Below, piece after piece: positions 1 through 64,000 of a stretch of 64,000 nt of DNA. The notes beneath the pieces are model-generated. The model was given only the letters and a program-made list of their open reading frames with translations. It had not been told where the DNA came from and did no database searches. A program made the translations under genes and the position numbers. How positions within the stretch are numbered: the stretch's first letter is position 1; every line of letters begins with the position of its first letter. This DNA comes from Anadara kagoshimensis (Eukaryota; Mollusca; Bivalvia; Arcoida; Arcidae): NCBI GenBank assembly GCA_021292105.1, contig CM037861.1:33882172-33946171 (forward strand). Direction: 5' to 3'.

Positions 1-350
1 AAAAATCTCTTCGAAGCGGCGACTTATAAATGTACTGGGGACGTGAAATTCATCTCGGGACTTCCTTGTAGTAGCCTTGTCAGAGGTGAAAATGACTGTT
101 AACATGAACATGAACCGTGATATTCCACATCGTTATGAGTAGCTTAGAACTGAAAAATCGACTTGCATTTAACTCTGGCTAAACATGGTTGAAACCGAGG
201 AATAATATGGGTTTGGGGTTTCATTCCTTAAATTACCCGACAGATATACCTTAAATTACCTGGCAGAGAAACCACAGTGCTTGTCATTAATTAACACTAG
301 CCTAGATATTACCCATTTTGAAAAAAAATATATTTTATCATTTTTAAAAT
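1..350. other. Unassigned sequence
   Basis: No gene, structured repeat or splice-competent coding exon was recognised here. Confidence 0.5.
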
Positions 351-557
351 ATTACTACATTTGTGGTAAAATTAATTTGTTACATTTGTGGTAAAATTTT
401 GTTGCTACATTTGTGGTAAAATTTTGCTACATTTGTGACCAACATTTACTACATATGTGACAAACCTTACTACATTTGTGGTTCGTTACTACATATGTGA
501 CACAATTTTATTACATTTGTGACCGTTACTACATTTGTGGTAGTTACTACATATAGG
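351..557. repeat. Degenerate tandem repeat, core tactacatttgtgg
   Basis: About ten imperfect units of a 14-base core separated by variable AT-rich spacers such as taaaattttgt. Confidence 0.8.
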
Positions 558-1178
558 GGTCCCACAAACCCGACTGACTGACACCCCAGAGTCTGGAGTT
601 TTGTGACTAGTGTATAAACTTGTCCTTTATTGTTCTGACTTGTTTGGATGTTTCTATAGTTTACCTACATTGCGTTTTGTTCTCTGTTCTGTTAGTAGTT
701 GCCAAGTACATGCATTGGTAAATAAGGTATGCGTGACTTACTTTTCACGGTACAATGTATGAAAGTGGATGTTAACATTGTTGTATATCAGTACACTTCT
801 ATAAAGGTCATGTGGTGAATAAAAATAGGTCACTGTGACCTACTTTCACAGTTAAGTGATTTTATGTTTTTATCCTACAACATCTCATTTTATACATAGA
901 TATGAATGTAATTTGGTATAAGTAAATCTTTGGAAAAGTCATATGAAGAAAAGAGAATAGATCATTTTGACATAATTTTATCATCGGCAAAAGAACACTT
1001 CTGTCGGTCTCGTGTAATGACTCGTTGCAGATGAAACAGTTTTTAATTAATAGGAGAATTACATGTAGTGACGGTCCATGCTAACAAAGAAACACAAACA
1101 TGCCGGCCCATGTTTAAATCATCAGAAAGAAGAAGAAAAACTGGCAATTTAAATTAAAACACATGGCCTTACGATAGA
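558..1178. other. Unassigned AT-rich sequence
   Basis: No gene or clear repeat was recognised. Confidence 0.5.
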
Positions 1179-1356
1179 GAAGTAAAGCCGGGTTTTCCAG
1201 AAGGGTGGTCACTTCCTGTTTAGCTAGCTACACTCGCCAGGTGAGAATGAATGGAATTATGGGACTTGAAGTAAAGCCGAGTTTTCCAGAAGGGTGATCA
1301 CTTCCTGTTTTGCTAGCTACACTCGCAAAGTGAAAATGAATGGAATTATGGGACTT
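1179..1356. repeat. Tandem duplication, two 89-bp units
   Basis: The block starting gaagtaaagccg recurs at 1268 with few differences, including agctagctacactcgc and gaatggaattatggg. Confidence 0.9.
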
Positions 1357-1470
1357 TAAATATATCCGGGATAATTTTTGGATAGAGATTCCGAAGATTA
1401 ATTAACTTTGAAGTCAAGTACCTCAACATTACCACTCAAAATGTCAAACGATTTGATCTTTATGTTCTCG

Positions 1471-1914
1471 CTACTTACCATCATTACTCAAGTGTTTATA
1501 TATAAATAGATAAGTAATTGTAATATAATGAAAAACATCAGGATATGTCGAAAATATTAACCGGCAAGGGGCAAAATCAAGTTAATCACTTCATCATACA
1601 TAATGTCTTTCTTGATGTGGGAACCGTTTTTGTTATTCCTTTCTCGATATAGAAAAATCTTCATCTTTATATTAATGATTTATTTTATATCTAAAATTAT
1701 TAAATGAAAACACCGCATATATGAAGTTTAAGCCGAGAGCTAAATCGGGTTAAATTGCTTCTTCAACCACGGAATTAAAAAAAACATTTCCTTATTTCAT
1801 CTTATCATCACCATCATCATCGTCGTAGTCGTCATCATCATCATCATCATCATCATCGTCAAGACTTTTACTTATCTATTTATGTATCAACACTTGAGTA
1901 ATGATGGTAAGTAG
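1471..1914. mobile_element. 444-bp element with 45-bp terminal inverted repeats
   Basis: ctacttaccatcattactca at 1471-1490 is the start of an arm running to 1515. Its reverse complement occupies 1870-1914 with a few mismatches. The interior has no ORF and includes an ATC/TCA microsatellite (about 1801-1860). The structure fits a foldback or MITE-type DNA element; no family assigned. Confidence 0.7.
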
Positions 1915-1952
1915 ACTGTTGAAAGAATATAAAAGAATTAACTTATAAAGTA

Positions 1953-2076
1953 TATTCGCCGAGCCTTTTGTCACATGCACCTCATCAAAACAAGTTCATG
2001 TCTGTCTTAAGACTTTATTCGCCGAGCCTTTTGTCACATGCACCTTATCAAAACAAGTTCATGTCTGTCTTAAGTA
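1953..2076. repeat. Tandem duplication, two ~62-bp units
   Basis: attcgccgagccttttgtca followed by catgcacc and caaaacaagttcatgtctg occurs twice in direct succession with a single clear substitution. Confidence 0.9.
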
Positions 2077-2587
2077 TATTTTAAATTATTTTCTCGATGG
2101 ATGTACTTTTTTTGTAAGCTTCACAAATGAAACAAAAACAACTGGCCCCAGTCCTTTTAAATACCAATGACTTCTCTAATGGCACTCTTAACGTTGAACA
2201 GAATAAAGCCGCAAAATTCCAGCTGTTGTTTTTAGGAACAAAGTTTACGTTTTAAAATAAAGAGTTGAAAAATCAAGTATCGTCCAACCTAAAGAAAAGT
2301 ACAGATAATTAGGAAAAGTAATTAATTAAAAACAAAAGTTTGACCTTGAACCTTATTGAAAACAAATTATAAGTGAAGTTATTAAGTACGGTTTTCTAAG
2401 ACATCTTTAATGACAAGACAAGTACTTGATATATAGAGGGATTTAAGTGCAGCCAAAATAGTTGATAACATCACCACTATATTATAATTATTAAGACATA
2501 CTTTATTTATTGAAAATTGCATACTGCAATGGAGACCAAAACAAACAGCATTAATTGAGTACAGTGCAAATGAACAGGGGAAGTATC

Positions 2588-3308
2588 GTTGGAATATTTG
2601 ACAAATAAGTCGGCGAAATTTGGTACCTTTGAAATATTTGACGGATGTATAGGCGAAATTAGGTACCGTTGAAATATTTGACGGATAAGTAGACGGAATT
2701 TGGTACCTTTAAAATATTTAACGGATGAGTTGGCGAAATAAGGCACCGTTGAAATATTTGACGGATGAGTTGGTGAAATTAGGTATCGTTTTAATATATA
2801 TCGAATGAGAAGGCAAACTTAGGTATAGTTGAAATATATGTCAATTGAGTAGGTGAAATGAAGTACCGTTGAAACAGTTGACGAATGAGTCGGCGAAATT
2901 TGGTACCGTTGAAATATTTGACAGATGAATAGGCGAAATTGGGTTTTGTTTAAATATATGTCAAATGAGAAGGCAAAGTTTGGTACCGTTGAAATACTTG
3001 ACAAATAAGTAGGTGAAAATTAGGTATCGTTGAAATATATGTCGAAACGAGGTAGCATTGAAATAATTGATGGATGAGTTGGGGAAATTGGGTATCGTTG
3101 AAATATATGACAATTGAATAGGTAAAATGAGGTAGCGTTGAAATAATTGATGGATGAGTTTGGGAAATTGGGTATCGTTGAAATATAATTATGTCGATTG
3201 AATAGGTAAAATGAGGTAGCGTTGAAATAATTGACGGGTGAGTTGGGGAAATTGGGTATCGTTGAAATAATTTACGGATGAGTTCGCGAAATTAGGTACC
3301 GTTAATAT
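2588..3308. repeat. Minisatellite, ~40-bp unit
   Basis: About 18 degenerate units with the consensus parts gaaatatttgacggatgagt and ggcgaaattaggtaccgtt. Short ORFs on the minus strand are by-products of the array. Confidence 0.9.
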
Positions 3309-3639
3309 ATCTGGCGAAGTTCCGCGTGTCCATTATGTGTCGTGTCATAACATGTAAGCAGGACACTATTTGTCATACTGAATATCAACCTGGTCCAAAA
3401 CTTTACTACCATCCCCGTCTTATTCATTTCATGTGATTTAGCGCCCCTAAAAACAGTTTAAAGTAATCCGCCTTGAGCTGAACTCGGGAATTTTCGTGAT
3501 ATGAAATCGTATGTTCCCGTGCCAAGCTATGAATATTGCAATGTAACGTGGCAATGTTAACCGCTGATTCAGACACTGTTTATTGTTTAACACTGCTAGG
3601 AGATTTGGGATATGTATTTCTATTGCTTTACAGCGATCG

Positions 3640-4300
3640 GTTTACTCAACACCTCGTACACGCTTGAGTTTATGATCTCGAGTACTGCTGCATTGATCCC
3701 GAATTTGAGAGCTCGTTAATTGAACGCTCGGCTCACCACCTCGTACACGCTTGGGTTTATGATCTCGAGCACTGCTGCAGTTGATCTCGAATTAGAGAGC
3801 TCGTTAATCGAACGCTCGACTCACCACCTCGTTCACGCTTGAGTTTATGATCTCGAGCACTGCTGCAGTTGATCTCGAATTAGAGAGCTCGTTAATCGAA
3901 CGCTCGACTCACCACCTCGTTCACGCTTGAGTTTATGATCTCGAGTACTGCTGCAGTTGATCTCGAATATGAGAGCTGGTTAATCGAACGCTCGGCTCAC
4001 CACCTCGTACACGCTTGAGTTTATGATCTCGAGCACTGCTGCAGTTGATCTCGAATTAGAGAGCTGGTTAATCGAACGCTCGACTCACCACCTCGTTCAC
4101 GCTTGAGTTTATGATCTCGAGTACTGCTGCAGTTGATCTCGAATATGAGAGCTGGTTAATCGAACGCTCGACTCACCGCTTCGTACACGTTTGAGTTTAT
4201 GATCTCGAGTGCTGCTGCAGTTGATCTCGAATTCGAGAGCTCATTAATCGAACACTCGACTCACCACCTCGTACGCCATTGAGTAAATGATCTCGAGTTA
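3640..4300. repeat. Tandem array, 88-bp unit
   Basis: About seven units, with recurrences near 3664, 3752, 3839, 3927, 4015, 4103 and 4190. Each unit contains several palindromes: ctcgag, ctgcag and agagctc. Confidence 0.92.
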
Positions 4301-4562
4301 TGTTGCAATTGAGCTCAAAATAGGAATTGTTTGACCAAAACCACTGACTTTGCCAGCTAGCAGACGACCGGAAAGGCGAACAACAACGGGAAGTAACTCC
4401 GATCCATTACAAGAAATTGATCATTTAGTTGTTGGGTCAAAACCCATTTGATTGTTATTAAATTTTTAGTCTACGCTTTTTAATTATTGAATAATTGCAA
4501 AAATACGATTTTGAAAAAAAAATCTGAATATCTATATTATAAAGAATACTATATGTATATAA

Positions 4563-4780
4563 ACAGGTATGTCTAAAGTTTACCAGTGAGCTAGCGAAAG
4601 GGAGTCGAAGCTCGACCTCAGAGTCATAGCCGAGATATGGATAGCTATTGGCCGAAGTGATACCGAGAGATAGCTGGCAGCTGCCGAAGTATAGGTACCG
4701 AGCGGCCAAGATGAGACCCCGATTTGGCAATTATTCGTTAACTCAGTGTTAAACTTCCGACAGGTCTGTACTGTAAGCAA
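4563..4780. mobile_element. MITE-A copy
   Basis: A ~220-bp non-coding element with inverted ends. The right end reads agtgttaaacttccgacagg followed by tctgtactgta, and the left end is its diverged reverse complement. The family recurs at 4932, 18044, 18417, 20721, 31868, 35096 and 41934. Confidence 0.75.
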
Positions 4781-4931
4781 TCATAAATAAATTCCATCTA
4801 CATTGATCAAGACATCAAAGCCGGTTTCTTCTAACATGCTGGCGTCCATAATCTTACATAATCTATGAAACGTAACAGTGACAGAATAAGATGATGTAGT
4901 ATTTATGGACTACGTGAATCATATTGATCAA

Positions 4932-5115
4932 CTACAGTACAGACTTGTAGAAAGTTTAACACTAAGTCAACGAGTAAGTGTCGAATCACTAGCTCATCTC
5001 GGCCTCTCGTTAGCTATATCGCGATAGGTTTCCGGCATCTGTTACCAAGGCAACCCGACAGCTGAGCTTTTACTCGTTTTTAAACTATCGACATGTCTAT
5101 ACTGTAACTTACATA
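4932..5115. mobile_element. MITE-A copy adjoining the 47-bp satellite
   Basis: The left end ctacagtacagacttgtag and an interior with the family motif catctcggcctctcgttagc are intact. Its right end (ttaaactatcgacatgtcta) runs straight into the satellite array, whose unit contains the same sequence. Confidence 0.75.
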
Positions 5116-7672
5116 AACTATCGACATATCTATACTATAGCCTTACGTAGATCCAGATAGTTAAACTATCGACAGGTCTATATTGTAGCTTACGTAGATC
5201 CAGATTGTTAAACTATCGACATATCTATACTATAGCCTTACGTAGATCCAGATAGTTAAACTATCGACAGGTCTATATTGTAGCTTACAATCCAGATTGT
5301 TAAACTATCGACATATCTATACTATAGCCTTACGTAGATCCAGATAGTTAAACTATCGACAGGTCTATACTGTAGCTTACATAGATCCAGATTGTTAAAC
5401 TATCGACAGGTCTATACTGTAGCTTACATAAACTATCGACATATCTATACTGTAGCTTACATAGATCCAGATTGTTAAACTATCGACAGGTCTATACTGT
5501 AGCTTACATAGATCCAGATTGTTAAACTATCGACAGGTCTATACTGTAGCTTACTTAGATCCAGATTGTTAAACTATCGACAGGTCTATGTGTAGCTTAC
5601 ATAGATCCAGTTTGTTAAACTATCGACAGGTCTATACTGTAGCTTACTTAGATCCAGATTGTTAAACTATCGACAGGTCTATGTGTAGCTTACATAGATC
5701 CAGATTGTTAAACTATCGACAGGTCTATACTGTAGCTTACATAGATCCAGATTGTTAAACTATCGACAGGTCTATACTGTAGCTTACATATATCCAGATT
5801 GTTAAACTATCGACAGGTCTATACTGTAGCCTTACGTAGATCCAGATTGTTAAACTATCGACAGGTCTATACTGTAGCTTACATAGATCCAGATTGTTAA
5901 ACTATCGACAGGTCTATACTGTAGCTTACGTAGATCTAGATTGTTAAACTATCGACAAGTCTATACTGTAGCTTACATAGATCCAGATTGTTAAACTATC
6001 GACAGGTCTATACTGTCGCCTTACGTAGATCCAGATTGTTAAACTATCGACAGGTCTATACTGTAGCTTACATAGATCCAGATTGTTAAACTATCGACAG
6101 GTCTATACTGTAGCTTACGTAGATCCAGATTGTTAAACTATCGACAGGTCTATATTGTAGCTTACGTAGATCCAGATTGTTAAACTATCGACAGGTCTAT
6201 ACTGTAGCTTACATAGATACAGATTGTTAAACTGTCGACAGGTCTATACTGTAGCTTACATAGATACAGATTGTTAAACTGTCGACAGGTCTATACTGTA
6301 GCTTACATAGATCCAGATTGTTAAACTATCGACAGGTCTATACTGTAGCTTACATAAACTATCGACAGGTCTATACTGTAGCTTACATAGATACAGATTG
6401 TTAAACTGTCGACAGGTCTATACTGTAGCTTACATAGATACAGATTGTTAAACTGTCGACAGGTCTATAGTGTAGCTTACGTAGATCCAGATTGTTAAAC
6501 TATCGACAGGTCTATACTGTAGCTTACGTAGATCTAGATTGTTAAACTATCGACAGGTCTATACTGTAGCTTACATAGATCCAGATTGTTAAACTATCGA
6601 CAGGTCTATACTGTAGCTTACGTAGATCCAGATTGTTAAACTATCGACAGGTCTATACTGTAGCTTACGTAGATCCAGATTGTTAAACTATCGACAGGTC
6701 TATACTGTAGCTTACATAGATACAGATTGTTAAACTATCGACAGGTCTATACTGTAGCTTACATAGATCCAGATTGTTAAACTATCGACAGGTCTATACT
6801 GTAGCTTACATAGATCCAGATTGTTAAACTGTCGACAGGTCTATACTGTAGCTTACATAGATCCAGATTGTTAAACTATCGACAGGTCTATACTGTAGCT
6901 TACATAGATCTAGATTGTTAAACTATCGACAGGTCTATACTGTAGCTTACATAGATCCAGATTGTTAAACTATCGACAGGTCTATACTGTAGCTTACGTA
7001 GATCCAGATTGTTAAACTATCGACAGGTCTATACTGTAGCTTACGTAGATCCAGATTGTTAAACTATCGACAGGTCTATACTGTAGCTTACATAGATCCA
7101 GATTGTTAAACTATCGACAGGTCTATACTGTAGCTTACATAGATCCAGATTGTTAAACTATCGACAGGTCTATACTGTAGCCTTACGTATATCCAGATTG
7201 TTAAACTATCGACAGGTCTATACTGTAGCTTACATAGATCCAGATTGTTAAACTATCGACAGGTCTATACTGTAGCTTACATAGATCCAGATTGTTAAAC
7301 TATCGACAGGTCTATACTGTAGCTTACATAGATCCAGATTGTTAAACTGTCGACAGGTCTATACTGTAGCTTACATAGATCCAGATTGTTAAACTATCGA
7401 CAGGTCTATACTGTAGCTTGCATAGATCCAGATTGTTAAACTATCGACAGGTCTATACTGTAGCCTTGCGTAGATCCAGATTGTTAAACTATCGACAGTA
7501 CATACTGTAGCTTACATAGATCCAGATTGTTAAACTATCGACAGGTCTATACTGTAGCTTGCATAGATCCAGATTGTTAAACTATCGACAGGTCTATACT
7601 GTAGTCTTACGTAGATCCAGATTGTTAAACTATCGACAGTACATACTGTAGCTTACATAGATCCAGATTGTT
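5085..7672. repeat. Satellite array, 47-bp unit, ~55 copies
   Basis: The unit reads ttaaactatcgacaggtcta, tactgtagcttacatagatc and cagattg. Copies are highly similar. Variants are tgtcgac for tatcgac, gccttacg for gcttaca, and a shorter unit lacking about 13 bases near the left edge. The first 27 bases of the unit match the right terminal repeat of MITE-A (gttaaactttcgacaggtct). Confidence 0.97.
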
Positions 7673-7979
7673 TCGATATTATATTGCCATCGTTCTTGTA
7701 ATGCTCTCATGGGTAAGTTTTCTAGGTACAAACTTAAGATGCTATTTTGTTTACTAAAATGCAACCATAACGGATGTTTCGGGCTTATTTTCTAATTAAG
7801 TACTTTCCGCGCATCGGGATTAGATATATTCCTTGCATTCAGCACCTTCTGTAATTTCATTAAAATTAGCGATAAAAGATAAAAAATTAATGGTTTTATT
7901 GTTTAATTAGTCAACACGAATTTGTCAGTCTTAGGTACGTCTTTAATGAAACATTTATGTGTGTTATATGAAGTTTGAA

Positions 7980-8012
7980 AGTCCCCCTCTCTCTCTCTCT
8001 CTCAACCAAAAT

Positions 8013-8094
<82 letters not shown>
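7980..8094. repeat. CT and TG microsatellites
   Basis: (CT)n at 7985-8003, then an interrupted (TG)n tract of about 75 bases. Confidence 0.95.
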
Positions 8095-8095
<1 letters not shown>

Positions 8096-8215
8096 GATAT
8101 CTAGGCGATAGCATTTGTTGAATTAGAATAGAAATGTAATTTGGTAAACGATATACAACGAGAGATAATTTGTCAATAAGAATTTTTGTTAAAATTACAA
8201 GTAAAGTAATTGTAC

Positions 8216-8442
8216 GTTATGGCCGAGTGGTCAAAAGCGCGCTCTTGCGGATCACAGTGTCCTCTAATCGCCTATAAAATCCCGCTCGGACATATCTTAA
8301 TGTAAGAAATATGCTTGCTGATGTTCAATGGGTTTTTGGGTACTCCGGTTTTCTCTATATCCATGAACTGGCCGTATCGATATAAGTGACAGAATATTGG
8401 CTGGGGCATAAAAAAACATTATTCCACTCTATTTCTCCAAAA
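8216..8442 (+). mobile_element. tRNA-derived SINE, Leu/Ser-like head
   Basis: Begins with an A-box-like ggccgagtggtcaaaagcg. The body shares ggtactccggttttctc and tcgatataagtgacagaat with the other SINE relics in the window. It is diverged, with no clear target duplication, and is not a functional tRNA. Confidence 0.65.
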
Positions 8443-8789
8443 TTCGAAGTAAAACAAGGTTAATCAAAGTTCTGTTTCCGTATTTATGATTGATTGTAAT
8501 AATGATGTTTTGTGTCCCCCATTAACATCACAGAGTAGGGAATATTGGAACGTTAGTTTATTAACAATACATTATACAGGGTTGAACGACCAAAGGGTTA
8601 TACAAAGTCTGAGATGTCTTAAGTTACCGTGGGCTCTCGCCAAAATCAAAGCTTATATCAAATCGCTTCTTTAATATCTTGGAATTCAACCAACCAATTC
8701 ATCACGCGGTCAGGAGCAGATTAACGGAGGGCTAAATGGAATGGTTGATCTTTGTTTGTCTAAAATCATTACCAGACGGGTTATTGACT

Positions 8790-9540
8790 TTTGTAGATTA
8801 TGATATGACACATAAAATGACAATGAACATGTCAGAATATGATATGACAAATACACATAGTAAATTATGATATGACAAATACACATGACAGGTATGATAT
8901 GACCAATACACACGACAGATGATGATATGACCAATACACATGACAGATTATGATATGACCAATACACATGACAGATTATGACATGACCAATACACATGAC
9001 AGGTTGTGATATGATATATACATATGACAGATTGTGATATGACAATTACAAATGACAGATTGTGATATGACCAATACACACGACATATTATGATATGATA
9101 AATTCACATGACAGGTATGATATTATGAAAATTACACATTACAAATTGTTATATGACAAATACAACATGACAGATTGTGATGTGACAAATACACATGACA
9201 GATTATGATATGACAAATACACGTGCCAGCTTATAATATGACATCAAAACATTACAGATTATGATATGATGAATACACATGTCGGATTATGATATGGCCA
9301 ATACACATGACAGATTATGATATGCCAAATACACACGGCATATTATGATATGACCAATACACATGACAGGTTGTGATATGATAATACACATGACATATTA
9401 TGATATGACCAATACACATGACATATTATGATATGACCAATACACACGGCATATTATGATATGACCAATACACATGGCAGGTTATAATATGAAAGTGCAC
9501 ATGCCAGATTGTGACATTACAAATACACCTTACAAACATG
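8790..9540. repeat. Minisatellite, ~28-bp unit
   Basis: Around 25 imperfect units of gatatgaccaatacacatga plus cagattat. The minus-strand short ORF within it is a repeat artefact. Confidence 0.92.
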
Positions 9541-10060
9541 CTAAAATCACAATGAATACCAAAATAAAAACATTGGAAACTTGGAAAATTTAGCTAAATA
9601 CATGAACTTCCAACAGGAAAGTGAGACCGTGTTCTCTGGAAGGGTAAACGCATATTTTTAAGATAGCTACATCCGCCACAAACACACTTTAGCAGATTAT
9701 AAACTGGGCTGGCAAATAGTATTAAATAACAACAAAATTTATAAAAAACATGAATTTTATTTCATTAGAATACAGAAGTATCACATTATTTCCATCACTA
9801 TAGGATAGATAATAACTATATAAGTTGTTTTATTTTTATTTTCATCACTATGGTAGACTTATTTTTGGGTTGTTATATCGTTTTTATTACATCTACCACT
9901 GGTATTGGTGCTGTACTGGTACTGTTATAGACATTAATGCTGGCTGTTTTGTTGGCAATATATCATTGATGTCTATCAAACACGTACATGTTAATACACA
10001 TAACCCACAGAAGAATGTTACCTTGGCAGGTTTTGAAATCTACATGTATATATATTTTGA
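9541..10060. other. Unassigned AT-rich sequence
   Basis: No gene or repeat family recognised. A short + strand ORF here has low-complexity Phe/Tyr-rich content and runs into the duplication that follows. Confidence 0.5.
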
Positions 10061-10063
10061 TTA

Positions 10064-10325
10064 TTTCAAATATTTTGAGAATAAATATTTTTTTATTATT
10101 TTTCAAATAATATGAGAATATAAATTTTTCGCTTAAGCATTAATTTATTTATTTAAAATGTAACATTAAATATCCAATGGCTTCAATTTATTAAATGATT
10201 GAAATTATTTTTCAAATAATTTGAGAATAAATATTTTTATTATTTTTCAAATAATATGAGAATATAAATTTTTCGCTTAAGCATTAATTTATTTATTTAA
10301 ATTATGTAACATTAAATATCCAATT
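10064..10325. repeat. Tandem duplication, two ~137-bp AT-rich units
   Basis: The run ttcaaataatatgagaatat with aatttttcgcttaagcatta occurs in two adjoining units, each ending taacattaaatatccaat. Confidence 0.88.
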
Positions 10326-10949
10326 GTTTCAATTTATCGGTTTGTATCTTTGTGTTTGTAATATACATGTATCTATCTTCTATTTCGTTGGCATGAAAAT
10401 TGGCGCATTGGAATTTCCACCAAAACTGGGACACCTCGAAATGGATTGATTCCACAGTATGTCTTGGGTATTTCAATGATTGGCGCTTTGGTTAATCTCT
10501 CGACTTCTGGTCCCCGTTTGACCACCACTCCTTAACTACGATGTCCTTAAACTTAAATTAAGCAATGTTAAGTAGTCTTGATCAAATTTAAGTTTTGAAA
10601 ATCATAATAAAGGAATGATTGTGAAATTAGAGCCAGTTAACAAAATTATTACTGTATCAAAATTGTCAGATTTAAGTTAAGGAAAAATTTGACTTAAAAA
10701 TTTGTCTGAAACTGGTACTTGATGCAGCTTCTATTTTGAGCTCCAACATATACAGATTATTATTAGAATTTAATCGTAATTTGGTCTTCCAACATTTTGA
10801 TAAGGGATTATATTGTTTTGAAATTGACATGAGTATGTGCATTACTCGATTAAAATAAACAAAAACACAAAGTGGAAACCGAGATCTGCAATAATATTAT
10901 GTAACAATAATACATGAAAGTAACAACAACTAATTCGTTTATGTTGTAA

Positions 10950-11187
10950 CTTTGTTTTGAACTGATAAAACTTTGTCTGTTTTCTGTCTGTGAAGTACTA
11001 ATTGACCGAGTAAGTCAAATATCAAAGGTCCTGTTTTATAATAAACTTCATTCCCCATATCTCTCTGAAGAATGTTGGTAATTGTTTTTCGGTATCAAGT
11101 TAAAATATTTTTCACAGTCTGAAGGCTGTTTTTGTGATTACAGTAGTTTTAATTTTGAAAATTGAACTATTTTGAATCAATAAGAGA
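10950..11187 (+). promoter_or_regulatory. Putative promoter and 5' leader of short filamin
   Basis: This is the stretch just upstream of the exon 1 ATG. An in-frame TGA at 11173-11175 shows the ORF cannot extend further 5'. A TATA-like run (ttttataataaac, about 11033-11045) would place a start site roughly 30 bases downstream and give a leader of about 115 nt, but this is only a guess. Possible acceptors (ttttcacag about 11118; gattacag about 11142) mean the leader could also be spliced to a more distal non-coding exon. Confidence 0.25.
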
Positions 11188-11247
11188 ATGGCGAATTCAA
11201 ATCACCACAACCAACGTGACGGATTTGGAGCATCGTACTATGATCAG
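11188..11247 (+). CDS. FLN: Filamin exon 1 (unique short N-terminus)
   Basis: Twenty codons beginning MANSNHHNQRDGF and ending YYDQ, with an in-frame stop 15 bases upstream and a donor CAG|GTAAAC after codon 20 (phase 0). The next filamin exon (40510) also starts in phase 0, so the join is open. The peptide has no filamin homology; it is polar (Asn/His/Gln) and tyrosine-rich at its end. It replaces the actin-binding domain and all upstream repeats. The assignment rests on the start context, donor and phase. A transcript is needed to prove it. Confidence 0.7.
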
Positions 11248-11461
11248 GTAAACTATGGTGAAATTTATGATTTTTAAAGTAACTAAAATCCAATCTATAC
11301 AATACGCTTCTGTCCCAAAAATGCACAATCCTCCGTTAATTAATATGTTCCTTGACTTAAACCATGCAAATTTAAAAAATGAATAATTGTGTCAGTTTTC
11401 AAAATACTAGTATACATGAATTAAATTTATAAGGTGTCGTTTTGAGGATCAGACTATTTTA

Positions 11462-11499
<38 letters not shown>

Positions 11500-12746
11500 T
11501 ATAATAATAATAATAATAATAATAATTTTTATTTTAAAGTGCAACCCGATTTACAATTTTTTGCGTGCGCGATGACTTTCACTTATATATCTACTGGCCA
11601 GCCTGTATAGGCTTATGATGCACTATCAGTTATATGGCATTTTGAGACTGTCTATGGTACAATAGTACAATATATTAGTTTCGCGAGAATAATTAATTAA
11701 GTTATTATAGTTATTTTTTTTAAATATATATTCTAATTGTGTTGAATCTTTTTTACTAGTTGATTTTCGGGTTATCGGCAGTTTTCAAATTGGAGGTAAA
11801 AAAGGTAGACCGTAGTAACAAAAGTGCAGGCATGTAAACTGGTGATGGAATACTTTGCAAATTGTCAGGTTGACGATTTGAAAAGTTTACTTAAAATCTA
11901 GGAAAATTTCGTCATATTTGTAACGCAAACACGATTTAGTTAGATTTTATCAGTTGGCAGAGTTGCAGCTAGAACATATTTGTTTAAAAAGTGATTATCG
12001 AGATTCTTATTTAGCGCGTCGAACTGTAAATGGTACTGTTTTATGTGAGCTTGGACAGATACGGGATTGGAGATACAATTTGCGGTTTTTACCAGATATT
12101 GAACAATATGATGTGCTAATTTATTTCATACTTGTAAATGGATACTGCTCGAGTATCATAACAATTGCCAAAAGTTGTCAGATTTCAGTAAAATCTTAGC
12201 AAAGGAATTGTTGTGAAGTCTGATGCAATAAGGTTCTCGAGAAAGAATCAGATAAAATTAACATATTCCAGGAAAAATGTTGACCAGTGCACTGAAATGT
12301 GTTGAATATATTGTACAAGAAATGTCATTTAAAATCAAACTCAATTTATTATTATTATTATTATTATCTTTTGCACAATCCACATAAAATTGTAATGAGT
12401 ATATAAAGCTACAGTGAGTTCCTTTTCTTACGTAATGTAGTCATTCGCGGTAATAATCTTCACATGTGTGCGGAGGTATATTTGTGGTGATCTTGATCAC
12501 GAATGACGCTTTATCTGCTATCTATGTCTAGTTGACGTTTGGTGATGTAACATCAGAATCAGAATGATCTAAGACAGGTGGAGCAACGAATGAAAAATAA
12601 TTGGATTATTTGTCTTTCTTGTTCGTCTATGACGCTTAAACACACTTCATCTTCAAGAAATTCCATACATCTGCCATATATCACTGGTGACACCCAATAA
12701 AGTCATTGTTCCATAAAGCAAGGATGTGCTCTGGATAAAACACCTG

Positions 12747-12793
<47 letters not shown>

Positions 12794-15710
12794 ACGTGTT
12801 TAACTCAACTTGTCAGTCTTTACTTTAGTTTAAACTAAATTTTAATTAATTAAACATATTACAAGTTAACAATTACAAATAAATAAAAAAAAAATAGAAA
12901 AGTTTTTACTTTGATTTGGGATTGTGATTCAGACATGGATTGGTATTTTGTTTTTGATGCATATTTAATGCTACCTTAACAATATGATGAATGTCAGTGC
13001 TATCTATGAGAGTTATTTTTGTATATAGAAGTTATAGTTGAAGGTCGGATATCATTTTGACATTGTTCTGTCACTCTGAATTAATTTACACCTGTTATAC
13101 AATACAGGTTTGTTCACTGAGGAGATACTACTATTCTTCAACCCTGTAATAGTATCTATTATCCTGTCATATCTTTTTGAGTAAATAATTCCTTTTCCTT
13201 CAAGGGCGAGTCGATAAGTAACCAGCCAACTAATTTCTGGTTGAGACCTATCTCTTCTACTTCAGTTGGTAGTGTGCTCGCTCCGTAAGTGGGAGGTCGT
13301 GGGTTCGAAACTCGACCATGTCTGTACCAAGACTTGAAAGTGGGTAAGTGACTGTTCTTTCGCCAAGCACTCGGCATTACGAAATGAAATGGTCACGGTT
13401 CTTTCTGATAAAAACTTAAAATAAACGAGGTCCCGTGTCACAATATGGGTGGCACGATAAAGATCCCTGTTGTATAATGCCATAAGCGCAACGCACAGGC
13501 AAAAATTCTGCACCTTTGCCTATAGCTGGCGACGTCTCGATATAAGTGAAATATTCTTGATTGGGGCGTTAAACACCATTATTCAACCCAACTCTTCTTT
13601 TTCGGTAAAATGAGTCTAGTGTGATGTACTTGGACCAACTGTGTTCTAGTGCCATCAGCCCAGAACTGAAAAGACCATGGTCCTTTCCATAGACCCACGC
13701 TTCAACTATCTCCACGACTTCTTCTTCAGACCGGAAATGACGTACATTGATTCATTTTTTCAATTTTGGAAATAGGATGGAGTCGTTAGGAGCAAGGTCA
13801 GGCGAATAGGCAGGATATGCTATTAATTCATACCCGTTTCTCTCTATAACATCCAATGCAACTTTGCAAGTGTCGACTCTCAAAACTTTAAACAGAGAGT
13901 TTACCTCGAAGTTTTTCACGGAAGGCGATTCTCAGCAGGTCAGGCTAGCAAGTTTGCATAATACACTCCAGTTATTGTACTTCTTTTTAGAAGGTAATTT
14001 TCCAATGTCTTTATGAACTTGCAAAGTAAAATAGTCTGTGTTAAATTGCATAAAAGGTGGAGCTATCTTCTGTCAGTCAACGAGAGCATTTGACATATGA
14101 CGTTGACGAACGCGTGGAGCAATGTCTCTATGAAAATTGCAAAGTATAGTCAATGCCAAATACTTTATAAAAGCAAAAAATATTGCATTGGTAAATATTT
14201 AAGTTAAATATCCAACATAATAATATATTTTACGTGCCACAATTCTGTGGTCATCACCTTGTCAGCAGATAGTTGCGTCTTGAACCTCTTTGGCCTACCC
14301 TGACGACTCTGACCTTTATTCTCTGGTTCATAATAATGAACCCATGTCTCATCGCTAATAGATTTGGAGACCCAGTGGAATGTTAGCTTGTGCATACCTT
14401 AACGATCATGTAAGTTTGTTTAATTTCTACCATGTGAAGCATAATGCCTGTGCTATTTCTTCCTGAAGTCGCATATCGGAGTATACCAGATCCCGAACTT
14501 ACATATTTCTTCGTCGTTGGCATCAAGTGAGCGTCCAGACCTTGCTTCATTTTCTAAAGACGTTCTACCACGTTTGAATTCCGCTACCCAGAATTTAACT
14601 CGAGCATAAGATGGCACAGAAGGCCCATAAACATCGCGGCTTACTCGCCTTGTATTTTCTTGTTAATACAAATACAGCACGGTACTCAACTTTAGATGGA
14701 AACCATGCATATGAATCACTAGCCATGTTTGACAATGAAGTAACATTAACTTTTTAAATCACATCAAATTTCAACCTCTTATTTATCACGAACCAAGTAC
14801 ATCTGTGTATAGGTAACACAGGTATACATCTGTAGTTATACTCACCCCATAGAGTACACCTGTGTACTGTGTATATATTATTGGGTAGACCCTCCTATAT
14901 GAATATTCCTAATGAAAGGTCAAACGGACAGGTCAATGTTGTTTACCTATACCATAGTAGCAGAGGTCCCTCAGAAAAAACATAATAATGTAGTCTGGCT
15001 GCCAATGGTTGAAGGGAACAGAGCAATGTTTGGGCCTTTCTTTAACTTAGGAGATTTGTTCTGGGATGATTGAGTAAACCAACCACCTTCGGAAAGTAAA
15101 TTGACAACTTTCTGACACAAGGACCCAGTGGATATCAAGCCTAGGTTGTGAGATCAGTTGTCGTAGACCAGTAGGTCTCTGGTTAAGAAAGGGGAGAAGA
15201 ATTAAGAGAATTTGCTCCCGTAAGAGCTGTAGGTAGATCGTTACTTGACTAATCAAGCCACCTTCCCATTACACATCGGAGATTACTCCGACAGTGTTGT
15301 CATTGAAACCGTCGTATAGACGGTCTCATACAGACAAGCATGTGAAGGAATTACTGGCAGCTTAAGAAAATGGTATCGGTTAAATACTAACGCGAAAAGC
15401 CGTCACTGTCGTGTTTTAAAGGATGCCGTCAATTATTTCATTTAAATGCATGGTACGTTTTAAAAGTTGAATTTATTCAAGTCCGGTATATAAACCTTTA
15501 TTTTTTACTTTACTTGAATTTATTTATACACTTTGAATTATTCATTTATTTAATAAAATACAAAATAAAAACACTAAATAAAAAACTCTATTGACCATAG
15601 TTTACGATAGCCCTAGGCACCAAGTCACATAATCCCCCTTGGCCACGCCCCTGTTTATAGTTGTATTGGGCTTAAATCACCAGTCAATAGAACACAAGAG
15701 AGAGAGAGAG

Positions 15711-15776
<66 letters not shown>

Positions 15777-17287
15777 GATAATTTGGTTTCCATTCATTTG
15801 AAAGGAAACCGTTCATCCGATTGAGATAAAATTTAAAAAAAGGCAAAACTATTGCGATTGTATATATTTGGGTTTAATGTCAAATATAATTACACCTTTT
15901 GCGTGCCAAAATACTTTGGCTATCACCTTTTTAGCACTGAGATGGTTGCGTCTTGAACTTCTTTGGCCTAGTGACTGTTCTTTCGCCAAGCACTCGGGAT
16001 TACGAAATGAAAGTCACGTTTTTTTCGGATAGGAACTTAAAATGAACGAGGTCCCGTGTCACGGTGGGCTTGGCACGCTAAAGAACCCTGCTGTATAATG
16101 CCATCAGCGCAACGCACAGGCAAAATTTCTGCACCTTCGCCTATAGCTGGTGACGTCTCGATATAAGTGAAATATTCTTGACTGGGACGTTAAACACCAT
16201 TTACTCAACCCCTTACCCAGAATTTAACTCGAGCATTAGATGGCACAGAAGGCCCATAAACATCGCGGCTTACTCGCCTTTTATTTCCTTGTCTGTTTTA
16301 CCTTTTAAATACAAGTTCAGCACGGTACTCAACTTTAGATGAAAACCATGCATATGAATCACTAGCAATGTTTGACAATAAAGTTACATTAACTGTTCAA
16401 ATCACTTCAAATTTCAACCTCTTACACCCCACCTCAACTATACAGTCACGCTTTGGATAACTGAATAAGGATGACAGTGGAAAACCGGAAATAGTTTCGT
16501 TTCACGACTGTAGATATAGACGTGTACAAATCCCATCCACGACGTCAATTGACCACTGTCGTCTGGCTGCCAATGGTTAAAGGGAACGGAGCAAAGTTTG
16601 AGTATTTCTTTCACTTTTACCGAGGCGATGAGTTCTTGGATGGTGTTGCAAACCAACCACCTTTGGAAAGTAAATTGACAACTTTCTGAAACCAGGACCC
16701 AGTGGGTATCGAGCCTTGGCTGTGAGATCAGTTGTCATGGACCAATTGGTCTCTGGTTAAGAAAGGGGAGAAGAATTAAGAGAATTTGCTCCCGTAAGAG
16801 CTGTAGGTAGATCGTTACTTGACTAATCAAGCCACCTTCCCATTCCACATCGGAGATTACTCCGACAGTGTTGTCATTGAAACCGTCGTATAGACGGTCT
16901 CATACACACTAGCATGGGAAGGAATTACTTGATGATGAAGAAAATGGTATCTGTTAAATACTAACGCGAAAACCTTCACTGCAGTGTTTTGTAGGATACC
17001 TTCAATTATTTCATTTAAAAGCATGATATGTGTTTAAAGTTGAATTTATTCAAATCCGATATATAAACTTTTATTTTTTAATTTAATTTAATTTATTTAT
17101 AAAGTTTGAATTATTCGTTTATTTAATAAAATACAAAATAAAAACAATAAATAAAAAACTCTATTGACCATAGATCACGATAGCCCTAGGCACCAAGTCG
17201 CGTACTTCTGCTTGGCCACGCCCCTGTACATAGATGTGTTGGGCCTAAATCACTAGTCAATAGTACACACAATAGAGAGAGAGAGAG

Positions 17288-17340
<53 letters not shown>

Positions 17341-20300
17341 TTTGGTTTCTATGTATTTTAGAGAAACCCGTACATCCGGTTTCAAAGCTGAAACTTGGTC
17401 AGTTGATTTTTTTGTGGTGGTGGTGGTGAGTGATATGCGATTGCTCGACAGCCTTATAGCACATTCAAGATAGCCGCCGTTACTATAAATAGCAAAAAAA
17501 CTACAAATGGCCATCACAGCCTTATTTATATACCAATTTTGTTGGAATTTAAACATAGAAACAGAACTTGGTTTATTAAACAGTTTTTGGGGTTTTTTTA
17601 TTAAATGTTTAGTTTTCGAAATACACATGTACAATGTATCCAAGATGGCCACTGTTACTATGAAAAGCTAAATCCTATTTAAGTTAAGGAAATGATTATA
17701 CGTGAAACTGGAGCCAGGTATTGCTTCAATCAACAGTTTTTTCGGTTTTGGTTGGTTGTTTAAATGCTTAATCCTTGCGTCAACCTATAATATATCGCGG
17801 TCATTCGTTGAAGAATTGCTTTTACGTATGACTACTTGGTGGTTTTTCACCATTACTTCCCAGAGTCACACAAATATGTTGTGACAAGTTAACTTGATAT
17901 GACTAAAGCAGTAATATGTCGTGTTGTCTTAATACATAAAGAAATGCTGTGTTACTCGTGGCTGAATATACTGTTCTAAGAATATTTTGACACTCCCGCC
18001 CCCCTTTCAAAGAAGACTGGCATTACTTCAATAGAGTGTACAGTACATGCCTGTCTAAAGTTTAACATTGATGTTAAACTCACGAATTAGTGATCATCTC
18101 GGCTCTTCGTTAGCTATATCGCGACAGCTTTTCGTCAACTGCTCTCTGTCTTTCGGTAGATTTTCGGCCCCTAGCTATCAATATCTCGGACATGTGGAAA
18201 TCGAGCTTCAACTCCGGTATCCGTTAGCTCAGTGTAACACTTTTGTCAGTTCTGTGCTGTGAACCATTTGCTTATAGAAAAATTATCAAACGGAGTAATT
18301 ATACAATATAGAAGTACAAGATATATAAAGGCTGGGTATCATTCTGACATAGTAATGTCACTATGAATTTACCACTGTCTGCTACAATACAGGTTTATTC
18401 ACTGATGAGAGCTAGATACAGTACAGACCTGTCCAAAGTTTAACATTAAGATAACAAATTAGTACCGTTTATCTCGGCCCATCATTAACTACAGTTGTAC
18501 AGCTTTTTTGCAGCTGTTAACTACCTTGGCAGTAGTTAACCGAGAATCTATCTCTTGGTAGTTTTTTGGTCACTAACTATCCATATCTTGGCCAGTCGGT
18601 TGCCGGACTTACACTATTTTGTGTAAGCTAAGTGTTAAACTTTCGACAGGTCTGTACTGCACTTGTAAGTACTACTATTACTCCATTTAGTAATGGTGTT
18701 TCAATATCAAGTTCATGCACACTAATATTCATTATTGTCTATTTCAATATACCTGCTTCTCCTGCTTATGGGGGCAATTAATACGCTATGGTGGAGCTTG
18801 TTGCCAATACGGGGACTTTGTACAACGAAGCAAGCTGCTTGAAAATAAATTGTTGACTTACGGATATTGCAAGCCTATACTTATCAAGACCCTCAAAACG
18901 TTTTATGTCTGTCATCACAGTATTGTTGATAAGTTTGATGTCTCTGTGTCCAGAATTACCCTGGTTATATTTGAATACCCATAGTTCCATGTTTCTTTCA
19001 CATAATTTTGATTACACATGTGCCATGTGTAGCTAGCTCATCTCAACAGGAGGTGCTTACCCTTCCGGAGCACCCGACCTCACTACTCTGGTTGAATCGA
19101 AGTTCACGTGTCTAACCTTTGCTTCTGGTTTGTATTCGGACATAGATAAGTATGTTTGTTTTTTATCAGAATAACACATCCATACAGAGAAATTACATGT
19201 TTGAATTCTAAATGGGTGCCGCATCAGACAATCCAAGGAAATATTACAAATATTACCTGGAAATAATTAATATTTTGTTAAACAACTTAAACGAATTTTT
19301 TATATATATTGTAAGCATATTTAATTTCGCGTGTATTTATTTTCGCGGTAAAGGGGATTTAGACATCCGCGTATTTAAATTTCCGCGTTTTTGAAATATG
19401 CAATATTACACAATAAGCATAATATAATGTACGCTTGGTAGTCATTTTCGCGCAAAACAAACGAGCACCAAATAAGCGAGAATAGTACTTACACCGCGAA
19501 AATTAATACGCTAACAGTAGTGATAATAGAATAAGTCTAATGACCAAAAAACTAGACAATCTGGATCATATTATAGAGAGATTGTTTCCACCATGTAGTA
19601 ATTATATACTGTGTTAATGTAACTATCTACTGCTCAGCAGAAAATTGACAGTAATCATTATTACAAGCTAAACATTATTTTTTCATCTTTTATGTATAAA
19701 TTCCAACAAAAATCATGCGGCCGTATGATTGATCTTCCGGGTCTTAACACTCGGATTTAATTAATCGATTTGAATGATGTCCCAATTTTGGTTGTTTTCA
19801 GTCTTGGGTATCCAACACCTACGATGTCAAAATTTTCGCTGTTTTCTTGGACATGCAAAACTTACGAATATAATATACAAGTCTACGGAGAAGTGTATAT
19901 TACAAATCCATTTAAAGGATTACAACAAACAACGAATTTACCACCCCACGAAATGTTATTTTCTGAGATCCACGAAAACTGAACACCAAGAAAAAAAAGA
20001 TTTCTCAGTAATATTATTATCTCGTAAACAAAGCTTAAACTCTATTATAAGAACATGTGAAATTTAAATTAAGTCTAAAGTGAAAGGAAAAAACATTTTT
20101 TACACTATTGCAGTGTTCGAGTGTCAACACTGTTACTAATAGTTTGTTTAGATCTAACTTTTATGGTGTTCTGTAAGTGCCAAAATTTGCATGAGGTAGC
20201 TCCTTTGACCTCAAAGTGCGAAGGAACGAAAACACGATGGCGAAGGAGCGATAACGCAAAGGTGCGGAAATTCGATGACGAAGAAGCGATAACGCAAAGG

Positions 20301-23300
20301 AGCGAAAACTTGATGGCGAATGAACGATGGAATAATCAATCCTTTCCCTTCGCAGCTTCGCCCCTTCATCGTCGTGTTTTCGCTCCTTTGCTTTTCGCGT
20401 TCGGGTCGAAGAAGCGATAATACAAAGTTGGCACTAACAGACCACCATAAACTTCAACTTCGTGAATTCAGTTTTGATATTCTAGCCATTCAAAACTTCG
20501 ACCCTAACAATCCTGGGGGAGGAATAAGGATTGCACGTATACGAGCTACTGCTACATTTGTATCAGACATTTTGATTATACATGTATATGTAACCTTGAC
20601 TTAATAAATGCAGCAAAATATATACTACACCCACTCAAATGTTAACGTCGTTATAGATACACTTGTATACAAGACGAGGTAACATTTCTGTCACCGAGAC
20701 CCAACCTACCTTATTTCCAACTACAATTCAGGCCTGTCGAAAGTTCAACACAAGTGTCAAATCGGCAGCATTTCTACAGCTGCTATCTACAAACATGTAT
20801 CTTGTGGCAGCATTTCTACAGCTGCTATCTACAAACATGTATCTTGTGGCAGCATTTCTACAGCTGCTATCTACAATTATGTATCTTGTGGCATTATTTC
20901 TTCATACATGTATCTTGTGGCAGCTTTTCTACAGCTGCTATCTACAATTATGTATCTTGTGGCATTATTTCTTCAAACATGTATCTTGTGGCAGCATTTC
21001 TACAGCTGCTATCTACAATTATGTATCTTGTGGCATTATTTCTTCAAACATGTATCTGTGGCAGCATTTCTACAGCTGCTATCTACAATTATGTATCTTG
21101 TGGCATTATTTCTTCAAACATGTATCTTGTGGCAGCTTTTCTACAGCTGCTATCTACAATTATGTATCTTGTGGCATTATTTCTTCAAACATGTATCTTG
21201 TGGCAGCATTTCTACAGCTGCTATCTACAATTATGTATCTTGTGGCATTATTTCTTCAAACATGTATCTTGTGGCAGCATTTCTACAGCTGCTATCTACA
21301 ATTATGTATCTTGTGGCATTATTTCTTCAAACATGTATCTTGTGGCAGCTTTTCTACAGCTGCTATCTACAAAACATGTATCTTGTGGCAGCATTTCTAC
21401 GGCTGCTATCTACAAACATGTATCTTGTGGCAGCTTTTCATGATCAGCCACTACTGTAGCTATTAACATTTCGGCCACTCGACAGCCGTGAACTTCAACT
21501 TCTTCTTGTTAGCTTAGTGTTAATCCTCTGACAGGACTGCACTGTAGATACTATACCTATATTTTTACACATTATTGGGGTGGGGGTTGGCTCGCTAAAC
21601 TCTTGTGGTATAATAATACTGGAAGTAAAAGATAAATCTCGCTTTCTGATTAATTTTATAAACTACCCTCCACGGTGTTTCCTGAAAAACAAAGAAAAGA
21701 CCGGATATAACATATGGCATGATTAATCACGAGATGTCACTTATTGTTACGTAAAAAGCTCTCTGAACTAATCTTCATAAAAAATAATTACAATTATAAA
21801 AAGTATTAACTGAAGAAAGTAATTACAAAAGCAAAAAGAACTTGATATACATAAATTTCCATTATTCAATAAAAAAAATCAAAGAAAAAAGCTTAAGAAA
21901 TCATTTAATTCAAAAGTAGCACATGTCATGACAATTTAGACATTGGCGCAGACAAGAATTTCGGACGGACGGAAGACAAACGGACTCAAAGAAGGACGAA
22001 GGGAATTTAGAATTGATTATCACGCACTTTCTCCGAAAGGCGGGGATAATAATATTTGACTACAACAGAAGCTATAAACCCTATTGCTGCTAGATTTATG
22101 ACAACATTTTTCTAGATAGCTGATTTGTAACATATGTCAACATTTTATATTGACAAAAGGGTTTAAAAGAAGGAAATGCAATGTTATTAGGAAGTTCCAA
22201 TTAATATGACACTACTCCTTGAAAACCCTGGTACTTGTACAGCCAAAGTTACGTCACGTAATAATTAGACTTATAGTTTATAGTTGAGTGTTATGTTTAA
22301 GGTAATTAAGTTCTTATAAGATTACCATTACCACCAAATCCAATAAGTCATAGCAAAATTAGTACAAGTATTTTTCCTCACTTCCTTCATTTAATTATAG
22401 AACTTTACACAATTTACACCTTTGCTTAAGAAATTTCATGAATTCATAGGTAAATGTAGTTTTACGTAGATATTTTCCTATGAGCATTATACGTAAATAT
22501 AGGATTATAAAATATTGGTTAAGAATTGTTATATTTAAACCTGCTATTGTTTACGATATTTATATTTTATTATATAATTATATAAATATTGGTAAGAGGA
22601 ACTGGGTGTCTGAAGTTCGTGACATGTTCTCTTTAGGTGTATAACCAAGAAAAATTATGTTTCGTTTAACTCTTTTAAGTGTCATATAAATGATCAGGTT
22701 TATTGGTATGCGTCTATGTGTGACAATTCTAAAACTTTTTACGTACGCAGTGGAACTTTGAAACTGAATATTGAAGAAGACCGGCACACTTATACTCCAC
22801 AGGATAGGCGTTACGGTGTTTGTGCTGAAACGCAAATTGTGTTGAAAATGACTTTCATTTTGTGTTTGTATGTACTCGACATACAGGGATATTTTTTAAA
22901 AACCGTTTTTACTTGCTTATTACTGTTCCCGGTCATCTTAAGCTAAAATTATTAACATTATGATACAGATGGCATTTATACGCATAAGACAAAGCGACGC
23001 GATACGTATAAAATATACAACAATTAAGCATAACACAGAGTAAAACATAGCAAAGATATAAAAGAACACAAAATTAAGCATAACACAGAGTAAAACATAG
23101 CAAAGATATAAAAGAACACAAAATTAAGCATAACACAGAGTAAAACATAGCAAAGATATAAAAGAACACAAAATAAAAACATATCACAACAAATAACAAT
23201 AGTACACGTTAACCAAATGTAATATATATCGTTTTCTGGCGAATATAAACTGTTTGAGAGGGCTTCCATTTATACCGACACTAAAATTTTATGGTATATA

Positions 23301-23993
23301 CTGGAAAAAGCTTATCATTTAAGTAATCAAGCTATTTGAAACATTTCTTTATGTAAAAATAATTTTTACTTAATTTTACTTAGAATTTAATGGGCGGTGT
23401 ACAAAAGAAAGTCTGTTTATCTTACATTAAAGTTATGTCTTCAAATTGAATACAGAGAGAGAGAGATGGGGGGGGGGGGGAGATGGGGTGATATATGATA
23501 TTTAAGACTTGATTTTGAACATAAACTTCTGCGTGGCGTTAAGATGTAAAATCAAAGAGATTGTTTAGGTAAATATTGTGTAATATAATGTCAGATATAA
23601 AAACCAGATGGCGCAGTAATACTTACATCAAACCAATAACTATCGTAACATAACATATTAAACTAGATGTTGTTTATAGACTTTTGGTAACATGCTTGAT
23701 ATATAGTTCCTATTAATTGAATTCGAAGTACAGTCGAACCGGCCTTAAAGGTCATCTCCATGTAAAGACCCAACTGCTTTTGATGCCTGTTGACTTTTAT
23801 CCCAATTGCGCTTTATTCATGTTATTTGAACATGTATATAAGGGTCACCTGTCCATAAAGATTACTCTTACTGGTTCCTTTGGCGTCCTTTATAGACAGA
23901 TTTAATTATATATTATACAACATTTATTCTGGACATGGGATATATAAAATTCGCCATGTAGTTTTCAGAAGTCAAAGCTACAACAACAAACAC

Positions 23994-24057
<64 letters not shown>

Positions 24058-24554
24058 GCAACAACACGCCATCGACAGAGCAAGAGACTTTTTGGACAAT
24101 TTTATAGCCGTGTCATGTGCTACTTTTGAATTCATTCAAAAGTATCATGTGCTACTTCTGAATGTATTATTTTATAAAAATTCAAAAGTAGCACATGACA
24201 GCCGAAACAATGCGTATGCCGGGTTACAACATTTTCCGTTTTACGATTCTGCAATTTTGACTGACAGAGCATTGGGTAATTTTATCAGATCAGCTATATA
24301 TCATTCTTATTATATACGACAGCTCAGTCATCTAAAAATAACAGGCTGATTTAAATAGCTAAGATAACGCCAAGTAACACAGATTTCGAGAACTCGTAAC
24401 AGTTTAAATAAGAAATATTTCTTTGTTTAATTAATGAATTAATACCAACGTTAAAAACCATTAGACGTTTTATAGCAATCGCTTTGTTAGTATCAAAGTT
24501 GGATATCGGAAAAAATCTTAAATAAATCATGTCACTGGTTTTCATAGCCGAACT

Positions 24555-24585
<31 letters not shown>

Positions 24586-27500
24586 TTGAAACATCTCAGG
24601 GATTTTTTTTAAATATAGCAGGGATTTTATTTTACTCATGACAGTACGTCCCACAGATAGTGTGGTGCTTTTTGTTCTTTTCCCAGTAATGTTAATTTTT
24701 TAAGTTACCAAAGCTGAAAGCAATTGTTATAATTTTACTGTCAGTTAAGAATTCTATTCTGTGATTCTTCATTAAAATCTGGCTTCAAGTAATTGTTTGA
24801 AATGATACCTTTATTATTAAATGCTAATGTCTTCCTAACACACAAACAACCAAAAACATATAATATACCGTCTTTAGAAACGATATAGATAAAATCAAAA
24901 AAGATTTGATGTCACACTTGTAAAAAAACATGCGCGGCTCTATCGTGGCCCCGGATACTTAGCCAGTGTCAAAAATTATGATTAGCATTTATATAAAATA
25001 AATAGGATATCATCCGTAATGGTAATCAAAACATTTTTCATTCATCTGATATTTTATTCTAAGATAGTATCACTGTTCACTTATAAAAACACATTTTTGA
25101 ACTTTGTTAATGTTTACATACACTTTAGTGAATAAAAACATCCCCTTGAAAAACCCAATAATAAACCTGGTCAAATTGACCGACATTGATAACCCAAAAC
25201 GGTCTGCTGCTGTTTTGAATGTTTCAGATAATACAGATGAATCTTGCAAAAGAAATAACTGATAAAAATATTTGTTTTTGACTTAAAGGTGCGGAGTAGT
25301 TTTAAGATGATGTACAGTACATTTGCTTAGTTTGGTTGATATAGTGTTGCAGAAGATACTATACTGCGTTGTCATAGAAACGCACGAGGGATGAGTCGGC
25401 AGATGATGATTTTGGGCGCCTGTGGGTTTGGATTGATCTCTGTATAGAATAAGTCAAACGAAATCTATCAGATTGCTAGTGACACCTACGTCCTCTTACG
25501 TACTAACAATTGCCGTTCTGGGCAAATCGTCTGCTTAGGTGGATTGACTTAATGCAGACGACATAATCGGAATCTGATATTTATCTGATTTCATTCAAAA
25601 GTCCAGAAACTTTCTTGTAGTGTAGGATATATCTTGGAGCTGGCCAGAGGACAAGAAGACCAAAGTTTGGACAGTAGATTATAGAAGAGCCATTTTGTAA
25701 GTGAGAAACAAATTCCTCATTCAAATATTTTAGCATAATTTAAAAACAAAATGTTAGAAATGAATTATTTAATTAATTGTTTTGGCAGTTTGTAATGTTT
25801 TGTAAACTGAGTATTTACTCTTTTTATTTTGATTTTTTTTTATAAATGTTTATGATTAATTCATCAGTATTAATTTAATAAGACAATACGCAGAAGAACA
25901 AGGAAAATATTCTTCATTTCCTTGGTATTATTAGAATCATAATTCCTTTCCAATTCAAAATCATATTTATAAAACATTTGTGGATTTAATAATAATTTTA
26001 GATTTATTTTTTGTTATTTTGTGACATTAAAACATTTTTTTTTGTTTTAAAAAAAATCCATTATTTTCCGTTATTCAATATTAAATTACAAAACCGGAAG
26101 TAAAGTTACTCTAACTTTAGGTTCGTCTGCTTCCAAATACAGAGGCAGTTATGTATCTTACATTGAATTTGCATGACGTCAGCTGAAGTGATAATCCAAA
26201 TGTCTTCATTTATCAAAATAGAAAATTTTATAGACATCACATCATCTATAGTACAGGTTTACCCTACATTCCAAAGTTTTGAATGTTTTGGAAGTTCCAA
26301 ATCGGTATATAGTGGATGACTATATTATGGATTGATTGTAACCCAGTTGTAGTTAAAATGTAATGAATGTTTTCTGGTTTAAGTTGTTTCACGGTAAAAA
26401 ATAATTGAAACCACTCAACATATAAATAGATACCAAATGTAGAGAATCTTCTCTTACTTAACGAGTTATTAAACAGACTAGCAAGCATCGACTCCTCGGA
26501 TAAAACAGTAAAACAGATTTAAATCTTTTTCAGAGAAATTTTGCATTTTATTTTGCTTCTTTTCTAAAAAAGGGACAATGATTAGTGTATGTATAAAGAT
26601 ATCATAATTCAAAAATAAGATTTTTAAAAAGTGTTAAAATTGTGCATGTGACTGATCAAGATATGTGTGCTTAAAAAAAGGAAATCACCATTAGATTGAA
26701 TGATTCATTGAATGGAGGGTTTACGGCTGATTCAAGAATATTTCACTTATATCGAAAAGTCACCAGTTATAGGTGACTGAAGTGGGAGAAATTTCTTCAT
26801 TTTCAGTGCGTTCAGAGCAGGTTCTTTAGCGAGATACAGGCTATCCGTTTTTAAAGCTCCTTCTGAAGGAGTGTTTTTATTTCTGAATGCCGATTGCTTG
26901 TCGAAAGAACAACCACTTCAAGTTTACAGCATATAGGGCAAGCACTACCAACCAAGCTACCGTAGTGAACATTAGAGACTCTGATTCATTAGTTAACGTC
27001 TGATTACGGGAAAATCTCCCTTTTTTGTTTTTTGTTGTTGTTTTTTTAAATTTCTTGGCATTCTGGGGTTTATTTCTTTACATAGCAATGATTATATAAA
27101 CATGGCACATCAAGAAATATGGTTTATCATTTTTGGCGCTATATTCGCGGTATATTTGGCTGATGTAAGCAAGACATACGGCCATGAAAACCGCTACACG
27201 ATAAATTATCTTTTGACTTGGCACTTTCCCGTTAGCTTTCTGAAGCAATTTTCTGGGGCTTGTTTCTCGGTGTACAGTCAAACCTATCTTTACAGACCAC
27301 CCAATGGTACCAGTAAAATGGCCTTTAATGGCAGGTTGCCTTTATATACGGGTTCAAATAATATGAATAAAGAACAATTGGGATGCAATTCTACTGGCCT
27401 TTATAAGCAGGTGGACATTATATAGAGGTTGCCTTTAAGGCAGGTTGGACTGTATTTTGCTGATGAAAGCAAGACGAGTACGACCGTGGAAACCGCCATG

Positions 27501-30500
27501 TTAGCTACTATTCTACTTATGAATCAAAATATATCTGTTTAAACTGATACAGACAGTTTATGTACCGTCTTACGTCTGGAGATATATGTATGTATGCCAA
27601 AATAACACTTGGCAATGTATATATTATTTATCTATATGCTCCGTAAAGGATTTATAGAACCCATAACAAATCGTTAAAACCTATACACATGTATGTAGCT
27701 CATAGATTATACCATGGATTTTTTTCTTCTTTTTTTTCTTTTTTTTTTTTGGGGGGGGGGGTCGGTTTTCATTTGATTTGCATTCAAATAGCATTAAAAT
27801 GCATCCAGTAATAATACGAATAAATATAAGAAATCGAGAAAAACTAACGTTAACGGGTATAAGGTTGCAATACCCTGTTATATGCTGGTTTTGAATCAGC
27901 ACCGATTGTGAATGCATTATTTTCATAAAAATTCAATATCAACACATGATGCTCCTCGTGTCGTCATGTACCCAAGATAGCTGTCTCCATGCACACGAGG
28001 CCGTTATAAATACATGTACAAGGTCGTCATACACCCAAGGTTGTCATGTACATCAGGTCGCAATATACCCAATGGTGTTATGTACATCAGGTCGCATTAT
28101 GCATAAGGTTTTCATGCATGTAACCAAGATCGTCGTGTTTTAAGGATGCAATGTACCTACATACTGTCAAAAATCCTATCTTAGGTCGCTATGTACCTAA
28201 GGGAAATACTATTACCTTATTTTTAGGCTCTAGTGGTAATATGCTATCCGTGATCGCCAGTGGCGGTTTTCAGGTAAACGCATGACGTTTTTAGATTCAT
28301 GAATACAGTGGTTTTCGTACAGTATCAAAGATAAAACGATATTACTTATTTATTTTTGGCTCTTGAAGTAATGGGTCTTGTAGATGTCCAATTACAATTC
28401 ACAAAAATTGAATATAATAGAATCAATTATAAGTATTCATGAATGGAAGATGGGTTAAATATTTCAGTTAGAGAAAAGGTATGCTGGCCAAATAAGTGAT
28501 TCCTGAATACCTTAACTTGGTTTCCGGAAGGGACCCAGTCTGTTATGCATATCTTTAGATTAACACACTGGCTGTATTTTATAACATCAAAACAGTAAAG
28601 TACTCGTAGGTAGGAAATCTAGTCTGTTATTGGTAACTTTGATGTCGATCAGCTGCTGGATATGTTTGGGATTAACGGGCGATTAACGTTGTTTATGTTC
28701 CATTAATTAATTCGCACAGCGAGACTTAATTGGCTTATCAAAGATTAGGTAATATGTAGTTTTACATCAAGTGAAGATACACTGGTTTTCTGAGAGATAA
28801 TTAATCCTATAAAACTGTCAAAACATCAAGTATCGCCAGACTTCTGATGCGGGGAACTTCTAGGTAGGCCCTCCTTTGCCCCCTCCCATTAGAATCTAAG
28901 TAAAATCCTTGACTATGTTCAAAATGGCTTGATCACGTCATTTTAGGTTTTTTACGTCAATAAAAAAATTTAGTGAATGGTAAAAATAAAAGTCCTTCCA
29001 AAGTCTTTTATCGCGCGAGAGACTAGGTTCTGATCCCACTCGAGCAGGTCTTAATGTGAGGAAAGAAGTTTGTTGTCAGTTCGATAGCGGAAGGTCAGTG
29101 GTTTTCTCCAGATACTCCGGTTTCCTCCACCATCCCGGAAAATACCTCTTTTTCGTTATAGGTGAAATTCGTTTGACTTATGTGTGTAATACTCCACTAA
29201 ACACGGAATGTGCCATTTGATGAAGTTATTTGACCTATATGTTATGTTTATACCAGCTTCTTGGTTTGTTTTATAAGTCCAGATCAATCATCAAAATTAA
29301 ATATAGAATTGATTGCTACCTGATGTTAACTAACGATCGTCTGCCTGCCTGCCTGATCTTTATTCAATTAAACCTCGACCTCTGACATTTTGGCGGAAAG
29401 AGTTCCTTCCATTTGTACCCTCAACTAAAACTTTAATTCAGACCAAAAAAGCCTAAAAATGACGGAATCAAGCAATTTTGGGACGTTTCTATGAAAAATA
29501 ATTTTTCAACAATTTTACATAGAATTAAATAGGTACAAAAGGAACTCTTACCCTTTTTGGCTAGGAATACGCATATAGGGAAAATCTTAATTTATTTATT
29601 TTATACCGTGGCATATATAACGAGAAACTCAAAAAGGCATTTGACAATGATTTTTAAATCTTAAATAGAAATTAAAAGTGTTAGCAGATGACCATCATTA
29701 CGTCATCGAAGTGAAGTTGAGTAATTGAGATTTACGCCCAAGTCAGGATTTTTTCACTCATATCGAGCCGGCCAATTCTTAGATACTGAAAAAACAAAAA
29801 TCCTTCAGCAAGCGAACTGACAATGGAATACGCAGCTAGGTGACGAAGGTTCTGTAAACTTGGTCTGCTTTAGCCCACTAAATCTGAAATCATGTGGTAA
29901 AATTTAATTAATTGATTATCTAATTAATTATTTCAAATACAATATTTTACTTGTGTTAAAGGGAAATAAAGATAATGAATACGGAATCATGTTATTGGTT
30001 ATTGAAGGTCGGTCGGGCTATGATGAAACACTGTACTCATAAATATATCAATGTTTATGATTGAGTTTGACATCTGAATGTAACTATCCAAATAGTACCT
30101 CGTAGTCTGTTACTTCAACTAGAAATATTAACAGACATGTCTTGTTATTTTGGTTTTGTGCCCAAACGATATTTGGACATTGCGTTACTTTAATGCCATT
30201 TGATGGAGTTAATTGAAAGCACCTGCAGGAGGAAATGTATCGATTGCGAACCCGTGTTAAACATTAACAGAAATAATTATGTTTAAACCTATATATCTAT
30301 ACTCAGCTAAATCTGTCCTTGTAGGTCAGTTAGTAGAGTGCTTGCTCCAAATATTTTAAAGTCGGGTTCAAGCACTGTCCGGAGCTAACTTGAAACAGGT
30401 AGGGGTTGTTCTTTTGCCAAGAACTCGCCGTTTAAAAAATGAAAGTCACGGGGTCTTCGGAAGAAACATTTGAAACTGATCCCCTTATCAAGATAGGTGT

Positions 30501-33500
30501 GGTATGCTAAAGAACCCTCCCTGCATATTGCCATAAGCACACTGCAAAGGTAAAAATTCTGTTACTTCACTTATAGCTAGTCACGTTTCGATATAAGTGA
30601 AATGTTCTTGACTAAAACCTCATTCAATCAATCAATTTACTCAGGTCGTACTGAAGTAGTAAACAAATATATTGAAGATCGGCCTGGTCTAACCAAGTAA
30701 TGAACGTTCTTTTGTCAAGTTATTAAAATTAAATTACGAGGTCCTTTGGAAGAAGACACTTAAAGGCACATTTATTATCAGCTGTCGATATGTAATGTGT
30801 TGTCTTACGTGCAACGTATTTGTTGTACCGTTCTTTCTTGGTTGCTATTACGTTTGTTGTGTGATCCCTTTGTTGTTACACCACTGCGGTAGCTCAGTCG
30901 TTAGAGTGCTCGCTCCGTAAATGGGAGGTCGTGGGTTCGAACCCCGGCCGGTTATGACCTCAGACTTTAAAGTGGGTAGTGACTGTTCTTTCGCCAAGCA
31001 CTCGGCATTACGAAATGAAAGTCGCGGTTCTTTCGGATGGGAACTTAAAATAAACGAGGTCCCGTGTCACGGTGGGCTTGGCACGTTAAAGAACCCTGCT
31101 GTATAATGCCATCAGCGCAACGCACAGGCAAAATTTCTGCATCTTCGCCTATAGCTGGCGACGTCTCGATATAAGTGAAATATTCTTGACTGGGACGTTA
31201 AACACCATTACTCACTCACTCACTCCTTTGTTGTTACATGTATACATTTTTAAGCCACAAATTTTTAGATTCTATTTTACATTCGCTTCACTCCATGCAC
31301 TATTGAACAGTGTTAAAACCACCAATGTGGTAGATAGATAATTTAAAACACTACTTTGTGTCAAGGTGAATCGATGGCCGATTGATTTAAAGATTCTGCT
31401 AAAACACAGCCCTTCTGACTGCCTAGGTTAGTTTCCTAACCGGGGAAGAATCTGACTTGATAAAGTGTCAGCTCATTTGCTAGAGGTCCAAGTGTAGTTT
31501 CTATGGTTACTCCGGTTTTATCACCATTTCAGAACTGATCGTCTCGATATAAGTGAAAGAATCTTGACTATGATGTACAACCTTATAACTCCATCTTCGC
31601 TTTCTTGTTGTGTATGCCCACGCATTGCTGCAAAACTAGAGAACACGATGATTCAAATATCATATGGACCGTTGAATCAATTGGACTAGTTCTAAGCAGT
31701 TTATTGACATTAACAAAACACGGTGGTAAAGCTTAAACACACTTCAGCATCGGTTAAGTTTAAACATATTTACAAAGCACCAGTAAAACATTCTCATTAA
31801 TGAGTACTAACATTTAATATACATAACTGGTTTATGGGTGTTCTCTGTTCGTGTATCATAGTGTTTAGTACAGTACAGGCCTGTCAAAAGTTTAACATTG
31901 AGCTAACGAGAGTAAGTCGAAGCCTCCGACTACCTAGTGATGATGGGCTAACTAGTGAGCGAAAAGCTACAGCGATATAAATATCACCTGTCGAAATCTA
32001 GGTAACGAGGGATCGAGATGAAGTGTCGATTAGATACCAGTTTGTTTATCTTAGTGTTAAACATTCGACAGGTCCATATTGTAGGGTAATCCAGAAAGCC
32101 AAATGTTTAGTCGAATGTAAATACAATGGTAGGAATGTTAAACAACACACTGCAATTACCCGTACAGAAATGTTTATGATAAATGTTTGTTTCCAATAAC
32201 TTCTCAGCTATAATAAAAACATATATTTCATTTCATCATTGTGATTTTACTAGGCGTACCTGTGTTTCTCGGTATTCTGTAAGACTTGGTTGTAGAAGAT
32301 TAGCTAATATATATAAAAACCTTAACAACCAAATACATATATCCTTCTTGATAATTATCATCAAAGATGAGAACCCAGACTTAAAACTACCACAGTCACT
32401 TGATAACACTTGCATTATCGCTGAATGTATTACACTTTCTATTATTGAAATAATCAGTTTGTCCCGCTGTTCAATTTCTCCATCAGTCCCATTTATTAAA
32501 CTTATCATTATGAACTTATAATACTGAGATAGATGAAGTACAAAAGTCTTATGTATAATGTGTTTGTGTATTAGTACCCTGCTGGTTGTAAAATTAGATA
32601 TGTTGCACTCTATCCAAATTTGAAACAGGTGCCCGTCCGAAGTCGCTCTTTTTGTAGATAGTAATCTCCGTATGTATCAAAAACAAACATACAGATCCAT
32701 GTCCAAATCACAATCCAAAAGTAAAAACTTTGGAACCGTTAAATTAAGATTAAGACTCAGGTGTTTTACCGATCAAGCACCTGCGGGTCGTAGTGGGATT
32801 AAAAGATTACTGAACCCACAATTAATTACTAATCTTGAGTAACACTCAACGTCCCAGATTAGTTCTTTGGTTTCGCTCTATAACTGTATACTGTATCATG
32901 GCTTCAGTTTGTGTTTTGTTACAATGACTGGCGACATGTCATTCTGATAAAATTGGATTCGAGCGAAACATAAAAGAAGTTGAATTTCATCAAATTTACA
33001 CCTTTGAGCTATTGTAGTTCGAGCGATCGAAGTTTATTTACGTAGGATTTCATAGGGATTTAGTGGGGACCGACAGACGACTTCGAGTTATACGAGGCAT
33101 CGACGTTGGAGCGATCGAAGTCTACTGTGACACACTTGCCTTTAGAACTTTTGTTGCTCTTGATACAGTAAAACCTTGTTATAATGACATGCGATAAATT
33201 TGCTAACTCGCCTTTTCCATACAAAATTCACATACTAGTATACTGCTTTGTAAGGCTCTCTCGATTTGTGTAAGAAAATGCCCCTAAAATTAAGTAAAAA
33301 TGGGACGGGAAATTGTCAAATACATGTCACTAGCGAAAAAAGTAGTCCACTATTATCGATACATCTTGGTTTATAGACATATCCTTAAAGTAGAATAAAT
33401 ACATGCAGGGAATTTTGGACTCCTCCGCGGTATACATATCATTTTGCTGTTATTGCTTAGTTTTATTTAACTGTGCTACTTTGGAATTTTTATGAAATAA

Positions 33501-34620
33501 TACATTCAAAAGTAGCACATGGCAACAGTAATTTTTTTTTTATAAAAAATCAAAAGTAGCACATGACAGTATTATCGTATAGATTTAAGACGAGCATGTA
33601 TTTTACACTTGTTCACATGATATACCGGTAGTATTCAATGCTAATACGGAATATTTTGTAAAATGTGCTGCAAAAACATTCGGATATTAACGCGAGCCAC
33701 ATTTGTGTTACTAACACTAGTCTCCGAGGTCAAGGGCAGATTTTATCGCAAAAAGATGCTTTACGTTTTAACAGATGTGATGTAGATATATGTTTCATCT
33801 TTCCGTAACTAACATATACACTTTAGTCAGCTGATGAAGAAGTTGTATCTCCCTATATCATCTGAAATGTGAAAACAATCCCTTGATTTAGAACATATTA
33901 TCTTTTATAAAATAATGTCAGTAACAGAGATTGAGTTCCTACGAATGAAATGTAATCGAGTATTATGCCAGTACGCGTGGCATTGAATGAGTTACCATTA
34001 TCTGTGAAATGAAATAACAGTATTCTTTATTAAATTAGAGTTGCATTTTCATCTGCTCGTATTGAGTTGCCCCAGTTCCGGACAATTAATATTTAGAGTT
34101 TCCATGGTAAAATAAGCAGTTAGTAAAAAAAAAACGTACCCTCATTAGTCTCATTTTTAATAAAATACAATTCGTTAATCATTATGAACTCATAAATTGA
34201 GATACATATAGATGGAAGTATTACAATAACGTAATATACCAGTTCTAATTTTACAGCACTTGACGGCCGATTCGGAATAAAATTCCCCATCAGTAGTGCA
34301 TGGACCCAAATTATGACACCAAATTTTTTTCAAGATGTTGAAAAGAAACCCAAAGGACCAAAATATAATTTACCAAATTTAGCTTAGGAAATACTTTGCA
34401 TTGGGGAGTATACCTTAGATTTTGAAGAATTTCACATTTTTTACAAACAGCATAATTAGACAATAGTATATTTCTAATGTACAATATATTCGTGTATTGG
34501 GACCCTGTTGGCTTTTAGATAGTTACGAGGTCGTGCATAGAAAAAAAGCAGATCGGCCAAAAATGTTTTGATGATACTGTACCATTGTCTTCAGTTCATT
34601 TGTTTCATAACAGTGTAACT

Positions 34621-34664
<44 letters not shown>

Positions 34665-37600
34665 AAATTGGAATCGCCTAGTAAAATTCTTTTTCTTCTT
34701 ATATAATTACCAGAAATCGGATGTTAAAAGATTTAATACTTGGTGATGCGGGTTATACACGGTTAAGTCCGTTAACGCTAATGTTCCTACTCTGCAGTCG
34801 TTTCTGGTTACCGTAATTTTGTGTCTATATTTGTATACTGTAATATGAAAACCACAAAGCTTTTTATAACGAGTGTCCCGTACAGCTTAAAAGTGAATCA
34901 GTACAAGGCTGATGATGAAAGGCGTTGTTTATTTATATCTTACAGATCTTATACTTATAAAATATCTTACAGAAATATCACAGAAAAAGACCGCGTCTAA
35001 TGAATGTATCGTAACTGGTACTTAGTTTTACTAACTAATTTGATTTGGCCTATCTTAGTTAGTACTACCATAGAGTATTAGTATTTCTTGGTAAACTACA
35101 GTACAGACCTGTCCAAAGTTTATCTCTGAGATGACGCAAAGGAGTCGAAGTTCGACTTCCGAGTGGAGGAGATAGGGGTAGATTGTGGGCGAAAAACGCT
35201 GCCGCAATAAAAGATTAAAGATGTCAAAACTCTGAAGAAATGTAGCTAACAACTATTCATTCGACAAAAATTATTTAGTCCGTAGACTTTCAACGGGTCT
35301 GTACGGTATGGCAATCTTCGCACGATACCAGAGCAGTAACAAATCGCATGACTTAAAACATTGCTGCAATATAAAACGTCATATGGCGACGTTGAGGTTT
35401 TGATGTTTCATTGTGTCCGTGACAGCGAGCTTCTTAAAAATAAAGTTTGATATTGCGCCCTTACATCAGTCTAGTCGTAACAGGCGAATACCATTGAATA
35501 TTGCTGAAAAAATAAAAGGGTTGTCGCTATGAGGATTTCAAATTGTTTACATCGGAAGTAATGCTATTAATGGTGACGTATTACGCCATAAATGCATAAT
35601 TTCATGACAGTGAAACAGAGAGTAACCAAGCAACTTTTCAAACATAAGAACACAAGTTCAAGAATATGTCATAAATATTTTGCCTTAGTTGGCAGGACTC
35701 TCATTAGATGGTTTTTTGATACTTTCTTCTTTCCATACTAAAATAAATCAATTTTGGAAGACCAAATAGGCGTATTCTTGAAATTACATGGATGAAAAAC
35801 AAGTAAGCAGGATATATGAGTGATAAATTATATGCTGTGTATAGGCTTATCGGAACATGAGGAGAAATAACGTTTCCTTCCTCGTTATTCTTAACGGTGT
35901 AGTGTAAAATCCGGTTTTGACTTTCATTGGGATGGTAAAGCTCATAAAATCACTGAAAGCTCACTTATTGATACCATTTTGCTACTATGTATGATATTTT
36001 TTTAAAAGTCGGGATTTGTATAATACATTGGACCAATATGTATTTATCTCGTGTCCTCTTCCTTACTTTACGGTAACTTAGTTGTTAGATTGTTATGTGG
36101 TATGTGGAATGACCGTGTCTGACAAAAACTTGAGAAAATGGGTAGTGTCTGAATTTTCGCCAAGCACGCAAGCATTTGGCACGGGTCCTTTTTATGCGAC
36201 TTTTATGCCCTGTGTATTGGCAGGCGTCGCTTGTTAAAGAAAACTCTACCTACACATTGATCTGATCGTACTACAATGATAATATTTTTCTGTTACTTCA
36301 CCTAAACCCCGTGACTTCTAGTGACACGTGACTTGTTATGAGTAAAATATTCTTTAATGTTTCACATTACTTATACCTATTATACCAGTGTTAATTTTAT
36401 ATCACTAGACGGCCGTTTCGGAATGCAATTACTCATCAGCAGTGCTTGGACCAAAACTATGAAACCAATTTTTTTCCAAGATTTTGAAAAGAAACCCAAG
36501 GGACCAAAAATATATTTTACCAAAATCAGCTTATGAAATAGTTTGCATGAGGGAGTATAGCTTAGTTTTTTTGGAATTTCAAATTTTAACAAGCAGAAAA
36601 TTTAGGTAATAGTATATTGGCCCATATCCAGGACACGTCAATCCAATGATTAAAGTCCAATCTATGTTTTTCAGTCTTCTGTTCCTCACCTGTTTTCGGT
36701 CACTAAATTACTCATTAACTTTGCAAAAAATTTACTTGTATAACAAAGACGATGTGATGTTTTAAGTGTGTTATATAATTCTCAGTACTATTGGTATTCA
36801 AGCAAGAAGTAAATATATTATCACAATGTGTTCTTGAACTTTGTCAAGTACATGTATGTAATTGTCGTCTGCTACCAACCTTTTCTAGAACGCCAATTAA
36901 TGATCTTATTACTGTTTCTCATAAGTGTATTGTGGGTTTTTTTCATTTGGTTGGTTGGTTGAATGTTATTTAACGTCGCATCAGCAATTTTTTAGCTATT
37001 TACGACGAGAACTATTTTATTAATCTCTATGGATTAATCTATGAACAATTTTGTGTATGCATGTGAAGTTCGTGTGTGTTGTATGGTCTGTCTTGTACTA
37101 GCGTGCACTTAAGGCTACTTGAACGTGCTAGCTCACAGAGTCAGTACCCCGCAGACCCCCAGTCACATTATACTGATACACCAGGTGAACCAGTAAAGGC
37201 CAACGGCAAGGAAAATTCACTTTCCCACATGTGGTCTGAGCGGAGCTCGAACCCACAGTGGTGAGAGATCCTGAATCTTATCCATTAGGCCACCGCGGCC
37301 TCGTTTTTTATTTGGTATTTTATTTGTTTTTAAATGACAGACTAAATGTTTCAAGGTCCTTCAGACAACAAAATGGTATTAAATCAGTGGGGAAAATTGG
37401 ACTTGAACCAAAGAGTTGTAATAGAAACTGAGCCGCGTCTTATAAAGCAATGTTTACTTCTTTCCATTTTCATGTGGAATATTGAATTTTTAATGTTTCA
37501 TGTAAAAATTAATAATTAGCACATGGTACCACCATCAAATAACAGATCGTCTCCGTGTAAGTGAAAAAACTGTGATGAGAGTAATTAGTCCCATTAACCC

Positions 37601-40600
37601 CTCCCCCATCTTCTGATGTAATTGTTTACAGAATTAGTTTTGCACATTTTATGTTGTTTTATTAAGTTTAAACAAAGACGCCCATCCATTATTAACCACT
37701 AATAAAATGTGTAATATATTTTTGAGGAATTCTGAACACGTACACCCCCAACATGAAATGAAATAAGATCTGCTGTTGTAGAGGAGTGAGTACTGGCGAT
37801 ACCATGTCAAATAAGGACGTGTTAATAAACTATATTATAAAAATTTCTTCACAGTTTATTATGCTATCATTTTCATTTTTTTTCACTTAATATAGAATTC
37901 GATATACAATTATAAAAACGTCATACCATAATTTGAGATAATTGAAAAAAAGGTACACTTTAAAATCCCACACCTATTCACACTAAGTACTTTGTCTTCT
38001 ACAAAGGTAGAAGTCATTTTTTACTAAACCAATATTTGAAAAAAATATTTATTTTAAATTAAGGAAAAAATGACTTCTACCTTGCTCTGCGCATGGTTAT
38101 ACTTGCGTCATACAGGCAAACTCTCTATAATTAGTAAGAACATATGAGAACCTCAAGTACTGAACACAACATTAAGTTGTTCGTAATTTTCATTGTTTCT
38201 TCTCTTTAGATATAGTTTCTTTTAGAAATTTAAAATGTACAAATTGTAGTAGCTCTCTTTATTCTTCTCAATTAAATATAAATTAAAAAAGATATACATG
38301 TATTTATTATTTTTATATGACTCTTCAGCGCAACCTTAATTCACGCATCGTAAACCTTTATCTGTAGGCCGGTATAACCCCTTGTTCTTCGTGTATAACC
38401 CGCAATTCTTGTTCAGGTATAACCCGCGATTTCTATTAATAACATCCCATCGGTCAAAACAAAAGAATTGATCATGATCGCCATAACTACCTGGCTCGTG
38501 TGTCGATGTACTTTACATACACGTACACATTTATTAATGCTTGTCCATGATTAAGCTAAGTGGTTTTGGCATCTTTGACAATTGTTGTTTATGAGTATTT
38601 GCTGACCAAATGCCAGTTATGTTGATGGCCAATACAAATTTATTAACGTATTATAGGAATTATTCTATTTACCTGGTACTTGACCATCTGTTTATATTCA
38701 CACAGAAAGCCGTAGAAGAAGAAAACAAATTCGATCCGACATTACTTGATACTATCTGACATGGAGTAACTCCCGCGGTATGCACGGCAATAACACTGCT
38801 GAACTCAAACTTAAAGCAACAAAAAAACTTTCTCAATGCTCTGACATGGAGTAAATCCCAAGGAATGCTTTATGATACTACTGCTAAACTCAAAACTCAT
38901 GGCCATTCATGCAAGCACATTGTCAAAATAGTTGACGTTCATCAAAAACACTTTCAGCGTAAAGGAAAGACGCTGAATATTAACTTTAATATATTAGTTT
39001 AATATGTTTAAACGTGTAATTAATTTGTATATGTTCACATTGTGAAACTGGTTTTGATATGTTAACATGTTTGTATTTCTGGATTGTGTGTTTTATAATT
39101 AAACCGAAGATGATAAAGGAATTTGATCTGTGGCATGTTTTGGTAAACACAAATTTCAGAACTATTTCCATCTCTTGTATTTAGAACATTAGTGTAATAG
39201 AGGATATGAAACATACCTATACCATTATATATTTTGGTCATAAGATTTTAAGGACCAATCACTTTCATTTTTTAATTTCGAATGCTTAATGAAATAACAG
39301 TCACTATCTATTTTTAAACCTGAATTAGACCTGGTCGGTATTCAAACCCCGACCTTCCACATAAGGTATCAACTGAGCTAACGTAGTGGACACCAAGTGG
39401 AAAGGAAAGTTTTCGGTGATGTTAGTACAGAGATTTTATTCATTTCTTTGTTCCTTAAGAGTTTTTGAAGGGCTTGTTTTTGCAAAAACAGAATGTTTTC
39501 AGGTAAAACGTGGAATGTTCCTTCGCTTAAACTGCAAAAATCTAACTACGACTTAGAGAAGACTCAATGTGAAACTAATTGCCAAACCTTATAATAGTGA
39601 GGAATATATGAAATACTGAATATATGACAATCGTTTTACAAAGTTATATAGTTTAAACATCTTTGTATTTCTAGTTGTCTAGGGTTAAATATAGAATACT
39701 GTAATGAAACTTAAGTATGAACAGAACGGTTTTGGAATGGTTTGCTATTTAACAGTCCATTTGGAGCTGACATCTATCATCACAACTGACTGCATTGCCA
39801 AATAGGTGTTCTATTACAAAAAGGAGCAAACTAAAACATGCATGTAGATATGTCTATACAAATGTGTATGGTTTTATTGTTTTCAATTATGAAAACAGTA
39901 CATGCTCTTAATTACTAGAAAACCATGCACTCGAAAATATATATGTATACATGGCGAGTCCAAATTTGAAAAGCAACATGAACTTTGAACCAAATGATAT
40001 ACAAAGTATCATATACATGGAGAGTCAAAATCTGAAAAGCAACATGATTTTTTAACTAAATGGTATACAAAAGTATCAACAAATGAAACGAAATGATATC
40101 CTGGTTAGATAAAAAGCAAAACGACCAAACCACATTATATCACATAATAATAATAATAATCATAATAATAATCATCATCATCATATTTATAATAATAATA
40201 ATAATACAGGCCCCAATCTCAAAACCATTCTTCAGTAATTCAAATTTTGTTGTAATTTTGAAATTGAAATTTTGAAGTAATATTTTTATTACTTTTTCAA
40301 GAATATTTTTAAGGTGTCAGTTTGAAAATCAATCTAAGCTTATAACATACATATGCATGCGTGTTTTGTTAAAACTTATTATTTGTAAATAAAATATAGT
40401 CAAAAGTTTAATTTGAAGAAAATTTTATTTAAGGAATGATTGAAAAACTGTAGCAGGCAGGTGAAAATTATAACAAAAAAGTATAATAAAGGTGTTTTCT
40501 TTATTGTAGTACACGATGCCATCTGTAGAGGGACTAACCCCAGATATCAAGGACCACAATGATGGGTCTATCAGTGTTGAGTATAAACCAGTCAAGGGCG

Positions 40601-43600
40601 GAGTGCATGAAGTTCAGATGATATATGAGGGAGCTGCTGTACAGGGTATGACGCCATCTTGTTTTGTCAAAATCTATAATAATATGTTGATTTTCACATG
40701 GCTTTTGTTGAGGGTATGACGTCATCTTGTTTGTCAAAATCTAAAATAATATGTTGATTTCCACATGTCTGTTATGAGGGGGCTTTTGTACAGGGTATGA
40801 CGCCATCTTGTTTGTCCAAGTCTATAGTAATGTTGATTGCTTCATGTTTGTTCAATTGGTATATATTAAAACACTGTTTTATATTCCCATGGGGAACTTT
40901 GTTACTATGTAACTTCCAAGACAATACCATAGTACAAACATCCCACACGGTAAACACTTCATAGTATATAAATTGCATCCCATGATGACCGTCATCTGTC
41001 TCCTGCGGCAACCCGTAAAGTATAGAACCCGTGTAGTTTCAAACCATTTTATGCAAACGTGTTTTTAAAAATCATAATCCTTGATATGCCTTCCTTTTGG
41101 TTATATTTGACGTCTCATAGTTCCATGTTCCTTTCACACAATTTTGATTACACACGTTGGGGTGTAGCTAGCTAAACGGGAGGTGCTTCCCCTTCCGGAG
41201 CACTCGGTCTCACTTTCCTGGTGGAAGTTCACGTGTCTAACCTTAGTTGGCAGTTCCAAAATTTTACTTTGCTTCTGGAATGTGATTCGGACATGGATTA
41301 GTATGTTTTTAATTTGTAACCCACCCTTTAAATTCGATGTAAATATTTTACAGAAATGTTCAAAATGACTTGATTATGACAATTTTAGGCTTTTTCAGAC
41401 GAAATTAAAATTTTAGTGGAGGATACAAATGGAAGTCCCTTTAGTTTTTTTTTATTTCAATTACTCAAAACAGTACATTTTTTTAATTTCACATGAAGCT
41501 AAACACCCAGCATATCCGACATATTTGATATTTGATTTGATACACAACTTTGCAATGTACTTGTTTTCTTCCCAATTCAATAGTTGAAATAGTACCAAAA
41601 AATGTAAAGCCAATTTTATATTTCTTTCTTGTAGTAATATTGAAATTCTATATAAGACAAGACATTAAAAATTAGCACTTCGCATTCTTAGCCAAAACCG
41701 GTATCTGAAAAATATAGATCTGATTTCCACCGACATGTAGGTGTCTATTATGATGAAGAAATATAAGGGGGAAGTATATACACAAATAAGTCTGTTATAT
41801 GCTCTATCAAGTATTTCTCATCGTGTTCCTCTTCCTGTGATGAGTCTATGATTAATCTAATGATAAAACCAGAAACAGATATCAGCCAAATAAAATTCAA
41901 AGACGAAAGTTTATTACTATGGCAGTAATAGACATACAGTACAGGCTTGTCGAGAGTTTAACACTGAGCTAGCGAAAAGGAATCGAAAGCTCGACTGCCG
42001 AGTGGCCGAGTTTGTGAATTACTATTGACCTAAAACTGCCGAGAGAGATAGCTGCTGTTGCGATATACTAACATACTAGTAGCTAATGAGGGGACAATGT
42101 GAGCTGCCGATTCGGCACTAATTTGTTAGTTTATTGTTATTTTTTACATGTCTGTACTGTATGAAATGGATATATTTTATGGAGGTGCTTACCCGTCTGG
42201 AGCACCCGGCCTCACTTCCCTGGTGGAAGTGACCGTGTCTAACCTAACTTGTCAGTTTCAAAGTTTTTACTTTGCTTCTGGACTGATTCGGACATGGATT
42301 AGTATGTTTGTTTTTGATTATAATAAATAAAGCTTTTCTCTTAATCTAATAAATCAAATACATTTGTAGTAATACAAAATTCAATTATGTATTAATAAGA
42401 TATTTGAAATTATCTTTTTACAAACCCCAAATATTTAAATTCAATGTAAAATCTTTTAAATATTGTTATCAATAATTATGTTAAGATACCATGATTTGTA
42501 TATGCACAATTTTAATATGATCCAGCTATGCTAAATTGTTTTAATCATGCACACCATGTTTTCGTTTAAAATTGCAAACCCACACACATTATTCTTCCGA
42601 CATACCAAGTTATGTACATGCAGAAAGCTTTCGTACTTGTGGTTGTCTATCAGGTGTATAACATATACTTGACTGAGTATTTCTGGCAGACCTACTGTCA
42701 TTTATTTCTTTATTCAATATCTTCTAATCAGTGTTAACTATGAGAGCATCTAAGATATTAGTAAAGAGACTGCTAAGGTTCCTATTTGAATCCAAGATAA
42801 TTATACAACTCATTCTGAACATATGATAATATGTGAGGTTTTAGAATGTAAGTTATGTATGCAGTTACCAGGTAACATTAACGTGCTCCCGGAGAGAAGG
42901 ATTTATTTTTGCTATTTGGGATGCTTTTGCAAATACATGTACACCTAGTCTAATCCTTATCCATACCAAAAATGTTTATTGTATAGCCGAATTTAATAAC
43001 GGGGTGAATACTTCCTTCGCGGTTCTTCTTACTATCATATTTATAAATGTGTGCAATTAATGTCCTGTTATAAAGAACAAATAAGAAAACTAATAAAATA
43101 TCATGGATGGTTCTTTCATTTGTAGCTGAACAGTATTCAGAGCTTCTTGTAAACATGCATTGTGTATGCAAGTCAGTGTATAGCTTCTATGTCAATTAAT
43201 CTTAAGTTTCGAAATAAACGACAATCCAAGTACTTGTTTTTAGACGTGTAAAAACTTTTCAAAGTAATACTATCTTCTGGTATTTAGACCTAGTACATAC
43301 TAGTTATAGTGGCGTTTAAAAAAACATTTGAACAGACATAATTTTTCAGTTCATTAAACTTCTGGCACATATTTGACATTTCAATGACGTCATCAAATTA
43401 CCTAGCAAACATTAGTTTGCCAATAAGCTGTACAACAGAAACACAACACAAAAACCAAATGAAGTACAAAAACAAGAAACAAAATAAAAACCACTCATCA
43501 TAGAAATAAAATAAACAGGCGTATCATTGCATCATATTCATTATTGCTTAAACTCTACGTTTTTCAGAATGCAAGTCGACATTTTTTCTAGTGTCATGGT

Positions 43601-46600
43601 TGTGTTAGTAGGGGACTTTTAATGAACAATATTAATCACATAGTGAAACTGAACCTTTAATAGAGTGTCTACTAACAAAAGTCAACTATCATTTATCTCA
43701 AATATTTTATATTCAAACAAAAGTCATTTGTTGTATTGCGTACCACTAAATTAAAGTAAAAGAAAGAAAATGACTAGCTATATTTCTTATATTTCATTTA
43801 TTCAAAATTTATTCTGAAATATAGAGAAATCTAAGGTACAATAAAACATATATACATATATATATTCCGGAGCCCCCGGTCCCACTTTCCTGGTGGAAGT
43901 TCACGCGTCTAACCTAACTTCTCAGTATCAAAGTTTTTACTTTGCTTCTGGGTTGTGATTTGGACATGAATTAGTATGTTTGTTTTTTTTTTACTTTAAC
44001 ATACAGGTAAAGGCATTGGTTTTATACAAAAATTTAAAGTAGTTAAAAAGACATAGAAGGCATGAAATTAGGTTTAAGGTATTTGTAAGTGTGGTTTAAT
44101 ATATGTTCATAATGGCAATGAACAAAAGAATGATAACATAAAGTTAGTAAAATATCAACTATTTAACAAATCCTTGTTATTATATTTATTTAGTGTGCAG
44201 TACAATTTGTCTAAGTTTCCCTTGATGACGCCATTGTTTATGTTACAGGTAGCCCATTCTCCTGTATTGTTGATCAGGTGGATAATGGATACATCACAGC
44301 ATTTGGTGCCGGTCTACTTGGTGGTATGAGTGGACAGATGGCCCACTTCACACTTGTTGCTAAAGCAGGAACATTGGGTAATAATACAGTCAAACCTGTC
44401 TGTAAAGGTCGACCAAGGAAGGCAATTAAAGTAGAGTAGCCTTTATGGGCAGATACCTTAACATATAGGTTTAAATAATATTATTTAGGAACAATTGGGA
44501 TGCAATTCTACAGACCTTTATAAGCAGGTGGCCCTTATATAGAAGTAAAGCAGGTTACACTGTACCATCAAATATATGACATAGTTTTAATAGGACATCT
44601 TACAATGTTTTCATTTGTATTTGTTTTTATTCGGACACCTTTTTTACATTCACACTGTGTGCAACTCATCCAGAGCAGTAAAGGGAAACTATGTAAATGG
44701 AAACGCCATGGAAAAAAGATTGATGGAATCATCAATTGTGTGTGGAGAGAGAGAGGGGGAGAGTATTGCAAAATCAAAATAAGCAAAAGCAAAATGTCAT
44801 AACCTAACCGTTGCAAAGTCCGATTCTCTCGATTACTGTCTTATGATGTTACAACGAACAGAGAATTAATTGCAAATGATTACTTTTTATTTGTGTGTAC
44901 ACAGGTTCAATCGACATCAAAATTGATGGCCCAGCCAAAGTGGAGCCAAAAAGAGTCGACAAGGGAGATAAATGCGATGTTTCCTATTTGCCTATGACAC
45001 CTGGTGCCTATAATATCGTTATTAAATATAAGGGAAAGGAAATCAAAGGATCACCATTTGTAGCCAAAGTTTCAGGTAAATACCAGTTGAACCCTATTCA
45101 TGCTTTTATTAAAGATTTTTTCAAATTTATGTCATGTGATAATTTTGAATTTTTATAAAAAAGGATATATTCAAAATTAGTTGTCATATGTCATAAAATA
45201 TGTCAAAAATGGAATATAACAATTTATACCATTTTTGAATGTACTTAATGATAAATTTTCAAAAAATGGAATATGACAATGTTGTAATTTTGACTGCCTC
45301 GCTTTATATCAATTCAAAATTAGAGCATGACTTTTTAATATTTACTTGTCCAATTATTTTTCATGTATACCACTTCAACCACCTTATTTATGTCAATCCA
45401 TATCATATACTTTGTTGATACATCATTTTCAATACATCATCACTTAGAATTTACATATCTAATGGTTCAATAAATGTTTGTAAATAAATATTTCAAAAGA
45501 TCAAAAAGCTTTCTGATTCTGTCAAATTTTAATCGGGTGATTACATTATCACAGAACAGAAATACAAATGCAATAAATATAAATAAACAGATTCCACAAA
45601 AACGTAATCAAACAAAACAAATTAAGACCCCAATTAATAAGATATATACTGGTATTCAGATAAATAGTCTGTTGATGTCGATGTGTTCTTTTTATTTATT
45701 TATTTTCTAAGAAAACGCGTACTAAATTAATCAAAAACTTACGTAAGGTTACATTTGCAGCTGTATAACATACTTGATTACTTCAATTTTTCAATTTTCA
45801 ACTTTCCTTTTTTATGCAGCAGTATACCTGCTTCTCTTGCGTACTGTGTATATGTTTCACAATTAATACGCCATGGTAAAGTTAGTGCCCACTACTGAAA
45901 CATTATACAACCAAACAAGCTGCTTACAAATAAACTGTTGACACAGAAATATTTTAGGCCAGTCTTTTAAAGGCCCTTAAAAAGTTTTATGGACGTTAAA
46001 ACGATATTGTAGATAGGTATGATGTTTGTATATCCAAAATTACCCTGTGTACCTTTGAGATCCAACAGTTCGATGTTCCTGTTATTCTATATTTGGATAT
46101 TATACTTGGCGGGTGTAGCTAGCTTAACATGGGGTGCATACTCTTCCAGAGCAACCGACTTCACTTTTCTGGTTGAAATTCACATCTTTAACTGTATTTG
46201 CTAGTTTGTTTCAAAGTTCTCTACCTTTTGGATTGTGGTTTGGATATGGATTGGTATGTTTCTAAAAATACCGCCTTTGGTGACATGCTGACAATGCTAA
46301 ATTACATTATCGTAAGCAAACTCGTTTGCCTTGCAGAGAAAAAATAAAATTCCTTCATCGACTATTTTATCTGCAATACCAGTTATATGTAAGAGATGTT
46401 TGAAAGTTTTTCAAAATGAAAATATAAAACTATTTAAAAATGACAGTTTTGACATTAATAAGAAACGTTTTTGAACCATTTTATGTAGGTAATCCCTGTA
46501 GAACAGCTATCCAGTGTGTTATTTTCCTTTTTATTGATTCCAACCCGAGTGTTTAAATATATATATGTGTGTGATGTGTAAGCTTAAACCTTTGTACAAA

Positions 46601-46655
46601 GTAGTATGGATCATTCATAAACGTGAAGCCTTTAAGAGTTTGAACGGAACGAAAA

Positions 46656-46691
<36 letters not shown>

Positions 46692-49600
46692 AAAAAGTTT
46701 ATAAAATGTTTTCGCATTCATTTCTAAAATATTTACGATGTATGTTAACAAAATACAAAATTTTGGAGAAAAATTTCTTGAGTTTCGATGTATTTGGAAA
46801 AATGGTTCCGAGCAAACGTTATGGGTACCACGTGTTACTTGGGTGAACCCAATTGTTGTCAATTCTTGACTACAGGAGACTTAAACTGATAGCGATATCG
46901 CCATTTATGAACGGGTTCTGAAAATATTTCCTACTTTTATATTGCAATTTGAAAGATAACAGCTTTTGTCTAGAGAAACAAAATGCAAGGATACTACTGA
47001 TTAAGCAGCAAAAAGTGTATTTTCATTCATATTTAAATGTATGTTTTCATTAGTGGCAGCAGAAGGCATTTATCAAAATGGTCATTTACTTAGACCTGGT
47101 AAGTCAGCGAAAGCGCCACATGGCGTCAGTTTTATTGTAGCAGCTGAAAGACCGATAATTCAATTTACGCTATCCCTTCATATATTGTCTATATTGTATC
47201 TTACATGCTTGTTTTATTCAGTTTAAGTTTTCTCTTCTTTTATGTTTTGATAACACCTTAATGTTTATAATTACTAATACTTTGCTAATTTAATTTTAGT
47301 TAAACATGGCACCATTTTGCATGAGTAGTGTAGTATACTAGTATATTATTTCATTGCTGTTACGTTTTAGTATCTATTATTCGTGTCAAACTGTCGCACA
47401 AAACTTATTTAGAACCTTTTTTCTTCCTGTTGTTTTTCAAGATTAGCAGTGTCACATCATACCCCATTTCCGTAGTTGTTATTCATATCAATACATTACA
47501 TGGAGAATGTCGGTCTTTCACTTCTACAATAGAACATTTAGAAACTCTCACAAATCTAACTTTATTAACGATCAAAATGATACAGAGACTGCAAAACTTA
47601 CTGGCATGATAGGTTATCTCTCTGAATTAATGTTGTAAACAGTCTCAAATGTGTAAAAGTAACATGTACGTCATGTGATAATTTTTGAATTTTTAATAAA
47701 ATAAGTTATTCAAAATTAGAACATGATGTCTGGTAATTTTTTAATACTTATTTAGGAAAACAAATCAAAAATTAACATATGGTACATATATAAAACGCTA
47801 TAACCATAACTATGTATAATGTAGAATAGAACAATGTACCTTTAACAATCAAAATATCAGATATTGTCATCTTTTGTAAAACTGTTGTAATACAAGTTAA
47901 TGAATCGATTCAGAAGCTAATATAATACATTTTGATATTCCAACTTCTTGCCGTAAAAGTAAAGGGGTGAACAGGTGTATCGGACGACCAAAAACAAAAC
48001 AAAATTGATTGTTATTTTTCTAAATCGTATATTATGACATCAAGTCCTTATAATTACTGTTTTAAGCACAGTATCTGCAATTGTATTTCCTATATTAATG
48101 ACATCATTTATTAACATTATTATAGTGTTTTTGCTATTTGAAAGAATAAAAATGGAATACATCTTTGTTTCGGTTTGGAATCTGGTTCCAAGCACGATTT
48201 TGATAGAAAATTGTGCAAGCCCCAAATATGTCTACTTCTGAAATATGTTTGTAAAACAACTAAATGATTGACGATTTAGAAAGGAGGAAAATATTTTTTT
48301 AAATTTTCGGAGTGCCTCATATACCTTGCCGTCTCAGCATGTCAAGGGAAGCAACTCTTCCTGGTTTTCGGAATCGGTTCATTGATGAAGTATTGTCACT
48401 TACTCTGTTCTTGTATTTTGTAAACATTAAAGGTAGATTTAGATTGAGCCTTAGCACACAACATAAAACAGTATGATTCTAACTCCCTCAAGCAGAGAAT
48501 TTCCTTAGCTAAATTTGGTAGAATATATTTTGGTCATTTTGGTATTTTTTCAAAAATTTTGGAAAAATGGTTTCACAATTTTGGTCCAAGGACTACTGAT
48601 GAGGAATTGTACTCCGAAATGACTGTCTAGTGCTGTAAAATTAAAACTGGTGTAATATGTAATATAAATACAATTTCTGATATCGAGATTATTAACCATT
48701 TATCTCAGTAAAACATGAGACTTTTTTTTCAAAAAATGACTGCCCCTTCAAAACGACATACCTTTTCTTCGAATAAGATAATTACTATGATGACAACAGT
48801 TTTAATGATTTGCTTTAATTTATGAGCAATGTTGCCATCAATGTTAAACTATTATCATTACCAACGATAACAGCTTGTTTTATTATTCCTACTCAAGACA
48901 TTAAAAAGCTTAAATCAATAGTCAATTTGTAACAAGTTAACATTAGAACGAGGTTTAACATATTGGGGGACCCATCCATCGGAGATGAACACATTTTAGA
49001 TTTATATTTATATAAGTAATAAACTGTGTTTAAGGGACCTCCGAAGTTTTTGGTCTCATCTTAGATCTATTTATAAATACCAGTTGTATTTTAGACGGCA
49101 GAAGGAGCGAATTGTATTTTGAAACAATCATTTCTTCTCTACAACATGTAATCAATATTGTCTGCTGTTTTGAAACAATTAAGTTGTTTCCAGAGGAAGT
49201 GTGAACTGAGATTGTTAATAATTTTTACTCAATTGATTAAAGCAATGAACATCATTTTGTGCATGAACTCTGAGCTTAAGGAAATGTGATTTTGGATAAA
49301 TCGTTTGGAAATGTTAAAAAAATCCAAAATTTTAAAACCCTGTCAAGATGCTTTAGAATTCAACAAGTCTCTTTTCAAAACCTTATCTTCATTATATAAA
49401 ACATATTCTATGTTTGTTTCTACGAGTAGTGATCAGTATGGGATTTTATTTCTTTATTTTAATGAATTTCAAAAATGATTTTTTAGGTGAAGGACGCAAG
49501 AGGTCACAACTGTCCTAGGTAACACTTGTGAATATGACCTGAACGTTTCCGAGCCTGACATTGTAGACCTTAATGGATCATTGCATTATCCAGATGGAAA

Positions 49601-52600
49601 AATTGAGCCATGTGTCCTCAAAAAGCTAACTGACGGCAAATTGGGTATGTGGGATAATTTTGCTTTACATTTACAAAAATAGATTTTTTATAAAGTTTTA
49701 AAAAATCCACATGATAAGAATTTTGAAAAGTTAATCATTTAACAACAAAATTGATGTTAAAAATTGATGAATAATTTGAAGGTTGTTTTTATAAAGGTAG
49801 AAAATGGAATTTGATATAAATTTTTTATGTACCTTTTTCCTTAAATAAAATTTCTTGTTGTATGTATAAAATGAAAATATATCATTAGTAATAATATGAA
49901 AAATTTTATTTTGCTATTTATAAAACATGAAAATATGATCTGTTACTATGACCATACCAGTGTTTACTATATTGGCATGAAATTTATTCCAAGATACGGA
50001 GTTTTAAAATTAGTGGACCCGTTATGGGTTTGTCTTTTGTGTTCGTTTATTCTGATTATTGCTTTGTGCTCTTGATTGTCTTTTGGGCTATATACACATA
50101 TTTTTTGTTTTTATTTTGTTGTTGTTTATAGACCACGACTAAGAAAACAAAGCACTTACTATATCAATTGAGATTTTTAAAAATACAATCTTGTACGGAA
50201 CAGAGAAATAAATCCGTCTTAAATTATATAATAATTTTATGTTTATTAATCATTTTTCTTGCAGCTATTTCATCCTTCTGTCCAAGCAAAACTGGAAAAC
50301 ATCAGGTTCATGTAATTCGTCAAGATAAAAATATCAAAGGAAGTCCCTTTACCATTAATGTTTCTGACAGAGAAATGGCCCACGCATCCAAGGTCAAAGT
50401 CTCTGGTCCGACAACCGAGGCTAGAGCCAACACTTCTAATGTTTTAACAATTGATACCGCTGATGCAGGTAAGTCCGACCTTAAAAGACATCTAAGAAAA
50501 GTAGAAACACATTTCTCTGAACAATTTTGGGCTTGCATTTGAAATAAATCTTGAATTATGTTTAATATATGAAAAGTATCAAATTCGCACATCAGTTAAT
50601 GTACAAACAACATTTAATATGTTCTGTCATTCATGGACTTGAATTTGTGTCTTGTTCCGTTGAAATTTTTCATCGATGAGGGATAGATTTCCACCTTTAT
50701 TATTGAACAAGCGGTGTATGTCCATATTATATAATTTCAAAACATAAATTATTATATTTAATTCTCTAAATAAAGTTGAAATCGTATTTTAAAAAACACA
50801 AATATTTATGGTTAATTTTCCATCATATCAAAAGAACTATTCCGTCCTTCAGGATGGGGAACAGAAAGTCACTTCTGTTTTAATCTGATCCATACCAGTA
50901 TCATTAGCTGTGTATGTGTTTGAACTAATTTTTCATACAATAAAAAAAATAATCTTTTTTCTTTAAGGTTATGGAGGTCTGTCTATAGTAATTGAGGGTC
51001 CCCACAGATCGGAGGTAGAACTACAAAGTTACGAGAACAATGTGTACAACGTAGAATACAGCCCACATGAACCAGGGATATATATCCTTAATATCAGATA
51101 CGCTGACGAACATATACAAGGTATTACAATTACAATCACAACCTGTCTATAGAACCCACCAACTAAAAGTGGCCTTTATGGGCAGGTGACATTTATATAC
51201 ACATTCAAATAGTACGAATAAAGAACAATTGAGATACAATTCTACTGCCCTTTATAAGCAGGTAGCTCTTATATAAAGGTGGCCTTTAAGACAGGCTGGG
51301 CTGTACTTACAAGATTTTCAATACACTCATATTTTACTTGTTTCATTCGTTTGGTGTTGTTCCCGGTTATCTGTGTCATATTAAAAATGTTGCTTCCTGT
51401 GTTATGTTTATGTTTAAAATAATAAAAACGAAGCTTTGAAGTCCTTCAAATCACACCAAATACAAGAATTAACATCAGCCCTTTTACATTCAAAACAATT
51501 TTTATGATTTTTATTTTTCATTTACAAAGCATTCATCCGCGAAATTACAGACCAAAAGTTGTGTTTTGAGAAATGTGTGAGCATTGGCGTTTAGGTTGAT
51601 TTATACAGGAGTAACGTTCTCTATTTAAGCCTATTTTTATATAAAAAGGAAAATTTGTGATTATTTAATAAATTATGAGACCAATGTAACTACGGAAAAT
51701 GTTCTCAAAAATATAAAACAACATTATATAATTATAATTTTAGGAAGTCCCTTTTTATTGAATGTTAGCGGAGATCCCTCAGGACGTGTTAGGGAGACTT
51801 TGTCAAAGGAAATGGCACAAGCCGAGCCCGTGAAGAAAGGACAACAATGTGAACTTCTTCTGAAAATACCAGGTATAGTTTAAATTTTTCTCCTATAAAT
51901 TGTACTGTCAATTTTCATGTTTGCTTCTTTAAATTACGTTGACTTCTGAGCTACAGTGCACTTTGCTCATTAGTACTTTATTCCACACATTAATGCCAAT
52001 TCATCTATATGCAATTAAGTTGCATGGTAACCGGTTTTTGAACTACCTGATTTCCATCGTCGGTTTTAACAGATACATTTAAGAAAATAACAGCTTATAC
52101 TAATTTTGATCCATGATGTAAAGTAATTCAATTCAAGATAAAGAACTTAAAAAAAAAAAAATAAAGTGTTCCAGTAGATCCTTCAATTGACTGCCAGGTA
52201 CCACGTCTGGATTGAATTGGATTTTAATAGAAGAAGTATCACTTGCAAAAATATGGAAAACTATTTTAGTAAAGACAAATAGGTAAAACGAACTTGTAGA
52301 TTTGATGGACAGTACTTTTTATATTTATCTTTTTCGACTTATACTGTTAGTTGTATTGGGATGATGTCATTATTGTCAGGTAAACTTTCAATTATATTAT
52401 CCTATTCTATTTTTCCCTATCAAATTAACAAAGAATTAAACATAAAAAATTATGTTGTACTTCAAAGGTACAAATCCATTTGATATGGAGGCATCAGTGA
52501 CGGATCCAGATGGCAGCACAGAGGTGTGTGAAATCATGGACGAAGAAGATTCCCATTATAAGATATTCTTCACTCCTGCCATTGAAGGATTACATACACT

Positions 52601-55600
52601 GAGTATCAAACACAAAGGAATGCACACATCTGGTGAGTTCTCAAATGTTCTTGTGTCTCATTAACCTAGTTTTTTACACTTTTGTAGTCAAAACACTGCC
52701 ACATTATGTTCATGTTAATTATCCAATTTATTTGACGAATGTTTTACGAATATCTTGCACTCAAGAGTAAATAATGTAAAGTAAACATTGTTACAATGGT
52801 AATACAAAACATTGGGTGATTATTCAATATGCCGATAATGTTTTATCACGAATATTTACGCTTTTCTACACCTTTTCCTTTTCAGGCAGTCCATTCCAAT
52901 ATTCAGTTGGACAGTTGTCATCCGGTGGATCACACAAGGTACAAGTTGGTGGTCCCGGTTTGGAACGTGGTGAAACCAATACATTTAGTGAGTATTTGTC
53001 AATTTTATGTTTATACACTACAGTTGAAATATGTTCGGTTGTTAATCAAAAACAAACATACTAATCCAGGTCCAGGTCCGAATTGTGTTAAACAATGTAT
53101 TTCATTTTTGTATTACTAAATTTTAACGGTATAATTCCGTATACTTGGGCTATTAAATAGTTCTATAATCGGGTCACTGGACACTGACTACTGTGCCCGT
53201 CCAAAGTATTTAAGTAATCGGTGGACCACATAAGTTACATAAAATATTCTTTTGAGTTACATTTTTTTTCAAATGTTTCTGAGTTACAAATTCCTCATAC
53301 AAAGCAAAGATACATGTATTCAATTATTGATTTTATAAGCAAAATCCTTGAATTTATGAATGTCAATATGTGGTAAACCCTACTGTTAAAAAACTGTTAA
53401 AATTGTTTGTAAAAAAACATTTAAGAACCTGTTAATTATTCCAGATGATTTCAATATATACACAAGAGAAGCAGGTGCGGGAGAACTCAACGTAGCCATT
53501 GAAGGTCCTGGTGAATCTAAACTTAAACTTGAAGATAGACCAAATGGATTCCTTGGTGTTGGTTACTCTGTTACAAAACCAGGTAATTTGTAATAGAATG
53601 CAATAAGGACAGTTTGTATAGATTAATATAAGGATAATTACAATAGTATCAAACAAGATCATAATACAAGAATAGAAATACGATTTCACATTTTATCTAA
53701 AAAGTACTTCTTGAGAAGTAATTATTAGAATATGTGTTTTTCATCTTGCAATTCAGCTAATTTAGCTTCTTGTCCCCACCTCGCGCTTTATTAAAGCATG
53801 TCAAAGCACTGACTAAATAAACATTTTTGATAAAAACAAAATCCACTGGCTGTTCTTTTTTTTAAACCGATATTCCAAAAATATGTCCACTTTCAAGGTA
53901 GTGAAAAAATTATGCTGCCTTGGACAATGACAGTAGGCTTATTCTTTGTATAAGGTGTAGTCAAGAAATACGATTTAAGTTCTGGTCTTAATTCATAATC
54001 AGAAAATTAATCTAGAAATCCAATGTATATACACATTGTCAATATAAAATAACCATAATATAATATACATTTAAAGAAATAGAAATATCATCTTGTAGGA
54101 ATGTATGGGCTTCATATCAAATTTGCTGGTGAACATATTCCCAACTCTCCATTTATGGTACATGTTGCTCCAGACAGTGGACAGGCTAAAGAAGTTACAG
54201 TTCACGCTTTAAAAGATCGTGGACTTAAGGTATGATATTGTACGATCTATATAATGTCATCAGTGCAATTTTAGGGCATAAAATACATGCAGCATGGATA
54301 GAAACTACGCCAACTGATGTCAATAAACGGACTAATCTGGAAGCAAGGTCTATTCTCTGAGGTCAAATTGCCGGTAACAGTTTCACATCCGGGTACAATA
54401 TTGATCCAAGATTTCAAACTTAACAACTTAACTCACTGATTTTTTTAATGTTAAAACCGATGGTTATTTCTAAAAATTACCATTTATATGCAAAAAGGCC
54501 TTTAGGTAAAAACAAATCGAGATTTTCGCTTTTGGTTATTTTGATTATTATTTTTCAATCTTTTTTGGGTTATACAAAAATTGTAATAAAAGGGAAATCA
54601 CCCAAAATAGTGAAGAATAAACCACAAAGCCATATTGTCTTAATGGACAATATTTATTGTATTTCTGCTTTACTATTGGATTGTTCAGGGGCCCTCACGG
54701 AACGGCATATATTCTTTGGGTTCAAATTGTTGCAAAAAAGGTAGGATGATTAATGACACCACCTACCGTGTCAATATATATGATACCTATATCAATCTAG
54801 GTAGTCTATTGTAGCTTATATTTTATTATCTAATGCTGTTGGTTCATTATTGTTTGTTCTTTCTTGTTTTTTTACCTCTTTTGTATGCGTTTTTCTTCGC
54901 TCGGTTTATTTTACACTTTGGTCTGATTTTTATCTGAGAAATCTAAGCCAGGCTTATGGAATATTTTATTTTCACGCTCTAATTTTGAATCTTTAAGTAA
55001 AATAAGAAATTGGTAATTTAATACAAATAACTACTCATCATTACATGTATGATTAAACATTTTTTGGACTTTCATTTCAGATGCGATTTTTTACCTGGTT
55101 GAAATCCTGTGTTTGTAAATTATTTTTACAATAGAAATTCTAAACTTAACGGAATATTACTGTTCATTTGATATGCAACAATAAGTTTGACAGTACTGTA
55201 ACTGCACCAGTTATTGCCATTTTGGTATTAAATTCCCTACGAGAATAAACTAAGCAATTTTATTTTTATCTTATTTAAGTTGTTTTTAATGAAAACTTTC
55301 TTCCATTTTGAAAATATATGTCTTTGCACCGGAGACCTTTATTATATATTGAATGTTTGTACTCCATTGTATTTTATTTACATTAATTTATTTTTCTTGA
55401 TATTCTCTATTTGAGTGTTTCATTTCTATTGTAATATATTAACATATTTTTGTTCTCTTAAAACCAGAAAATTAAACATTTGTATAATATTTCCCAAGCA
55501 GTTCTGTAACATCTTTACATTATTATTTTAAACAGGTTGACAAAGCATGTACTTTCACAGTTTCCTACAATGGCGCTTCAGGTCAACTAAATTCTCACAT

Positions 55601-58600
55601 CCGTACGCCATCCGGTGGGCATGAAGACTGCTTTGTACAACAAATGGACGATGGACTCTTTGCCCTTAGATTTGTTCCACGAGAAAATGGAGTTCATTTT
55701 GTAGATATCAAGTTAAACGACCACCATATACCAGACAGTCCATTTGCTGTCTTAGTCGGTTCCACAGCAGCTGATCCTGCAATGGTATGTGCCTACGGAG
55801 ATGGTTTAGAACATGGAAAGACAAGTAAGTTTGTATTATGTATTGAGTGTTTATTAATCGATCTTCTATTCTTTGGGTTGATTAGCACTATAGCTTATCC
55901 TGCATGTATTATGGTCCCTCCTAAGGGACCTTTTCTCCTATAGTGGTGTCCTGTATAGAAGTAAAGCGTAGGAATCGATGGGCTCGTTTGGATTATAATA
56001 TGCAGTTTAGAGTATCAGATAATGAATATTATTATCAATATCACTATGATTAACTTTATAACATTATCTTGACAACATGATTCACGGCTACAATTTAATC
56101 TAGATTTTTTTTTTAAATTTAAACTGATCAGGTATCAAATAGAGACAATGTCGATAACAATGATTATTTTTTTTCAGATTTGAAGAACAAATTTGTTGTC
56201 CGAACTACTGGGGCAGGAAGTGGTCTTCTTGCTGTTTACATTGACGGTCCTTCAAAAGCAGCTCTTAGTTGTCGGGAATTGGATGAAGGTTACGAATTCA
56301 GTTTTACACCTTTTGCACCTGGCAAATATTTGATAACCATCAAATACGGAAACATCAATATCGCTGGAAGTCCATATGCATCCATGGTAGTAGGTAAGTA
56401 ATTGTCCAGAACAATTCAAAATGAAACGGTTTGCTTGAGGCATGGCCAAATTTAAATTTGTCATATCAAACATACCAAATAAAAACTGATAAAATTGTTA
56501 ATAAATGTTTTCCTTAACTGATTTAACATAACAAGATATACAATCAAACTAGTAAACAGTCAAATATTGATACAAAGGTTCTACGTTTGCCATTGACCGA
56601 TGTCAAAATTGTTTTATAAAGTCATCAAGAAAGAGGTTGAAACAATTCCATGTGTTCACGGTGTCAGGATAGTATGATAATTAGTGCTTTGTGAGAAAAA
56701 GGTTTCATACTAATGGCGATCAGCTAATTGATATTAGTTTATAGTTTAATGTAACATAAATAATTAATTATAAATATATGCAAATATTTCGTCAAATTAT
56801 GTTTTTTTTATTATTTTCGGACCGCAGCTAGTTAACACGGTTTGATATCCAAGATGGGAAGTTGGAACACTACACAAAATTATTTATATCATTATTTAAT
56901 TTATTTTACTTTTTGATTAATTTAACTTCCTTATTTAAGATTATTAATTAATAATAATTAACAGACGGTTTTAATAACTACTGGTCCAAGTTTCTATATT
57001 TTGATAGTTTGGTTGTTACTCTGTGTCTTATACTTTTTAGTAGCGCAATATTTGCATAATATTATCAATTGATCTCATAACAAATAAAATCTGTTCTTCC
57101 CTGTCATTTGGAAAAAGGAAAGTCAGTTTTCTCAGAGTAAATATTGGGACAAAATAAACAAAATACTTTCTTGTCATTTGATCCATCACCTTAATAAACA
57201 ATAGTATTGTCTCCTTATTTTATTTATCTTTAGTTTCTAGTTTCTTTATTTTTCATATATTGTTTTTAGTTCTTTGTACATTAAGTACACGTATTTCAAT
57301 CACAAATTGCTTTTGTTTTTTTATCAACAAAAATTGGGGGAAATAATACAAATGGAGGTGGGTTCGTGTCTAATATAATTTTATGTCTAGGAATTTTGCT
57401 TCAAGATACACATATAATATTGTAAAATAGTAAGCAATGCAAAAAAAAAAAAGATTTTATTCTTCGAATAACAAAAATGTATATCGCCTTACCCCTGATT
57501 CTGTTCATCTGACACGAAACTCGATGGGAACAGGTTATCTCTCATTATTGACTGGTTTAGTTGATGTAATAATGTTAGCTATGTTTACTAATTTTGATGT
57601 AACAAACTAATAGTCAGATGTCTGATCTTTTTATATATTGTGTAGCTTTAGACGTTACAATTAGACAAGTTTGGTATTATTGGTTGGCCATACAATTAGG
57701 AGAGTAAAATATTAAAGTACAGTTTAACAAGAGAAATTGGGCAATGAAAAAACAATGCTAGATATGTATTGACGCCAAAAAAGGAATTAAAGGAATTACC
57801 ATACCATACTTAACTATTAAGTACCCGTATCCAACAATGTTATTAATTATATAACTACTGATGGGGAATTTTATTGTAAAAGACCCTCTGGCCTAGTGCT
57901 CCAAAAAGATAGCAGCTTAATAATAATATTGATAACCTTTACATATCTACATGTCACATAATTTCAAAATCCAATTTCTATGTACATGTATTTCATTTTA
58001 ATTTTAGAATAATTACCAGAAAGTATTGCTGTTTTAAAATAGCTAGCAAACAAACATAGTGTTACTCTTACGGAGGACCTGTCCTCACTTCCCTGGTAAA
58101 AATTCACTTAATTTGTCCGTTTTAAAATTTAACTTTTCTTTTGGATTGTGATTTGAACGTATGTGCTTGGTTGATATAATGATATGGTTTACTGAGACAT
58201 TGTTATCTCAATATTGTTTATCCCATCCTCTTATATTATTTTATTTGATCTTTATTCGTTTAGACATTGGTGATTATAGGTGAATAATTTTCATCTACAG
58301 ATTTGTATGACTTCTAATGAGAGATCAAACAGTACCAAACTTGTCTTATTATATATCTTAATTTGCTTACACTCGTACTATTATTATTAAACATGTATGG
58401 TATATAAAAGTGTATAATATGTTGTATGATTTTTCTTTTAATTTTTAACAGTTGCAGGTGGAAAAGGTTGGTGGTCAGATTTAAAACACTGGCCTAGGTC
58501 AATTTTGCAAGCTTTTGTTTTGAAATACCGCTACTCATTTGTTACTGCAAGTGAATTATTTACAAAATTAAAGAATTTTTGGGGATTTTTTTAAAGAAGA

Positions 58601-61600
58601 AACTTTCGTTAAAGCTGTAGGATGTTAATTTTGTGTATCAAAATCCATCAAAAACTGTTTTATCAATGTATAATAACTTCGATTAAAACTTGCTTTAACA
58701 TTTGATAGTGCTTAGACTGTGCATAGTTCTCTTGAGCAAGCTTACAGTTTACTGTTGTATCCTGCTGTCATATTCTCATATTTGACACAACATTATTTGA
58801 TCTATGTAATGAAGCACTATATTTGAATACAGTACCACGTTGGTTCGATGTAAGGTAAAAAAATTAATTGAATTAATATACATATCATTAATTACTTGAG
58901 TTTTTAGTGCATTGAATTTTACCTAACATCTTATGCAATGCCAAATGAATGTTAGTCGAAACCTTATTCTAGGAAAATGATGATGTAATATTATCTTTGA
59001 TTTTAATCATTTTATTTTTTCTTGGTCTCAATGCTGTGGTGATAAAATGCAAGATGTTTGGTAGCATAAATCTAGAGTTAATAACTTAATAGAAAATAAA
59101 AAGAGAAAAAAGTTCTAAAATATGAACCTAACAGTACTTGCTGCAGAATATTGATTAAACTGTTTATAATGTCCGATTATATTTTAAAATCTTAATGACC
59201 TTTCAGGAACCAAGTTTCCATCAAATGTACAGCGCCATTATTAATTGGTCAAAGTATTTTGTGTCAAACCAAGATTATGGATCACTAGCTGTCAAATACA
59301 ATGACGTCAGCAATAGAGTTCATCCATGTAGCGAATATTTGTGTGAACATTCCAACGTCATAGAAAAATTTAAAATAATGGATATCTATTAATCAATAAG
59401 TTCTCACCAACGTTTAAGGTCATCACGTAGTACACAGATGAACTCTATTGATAATAAATATGTCATGTGATATGTGACTAGTGACAGCTAGTGATTAAAG
59501 TTGCATTGCATTTTCTTTTACAGTGATATAGCTAGGTGGATAGGATTAGCTATCCTAGGACAGTGATGTTGGTTGTGTTTTACTCCGTATCAGTTCTGTT
59601 GTATACATAGTGTAGTTGTAGATATAGTGATGATTCGCTTTTTGAGAGTTTATGATATTGATTTTTACAACAACGCTTCAAAGCACTTGTTGCACGGAGT
59701 TGTTTAGAGAACTATTGTTGATTGAGGAAGAGGATTTTTATATCCCCTATGTAGTCGTAATTTCCATGACAACAGATTCCTGTCTTACCTTTTTTATTTC
59801 AATCGACGCCTACCTTTACCTAAACACCTTTCAGACAGCATTTCTGGATCTACCAACATGTTTGTGACTTTGTCATTTTATTTTTCCCGGTGTATCAATT
59901 TCTGTAAATGTTTTGTAGTTTTTACTGTGAAGTTTTGTTTAAGGGCACTTTTTATAGTTTCTATATGTCATATACTTGTACATTTACCCTTTGTTCTTAT
60001 ATCAAGTTTTATAATTGTTTTAATTTTTCATTACCATTAGAACTAAGAATAATAATGTAAATACTTCAGTAAAATCGTAAACTTTTCACTTCATTTGAGA
60101 ACTGCTTTATTTATTTTTATTAGAGTAATGTCTAAAATGAGAATATAAAAAGAATAATTATATCAATTAATTACAGATAAATAATTAGATATGTAAACAT
60201 TTGGAACTGGAATGATGATACTGGTCTTTCAGACATTTTTGGACCTTTATAATGGCAAATTTTCTTGTTTTTATAAGCGACACTAATACAGTTTCTTTTA
60301 TGACCAAGTTGCGTTATGCTGGATGTTGGTCAAAATGGCTGACCTTCAGTTGGTACCAGAACGTCTGATTTTATTATTATTATTATTATTACTTTTTTAG
60401 TTTTTTTGAAATCGAAGTAAGATTCGTGTTTTTAATACTAATCAACTGAGAAATATTTGCCGAGAGACATTTCCTTTAAGCATACGTAACAGGAATCTTC
60501 CAAGTCGTTAATATATAGCTATTATCAGCTGAAAGTAAAAACATCAATATAGCTATCTTTTATTCTTTACCTTAACTTTAGGTGGTGGTAGAAAACCCTC
60601 ACCAGTGAGTGAGCAGACGTCAATGGTTGTCGAGACAGTAGAAAAGAAAGGTGGAGTAGGAGGCGGTAAACGTTTCCGTGGTGATGCAAGTAAAGTACGT
60701 GTGGGAGGACCTGGTTTAAAGAAAGCCATGACTGGTCGTCTGCTGGCTGTCAATGTTGATGTTAAGGATGCTGGTGAGTATAGAATTCAGTTTCAATAGT
60801 GACAAGTTAAAACACTGTTTGTCCGATTTACATGAATTGTCCAAAATTATAAGATTCATATTTGTTGTTTTATAATGCCAGTGTTGTTTTTACTGGGTGA
60901 GTCTTTTCGATATATCATTTGGCTTTTTTCCGACAACTTAATGAAATACATTTTTCATTTTTGAAGCCTTGGCATTGATATTATTATCCATCGAAAAAAA
61001 CACAGTTCATGTTTATATCAAAAACAAACATACTAATCCATATCCGAATCACAATCCAGAAGCAAAGTAAAAACTTTGGAACTGACAAGTATATCTAATA
61101 TAACGTTAATAAGCCTAGCCTTATCAGGGCCCTCAAAAGATTTTATCGCCGTCATCACTATAGTTGATAAGTTTTATGTATCTGTGTCCAGGATTGAACT
61201 GAATATATTTGACGTTTCATAGTACTCAATTTTGATTATACACGTGATGGATGTAGCTAGCTAAACAGGAGGTGCTTACCCTTCTGAAGCACCCGGCCTT
61301 GCTTCCCTGGTGGAAGTTTACGTGTTTAACCTAACATGTCAGTTGCAAGTTTTTCACTTTGCTTCTGGGTTGTGATTAGGACAAGGATTAGTATGCTTGT
61401 TTTTTAATTAACACTTTTGCCAAATCAGGTAAGTGGGTTTTAAACGGTCTTGCAACCAGTTTTTTCTTCTTTTTTGTTATTTACTATATGTTGTTTAGGA
61501 AACCTTCATGACCCCAAAAACATTATTACTTCAAACTAAATATGGGCACTTTGTTACATTTGAATCAGTATGTATATCTTAAAACCTTTTGGAATTTTAA

Positions 61601-61876
61601 ATTATATAAATTTTTCTTATTTTTTCATATGAAAACATTGATATACAGGTAAATCCATATTAATCATCTTTTTATTTTATATCTTCAGGCCATGCCTTGC
61701 TGTGTGTTGGTATGATCGGTCCAAGTGGTTTGCCTGAACCAGAATTAAATGTTAGGAAAAATACTGCAACAGCATACACAGTATCTTACAAAGTCATTGA
61801 GCAAGGAGAACATACATTAGTCATCAAATGGGGAGACGAAGATGTTCCCGGAAGTCCATTCAGTCTCCACTCATAA
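11188..61876 (+). CDS. FLN: Filamin, short form (repeats 16-24), 16-exon gene model
   Basis: Filamin is a cytoplasmic actin cross-linker and scaffold made of about 96-residue Ig-like repeats. Joining exons 11188-11247, 40510-40645, 44249-44377, 44905-45075, 49519-49644 (or from 49487, see that exon), 50265-50468, 50968-51120, 51744-51872, 52468-52632, 52886-52987, 53445-53582, 54099-54229, 55536-55824, 56178-56393, 60582-60773 and 61689-61876 gives 2529 nt, an open frame of 842 residues. Approximate layout: unique N-terminus 1-20, half of repeat 16 (21-76), R17 (77-164), R18 (165-240), R19 (248-336), R20 (337-433), R21 (436-527), R22 (534-623), R23 (628-716), hinge 2 (717-751), R24 (752-842). 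The recurring GSPF motif ends most repeats, and nearly all introns are phase 1, splitting a glycine codon. No calponin-homology domain is present. The order matches FLNA R16-R24 from memory, which is the rod-2 region that carries GPIb/integrin-type binding repeats and the R24 dimerisation domain. Exons 2-16 are very secure; the link to exon 1 is inferred. Confidence 0.9.
11462..11528. repeat. (TAA)n microsatellite
   Basis: About 22 AAT/TAA units with one interruption, 200 bases into intron 1. Confidence 0.95.
11529..13200. other. Intron 1, largely unassigned
   Basis: Holds (TTA)n at about 12343, (TC)n at 12752-12791, and a fragment of repeat family C (about 12900-12955, gattgtgattcagacatgg). 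An 81-codon ORF at 11954-12199 shows no recognisable motif. Confidence 0.5.
13201..14815 (-). mobile_element. mariner transposon relic, with a nested SINE
   Basis: Read on the minus strand, the coding part begins with ATG at 14726 (MASDSYAWFPSKVEYRAV). Recognisable mariner blocks follow: VKFWVAEFKRGRTSLENEA with RSGRS (start of the DNA-binding to catalytic link), ISDETWVHYYEPENK with the first catalytic Asp (14320-14375), and YPAYSPDLAPNDS with the last Asp (about 13795-13830). The central part around the second Asp is missing or scrambled, and frames change several times, so the copy is dead. One terminal repeat (gcgagtcgataagtaaccag, 13206) matches that of the copy at 62842. A SINE sits at 13259-13591. 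Confidence 0.85.
13259..13591 (+). mobile_element. tRNA-derived SINE inserted into mariner
   Basis: A-box (cagttggtagtgtgctcgct) and B-box (ggttcgaaactcg) are followed by the family body (gttctttcgccaagcactcg) and tail (gatataagtgaaatattctt). A short direct repeat ctcttct flanks it at 13252-13258 and 13592-13598, and mariner sequence resumes on each side. Confidence 0.85.
14200..15846. repeat. Segmental tandem duplication, copy 1
   Basis: Carries the 5' part of the mariner relic, then ~900 bases of unclassified sequence including ctccgacagtgttgtcattg, ending in a GA/GT microsatellite (15704-15775). Copy 2 follows directly. No credible gene lies in the shared block. Confidence 0.85.
15865..17345. 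repeat. Segmental tandem duplication, copy 2
   Basis: Repeats copy 1 in the same order and orientation with moderate divergence. An internal part of mariner is replaced by a SINE fragment (15971-16205). Ends in a GA/GT microsatellite (17276-17340) like copy 1. Confidence 0.85.
15971..16205 (+). mobile_element. SINE fragment lacking its tRNA head
   Basis: Starts at gtgactgttctttcgccaag and runs to the family tail gacgttaaacaccatt. The A/B-box region is missing. It is flanked on both sides by minus-strand mariner sequence. Confidence 0.85.
17346..18043. other. Intron 1, low-copy repeat pieces
   Basis: Contains two diverged copies of a short block (caagatagccgccgttacta at about 17467; caagatggccactgttacta at about 17640). 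No gene seen. Confidence 0.5.
18044..18265. mobile_element. MITE-A copy
   Basis: Left end cagtacatgcctgtctaaag; right end ttagctcagtgtaacacttt. Internal motif catctcggctcttcgttagc. Confidence 0.75.
18417..18662. mobile_element. MITE-A copy, good inverted ends
   Basis: Left cagtacagacctgtccaaag; right aagtgttaaactttcgacag then gtctgtactg, which are reverse complements. This copy defines the family ends best. Confidence 0.85.
18715..19168 (+). mobile_element. Repeat family C, longest copy
   Basis: A ~450-bp dispersed repeat that contains aggaggtgcttacccttccg followed by gagcacc, a six-base-pair stem (ggtgct/agcacc) around a short loop, then ttcacgtgtctaacc and gacatagataagtatgtttg. Related copies lie at 41085, 42170, 43865, 45835, 58045, 61120 and 63765. 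ORFs on either strand do not resemble known transposase or reverse transcriptase. Confidence 0.7.
19169..20158. other. Intron 1, unassigned
   Basis: Contains a cluster of ttcgcg/cgcgaa words (19320-19505). No coding exon was recognised; the two overlapping ORFs near 19770-20067 have no family signature. Confidence 0.45.
20159..20451. mobile_element. Palindromic MITE, ~293 bp
   Basis: The left end (ttatggtgttctgtaagtgc) is the inverse of the right end (ttggcactaacagaccacca). The interior is rich in gcgaaggagcgataacgcaa units and their inverse, so most of the element can fold on itself. Confidence 0.8.
20721..21548. mobile_element. MITE-A copy expanded by an internal minisatellite
   Basis: Left end ctacaattcaggcctgtcga; right end ttagcttagtgttaatcctc to ctgcactgtag. 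The usual 220-bp body is replaced by the tandem array at 20765-21440. Confidence 0.75.
20765..21440. repeat. Minisatellite, 42-bp and ~71-bp higher-order units
   Basis: Units alternate between cagcatttctacagctgcta with tctacaaacatgtatcttgtgg, and a longer form carrying ttatgtatcttgtggcatta. The sequence lacks stops in all three + frames, which explains three long overlapping ORFs here. Confidence 0.95.
21549..23022. other. Intron 1, unassigned
   Basis: AT-rich, with half of a short hairpin element at about 21910 (attcaaaagtagcacatgtc). No gene. Confidence 0.5.
23023..23172. repeat. Three exact 50-bp tandem units
   Basis: attaagcataacacagagta through aaaagaacacaaa recurs at 23023, 23073 and 23123 with no visible differences, so the amplification is recent. 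Confidence 0.95.
23733..23908. mobile_element. MITE-B copy
   Basis: ~175 bp, starting cagtcgaaccggccttaaag and ending cctttatagacagatttaa, which are inverted. Other copies at 27277, 44387 and 51137. Confidence 0.65.
23996..24055. repeat. (AAT)n microsatellite
   Basis: About 20 uninterrupted AAT/TAA units. The poly-Asn ORF over it is an artefact. Confidence 0.97.
24107..24203. mobile_element. Short hairpin element, family E
   Basis: tcatgtgctacttttgaatt and ttcaaaagtagcacatgaca are inverted arms, with an extra internal inverted unit. The same arms occur at 33474-33568, 45130-45310 and 47672-47726. Confidence 0.7.
24554..24588. repeat. (TTTA)n microsatellite
   Basis: Eight to nine TTTA units. 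Confidence 0.95.
24600..26724. other. Intron 1, repeat-poor block
   Basis: One of the few stretches of intron 1 with no recognised transposon. It holds a region of higher GC (25300-25690) ending at a strong donor-like gtaagtgag (25697) and a perfect CRE-like tgacgtca at 26174. It may contain a regulatory element or a non-coding first exon; no coding exon is seen. Confidence 0.35.
26725..26990 (-). mobile_element. SINE relic, minus strand
   Basis: Read on the minus strand, the head is at 26990 and the tail at 26725 (gtgactttcgatataagtga). The body cgccaagcac-type segment is diverged (ttgttctttcgacaagcaat). Confidence 0.7.
27277..27452. mobile_element. MITE-B copy
   Basis: Starts acagtcaaacctatctttac and ends aaggcaggttggactgta (inverted). 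Internal gaacaattgggatgcaattc is shared with copies at 44387 and 51137. It is flanked by two diverged copies of a block with gatgtaagcaagac / gatgaaagcaagac. Confidence 0.75.
27719..27764. repeat. Poly-T / poly-G tract
   Basis: A T-rich run of about 30 followed by ten G; prone to sequencing error. Confidence 0.9.
27950..28200. repeat. Degenerate ~20-bp tandem repeat
   Basis: About eight variants of ggtcgtcatgtacccaag / aggtcgcaatatacccaatg. No function evident. Confidence 0.6.
28990..29225 (+). mobile_element. SINE relic
   Basis: Shares ccagatactccggtttcctc and a diverged tail with the SINE at 8216. The tRNA-like head is eroded. Confidence 0.5.
30312..30640 (+). mobile_element. tRNA-derived SINE, diverged
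   Basis: A-box gtcagttagtagagtgcttg, weak B-box gggttcaagc, body and tail (gatataagtgaaatgttctt) as in the copy at 30881, and an end of (TCAA)n. Confidence 0.8.
30881..31225 (+). mobile_element. Intact tRNA-derived SINE with 13-bp target duplication
   Basis: A-box tagctcagtcgttagagtgc and a perfect B-box ggttcgaaccc, followed by the family body and the tail ending in (ACTC)n. The 13-base sequence ctttgttgttaca occurs at 30868-30880 and again at 31226-31238, a perfect target-site duplication, so this is a recent retroposition. It serves as the reference for the other SINE copies in the window. A tRNA gene is excluded because the head lacks a mature 3' acceptor half. Confidence 0.95.
31375..31600 (+). 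mobile_element. SINE relic
   Basis: Shares ttactccggttttatcacc and tcgtctcgatataagtgaaa with the SINE family, with an eroded head. Confidence 0.55.
31868..32085. mobile_element. MITE-A copy
   Basis: Left cagtacaggcctgtcaaaag; right ttagtgttaaacattcgaca. Typical 218-bp length. Confidence 0.85.
32090..33470. other. Intron 1, unassigned with small repeat pieces
   Basis: Contains an inverted family C end (32672-32745, aaaacaaacatacagatcca) and a pair of gagcgatcgaagt blocks (33011 and 33108) that may be ends of another small element. ORFs on both strands at 32183-32521 have no family signature. Confidence 0.45.
33474..33568. mobile_element. Short hairpin element, family E
   Basis: tgtgctactttggaattttt is the left arm, and ttcaaaagtagcacatgg and atcaaaagtagcacatgaca are two successive right arms. 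Confidence 0.7.
34240..34505 (+). repeat. Dispersed repeat family D
   Basis: Contains ttttacagcacttgacggcc and gaaaagaaacccaaaggacc. Shared with 36370-36640 (+) and 48440-48660 (-). No ORF of note; class unknown. Confidence 0.75.
34624..34660. repeat. (CT)n microsatellite
   Basis: About 18 uninterrupted CT units. Confidence 0.97.
35096..35312. mobile_element. MITE-A copy
   Basis: Left cagtacagacctgtccaaag; right a diverged agactttcaacgggtctgta. The interior shares ggagtcgaagttcgacttcc with the copy at 4563. Confidence 0.75.
35313..36060. other. Intron 1, unassigned
   Basis: No gene or repeat recognised. Confidence 0.5.
36065..36355 (+). mobile_element. SINE relic
   Basis: tgaattttcgccaagcacgc and the ordered body pieces of the 30881 family are recognisable; strongly diverged. 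Confidence 0.55.
36370..36640 (+). repeat. Dispersed repeat family D
   Basis: Second + copy of the 34240 repeat, with tcactagacggccgtttcgg and gaaaagaaacccaagggacc. Confidence 0.75.
36945..37303 (-). mobile_element. tRNA-derived SINE of a different family, minus strand
   Basis: On the minus strand the head at 37303 reads ggccgcggtggcctaatgga with a B-box-like gggttcgagc. The tail at the low-coordinate end contains tgctgatgcgacgttaaata. Length is about 360 bp. Confidence 0.75.
38004..38083. repeat. Perfect 19-bp inverted repeat
   Basis: aaggtagaagtcatttttt at 38004-38022 is exactly complementary to 38065-38083, with an AT-rich loop of 42 bases. Confidence 0.85.
38090..39316. other. Intron 1, unassigned
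   Basis: Two diverged copies of ctgacatggagtaa (about 38757 and 38842) suggest an old duplication. No gene. Confidence 0.45.
39322..39396 (-). mobile_element. tRNA-like SINE head, isolated
   Basis: Minus strand gttagctcagttgatacc (A-box) and ggtcggggtttgaatacc (B-box), correctly spaced. No SINE body was recognised downstream and no acceptor stem was identified, so a true tRNA gene is unlikely. Confidence 0.5.
39955..40085. repeat. Tandem duplication, two ~65-bp units
   Basis: tacatggcgagtccaaattt / tacatggagagtcaaaatct, each followed by gaaaagcaacatga and aatgatatacaaa-type sequence. Confidence 0.8.
40140..40206. repeat. (AAT)n/(ATC)n microsatellite
   Basis: Mixed trinucleotide tract about 300 bases before filamin exon 2. 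Confidence 0.95.
40510..40645 (+). CDS. FLN: Filamin exon 2 (second half of repeat 16)
   Basis: Acceptor ttattgtag, then YTMPSVEGLTPDIKD..., a match to the FLNA R16 stretch that begins MPSGKVAQPTITDNKDG. It encodes the C-terminal half of the Ig fold (HEVQMIYEG) and ends with a single G of a split glycine codon (phase 1). The first half of R16 is not encoded in the window, so either the short isoform carries half a fold or this exon also joins an upstream exon outside the window. An ATG at 40516 could serve as start if a non-coding first exon is used. Confidence 0.93.
40625..40830 (+). repeat. Triplicated exon 2 donor region
   Basis: Three tandem copies of the junction segment: (aca)gg|gtatgacgccatcttg at 40645, gg|gtatgacgtcatcttg at about 40713, and cagg|gtatgacgccatcttg at about 40794. 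Each is followed by a diverged copy of tgtcaaaatctataataata. Only the first donor gives the phase that exon 3 needs. Confidence 0.85.
41085..41312 (+). mobile_element. Repeat family C copy
   Basis: gtagctagctaaacgggagg, the gaggtgcttccccttccgga hairpin region, ttcacgtgtctaacc and gattcggacatggattagta in family order. Confidence 0.75.
41934..42164. mobile_element. MITE-A copy
   Basis: Left cagtacaggcttgtcgagag; right end shortened (acatgtctgtactgta). Followed at once by a family C copy. Confidence 0.8.
42165..42325 (+). mobile_element. Repeat family C copy, truncated
   Basis: Starts in the hairpin region (ggaggtgcttacccgtctgg) and runs to gattcggacatggattagta and tgtttgttttt. Confidence 0.75.
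42330..43860. other. Filamin intron 2, unassigned
   Basis: AT-rich with no recognisable exon or repeat. Confidence 0.5.
43865..43990 (+). mobile_element. Repeat family C, 3' fragment
   Basis: ccggagcccccggtcccact through gacatgaattagtatgtttg. Confidence 0.75.
44249..44377 (+). CDS. FLN: Filamin exon 3 (end of R16, start of R17)
   Basis: Acceptor tgttacag. Encodes (G)SPFSCIVDQ, which closes repeat 16, then GYITAFGAGLLGG, the opening strand of repeat 17 (FLNA: HVTAYGPGLTHG). Ends phase 1 in G|GT. A MITE-B copy begins about 10 bases after the donor. Confidence 0.95.
44387..44568. mobile_element. MITE-B copy beside exon 3 donor
   Basis: Starts acagtcaaacctgtctgtaa ten bases after the donor and ends aagcaggttacactgtac, inverted. 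Contains gaacaattgggatgcaattc. Confidence 0.8.
44905..45075 (+). CDS. FLN: Filamin exon 4 (body of repeat 17)
   Basis: Encodes SIDIKIDGPAKVEPK through CDVSYLPMTPGAYNI to KGSPFVAKVSG, colinear with FLNA R17 (LAIEGPSKAEIS, SVSYLPVLPGDYSI, GSPFTARVTG). In FLNA this repeat binds the GPIb alpha tail through its CD face; whether the mollusc repeat has such a partner is unknown. Ends phase 1 at cag|gtaaat. Confidence 0.95.
45130..45310. mobile_element. Family E hairpin elements, clustered
   Basis: Several inverted arms: tcatgtgataattttgaatt, attcaaaattagttgtcata and attcaaaattagagcatgac. They suggest two nested or adjoining copies. Confidence 0.6.
45835..46262 (+). mobile_element. Repeat family C, long diverged copy
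   Basis: Colinear with 18715-19168, from the ttaatacgccatggt block through gtgtagctagcttaacatgg to ggatatggattggtatgttt. Confidence 0.7.
46658..46690. repeat. (AT)n microsatellite
   Basis: About 15 AT units in filamin intron 4. Confidence 0.95.
47054..47098 (+). CDS. FLN: Candidate 45-nt cassette exon between R17 and R18
   Basis: Flanked by a pyrimidine-rich acceptor (atgttttcattag) and a strong donor (CCTG|GTAAGTCAG). It is 45 nt long, starts and ends in phase 1 like its neighbours, and has no stop, so it can be included or skipped without shifting frame. Inclusion would replace the split Gly with Val and add AAEGIYQNGHLLRPG to the R17-R18 linker. No FLNA counterpart is recalled. Support is splice signals plus symmetry only. 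Confidence 0.4.
47100..48435. other. Filamin intron 4, mostly unassigned
   Basis: A family E hairpin lies at 47672-47726 (tcatgtgataatttttgaat and attcaaaattagaacatgat). No other element recognised. Confidence 0.5.
48440..48660 (-). repeat. Dispersed repeat family D, inverted copy
   Basis: Reverse of the 34240 repeat: tggtccaaggactactgatg and gactgtctagtgctgtaaaa. Confidence 0.75.
48665..49486. other. Filamin intron 4, 3' part, unassigned
   Basis: AT-rich, no repeat or exon seen before the exon 5 acceptor. Confidence 0.5.
49487..49644 (+). CDS. FLN: Filamin exon 5 (first half of repeat 18), with frame conflict
   Basis: The best acceptor (tgattttttag, ending 49486) opens an exon reading (G)EGRKRSQLS and then TAG at 49516-49518. 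The rest, GNTCEYDLNVSEPDIVDLNG..., lies in another frame. FLNA reads SHLKVGSAADIPINISETDL here, so SQLS and GNTCEYDLNVSEPDI are both homologous; a single G is missing between TCC and TAGGT. A second acceptor, tgtcctag ending 49518, starts the exon at 49519 in the correct phase and restores the gene frame without the missing base, at the cost of the EGRKRSQLS strand. Either the assembly lacks a base, the allele is mutated, or the inner acceptor is used. Ends phase 1 at ttgg|gtatgt. Confidence 0.85.
50265..50468 (+). CDS. FLN: Filamin exon 6 (end of R18, start of R19)
   Basis: Acceptor tttttcttgcag. Encodes AISSFCPSKTGKHQVHV, matching FLNA R18 GISFVPKETGEHLVHV without a gap, then KGSPFTINVS, and HASKVKVSGP opening repeat 19 (FLNA DASRVRVSGQG), ending DTADAG. 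Donor g|gtaagt, phase 1. Confidence 0.95.
50968..51120 (+). CDS. FLN: Filamin exon 7 (body of repeat 19)
   Basis: Encodes (G)YGGLSIVIEGPHRSEVE...YSPHEPGIYILNIRYADEHIQ, nearly colinear with FLNA R19 YGGLSLSIEGPSKVDIN and EPGNYIINIKFADQHVP. In FLNA the CD face of R19 is a ligand site masked by a strand of R18. The donor is caag|gtatta, and a MITE-B copy starts about 18 bases past it. Confidence 0.95.
51137..51307. mobile_element. MITE-B copy beside exon 7 donor
   Basis: Starts cacaacctgtctatagaacc about 18 bases after the donor and ends gacaggctgggctgta, inverted. Shares gaacaattgagatacaattc with the other copies. Confidence 0.8.
51744..51872 (+). CDS. FLN: Filamin exon 8 (end of R19, first strand of R20)
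   Basis: Encodes (G)SPFLLNVSG closing repeat 19, then a charged linker GRVRETLSKEMAQAEP and CELLLKIP. In FLNA the aligned GRVKESITRRRRAPS is the R20 strand that lies over R21 and blocks integrin binding, so the masking element looks conserved apart from the loss of the Arg run. Phase 1 at both ends. Confidence 0.93.
52468..52632 (+). CDS. FLN: Filamin exon 9 (body of repeat 20)
   Basis: Encodes (G)TNPFDMEASVTDPDGSTE through YKIFFTPAIEGLHTLSIKHKG, matching FLNA R20 DMTAQVTSPSGKTHEAE and [21 protein letters not shown]. Donor tctg|gtgagt, phase 1. Confidence 0.94.
52886..52987 (+). CDS. FLN: Filamin exon 10 (end of R20, start of R21)
   Basis: Encodes (G)SPFQYSVGQL then GGSHKVQVGGPGLERG, almost the same as FLNA GSPFQFTVGPLGEGGAHKV and RAGGPGLERAEAG. 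Acceptor ccttttcag; donor ttta|gtgagt with an Asn codon split in phase 1. Confidence 0.96.
53036..53085 (-). repeat. Repeat family C end fragment, inverted
   Basis: aaaaacaaacatactaatcc then aggtccgaattgtg, the reverse of the family 3' end. Confidence 0.6.
53445..53582 (+). CDS. FLN: Filamin exon 11 (body of repeat 21)
   Basis: Encodes NDFNIYTREAGAGELNVAIE... through GYSVTKPG, matching FLNA R21 FSIWTREAGAGGLAIAVEG. R21 is the main integrin-beta and migfilin binding repeat in vertebrate filamins; the TREAGAG signature is intact here. Phase 1 at both ends. Confidence 0.96.
54099..54229 (+). CDS. FLN: Filamin exon 12 (end of R21, start of R22)
   Basis: Encodes (G)MYGLHIKFAGEHIPNSPF closing repeat 21, then GQAKEVTVHALKDRGLK opening repeat 22 (FLNA GDARRLTVSSLQESGLKV). 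The donor AAG|gtatga leaves phase 0, the only phase 0 intron downstream of intron 1. Confidence 0.95.
54230..55535. other. Filamin intron 12, unassigned
   Basis: A short + strand ORF at 54448-54744 has no filamin or other signature. No repeat identified except a weak family E-like arm near 54975. Confidence 0.5.
55536..55824 (+). CDS. FLN: Filamin exon 13 (repeat 22, start of R23)
   Basis: The longest exon, 289 nt. Encodes VDKACTFTVSYNGASGQLNS..., FALRFVPRENGVHFVDIKL and IPDSPFAVLVG (FLNA R22 YAVRFIPRENGVYLIDVKF), then ADPAMVCAYGDGLEHGKT opening repeat 23 (FLNA GLVSAYGAGLEGG). Ends phase 1 at acaa|gtaagt. Confidence 0.96.
56178..56393 (+). CDS. FLN: Filamin exon 14 (repeat 23)
   Basis: Encodes NLKNKFVVRTTGAGSG, LLAVYIDGPSKAALSC, FSFTPFAPGKYLITIKYGN and IAGSPYASMVVG, colinear with FLNA R23 (FVVNTSNAGAGALSV, TIDGPSKVKMDC, VTYTPMAPGSYLISIKYGG). 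Ends phase 1 at gtag|gtaagt. Intron 14 (4.2 kb) holds a possible alternative 3' end. Confidence 0.96.
56394..58040. other. Filamin intron 14, 5' part, unassigned
   Basis: Very AT-rich. A weak family D fragment may lie at 57855-57900. No exon seen. Confidence 0.5.
58045..58168 (+). repeat. Repeat family C fragment
   Basis: cttacggaggacctgtcctc, cttccctggtaaaaattcac and ggattgtgatttgaacgt. Confidence 0.6.
58452..58594 (+). CDS. FLN: Candidate alternative terminal exon of filamin
   Basis: A strong pyrimidine tract (ttttcttttaatttttaacag) ends at 58451, with a tandem acceptor six bases on (ttgcag, 58457). Either start continues the exon 14 phase. The frame reads VAGGKGWWSDLKHWPR and then about 31 more residues to TAA at 58592. 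A weak donor at 58497 (CTAG|GTCAAT) could instead join in phase 2 to a good acceptor at 59205 (atgacctttcag) and give NQVSIKCTAPLLIGQ... up to TAG. Both versions would end filamin after repeat 23, with no hinge 2 or dimerisation repeat. There is no homology support, only splice signals, phase and the absence of repeats in the surrounding 1.6 kb. Confidence 0.35.
58600..60080 (+). other. Repeat-free block, possible alternative 3' UTR
   Basis: No transposon or microsatellite was recognised in about 1.5 kb, unlike the other long introns. It contains a good acceptor (tgacctttcag, 59205), an open stretch to 59392 in one frame, and AATAAA at 59095-59100. It could be the 3' UTR of a transcript ending at 58594 or after 59205. 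Confidence 0.3.
60582..60773 (+). CDS. FLN: Filamin exon 15 (hinge 2 and start of R24)
   Basis: Encodes (G)GGRKPSPVSEQTSMVVETVE and a Gly/Lys-rich hinge, then GDASKVRVGGPGLKKAM and VNVDVKDAG, matching the FLNA hinge 2 end and R24 start (DASKVVAKGLGLSKAYVG, DCSKAG). Hinge 2 is the calpain-sensitive flexible joint before the dimerisation repeat in FLNA. Donor ctg|gtgagt, phase 1. Confidence 0.95.
61016..61404. mobile_element. Repeat family C with inverted ends
   Basis: The left 74 bases (aaaacaaacatactaatcca through actttggaactgacaag) are the reverse complement of the right end (tgtcagttgcaagtttttca through gattagtatgcttgtttt). The central hairpin aggaggtgcttacccttctg is present. Either a complete foldback element or two copies in opposite orientation. 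Confidence 0.65.
61689..61876 (+). CDS. FLN: Filamin exon 16 (repeat 24, stop)
   Basis: Encodes (G)HALLCVGMIGPSGLPEPE, AYTVSYKVIEQGEHTLVIKWGDEDVPGSPF and ends SLHS then TAA at 61874. FLNA R24 reads [34 protein letters not shown]. R24 mediates filamin dimerisation, so the protein from this transcript should form dimers. Confidence 0.97.
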
Positions 61877-62800
61877 GCAGATCAATAAAAGAGACTTACA
61901 AATGTACAAGCTTTTCAGAGACTAAGACAAAGTTCCGTTTCATCAGCATTGTTCGATTTTCTTGGATGTAATTATTGCATATGTTGGAAATTTGTGTTGG
62001 AAACGGTGCCGTGATGAATATATGGATAGATATGTTTGTCAGAAAAGATCCCCAGGTGTTTGTAGCATTAGTTACGACTGAAGTTTATATAAAGTTGATT
62101 TACCTTATTCCACGTCCCCATAGATATCAACTAAATATTTTCATCCCTCCCATATATCATTTTAAATTTACCTTAATCTATCCACGTTAGTGTAAGGAAG
62201 TGTGCAAATTAATTTATACTATTTATTATATAAATGGTGTTTTGTTTTTTATTTCTAAAAATTTATTTCAAATATACACCAAGGTATATAATAAACTATT
62301 GTATAACAGTTATTGACGGACTTCGGTAGGCTTTTTATCATTCAGTGTTTGTTTGATTTAAGGAATTAGAATCCCTCTAAAGTTTGAAGAATCAATCTTA
62401 GTACCAGTAGTAATTGTTGGAAACATAAGTACAGTATTTTACATTGATGTATATAAAATTTTAATTTATTTATTACTTATAAAAGTCTTTAAACAATGCC
62501 CTTTTAAAATTGCTTCTTGAGTTACGGTGTTGATTTGAAAAAACAAAACAAAAAACAGTAACATTTGTGTTGGTTTTTATTTTACAATATTTTTACTACA
62601 ATGCATACATTTACAGACACATTTCTTCCGCTCTGAAATGGGCTGATTACAATGATCTTAATGTTATATTAATATGCTTTTTCAAAATACATGCTGAAAA
62701 TTATCAGATTTGATTAAATGAAAAATAAAATGGACGGACAATGCTTTGTGAAAAATCGAGGTGTTTCCGTCAATGAACCAATGGTAATAAACGGATTTTG
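61877..62800 (+). other. Filamin 3' UTR region
   Basis: No coding signal is seen after the filamin stop. AATAAA occurs almost at once (61884-61889) and again near 62288, 62723 and 62783, so the poly(A) site is not fixed by sequence. A mariner relic starts near 62842 and bounds the region. Confidence 0.5.
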
Positions 62801-62841
62801 GGACAACAACAAAAAATAGGACGCATTGTTTTTCAGATGTA

Positions 62842-63690
62842 TACGAGGACGAGTCAATTAGTAACCAGCCTATCCCATTTCCGATTGTCCGACTCGTTCA
62901 TGATTTTCGTCCCTTGTTTCAATACACGTTTTATACCTGGATACAAAATTAAACACGTATCGAGTCATTCTTTAATGAGATATTGAATGTCAAACATGGC
63001 TAGTGGTGCAAAGACATGCGTTTCATCTAAAGTTGAAAACCATGCTGTAATTCGGTATTTAAAAAGATAAAAAAGATAAAAGCTTGCAAAGAAATACAAG
63101 GCGAGTTAGTTGATGTTTATTGGTCTTCTACACCATCTTATGCTGTGGTTAAATTCTAGGTAGAGGAATTCCAACGCAATAGAACATCTTTAGAAGATGA
63201 AGCCAGGTCTGGACGCCCACTTGATGCCACTGACGAAAAATGTTTGACGATGTTCGAGATCTATTATGCTCTGATATGCAAATTCAGGATGAAAGAATAA
63301 CGCAGACATTGGGCATTTCACATGGTAGCGTTTTAACAAATTATACATTGATCGTTTAGATGATGCGCATACATCCGAAATCTCATAGCGATGAGCAAAT
63401 GGCAACCAGAGCATTAGTGTGTAGCGCCTTGTTGTAGCGTTTTAGTTCAAAAGATCATTTTCTGGTGACTTTAGATGAGACTTGCGTTCATATTATGTCA
63501 TGGATCCCCGCGGCTAAAGAATTTCAAACCGCAACCATCTGCTGGCAAGGTGACGGCCAAAGTATTTTTGGAAGCAAAAGGCAATATTATATCAGACTTT
63601 TACTCTAGAGGAGTGTACTTTGCAAACTTACTAGATCAGCAATTACATGCAAAAAGAGGTGGATCTCAACTGGAAATAAGTTAGGCTGAT
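62842..63690 (+). mobile_element. mariner transposon relic, 3' truncated
   Basis: The terminal repeat gaggacgagtcaattagtaa matches the end at 13206. ATG near 62995 opens MASGAKTCVSSKVENHAV, homologous to the start of the 14726 copy. VTLDETCVH (63465-63491) holds the first catalytic Asp, and FYSRGVYFANLLDQQLHAKR (63598-63657) is the mariner YYANLLD block. Several frame changes and stops are visible, the last catalytic Asp and the right end are missing, and the element is dead. A family C copy lies just downstream. Confidence 0.85.
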
Positions 63691-63764
63691 AATTTATTGA
63701 CTCACCCTCGTGTAAGTCGGGAAAAAGTGATTAAAGATAAAAATCATCAGTATTTCAACTCGGG

Positions 63765-64000
63765 ATATTGCAAGTCAAGGCTTATCAATGTCCTTAATAA
63801 GTCATCACAATATTGTTGATAAGTATGAGGTCTCTGTATCAAAATGTATTCTACATACGGTATGTGACGTCCAAATCTCGATTTTGATTTTACACATGGC
63901 GGTTGCGGTTAGGTAGACAGGGGTGCTTACCCTTCCGAAACACCGGCTCCACTTCCCTGATGGTGTAAGTCCAAATTCTACTGTAAAAATAATGAGTCAC
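63765..64000 (+). mobile_element. Repeat family C copy, cut by window end
   Basis: gcaagtcaaggcttatcaat, tcatcacaatattgttgata, aggggtgcttacccttccga and cacttccctgatgg appear in family order, but divergence rises at the right edge. Confidence 0.75.

Follow-up and report, generated by a model that had tools for sequence, protein, structure and literature searches.

Is a run of C-terminal filamin repeats that lacks an actin-binding domain (ABD) the short product of a longer filamin gene, or is it encoded by a gene of its own? The question is raised by the window, the whole stretch of 64,000 nucleotides analyzed here (C5:33882172-33946171), and we examined it by searches of the window and of the genome, a 1.115 Gb assembly of 36 contigs.

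Gene model and domain content

The filamin tail is encoded on the + strand from 40510 to 61876, in about 850 codons that comprise the second half of repeat 16 (R16) and R17-R24. The complete model has 18 exons on the + strand, two of which are small and optional, and yields a protein of 848, 853, or 868 residues. The length depends on the two small exons; the earlier note had summed 842 exon codons without an ABD. Pfam recognizes no calponin-homology (CH) domain in the model. The features are listed below, with differences from a second copy of the locus (see the third section) given where they matter.

11068..11187, + strand: stretch just 5′ of E1, candidate promoter or 5′ UTR (weak); 0/120 substitutions between copies
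11188..11247, + strand: E1, candidate first exon (unproven); 20 codons, phase-0 donor at 11247
11248..40509, + strand: first intron if E1 is used, 29 kb; in the second copy longer by about 50 kb
40510..40645, + strand: E2, second half of R16; phase-0 acceptor, ATG at 40516 a possible internal start
44249..44377, + strand: E3, end of R16 and first half of R17; matches to human filamin chains and C6
44905..45075, + strand: E4, second half of R17; matches to human filamin chains and C6
47054..47098, + strand: Em, candidate 45-nt in-frame cassette exon between R17 and R18; splice sites and phase
49487..49644, + strand: E5, first half of R18; acceptor ending at 49486 (strong) or 49500 (weaker)
50265..50468, + strand: E6, end of R18 and start of R19; filamin chain and C6 matches
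50968..51120, + strand: E7, R19; filamin chain match
51744..51872, + strand: E8, end of R19 and start of R20; filamin chain match
52468..52632, + strand: E9, R20; filamin chain match
52886..52987, + strand: E10, end of R20 and start of R21; filamin chain match
53445..53582, + strand: E11, R21; filamin chain match
54099..54229, + strand: E12, end of R21 and start of R22; filamin chain match
55536..55824, + strand: E13, R22 and start of R23; local filamin HMM and C6 match
56178..56393, + strand: E14, R23; local filamin HMM and C6 match
58452..58466, + strand: E15, possible 15-nt microexon in hinge 2; weak donor
60582..60773, + strand: E16, hinge 2 and start of R24; C6 match
61689..61876, + strand: E17, remainder of R24 and stop codon; filamin chain and C6 match

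Pfam detected nine filamin stretches in the model protein (E 6.8e-133), and the tandem filamin-type Ig repeats of the family are thereby present. The N-terminal ABD of two CH domains was found neither in the searches of the window nor, in a genome search that can miss short exons, within 16 Mb on C5, and since no such ABD was found, the window gene is classed from its sequence as a filamin paralogue and not as a canonical filamin. Residues 21-165 of the model match human filamin-B chain 5dcp from chain residue 28 (E 6.7e-33) and residues 20-166 match filamin-A chain 2k7p from chain residue 39 (E 3.7e-32); we take both chains to represent filamin repeats 16-17. Both matches begin inside the repeat, which bears out the earlier statement that E2 starts in the middle of R16, and this half repeat may not fold. 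Residues 251-535 match a filamin-A chain that presumably corresponds to repeats 19-21. R24, the dimerization repeat of known filamins, is present after hinge 2, as residues 761-853 match filamin-C chains and show 49% identity to the last repeat of the filamin on C6.

The window gave no match to Rfam. A large tandem array of 47/94 bases occupies 5114-7672, and other tandem arrays lie at 2583-3303, 3644-4323, 8827-9528, and 20764-21439. Inspection by eye suggests that a repeat of about 150 bases is dispersed through the introns (around 41180, 42190, 43870, 46130, 58070, 61270, and 63910). The stretch at 63.1-63.6 kb has a mariner-like look, a resemblance that we rejected because Pfam gave it no support.

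Relation to the full-length filamin on C6

The genome was searched for filamin sequence exon by exon at a threshold of E 0.001, a procedure that can miss short exons. It returned 79 matches, with 12 on C5, six in the window gene and six in its copy. Two CH matches were obtained on C5, at 50.8 and 52.7 Mb, about 17 Mb or more from the locus; this search also misses short exons, and it did not list the ABD pieces of C6 that a human ABD query detected. Within the window, an HMM built from R17-24 of the gene found, in six frames, 15 pieces from 40510 on, which are those exons by construction, and none elsewhere better than E 0.51. Pfam applied to three frames of the + strand at 1-41000 (E 1) gave nothing besides E2 and Secretin_N_2 (E 0.66), and the human ABD query did not match the window in six frames (best E 7.1). 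The check suggested in the earlier note, a look upstream for R1-15 and CH exons, was thus negative, all 12 filamin matches of C5 belonging to the gene or its copy.

A full-length filamin was found on C6. CH sequence lies there at 57403524 (genome CH search) and at 57435253-57438982 (human ABD query), together with many earlier filamin repeats, which were not counted singly. The last repeat before the hinge, taken as R15, ends with an exon at 57465500 in phase 0 and is followed by a 23.6 kb intron, an exon for the first half of R16 (57489084-57489206, phase 0 in and phase 1 out), an exon for its second half from 57489600, and then R17-R24. As C5 carries no detected R1-15 or CH sequence near the locus and the full-length filamin is on C6, we regard the window gene as separate, and its protein as no product of the full-length one. 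The earlier note's proposal, in which alternative transcription of a longer gene yields the isoform, is accordingly abandoned.

About 12 of the 14 intron positions after E2 are common to the window and C6, as judged by eye; the window introns E7/E8 and E11/E12 do not coincide with C6 introns, and C6 has one extra intron in R22. This conservation argues for duplication at the DNA level and against a retrocopy. In a tree of R20-21 with six rows, C6 is the closest sequence to that of the window (59% identity), the window branch measuring 0.72 against 0.11; the tree leaves the fork joining the window, C6, and the human chains open, and the age of the duplication is therefore not fixed. The two loci differ at the start of the exon for the second half of R16. 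In C6 and in one relative on C9 this exon begins 11 nt before the codon aligned with the window ATG, in phase 1, whereas the E2 acceptor of the window stands 6 nt before the ATG codon, in phase 0. Because of this phase, E2 is joined either by a phase-0 coding exon, such as E1, or by untranslated sequence.

Several searches of the window were directed at the first-half-R16 exon. By tblastn with the C6 exon, the best window match had E 0.22 and lay in a tandem repeat, while the C9 exon was recovered at E 1.6e-4. In a first scan with vertebrate templates the window reached 15, and 20 shuffles reached 10 to 21; in a second, the true C6 exon ranked second in C6 and the window gave no clear hit. In a third scan the true exon of C6 ranked highest there, at 15 (next 13); the best of the window was 16, in phase 0, ending at 26586 with a donor of 4.3, and 3/40 shuffles reached 16. 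With the C6 exon as template the window gave at best 16 in phase 0 (a 9-residue piece, 2/40 shuffles) and 5 in phase 1, and the C9 exon gave 44. In these scans of modest power, the exon appears to be absent from the window. The open stretch at 26534-26586 is short and loosely resembles the vertebrate first half of R16, with a pyrimidine-rich acceptor and a phase-0 donor.

Other filamin-like loci were seen in the genome. Two tandem mini-filamins lie at C9:50765001-50795000, each with R16, R20, and R21 pieces and the first with an R17 piece; the 30 kb fetched contained no CH domain and no piece best matching R18, R19, or R22-24. Like the window gene they are, over these 30 kb, ABD-less filamin tails that start with R16; unlike it they keep the first-half-R16 exon, and the first has ankyrin sequence just upstream. 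These ankyrin repeats (Ank_2, E 2.4e-15; about 3474-3719 of the fetched piece) are in a compatible phase, and an ankyrin-filamin fusion is a possible reading of the C9 sequence. CH and filamin matches also occur close together at C12:29.56-29.75M and at 2.0M, 11.0M, and 53.2M of C13, possibly representing further filamins or filamin-like genes.

We consider the locus to be a stand-alone filamin gene without an ABD, derived from the full-length gene by duplication of DNA (probability about 0.85). What was copied would be the terminal R16-R24 part of the filamin gene that is now on C6; the short gene would then have lost its first-half-R16 exon, and the next acceptor, that of E2, would have moved 5 nt, from phase 1 to phase 0. 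An FLN90-like isoform that starts with E1 at an internal promoter of a full-length filamin at this very locus would fit the extent of nine repeats, equal to that of FLN90 and FLN-1C, and the phase 0 of both the E1 donor and the E2 acceptor; with neither R1-R15 nor CH sequence found nearby and with a full-length filamin on C6 that has its own R16-24, we regard it as highly improbable. Further coding exons upstream, either beyond the window or unrecognized in it (e.g., the 26586 candidate), might instead provide another N-terminal part. On C9, ankyrin repeats with a phase-0 donor do lie upstream of a phase-0 first-half-R16 exon, and the 26586 candidate combines a pyrimidine-rich acceptor with a phase-0 donor. 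Yet the + strand at 1-41000 is empty for Pfam save E2 and one chance-level hit, and the candidate was equaled by 3/40 shuffles and is not the best match of the window to the C6 exon, so that such exons seem unlikely.

Second copy, selection, and the first exon

A copy of the locus in the same orientation lies 391-441 kb upstream on C5 (region C5:33442207-33555531, filamin matches at 33535853-33553433). It aligns over 51.6 kb with 95.0% identity outside the exons and 99.4% inside. Direct alignments of E2-E17 (17 exons, Em included) revealed eight substitutions between the copies, all of them synonymous. These exons offer 574 synonymous and 1928 nonsynonymous sites, which gives a chance of 8e-6 for an all-synonymous outcome if sites mutate alike. 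A codon comparison had first classed 9 changes as synonymous and 3 as nonsynonymous; four of these codons, at 40630-40644 (1 synonymous, 3 nonsynonymous), were dropped, since they had been aligned to a tandem repeat beside E2, where direct alignment shows a single change in E2. Synonymous divergence (8/574 = 1.4%) is near that of the gene-body introns (1.9%), and, as no amino acid is changed, this points to selection on the short filamin protein. The AG and GT at the intron edges of E2-E17 agree in both copies, and Em is identical between them, within an identical run of 347 bases.

Each copy as assembled has one coding indel. E5 of the window is without one base (window 49515) relative to the second copy; with the acceptor ending at 49486 its frame soon stops, and only the weaker AG ending at 49500 keeps it open. 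The other copy is missing one base in E16, at the place that matches window 60743. Neither copy is therefore open with its strongest acceptors, and our guess is that these single-base differences are assembly errors. Possibly the two copies are haplotypes that the assembly has kept next to each other. C4, C9, and C12 likewise each carry paired filamin matches, and such pairs would be either uncollapsed haplotypes or large duplications.

E1 (11188-11247) reads MANSNHHNQRDGFGASYYDQ and has an in-frame stop upstream and the donor CAG/GTAAAC in phase 0, as had been claimed for this 20-codon exon. The acceptor of E2, an exon beginning at 40510, is also in phase 0, but the proposed junction from 11247 to 40510 is not confirmed. 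Upstream of E2, 40.5 kb of sequence hold 11 candidate first exons, E1 among them, with a phase-0 donor scoring at least as high as that of E1; as a control, the reverse strand of this stretch gives 10. A purine at -3 together with G at +4 is found in E1 and one other candidate. Genome-wide, the tail pattern of E1 occurs solely at the two C5 copies, and the fetched parts of C6 and C9 gave no convincing E1-like exon.

In the second copy E1 is present at C5:33451983-33452235, with frame, ATG, upstream stop, and donor all kept, at 79 kb from E2 owing to extra sequence in the intron. Its absence there, suggested by an alignment break at window 11860, was rejected when E1 was found 44 kb further up. 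Eight of the other 10 candidates fall in the fetched collinear part of the copy, six intact and two broken, so that 7/9 of those checkable, E1 included, are intact. Three of the 60 bases of E1 differ between the copies, all nonsynonymously and in 2/20 codons; codons with a changed residue thus number 2/20 in E1 vs. 0/833 in E2-E17 (p 5e-4, Fisher test on codons). The 120 bases 5′ of E1 are free of substitutions but carry two small insertions in the other copy. E1 is a possible first exon, perhaps as a leader, and as such unproven. Between a coding E1 and a leader followed by the ATG at 40516, the odds for the start of transcription and translation are about even; the Met at 40516 also occurs in C6 and in the human filamin chains, and its presence is hence uninformative about starting there.

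These comparisons bear on two further alternatives. A decaying pair of pseudogenes would account for the one frameshifting base difference in each copy; against decay, the substitutions are synonymous in 8/8 cases and the splice-site dinucleotides agree between the copies, and we hold it to be quite unlikely. The separate gene may also be correctly recognized and E1 be noncoding, with an untranslated leader (E1 or other) joined to E2 and translation starting at the ATG at 40516 (MPSVEG...). We give this a chance slightly below even. It would suit the 3/60 differences of E1, all nonsynonymous, against none nonsynonymous in E2-E17, the 120 upstream bases without substitution, and the six other candidate first exons that are likewise intact in the copy; the frame, ATG, upstream stop, and donor of E1, kept in both copies, speak for coding. 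Were E1 noncoding, no frame constraint would have acted when the E2 acceptor left phase 1.

Possible function and known short filamins

For the stand-alone gene, a tentative history can be proposed, the parts of which are put forward jointly and with more doubt than belief. The short-isoform transcription unit of an ancestral filamin may have been duplicated out to become its own gene. Its internal promoter would have lain at hinge 1, inside the large phase-0 intron that measures 23.6 kb in C6, and a phase-0 E1 would first have fitted the first-half-R16 exon; after loss of that exon and the shift of the E2 acceptor to phase 0, E1 would fit directly. If so, an actin-free scaffold and an actin cross-linker would be separate, independently removable genes.

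Repeats R17, R19, and R21 of filamins bind receptor tails and other partners. By analogy with the family, the product would dimerize through R24 and offer the receptor- and partner-binding faces of these three repeats. It may serve as a membrane or signaling scaffold without actin cross-linking, as does FLN90 in fly muscle; alternatively, it could compete with full-length filamin or act as its partner. Where a single gene yields both the long and the short form, actin-free functions of filamin are difficult to isolate genetically. A lineage with a dedicated short gene whose product is under selection would demonstrate a distinct role for the actin-free scaffold and allow a clean knock-out; the locus is also a possible case of an isoform turned gene.

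Calpain releases an R16-24 fragment from vertebrate FLNA by proteolysis at hinge 1. The window protein likewise begins near R16 and has no ABD; unlike that fragment, its tail is gene-encoded. The start almost at the calpain hinge, as suggested in the earlier note, holds as a likeness in position only, since no earlier repeat (R15 included), hinge 1, or first half of R16 was found.

FLN90 of Drosophila cheerio is described as the product of a 3 kb transcript from the same gene as the 240 kDa FLN240, with nine predicted Ig repeats; it is the main form in fly muscle, where it localizes dPak and shapes the postsynapse (PMC5173320). The window gene resembles FLN90, so described, in its nine C-terminal filamin repeats without an ABD, the first being only half; it differs in that the long filamin is a different gene, on C6. 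Of the equivalence to FLN90 that had been proposed, the nine-repeat, ABD-less extent is retained and the same-gene origin is not. FLN-1C of C. elegans, an 836-aa protein with nine IgFLN repeats and no ABD, is made from an alternative transcription start of the full-length gene fln-1; muscle and hypodermis express its reporter (PMC3143143). The window gene again shares with it the nine C-terminal repeats (half only for the first) and the lack of an ABD; unlike FLN-1C as described there, its short filamin does not come from the long-filamin gene. No separate short filamin gene was found in the titles and abstracts of the open-licence literature searched. Relative to that literature, ABD-less short filamins are known as isoforms, and what is new here is a probable separate gene for one.
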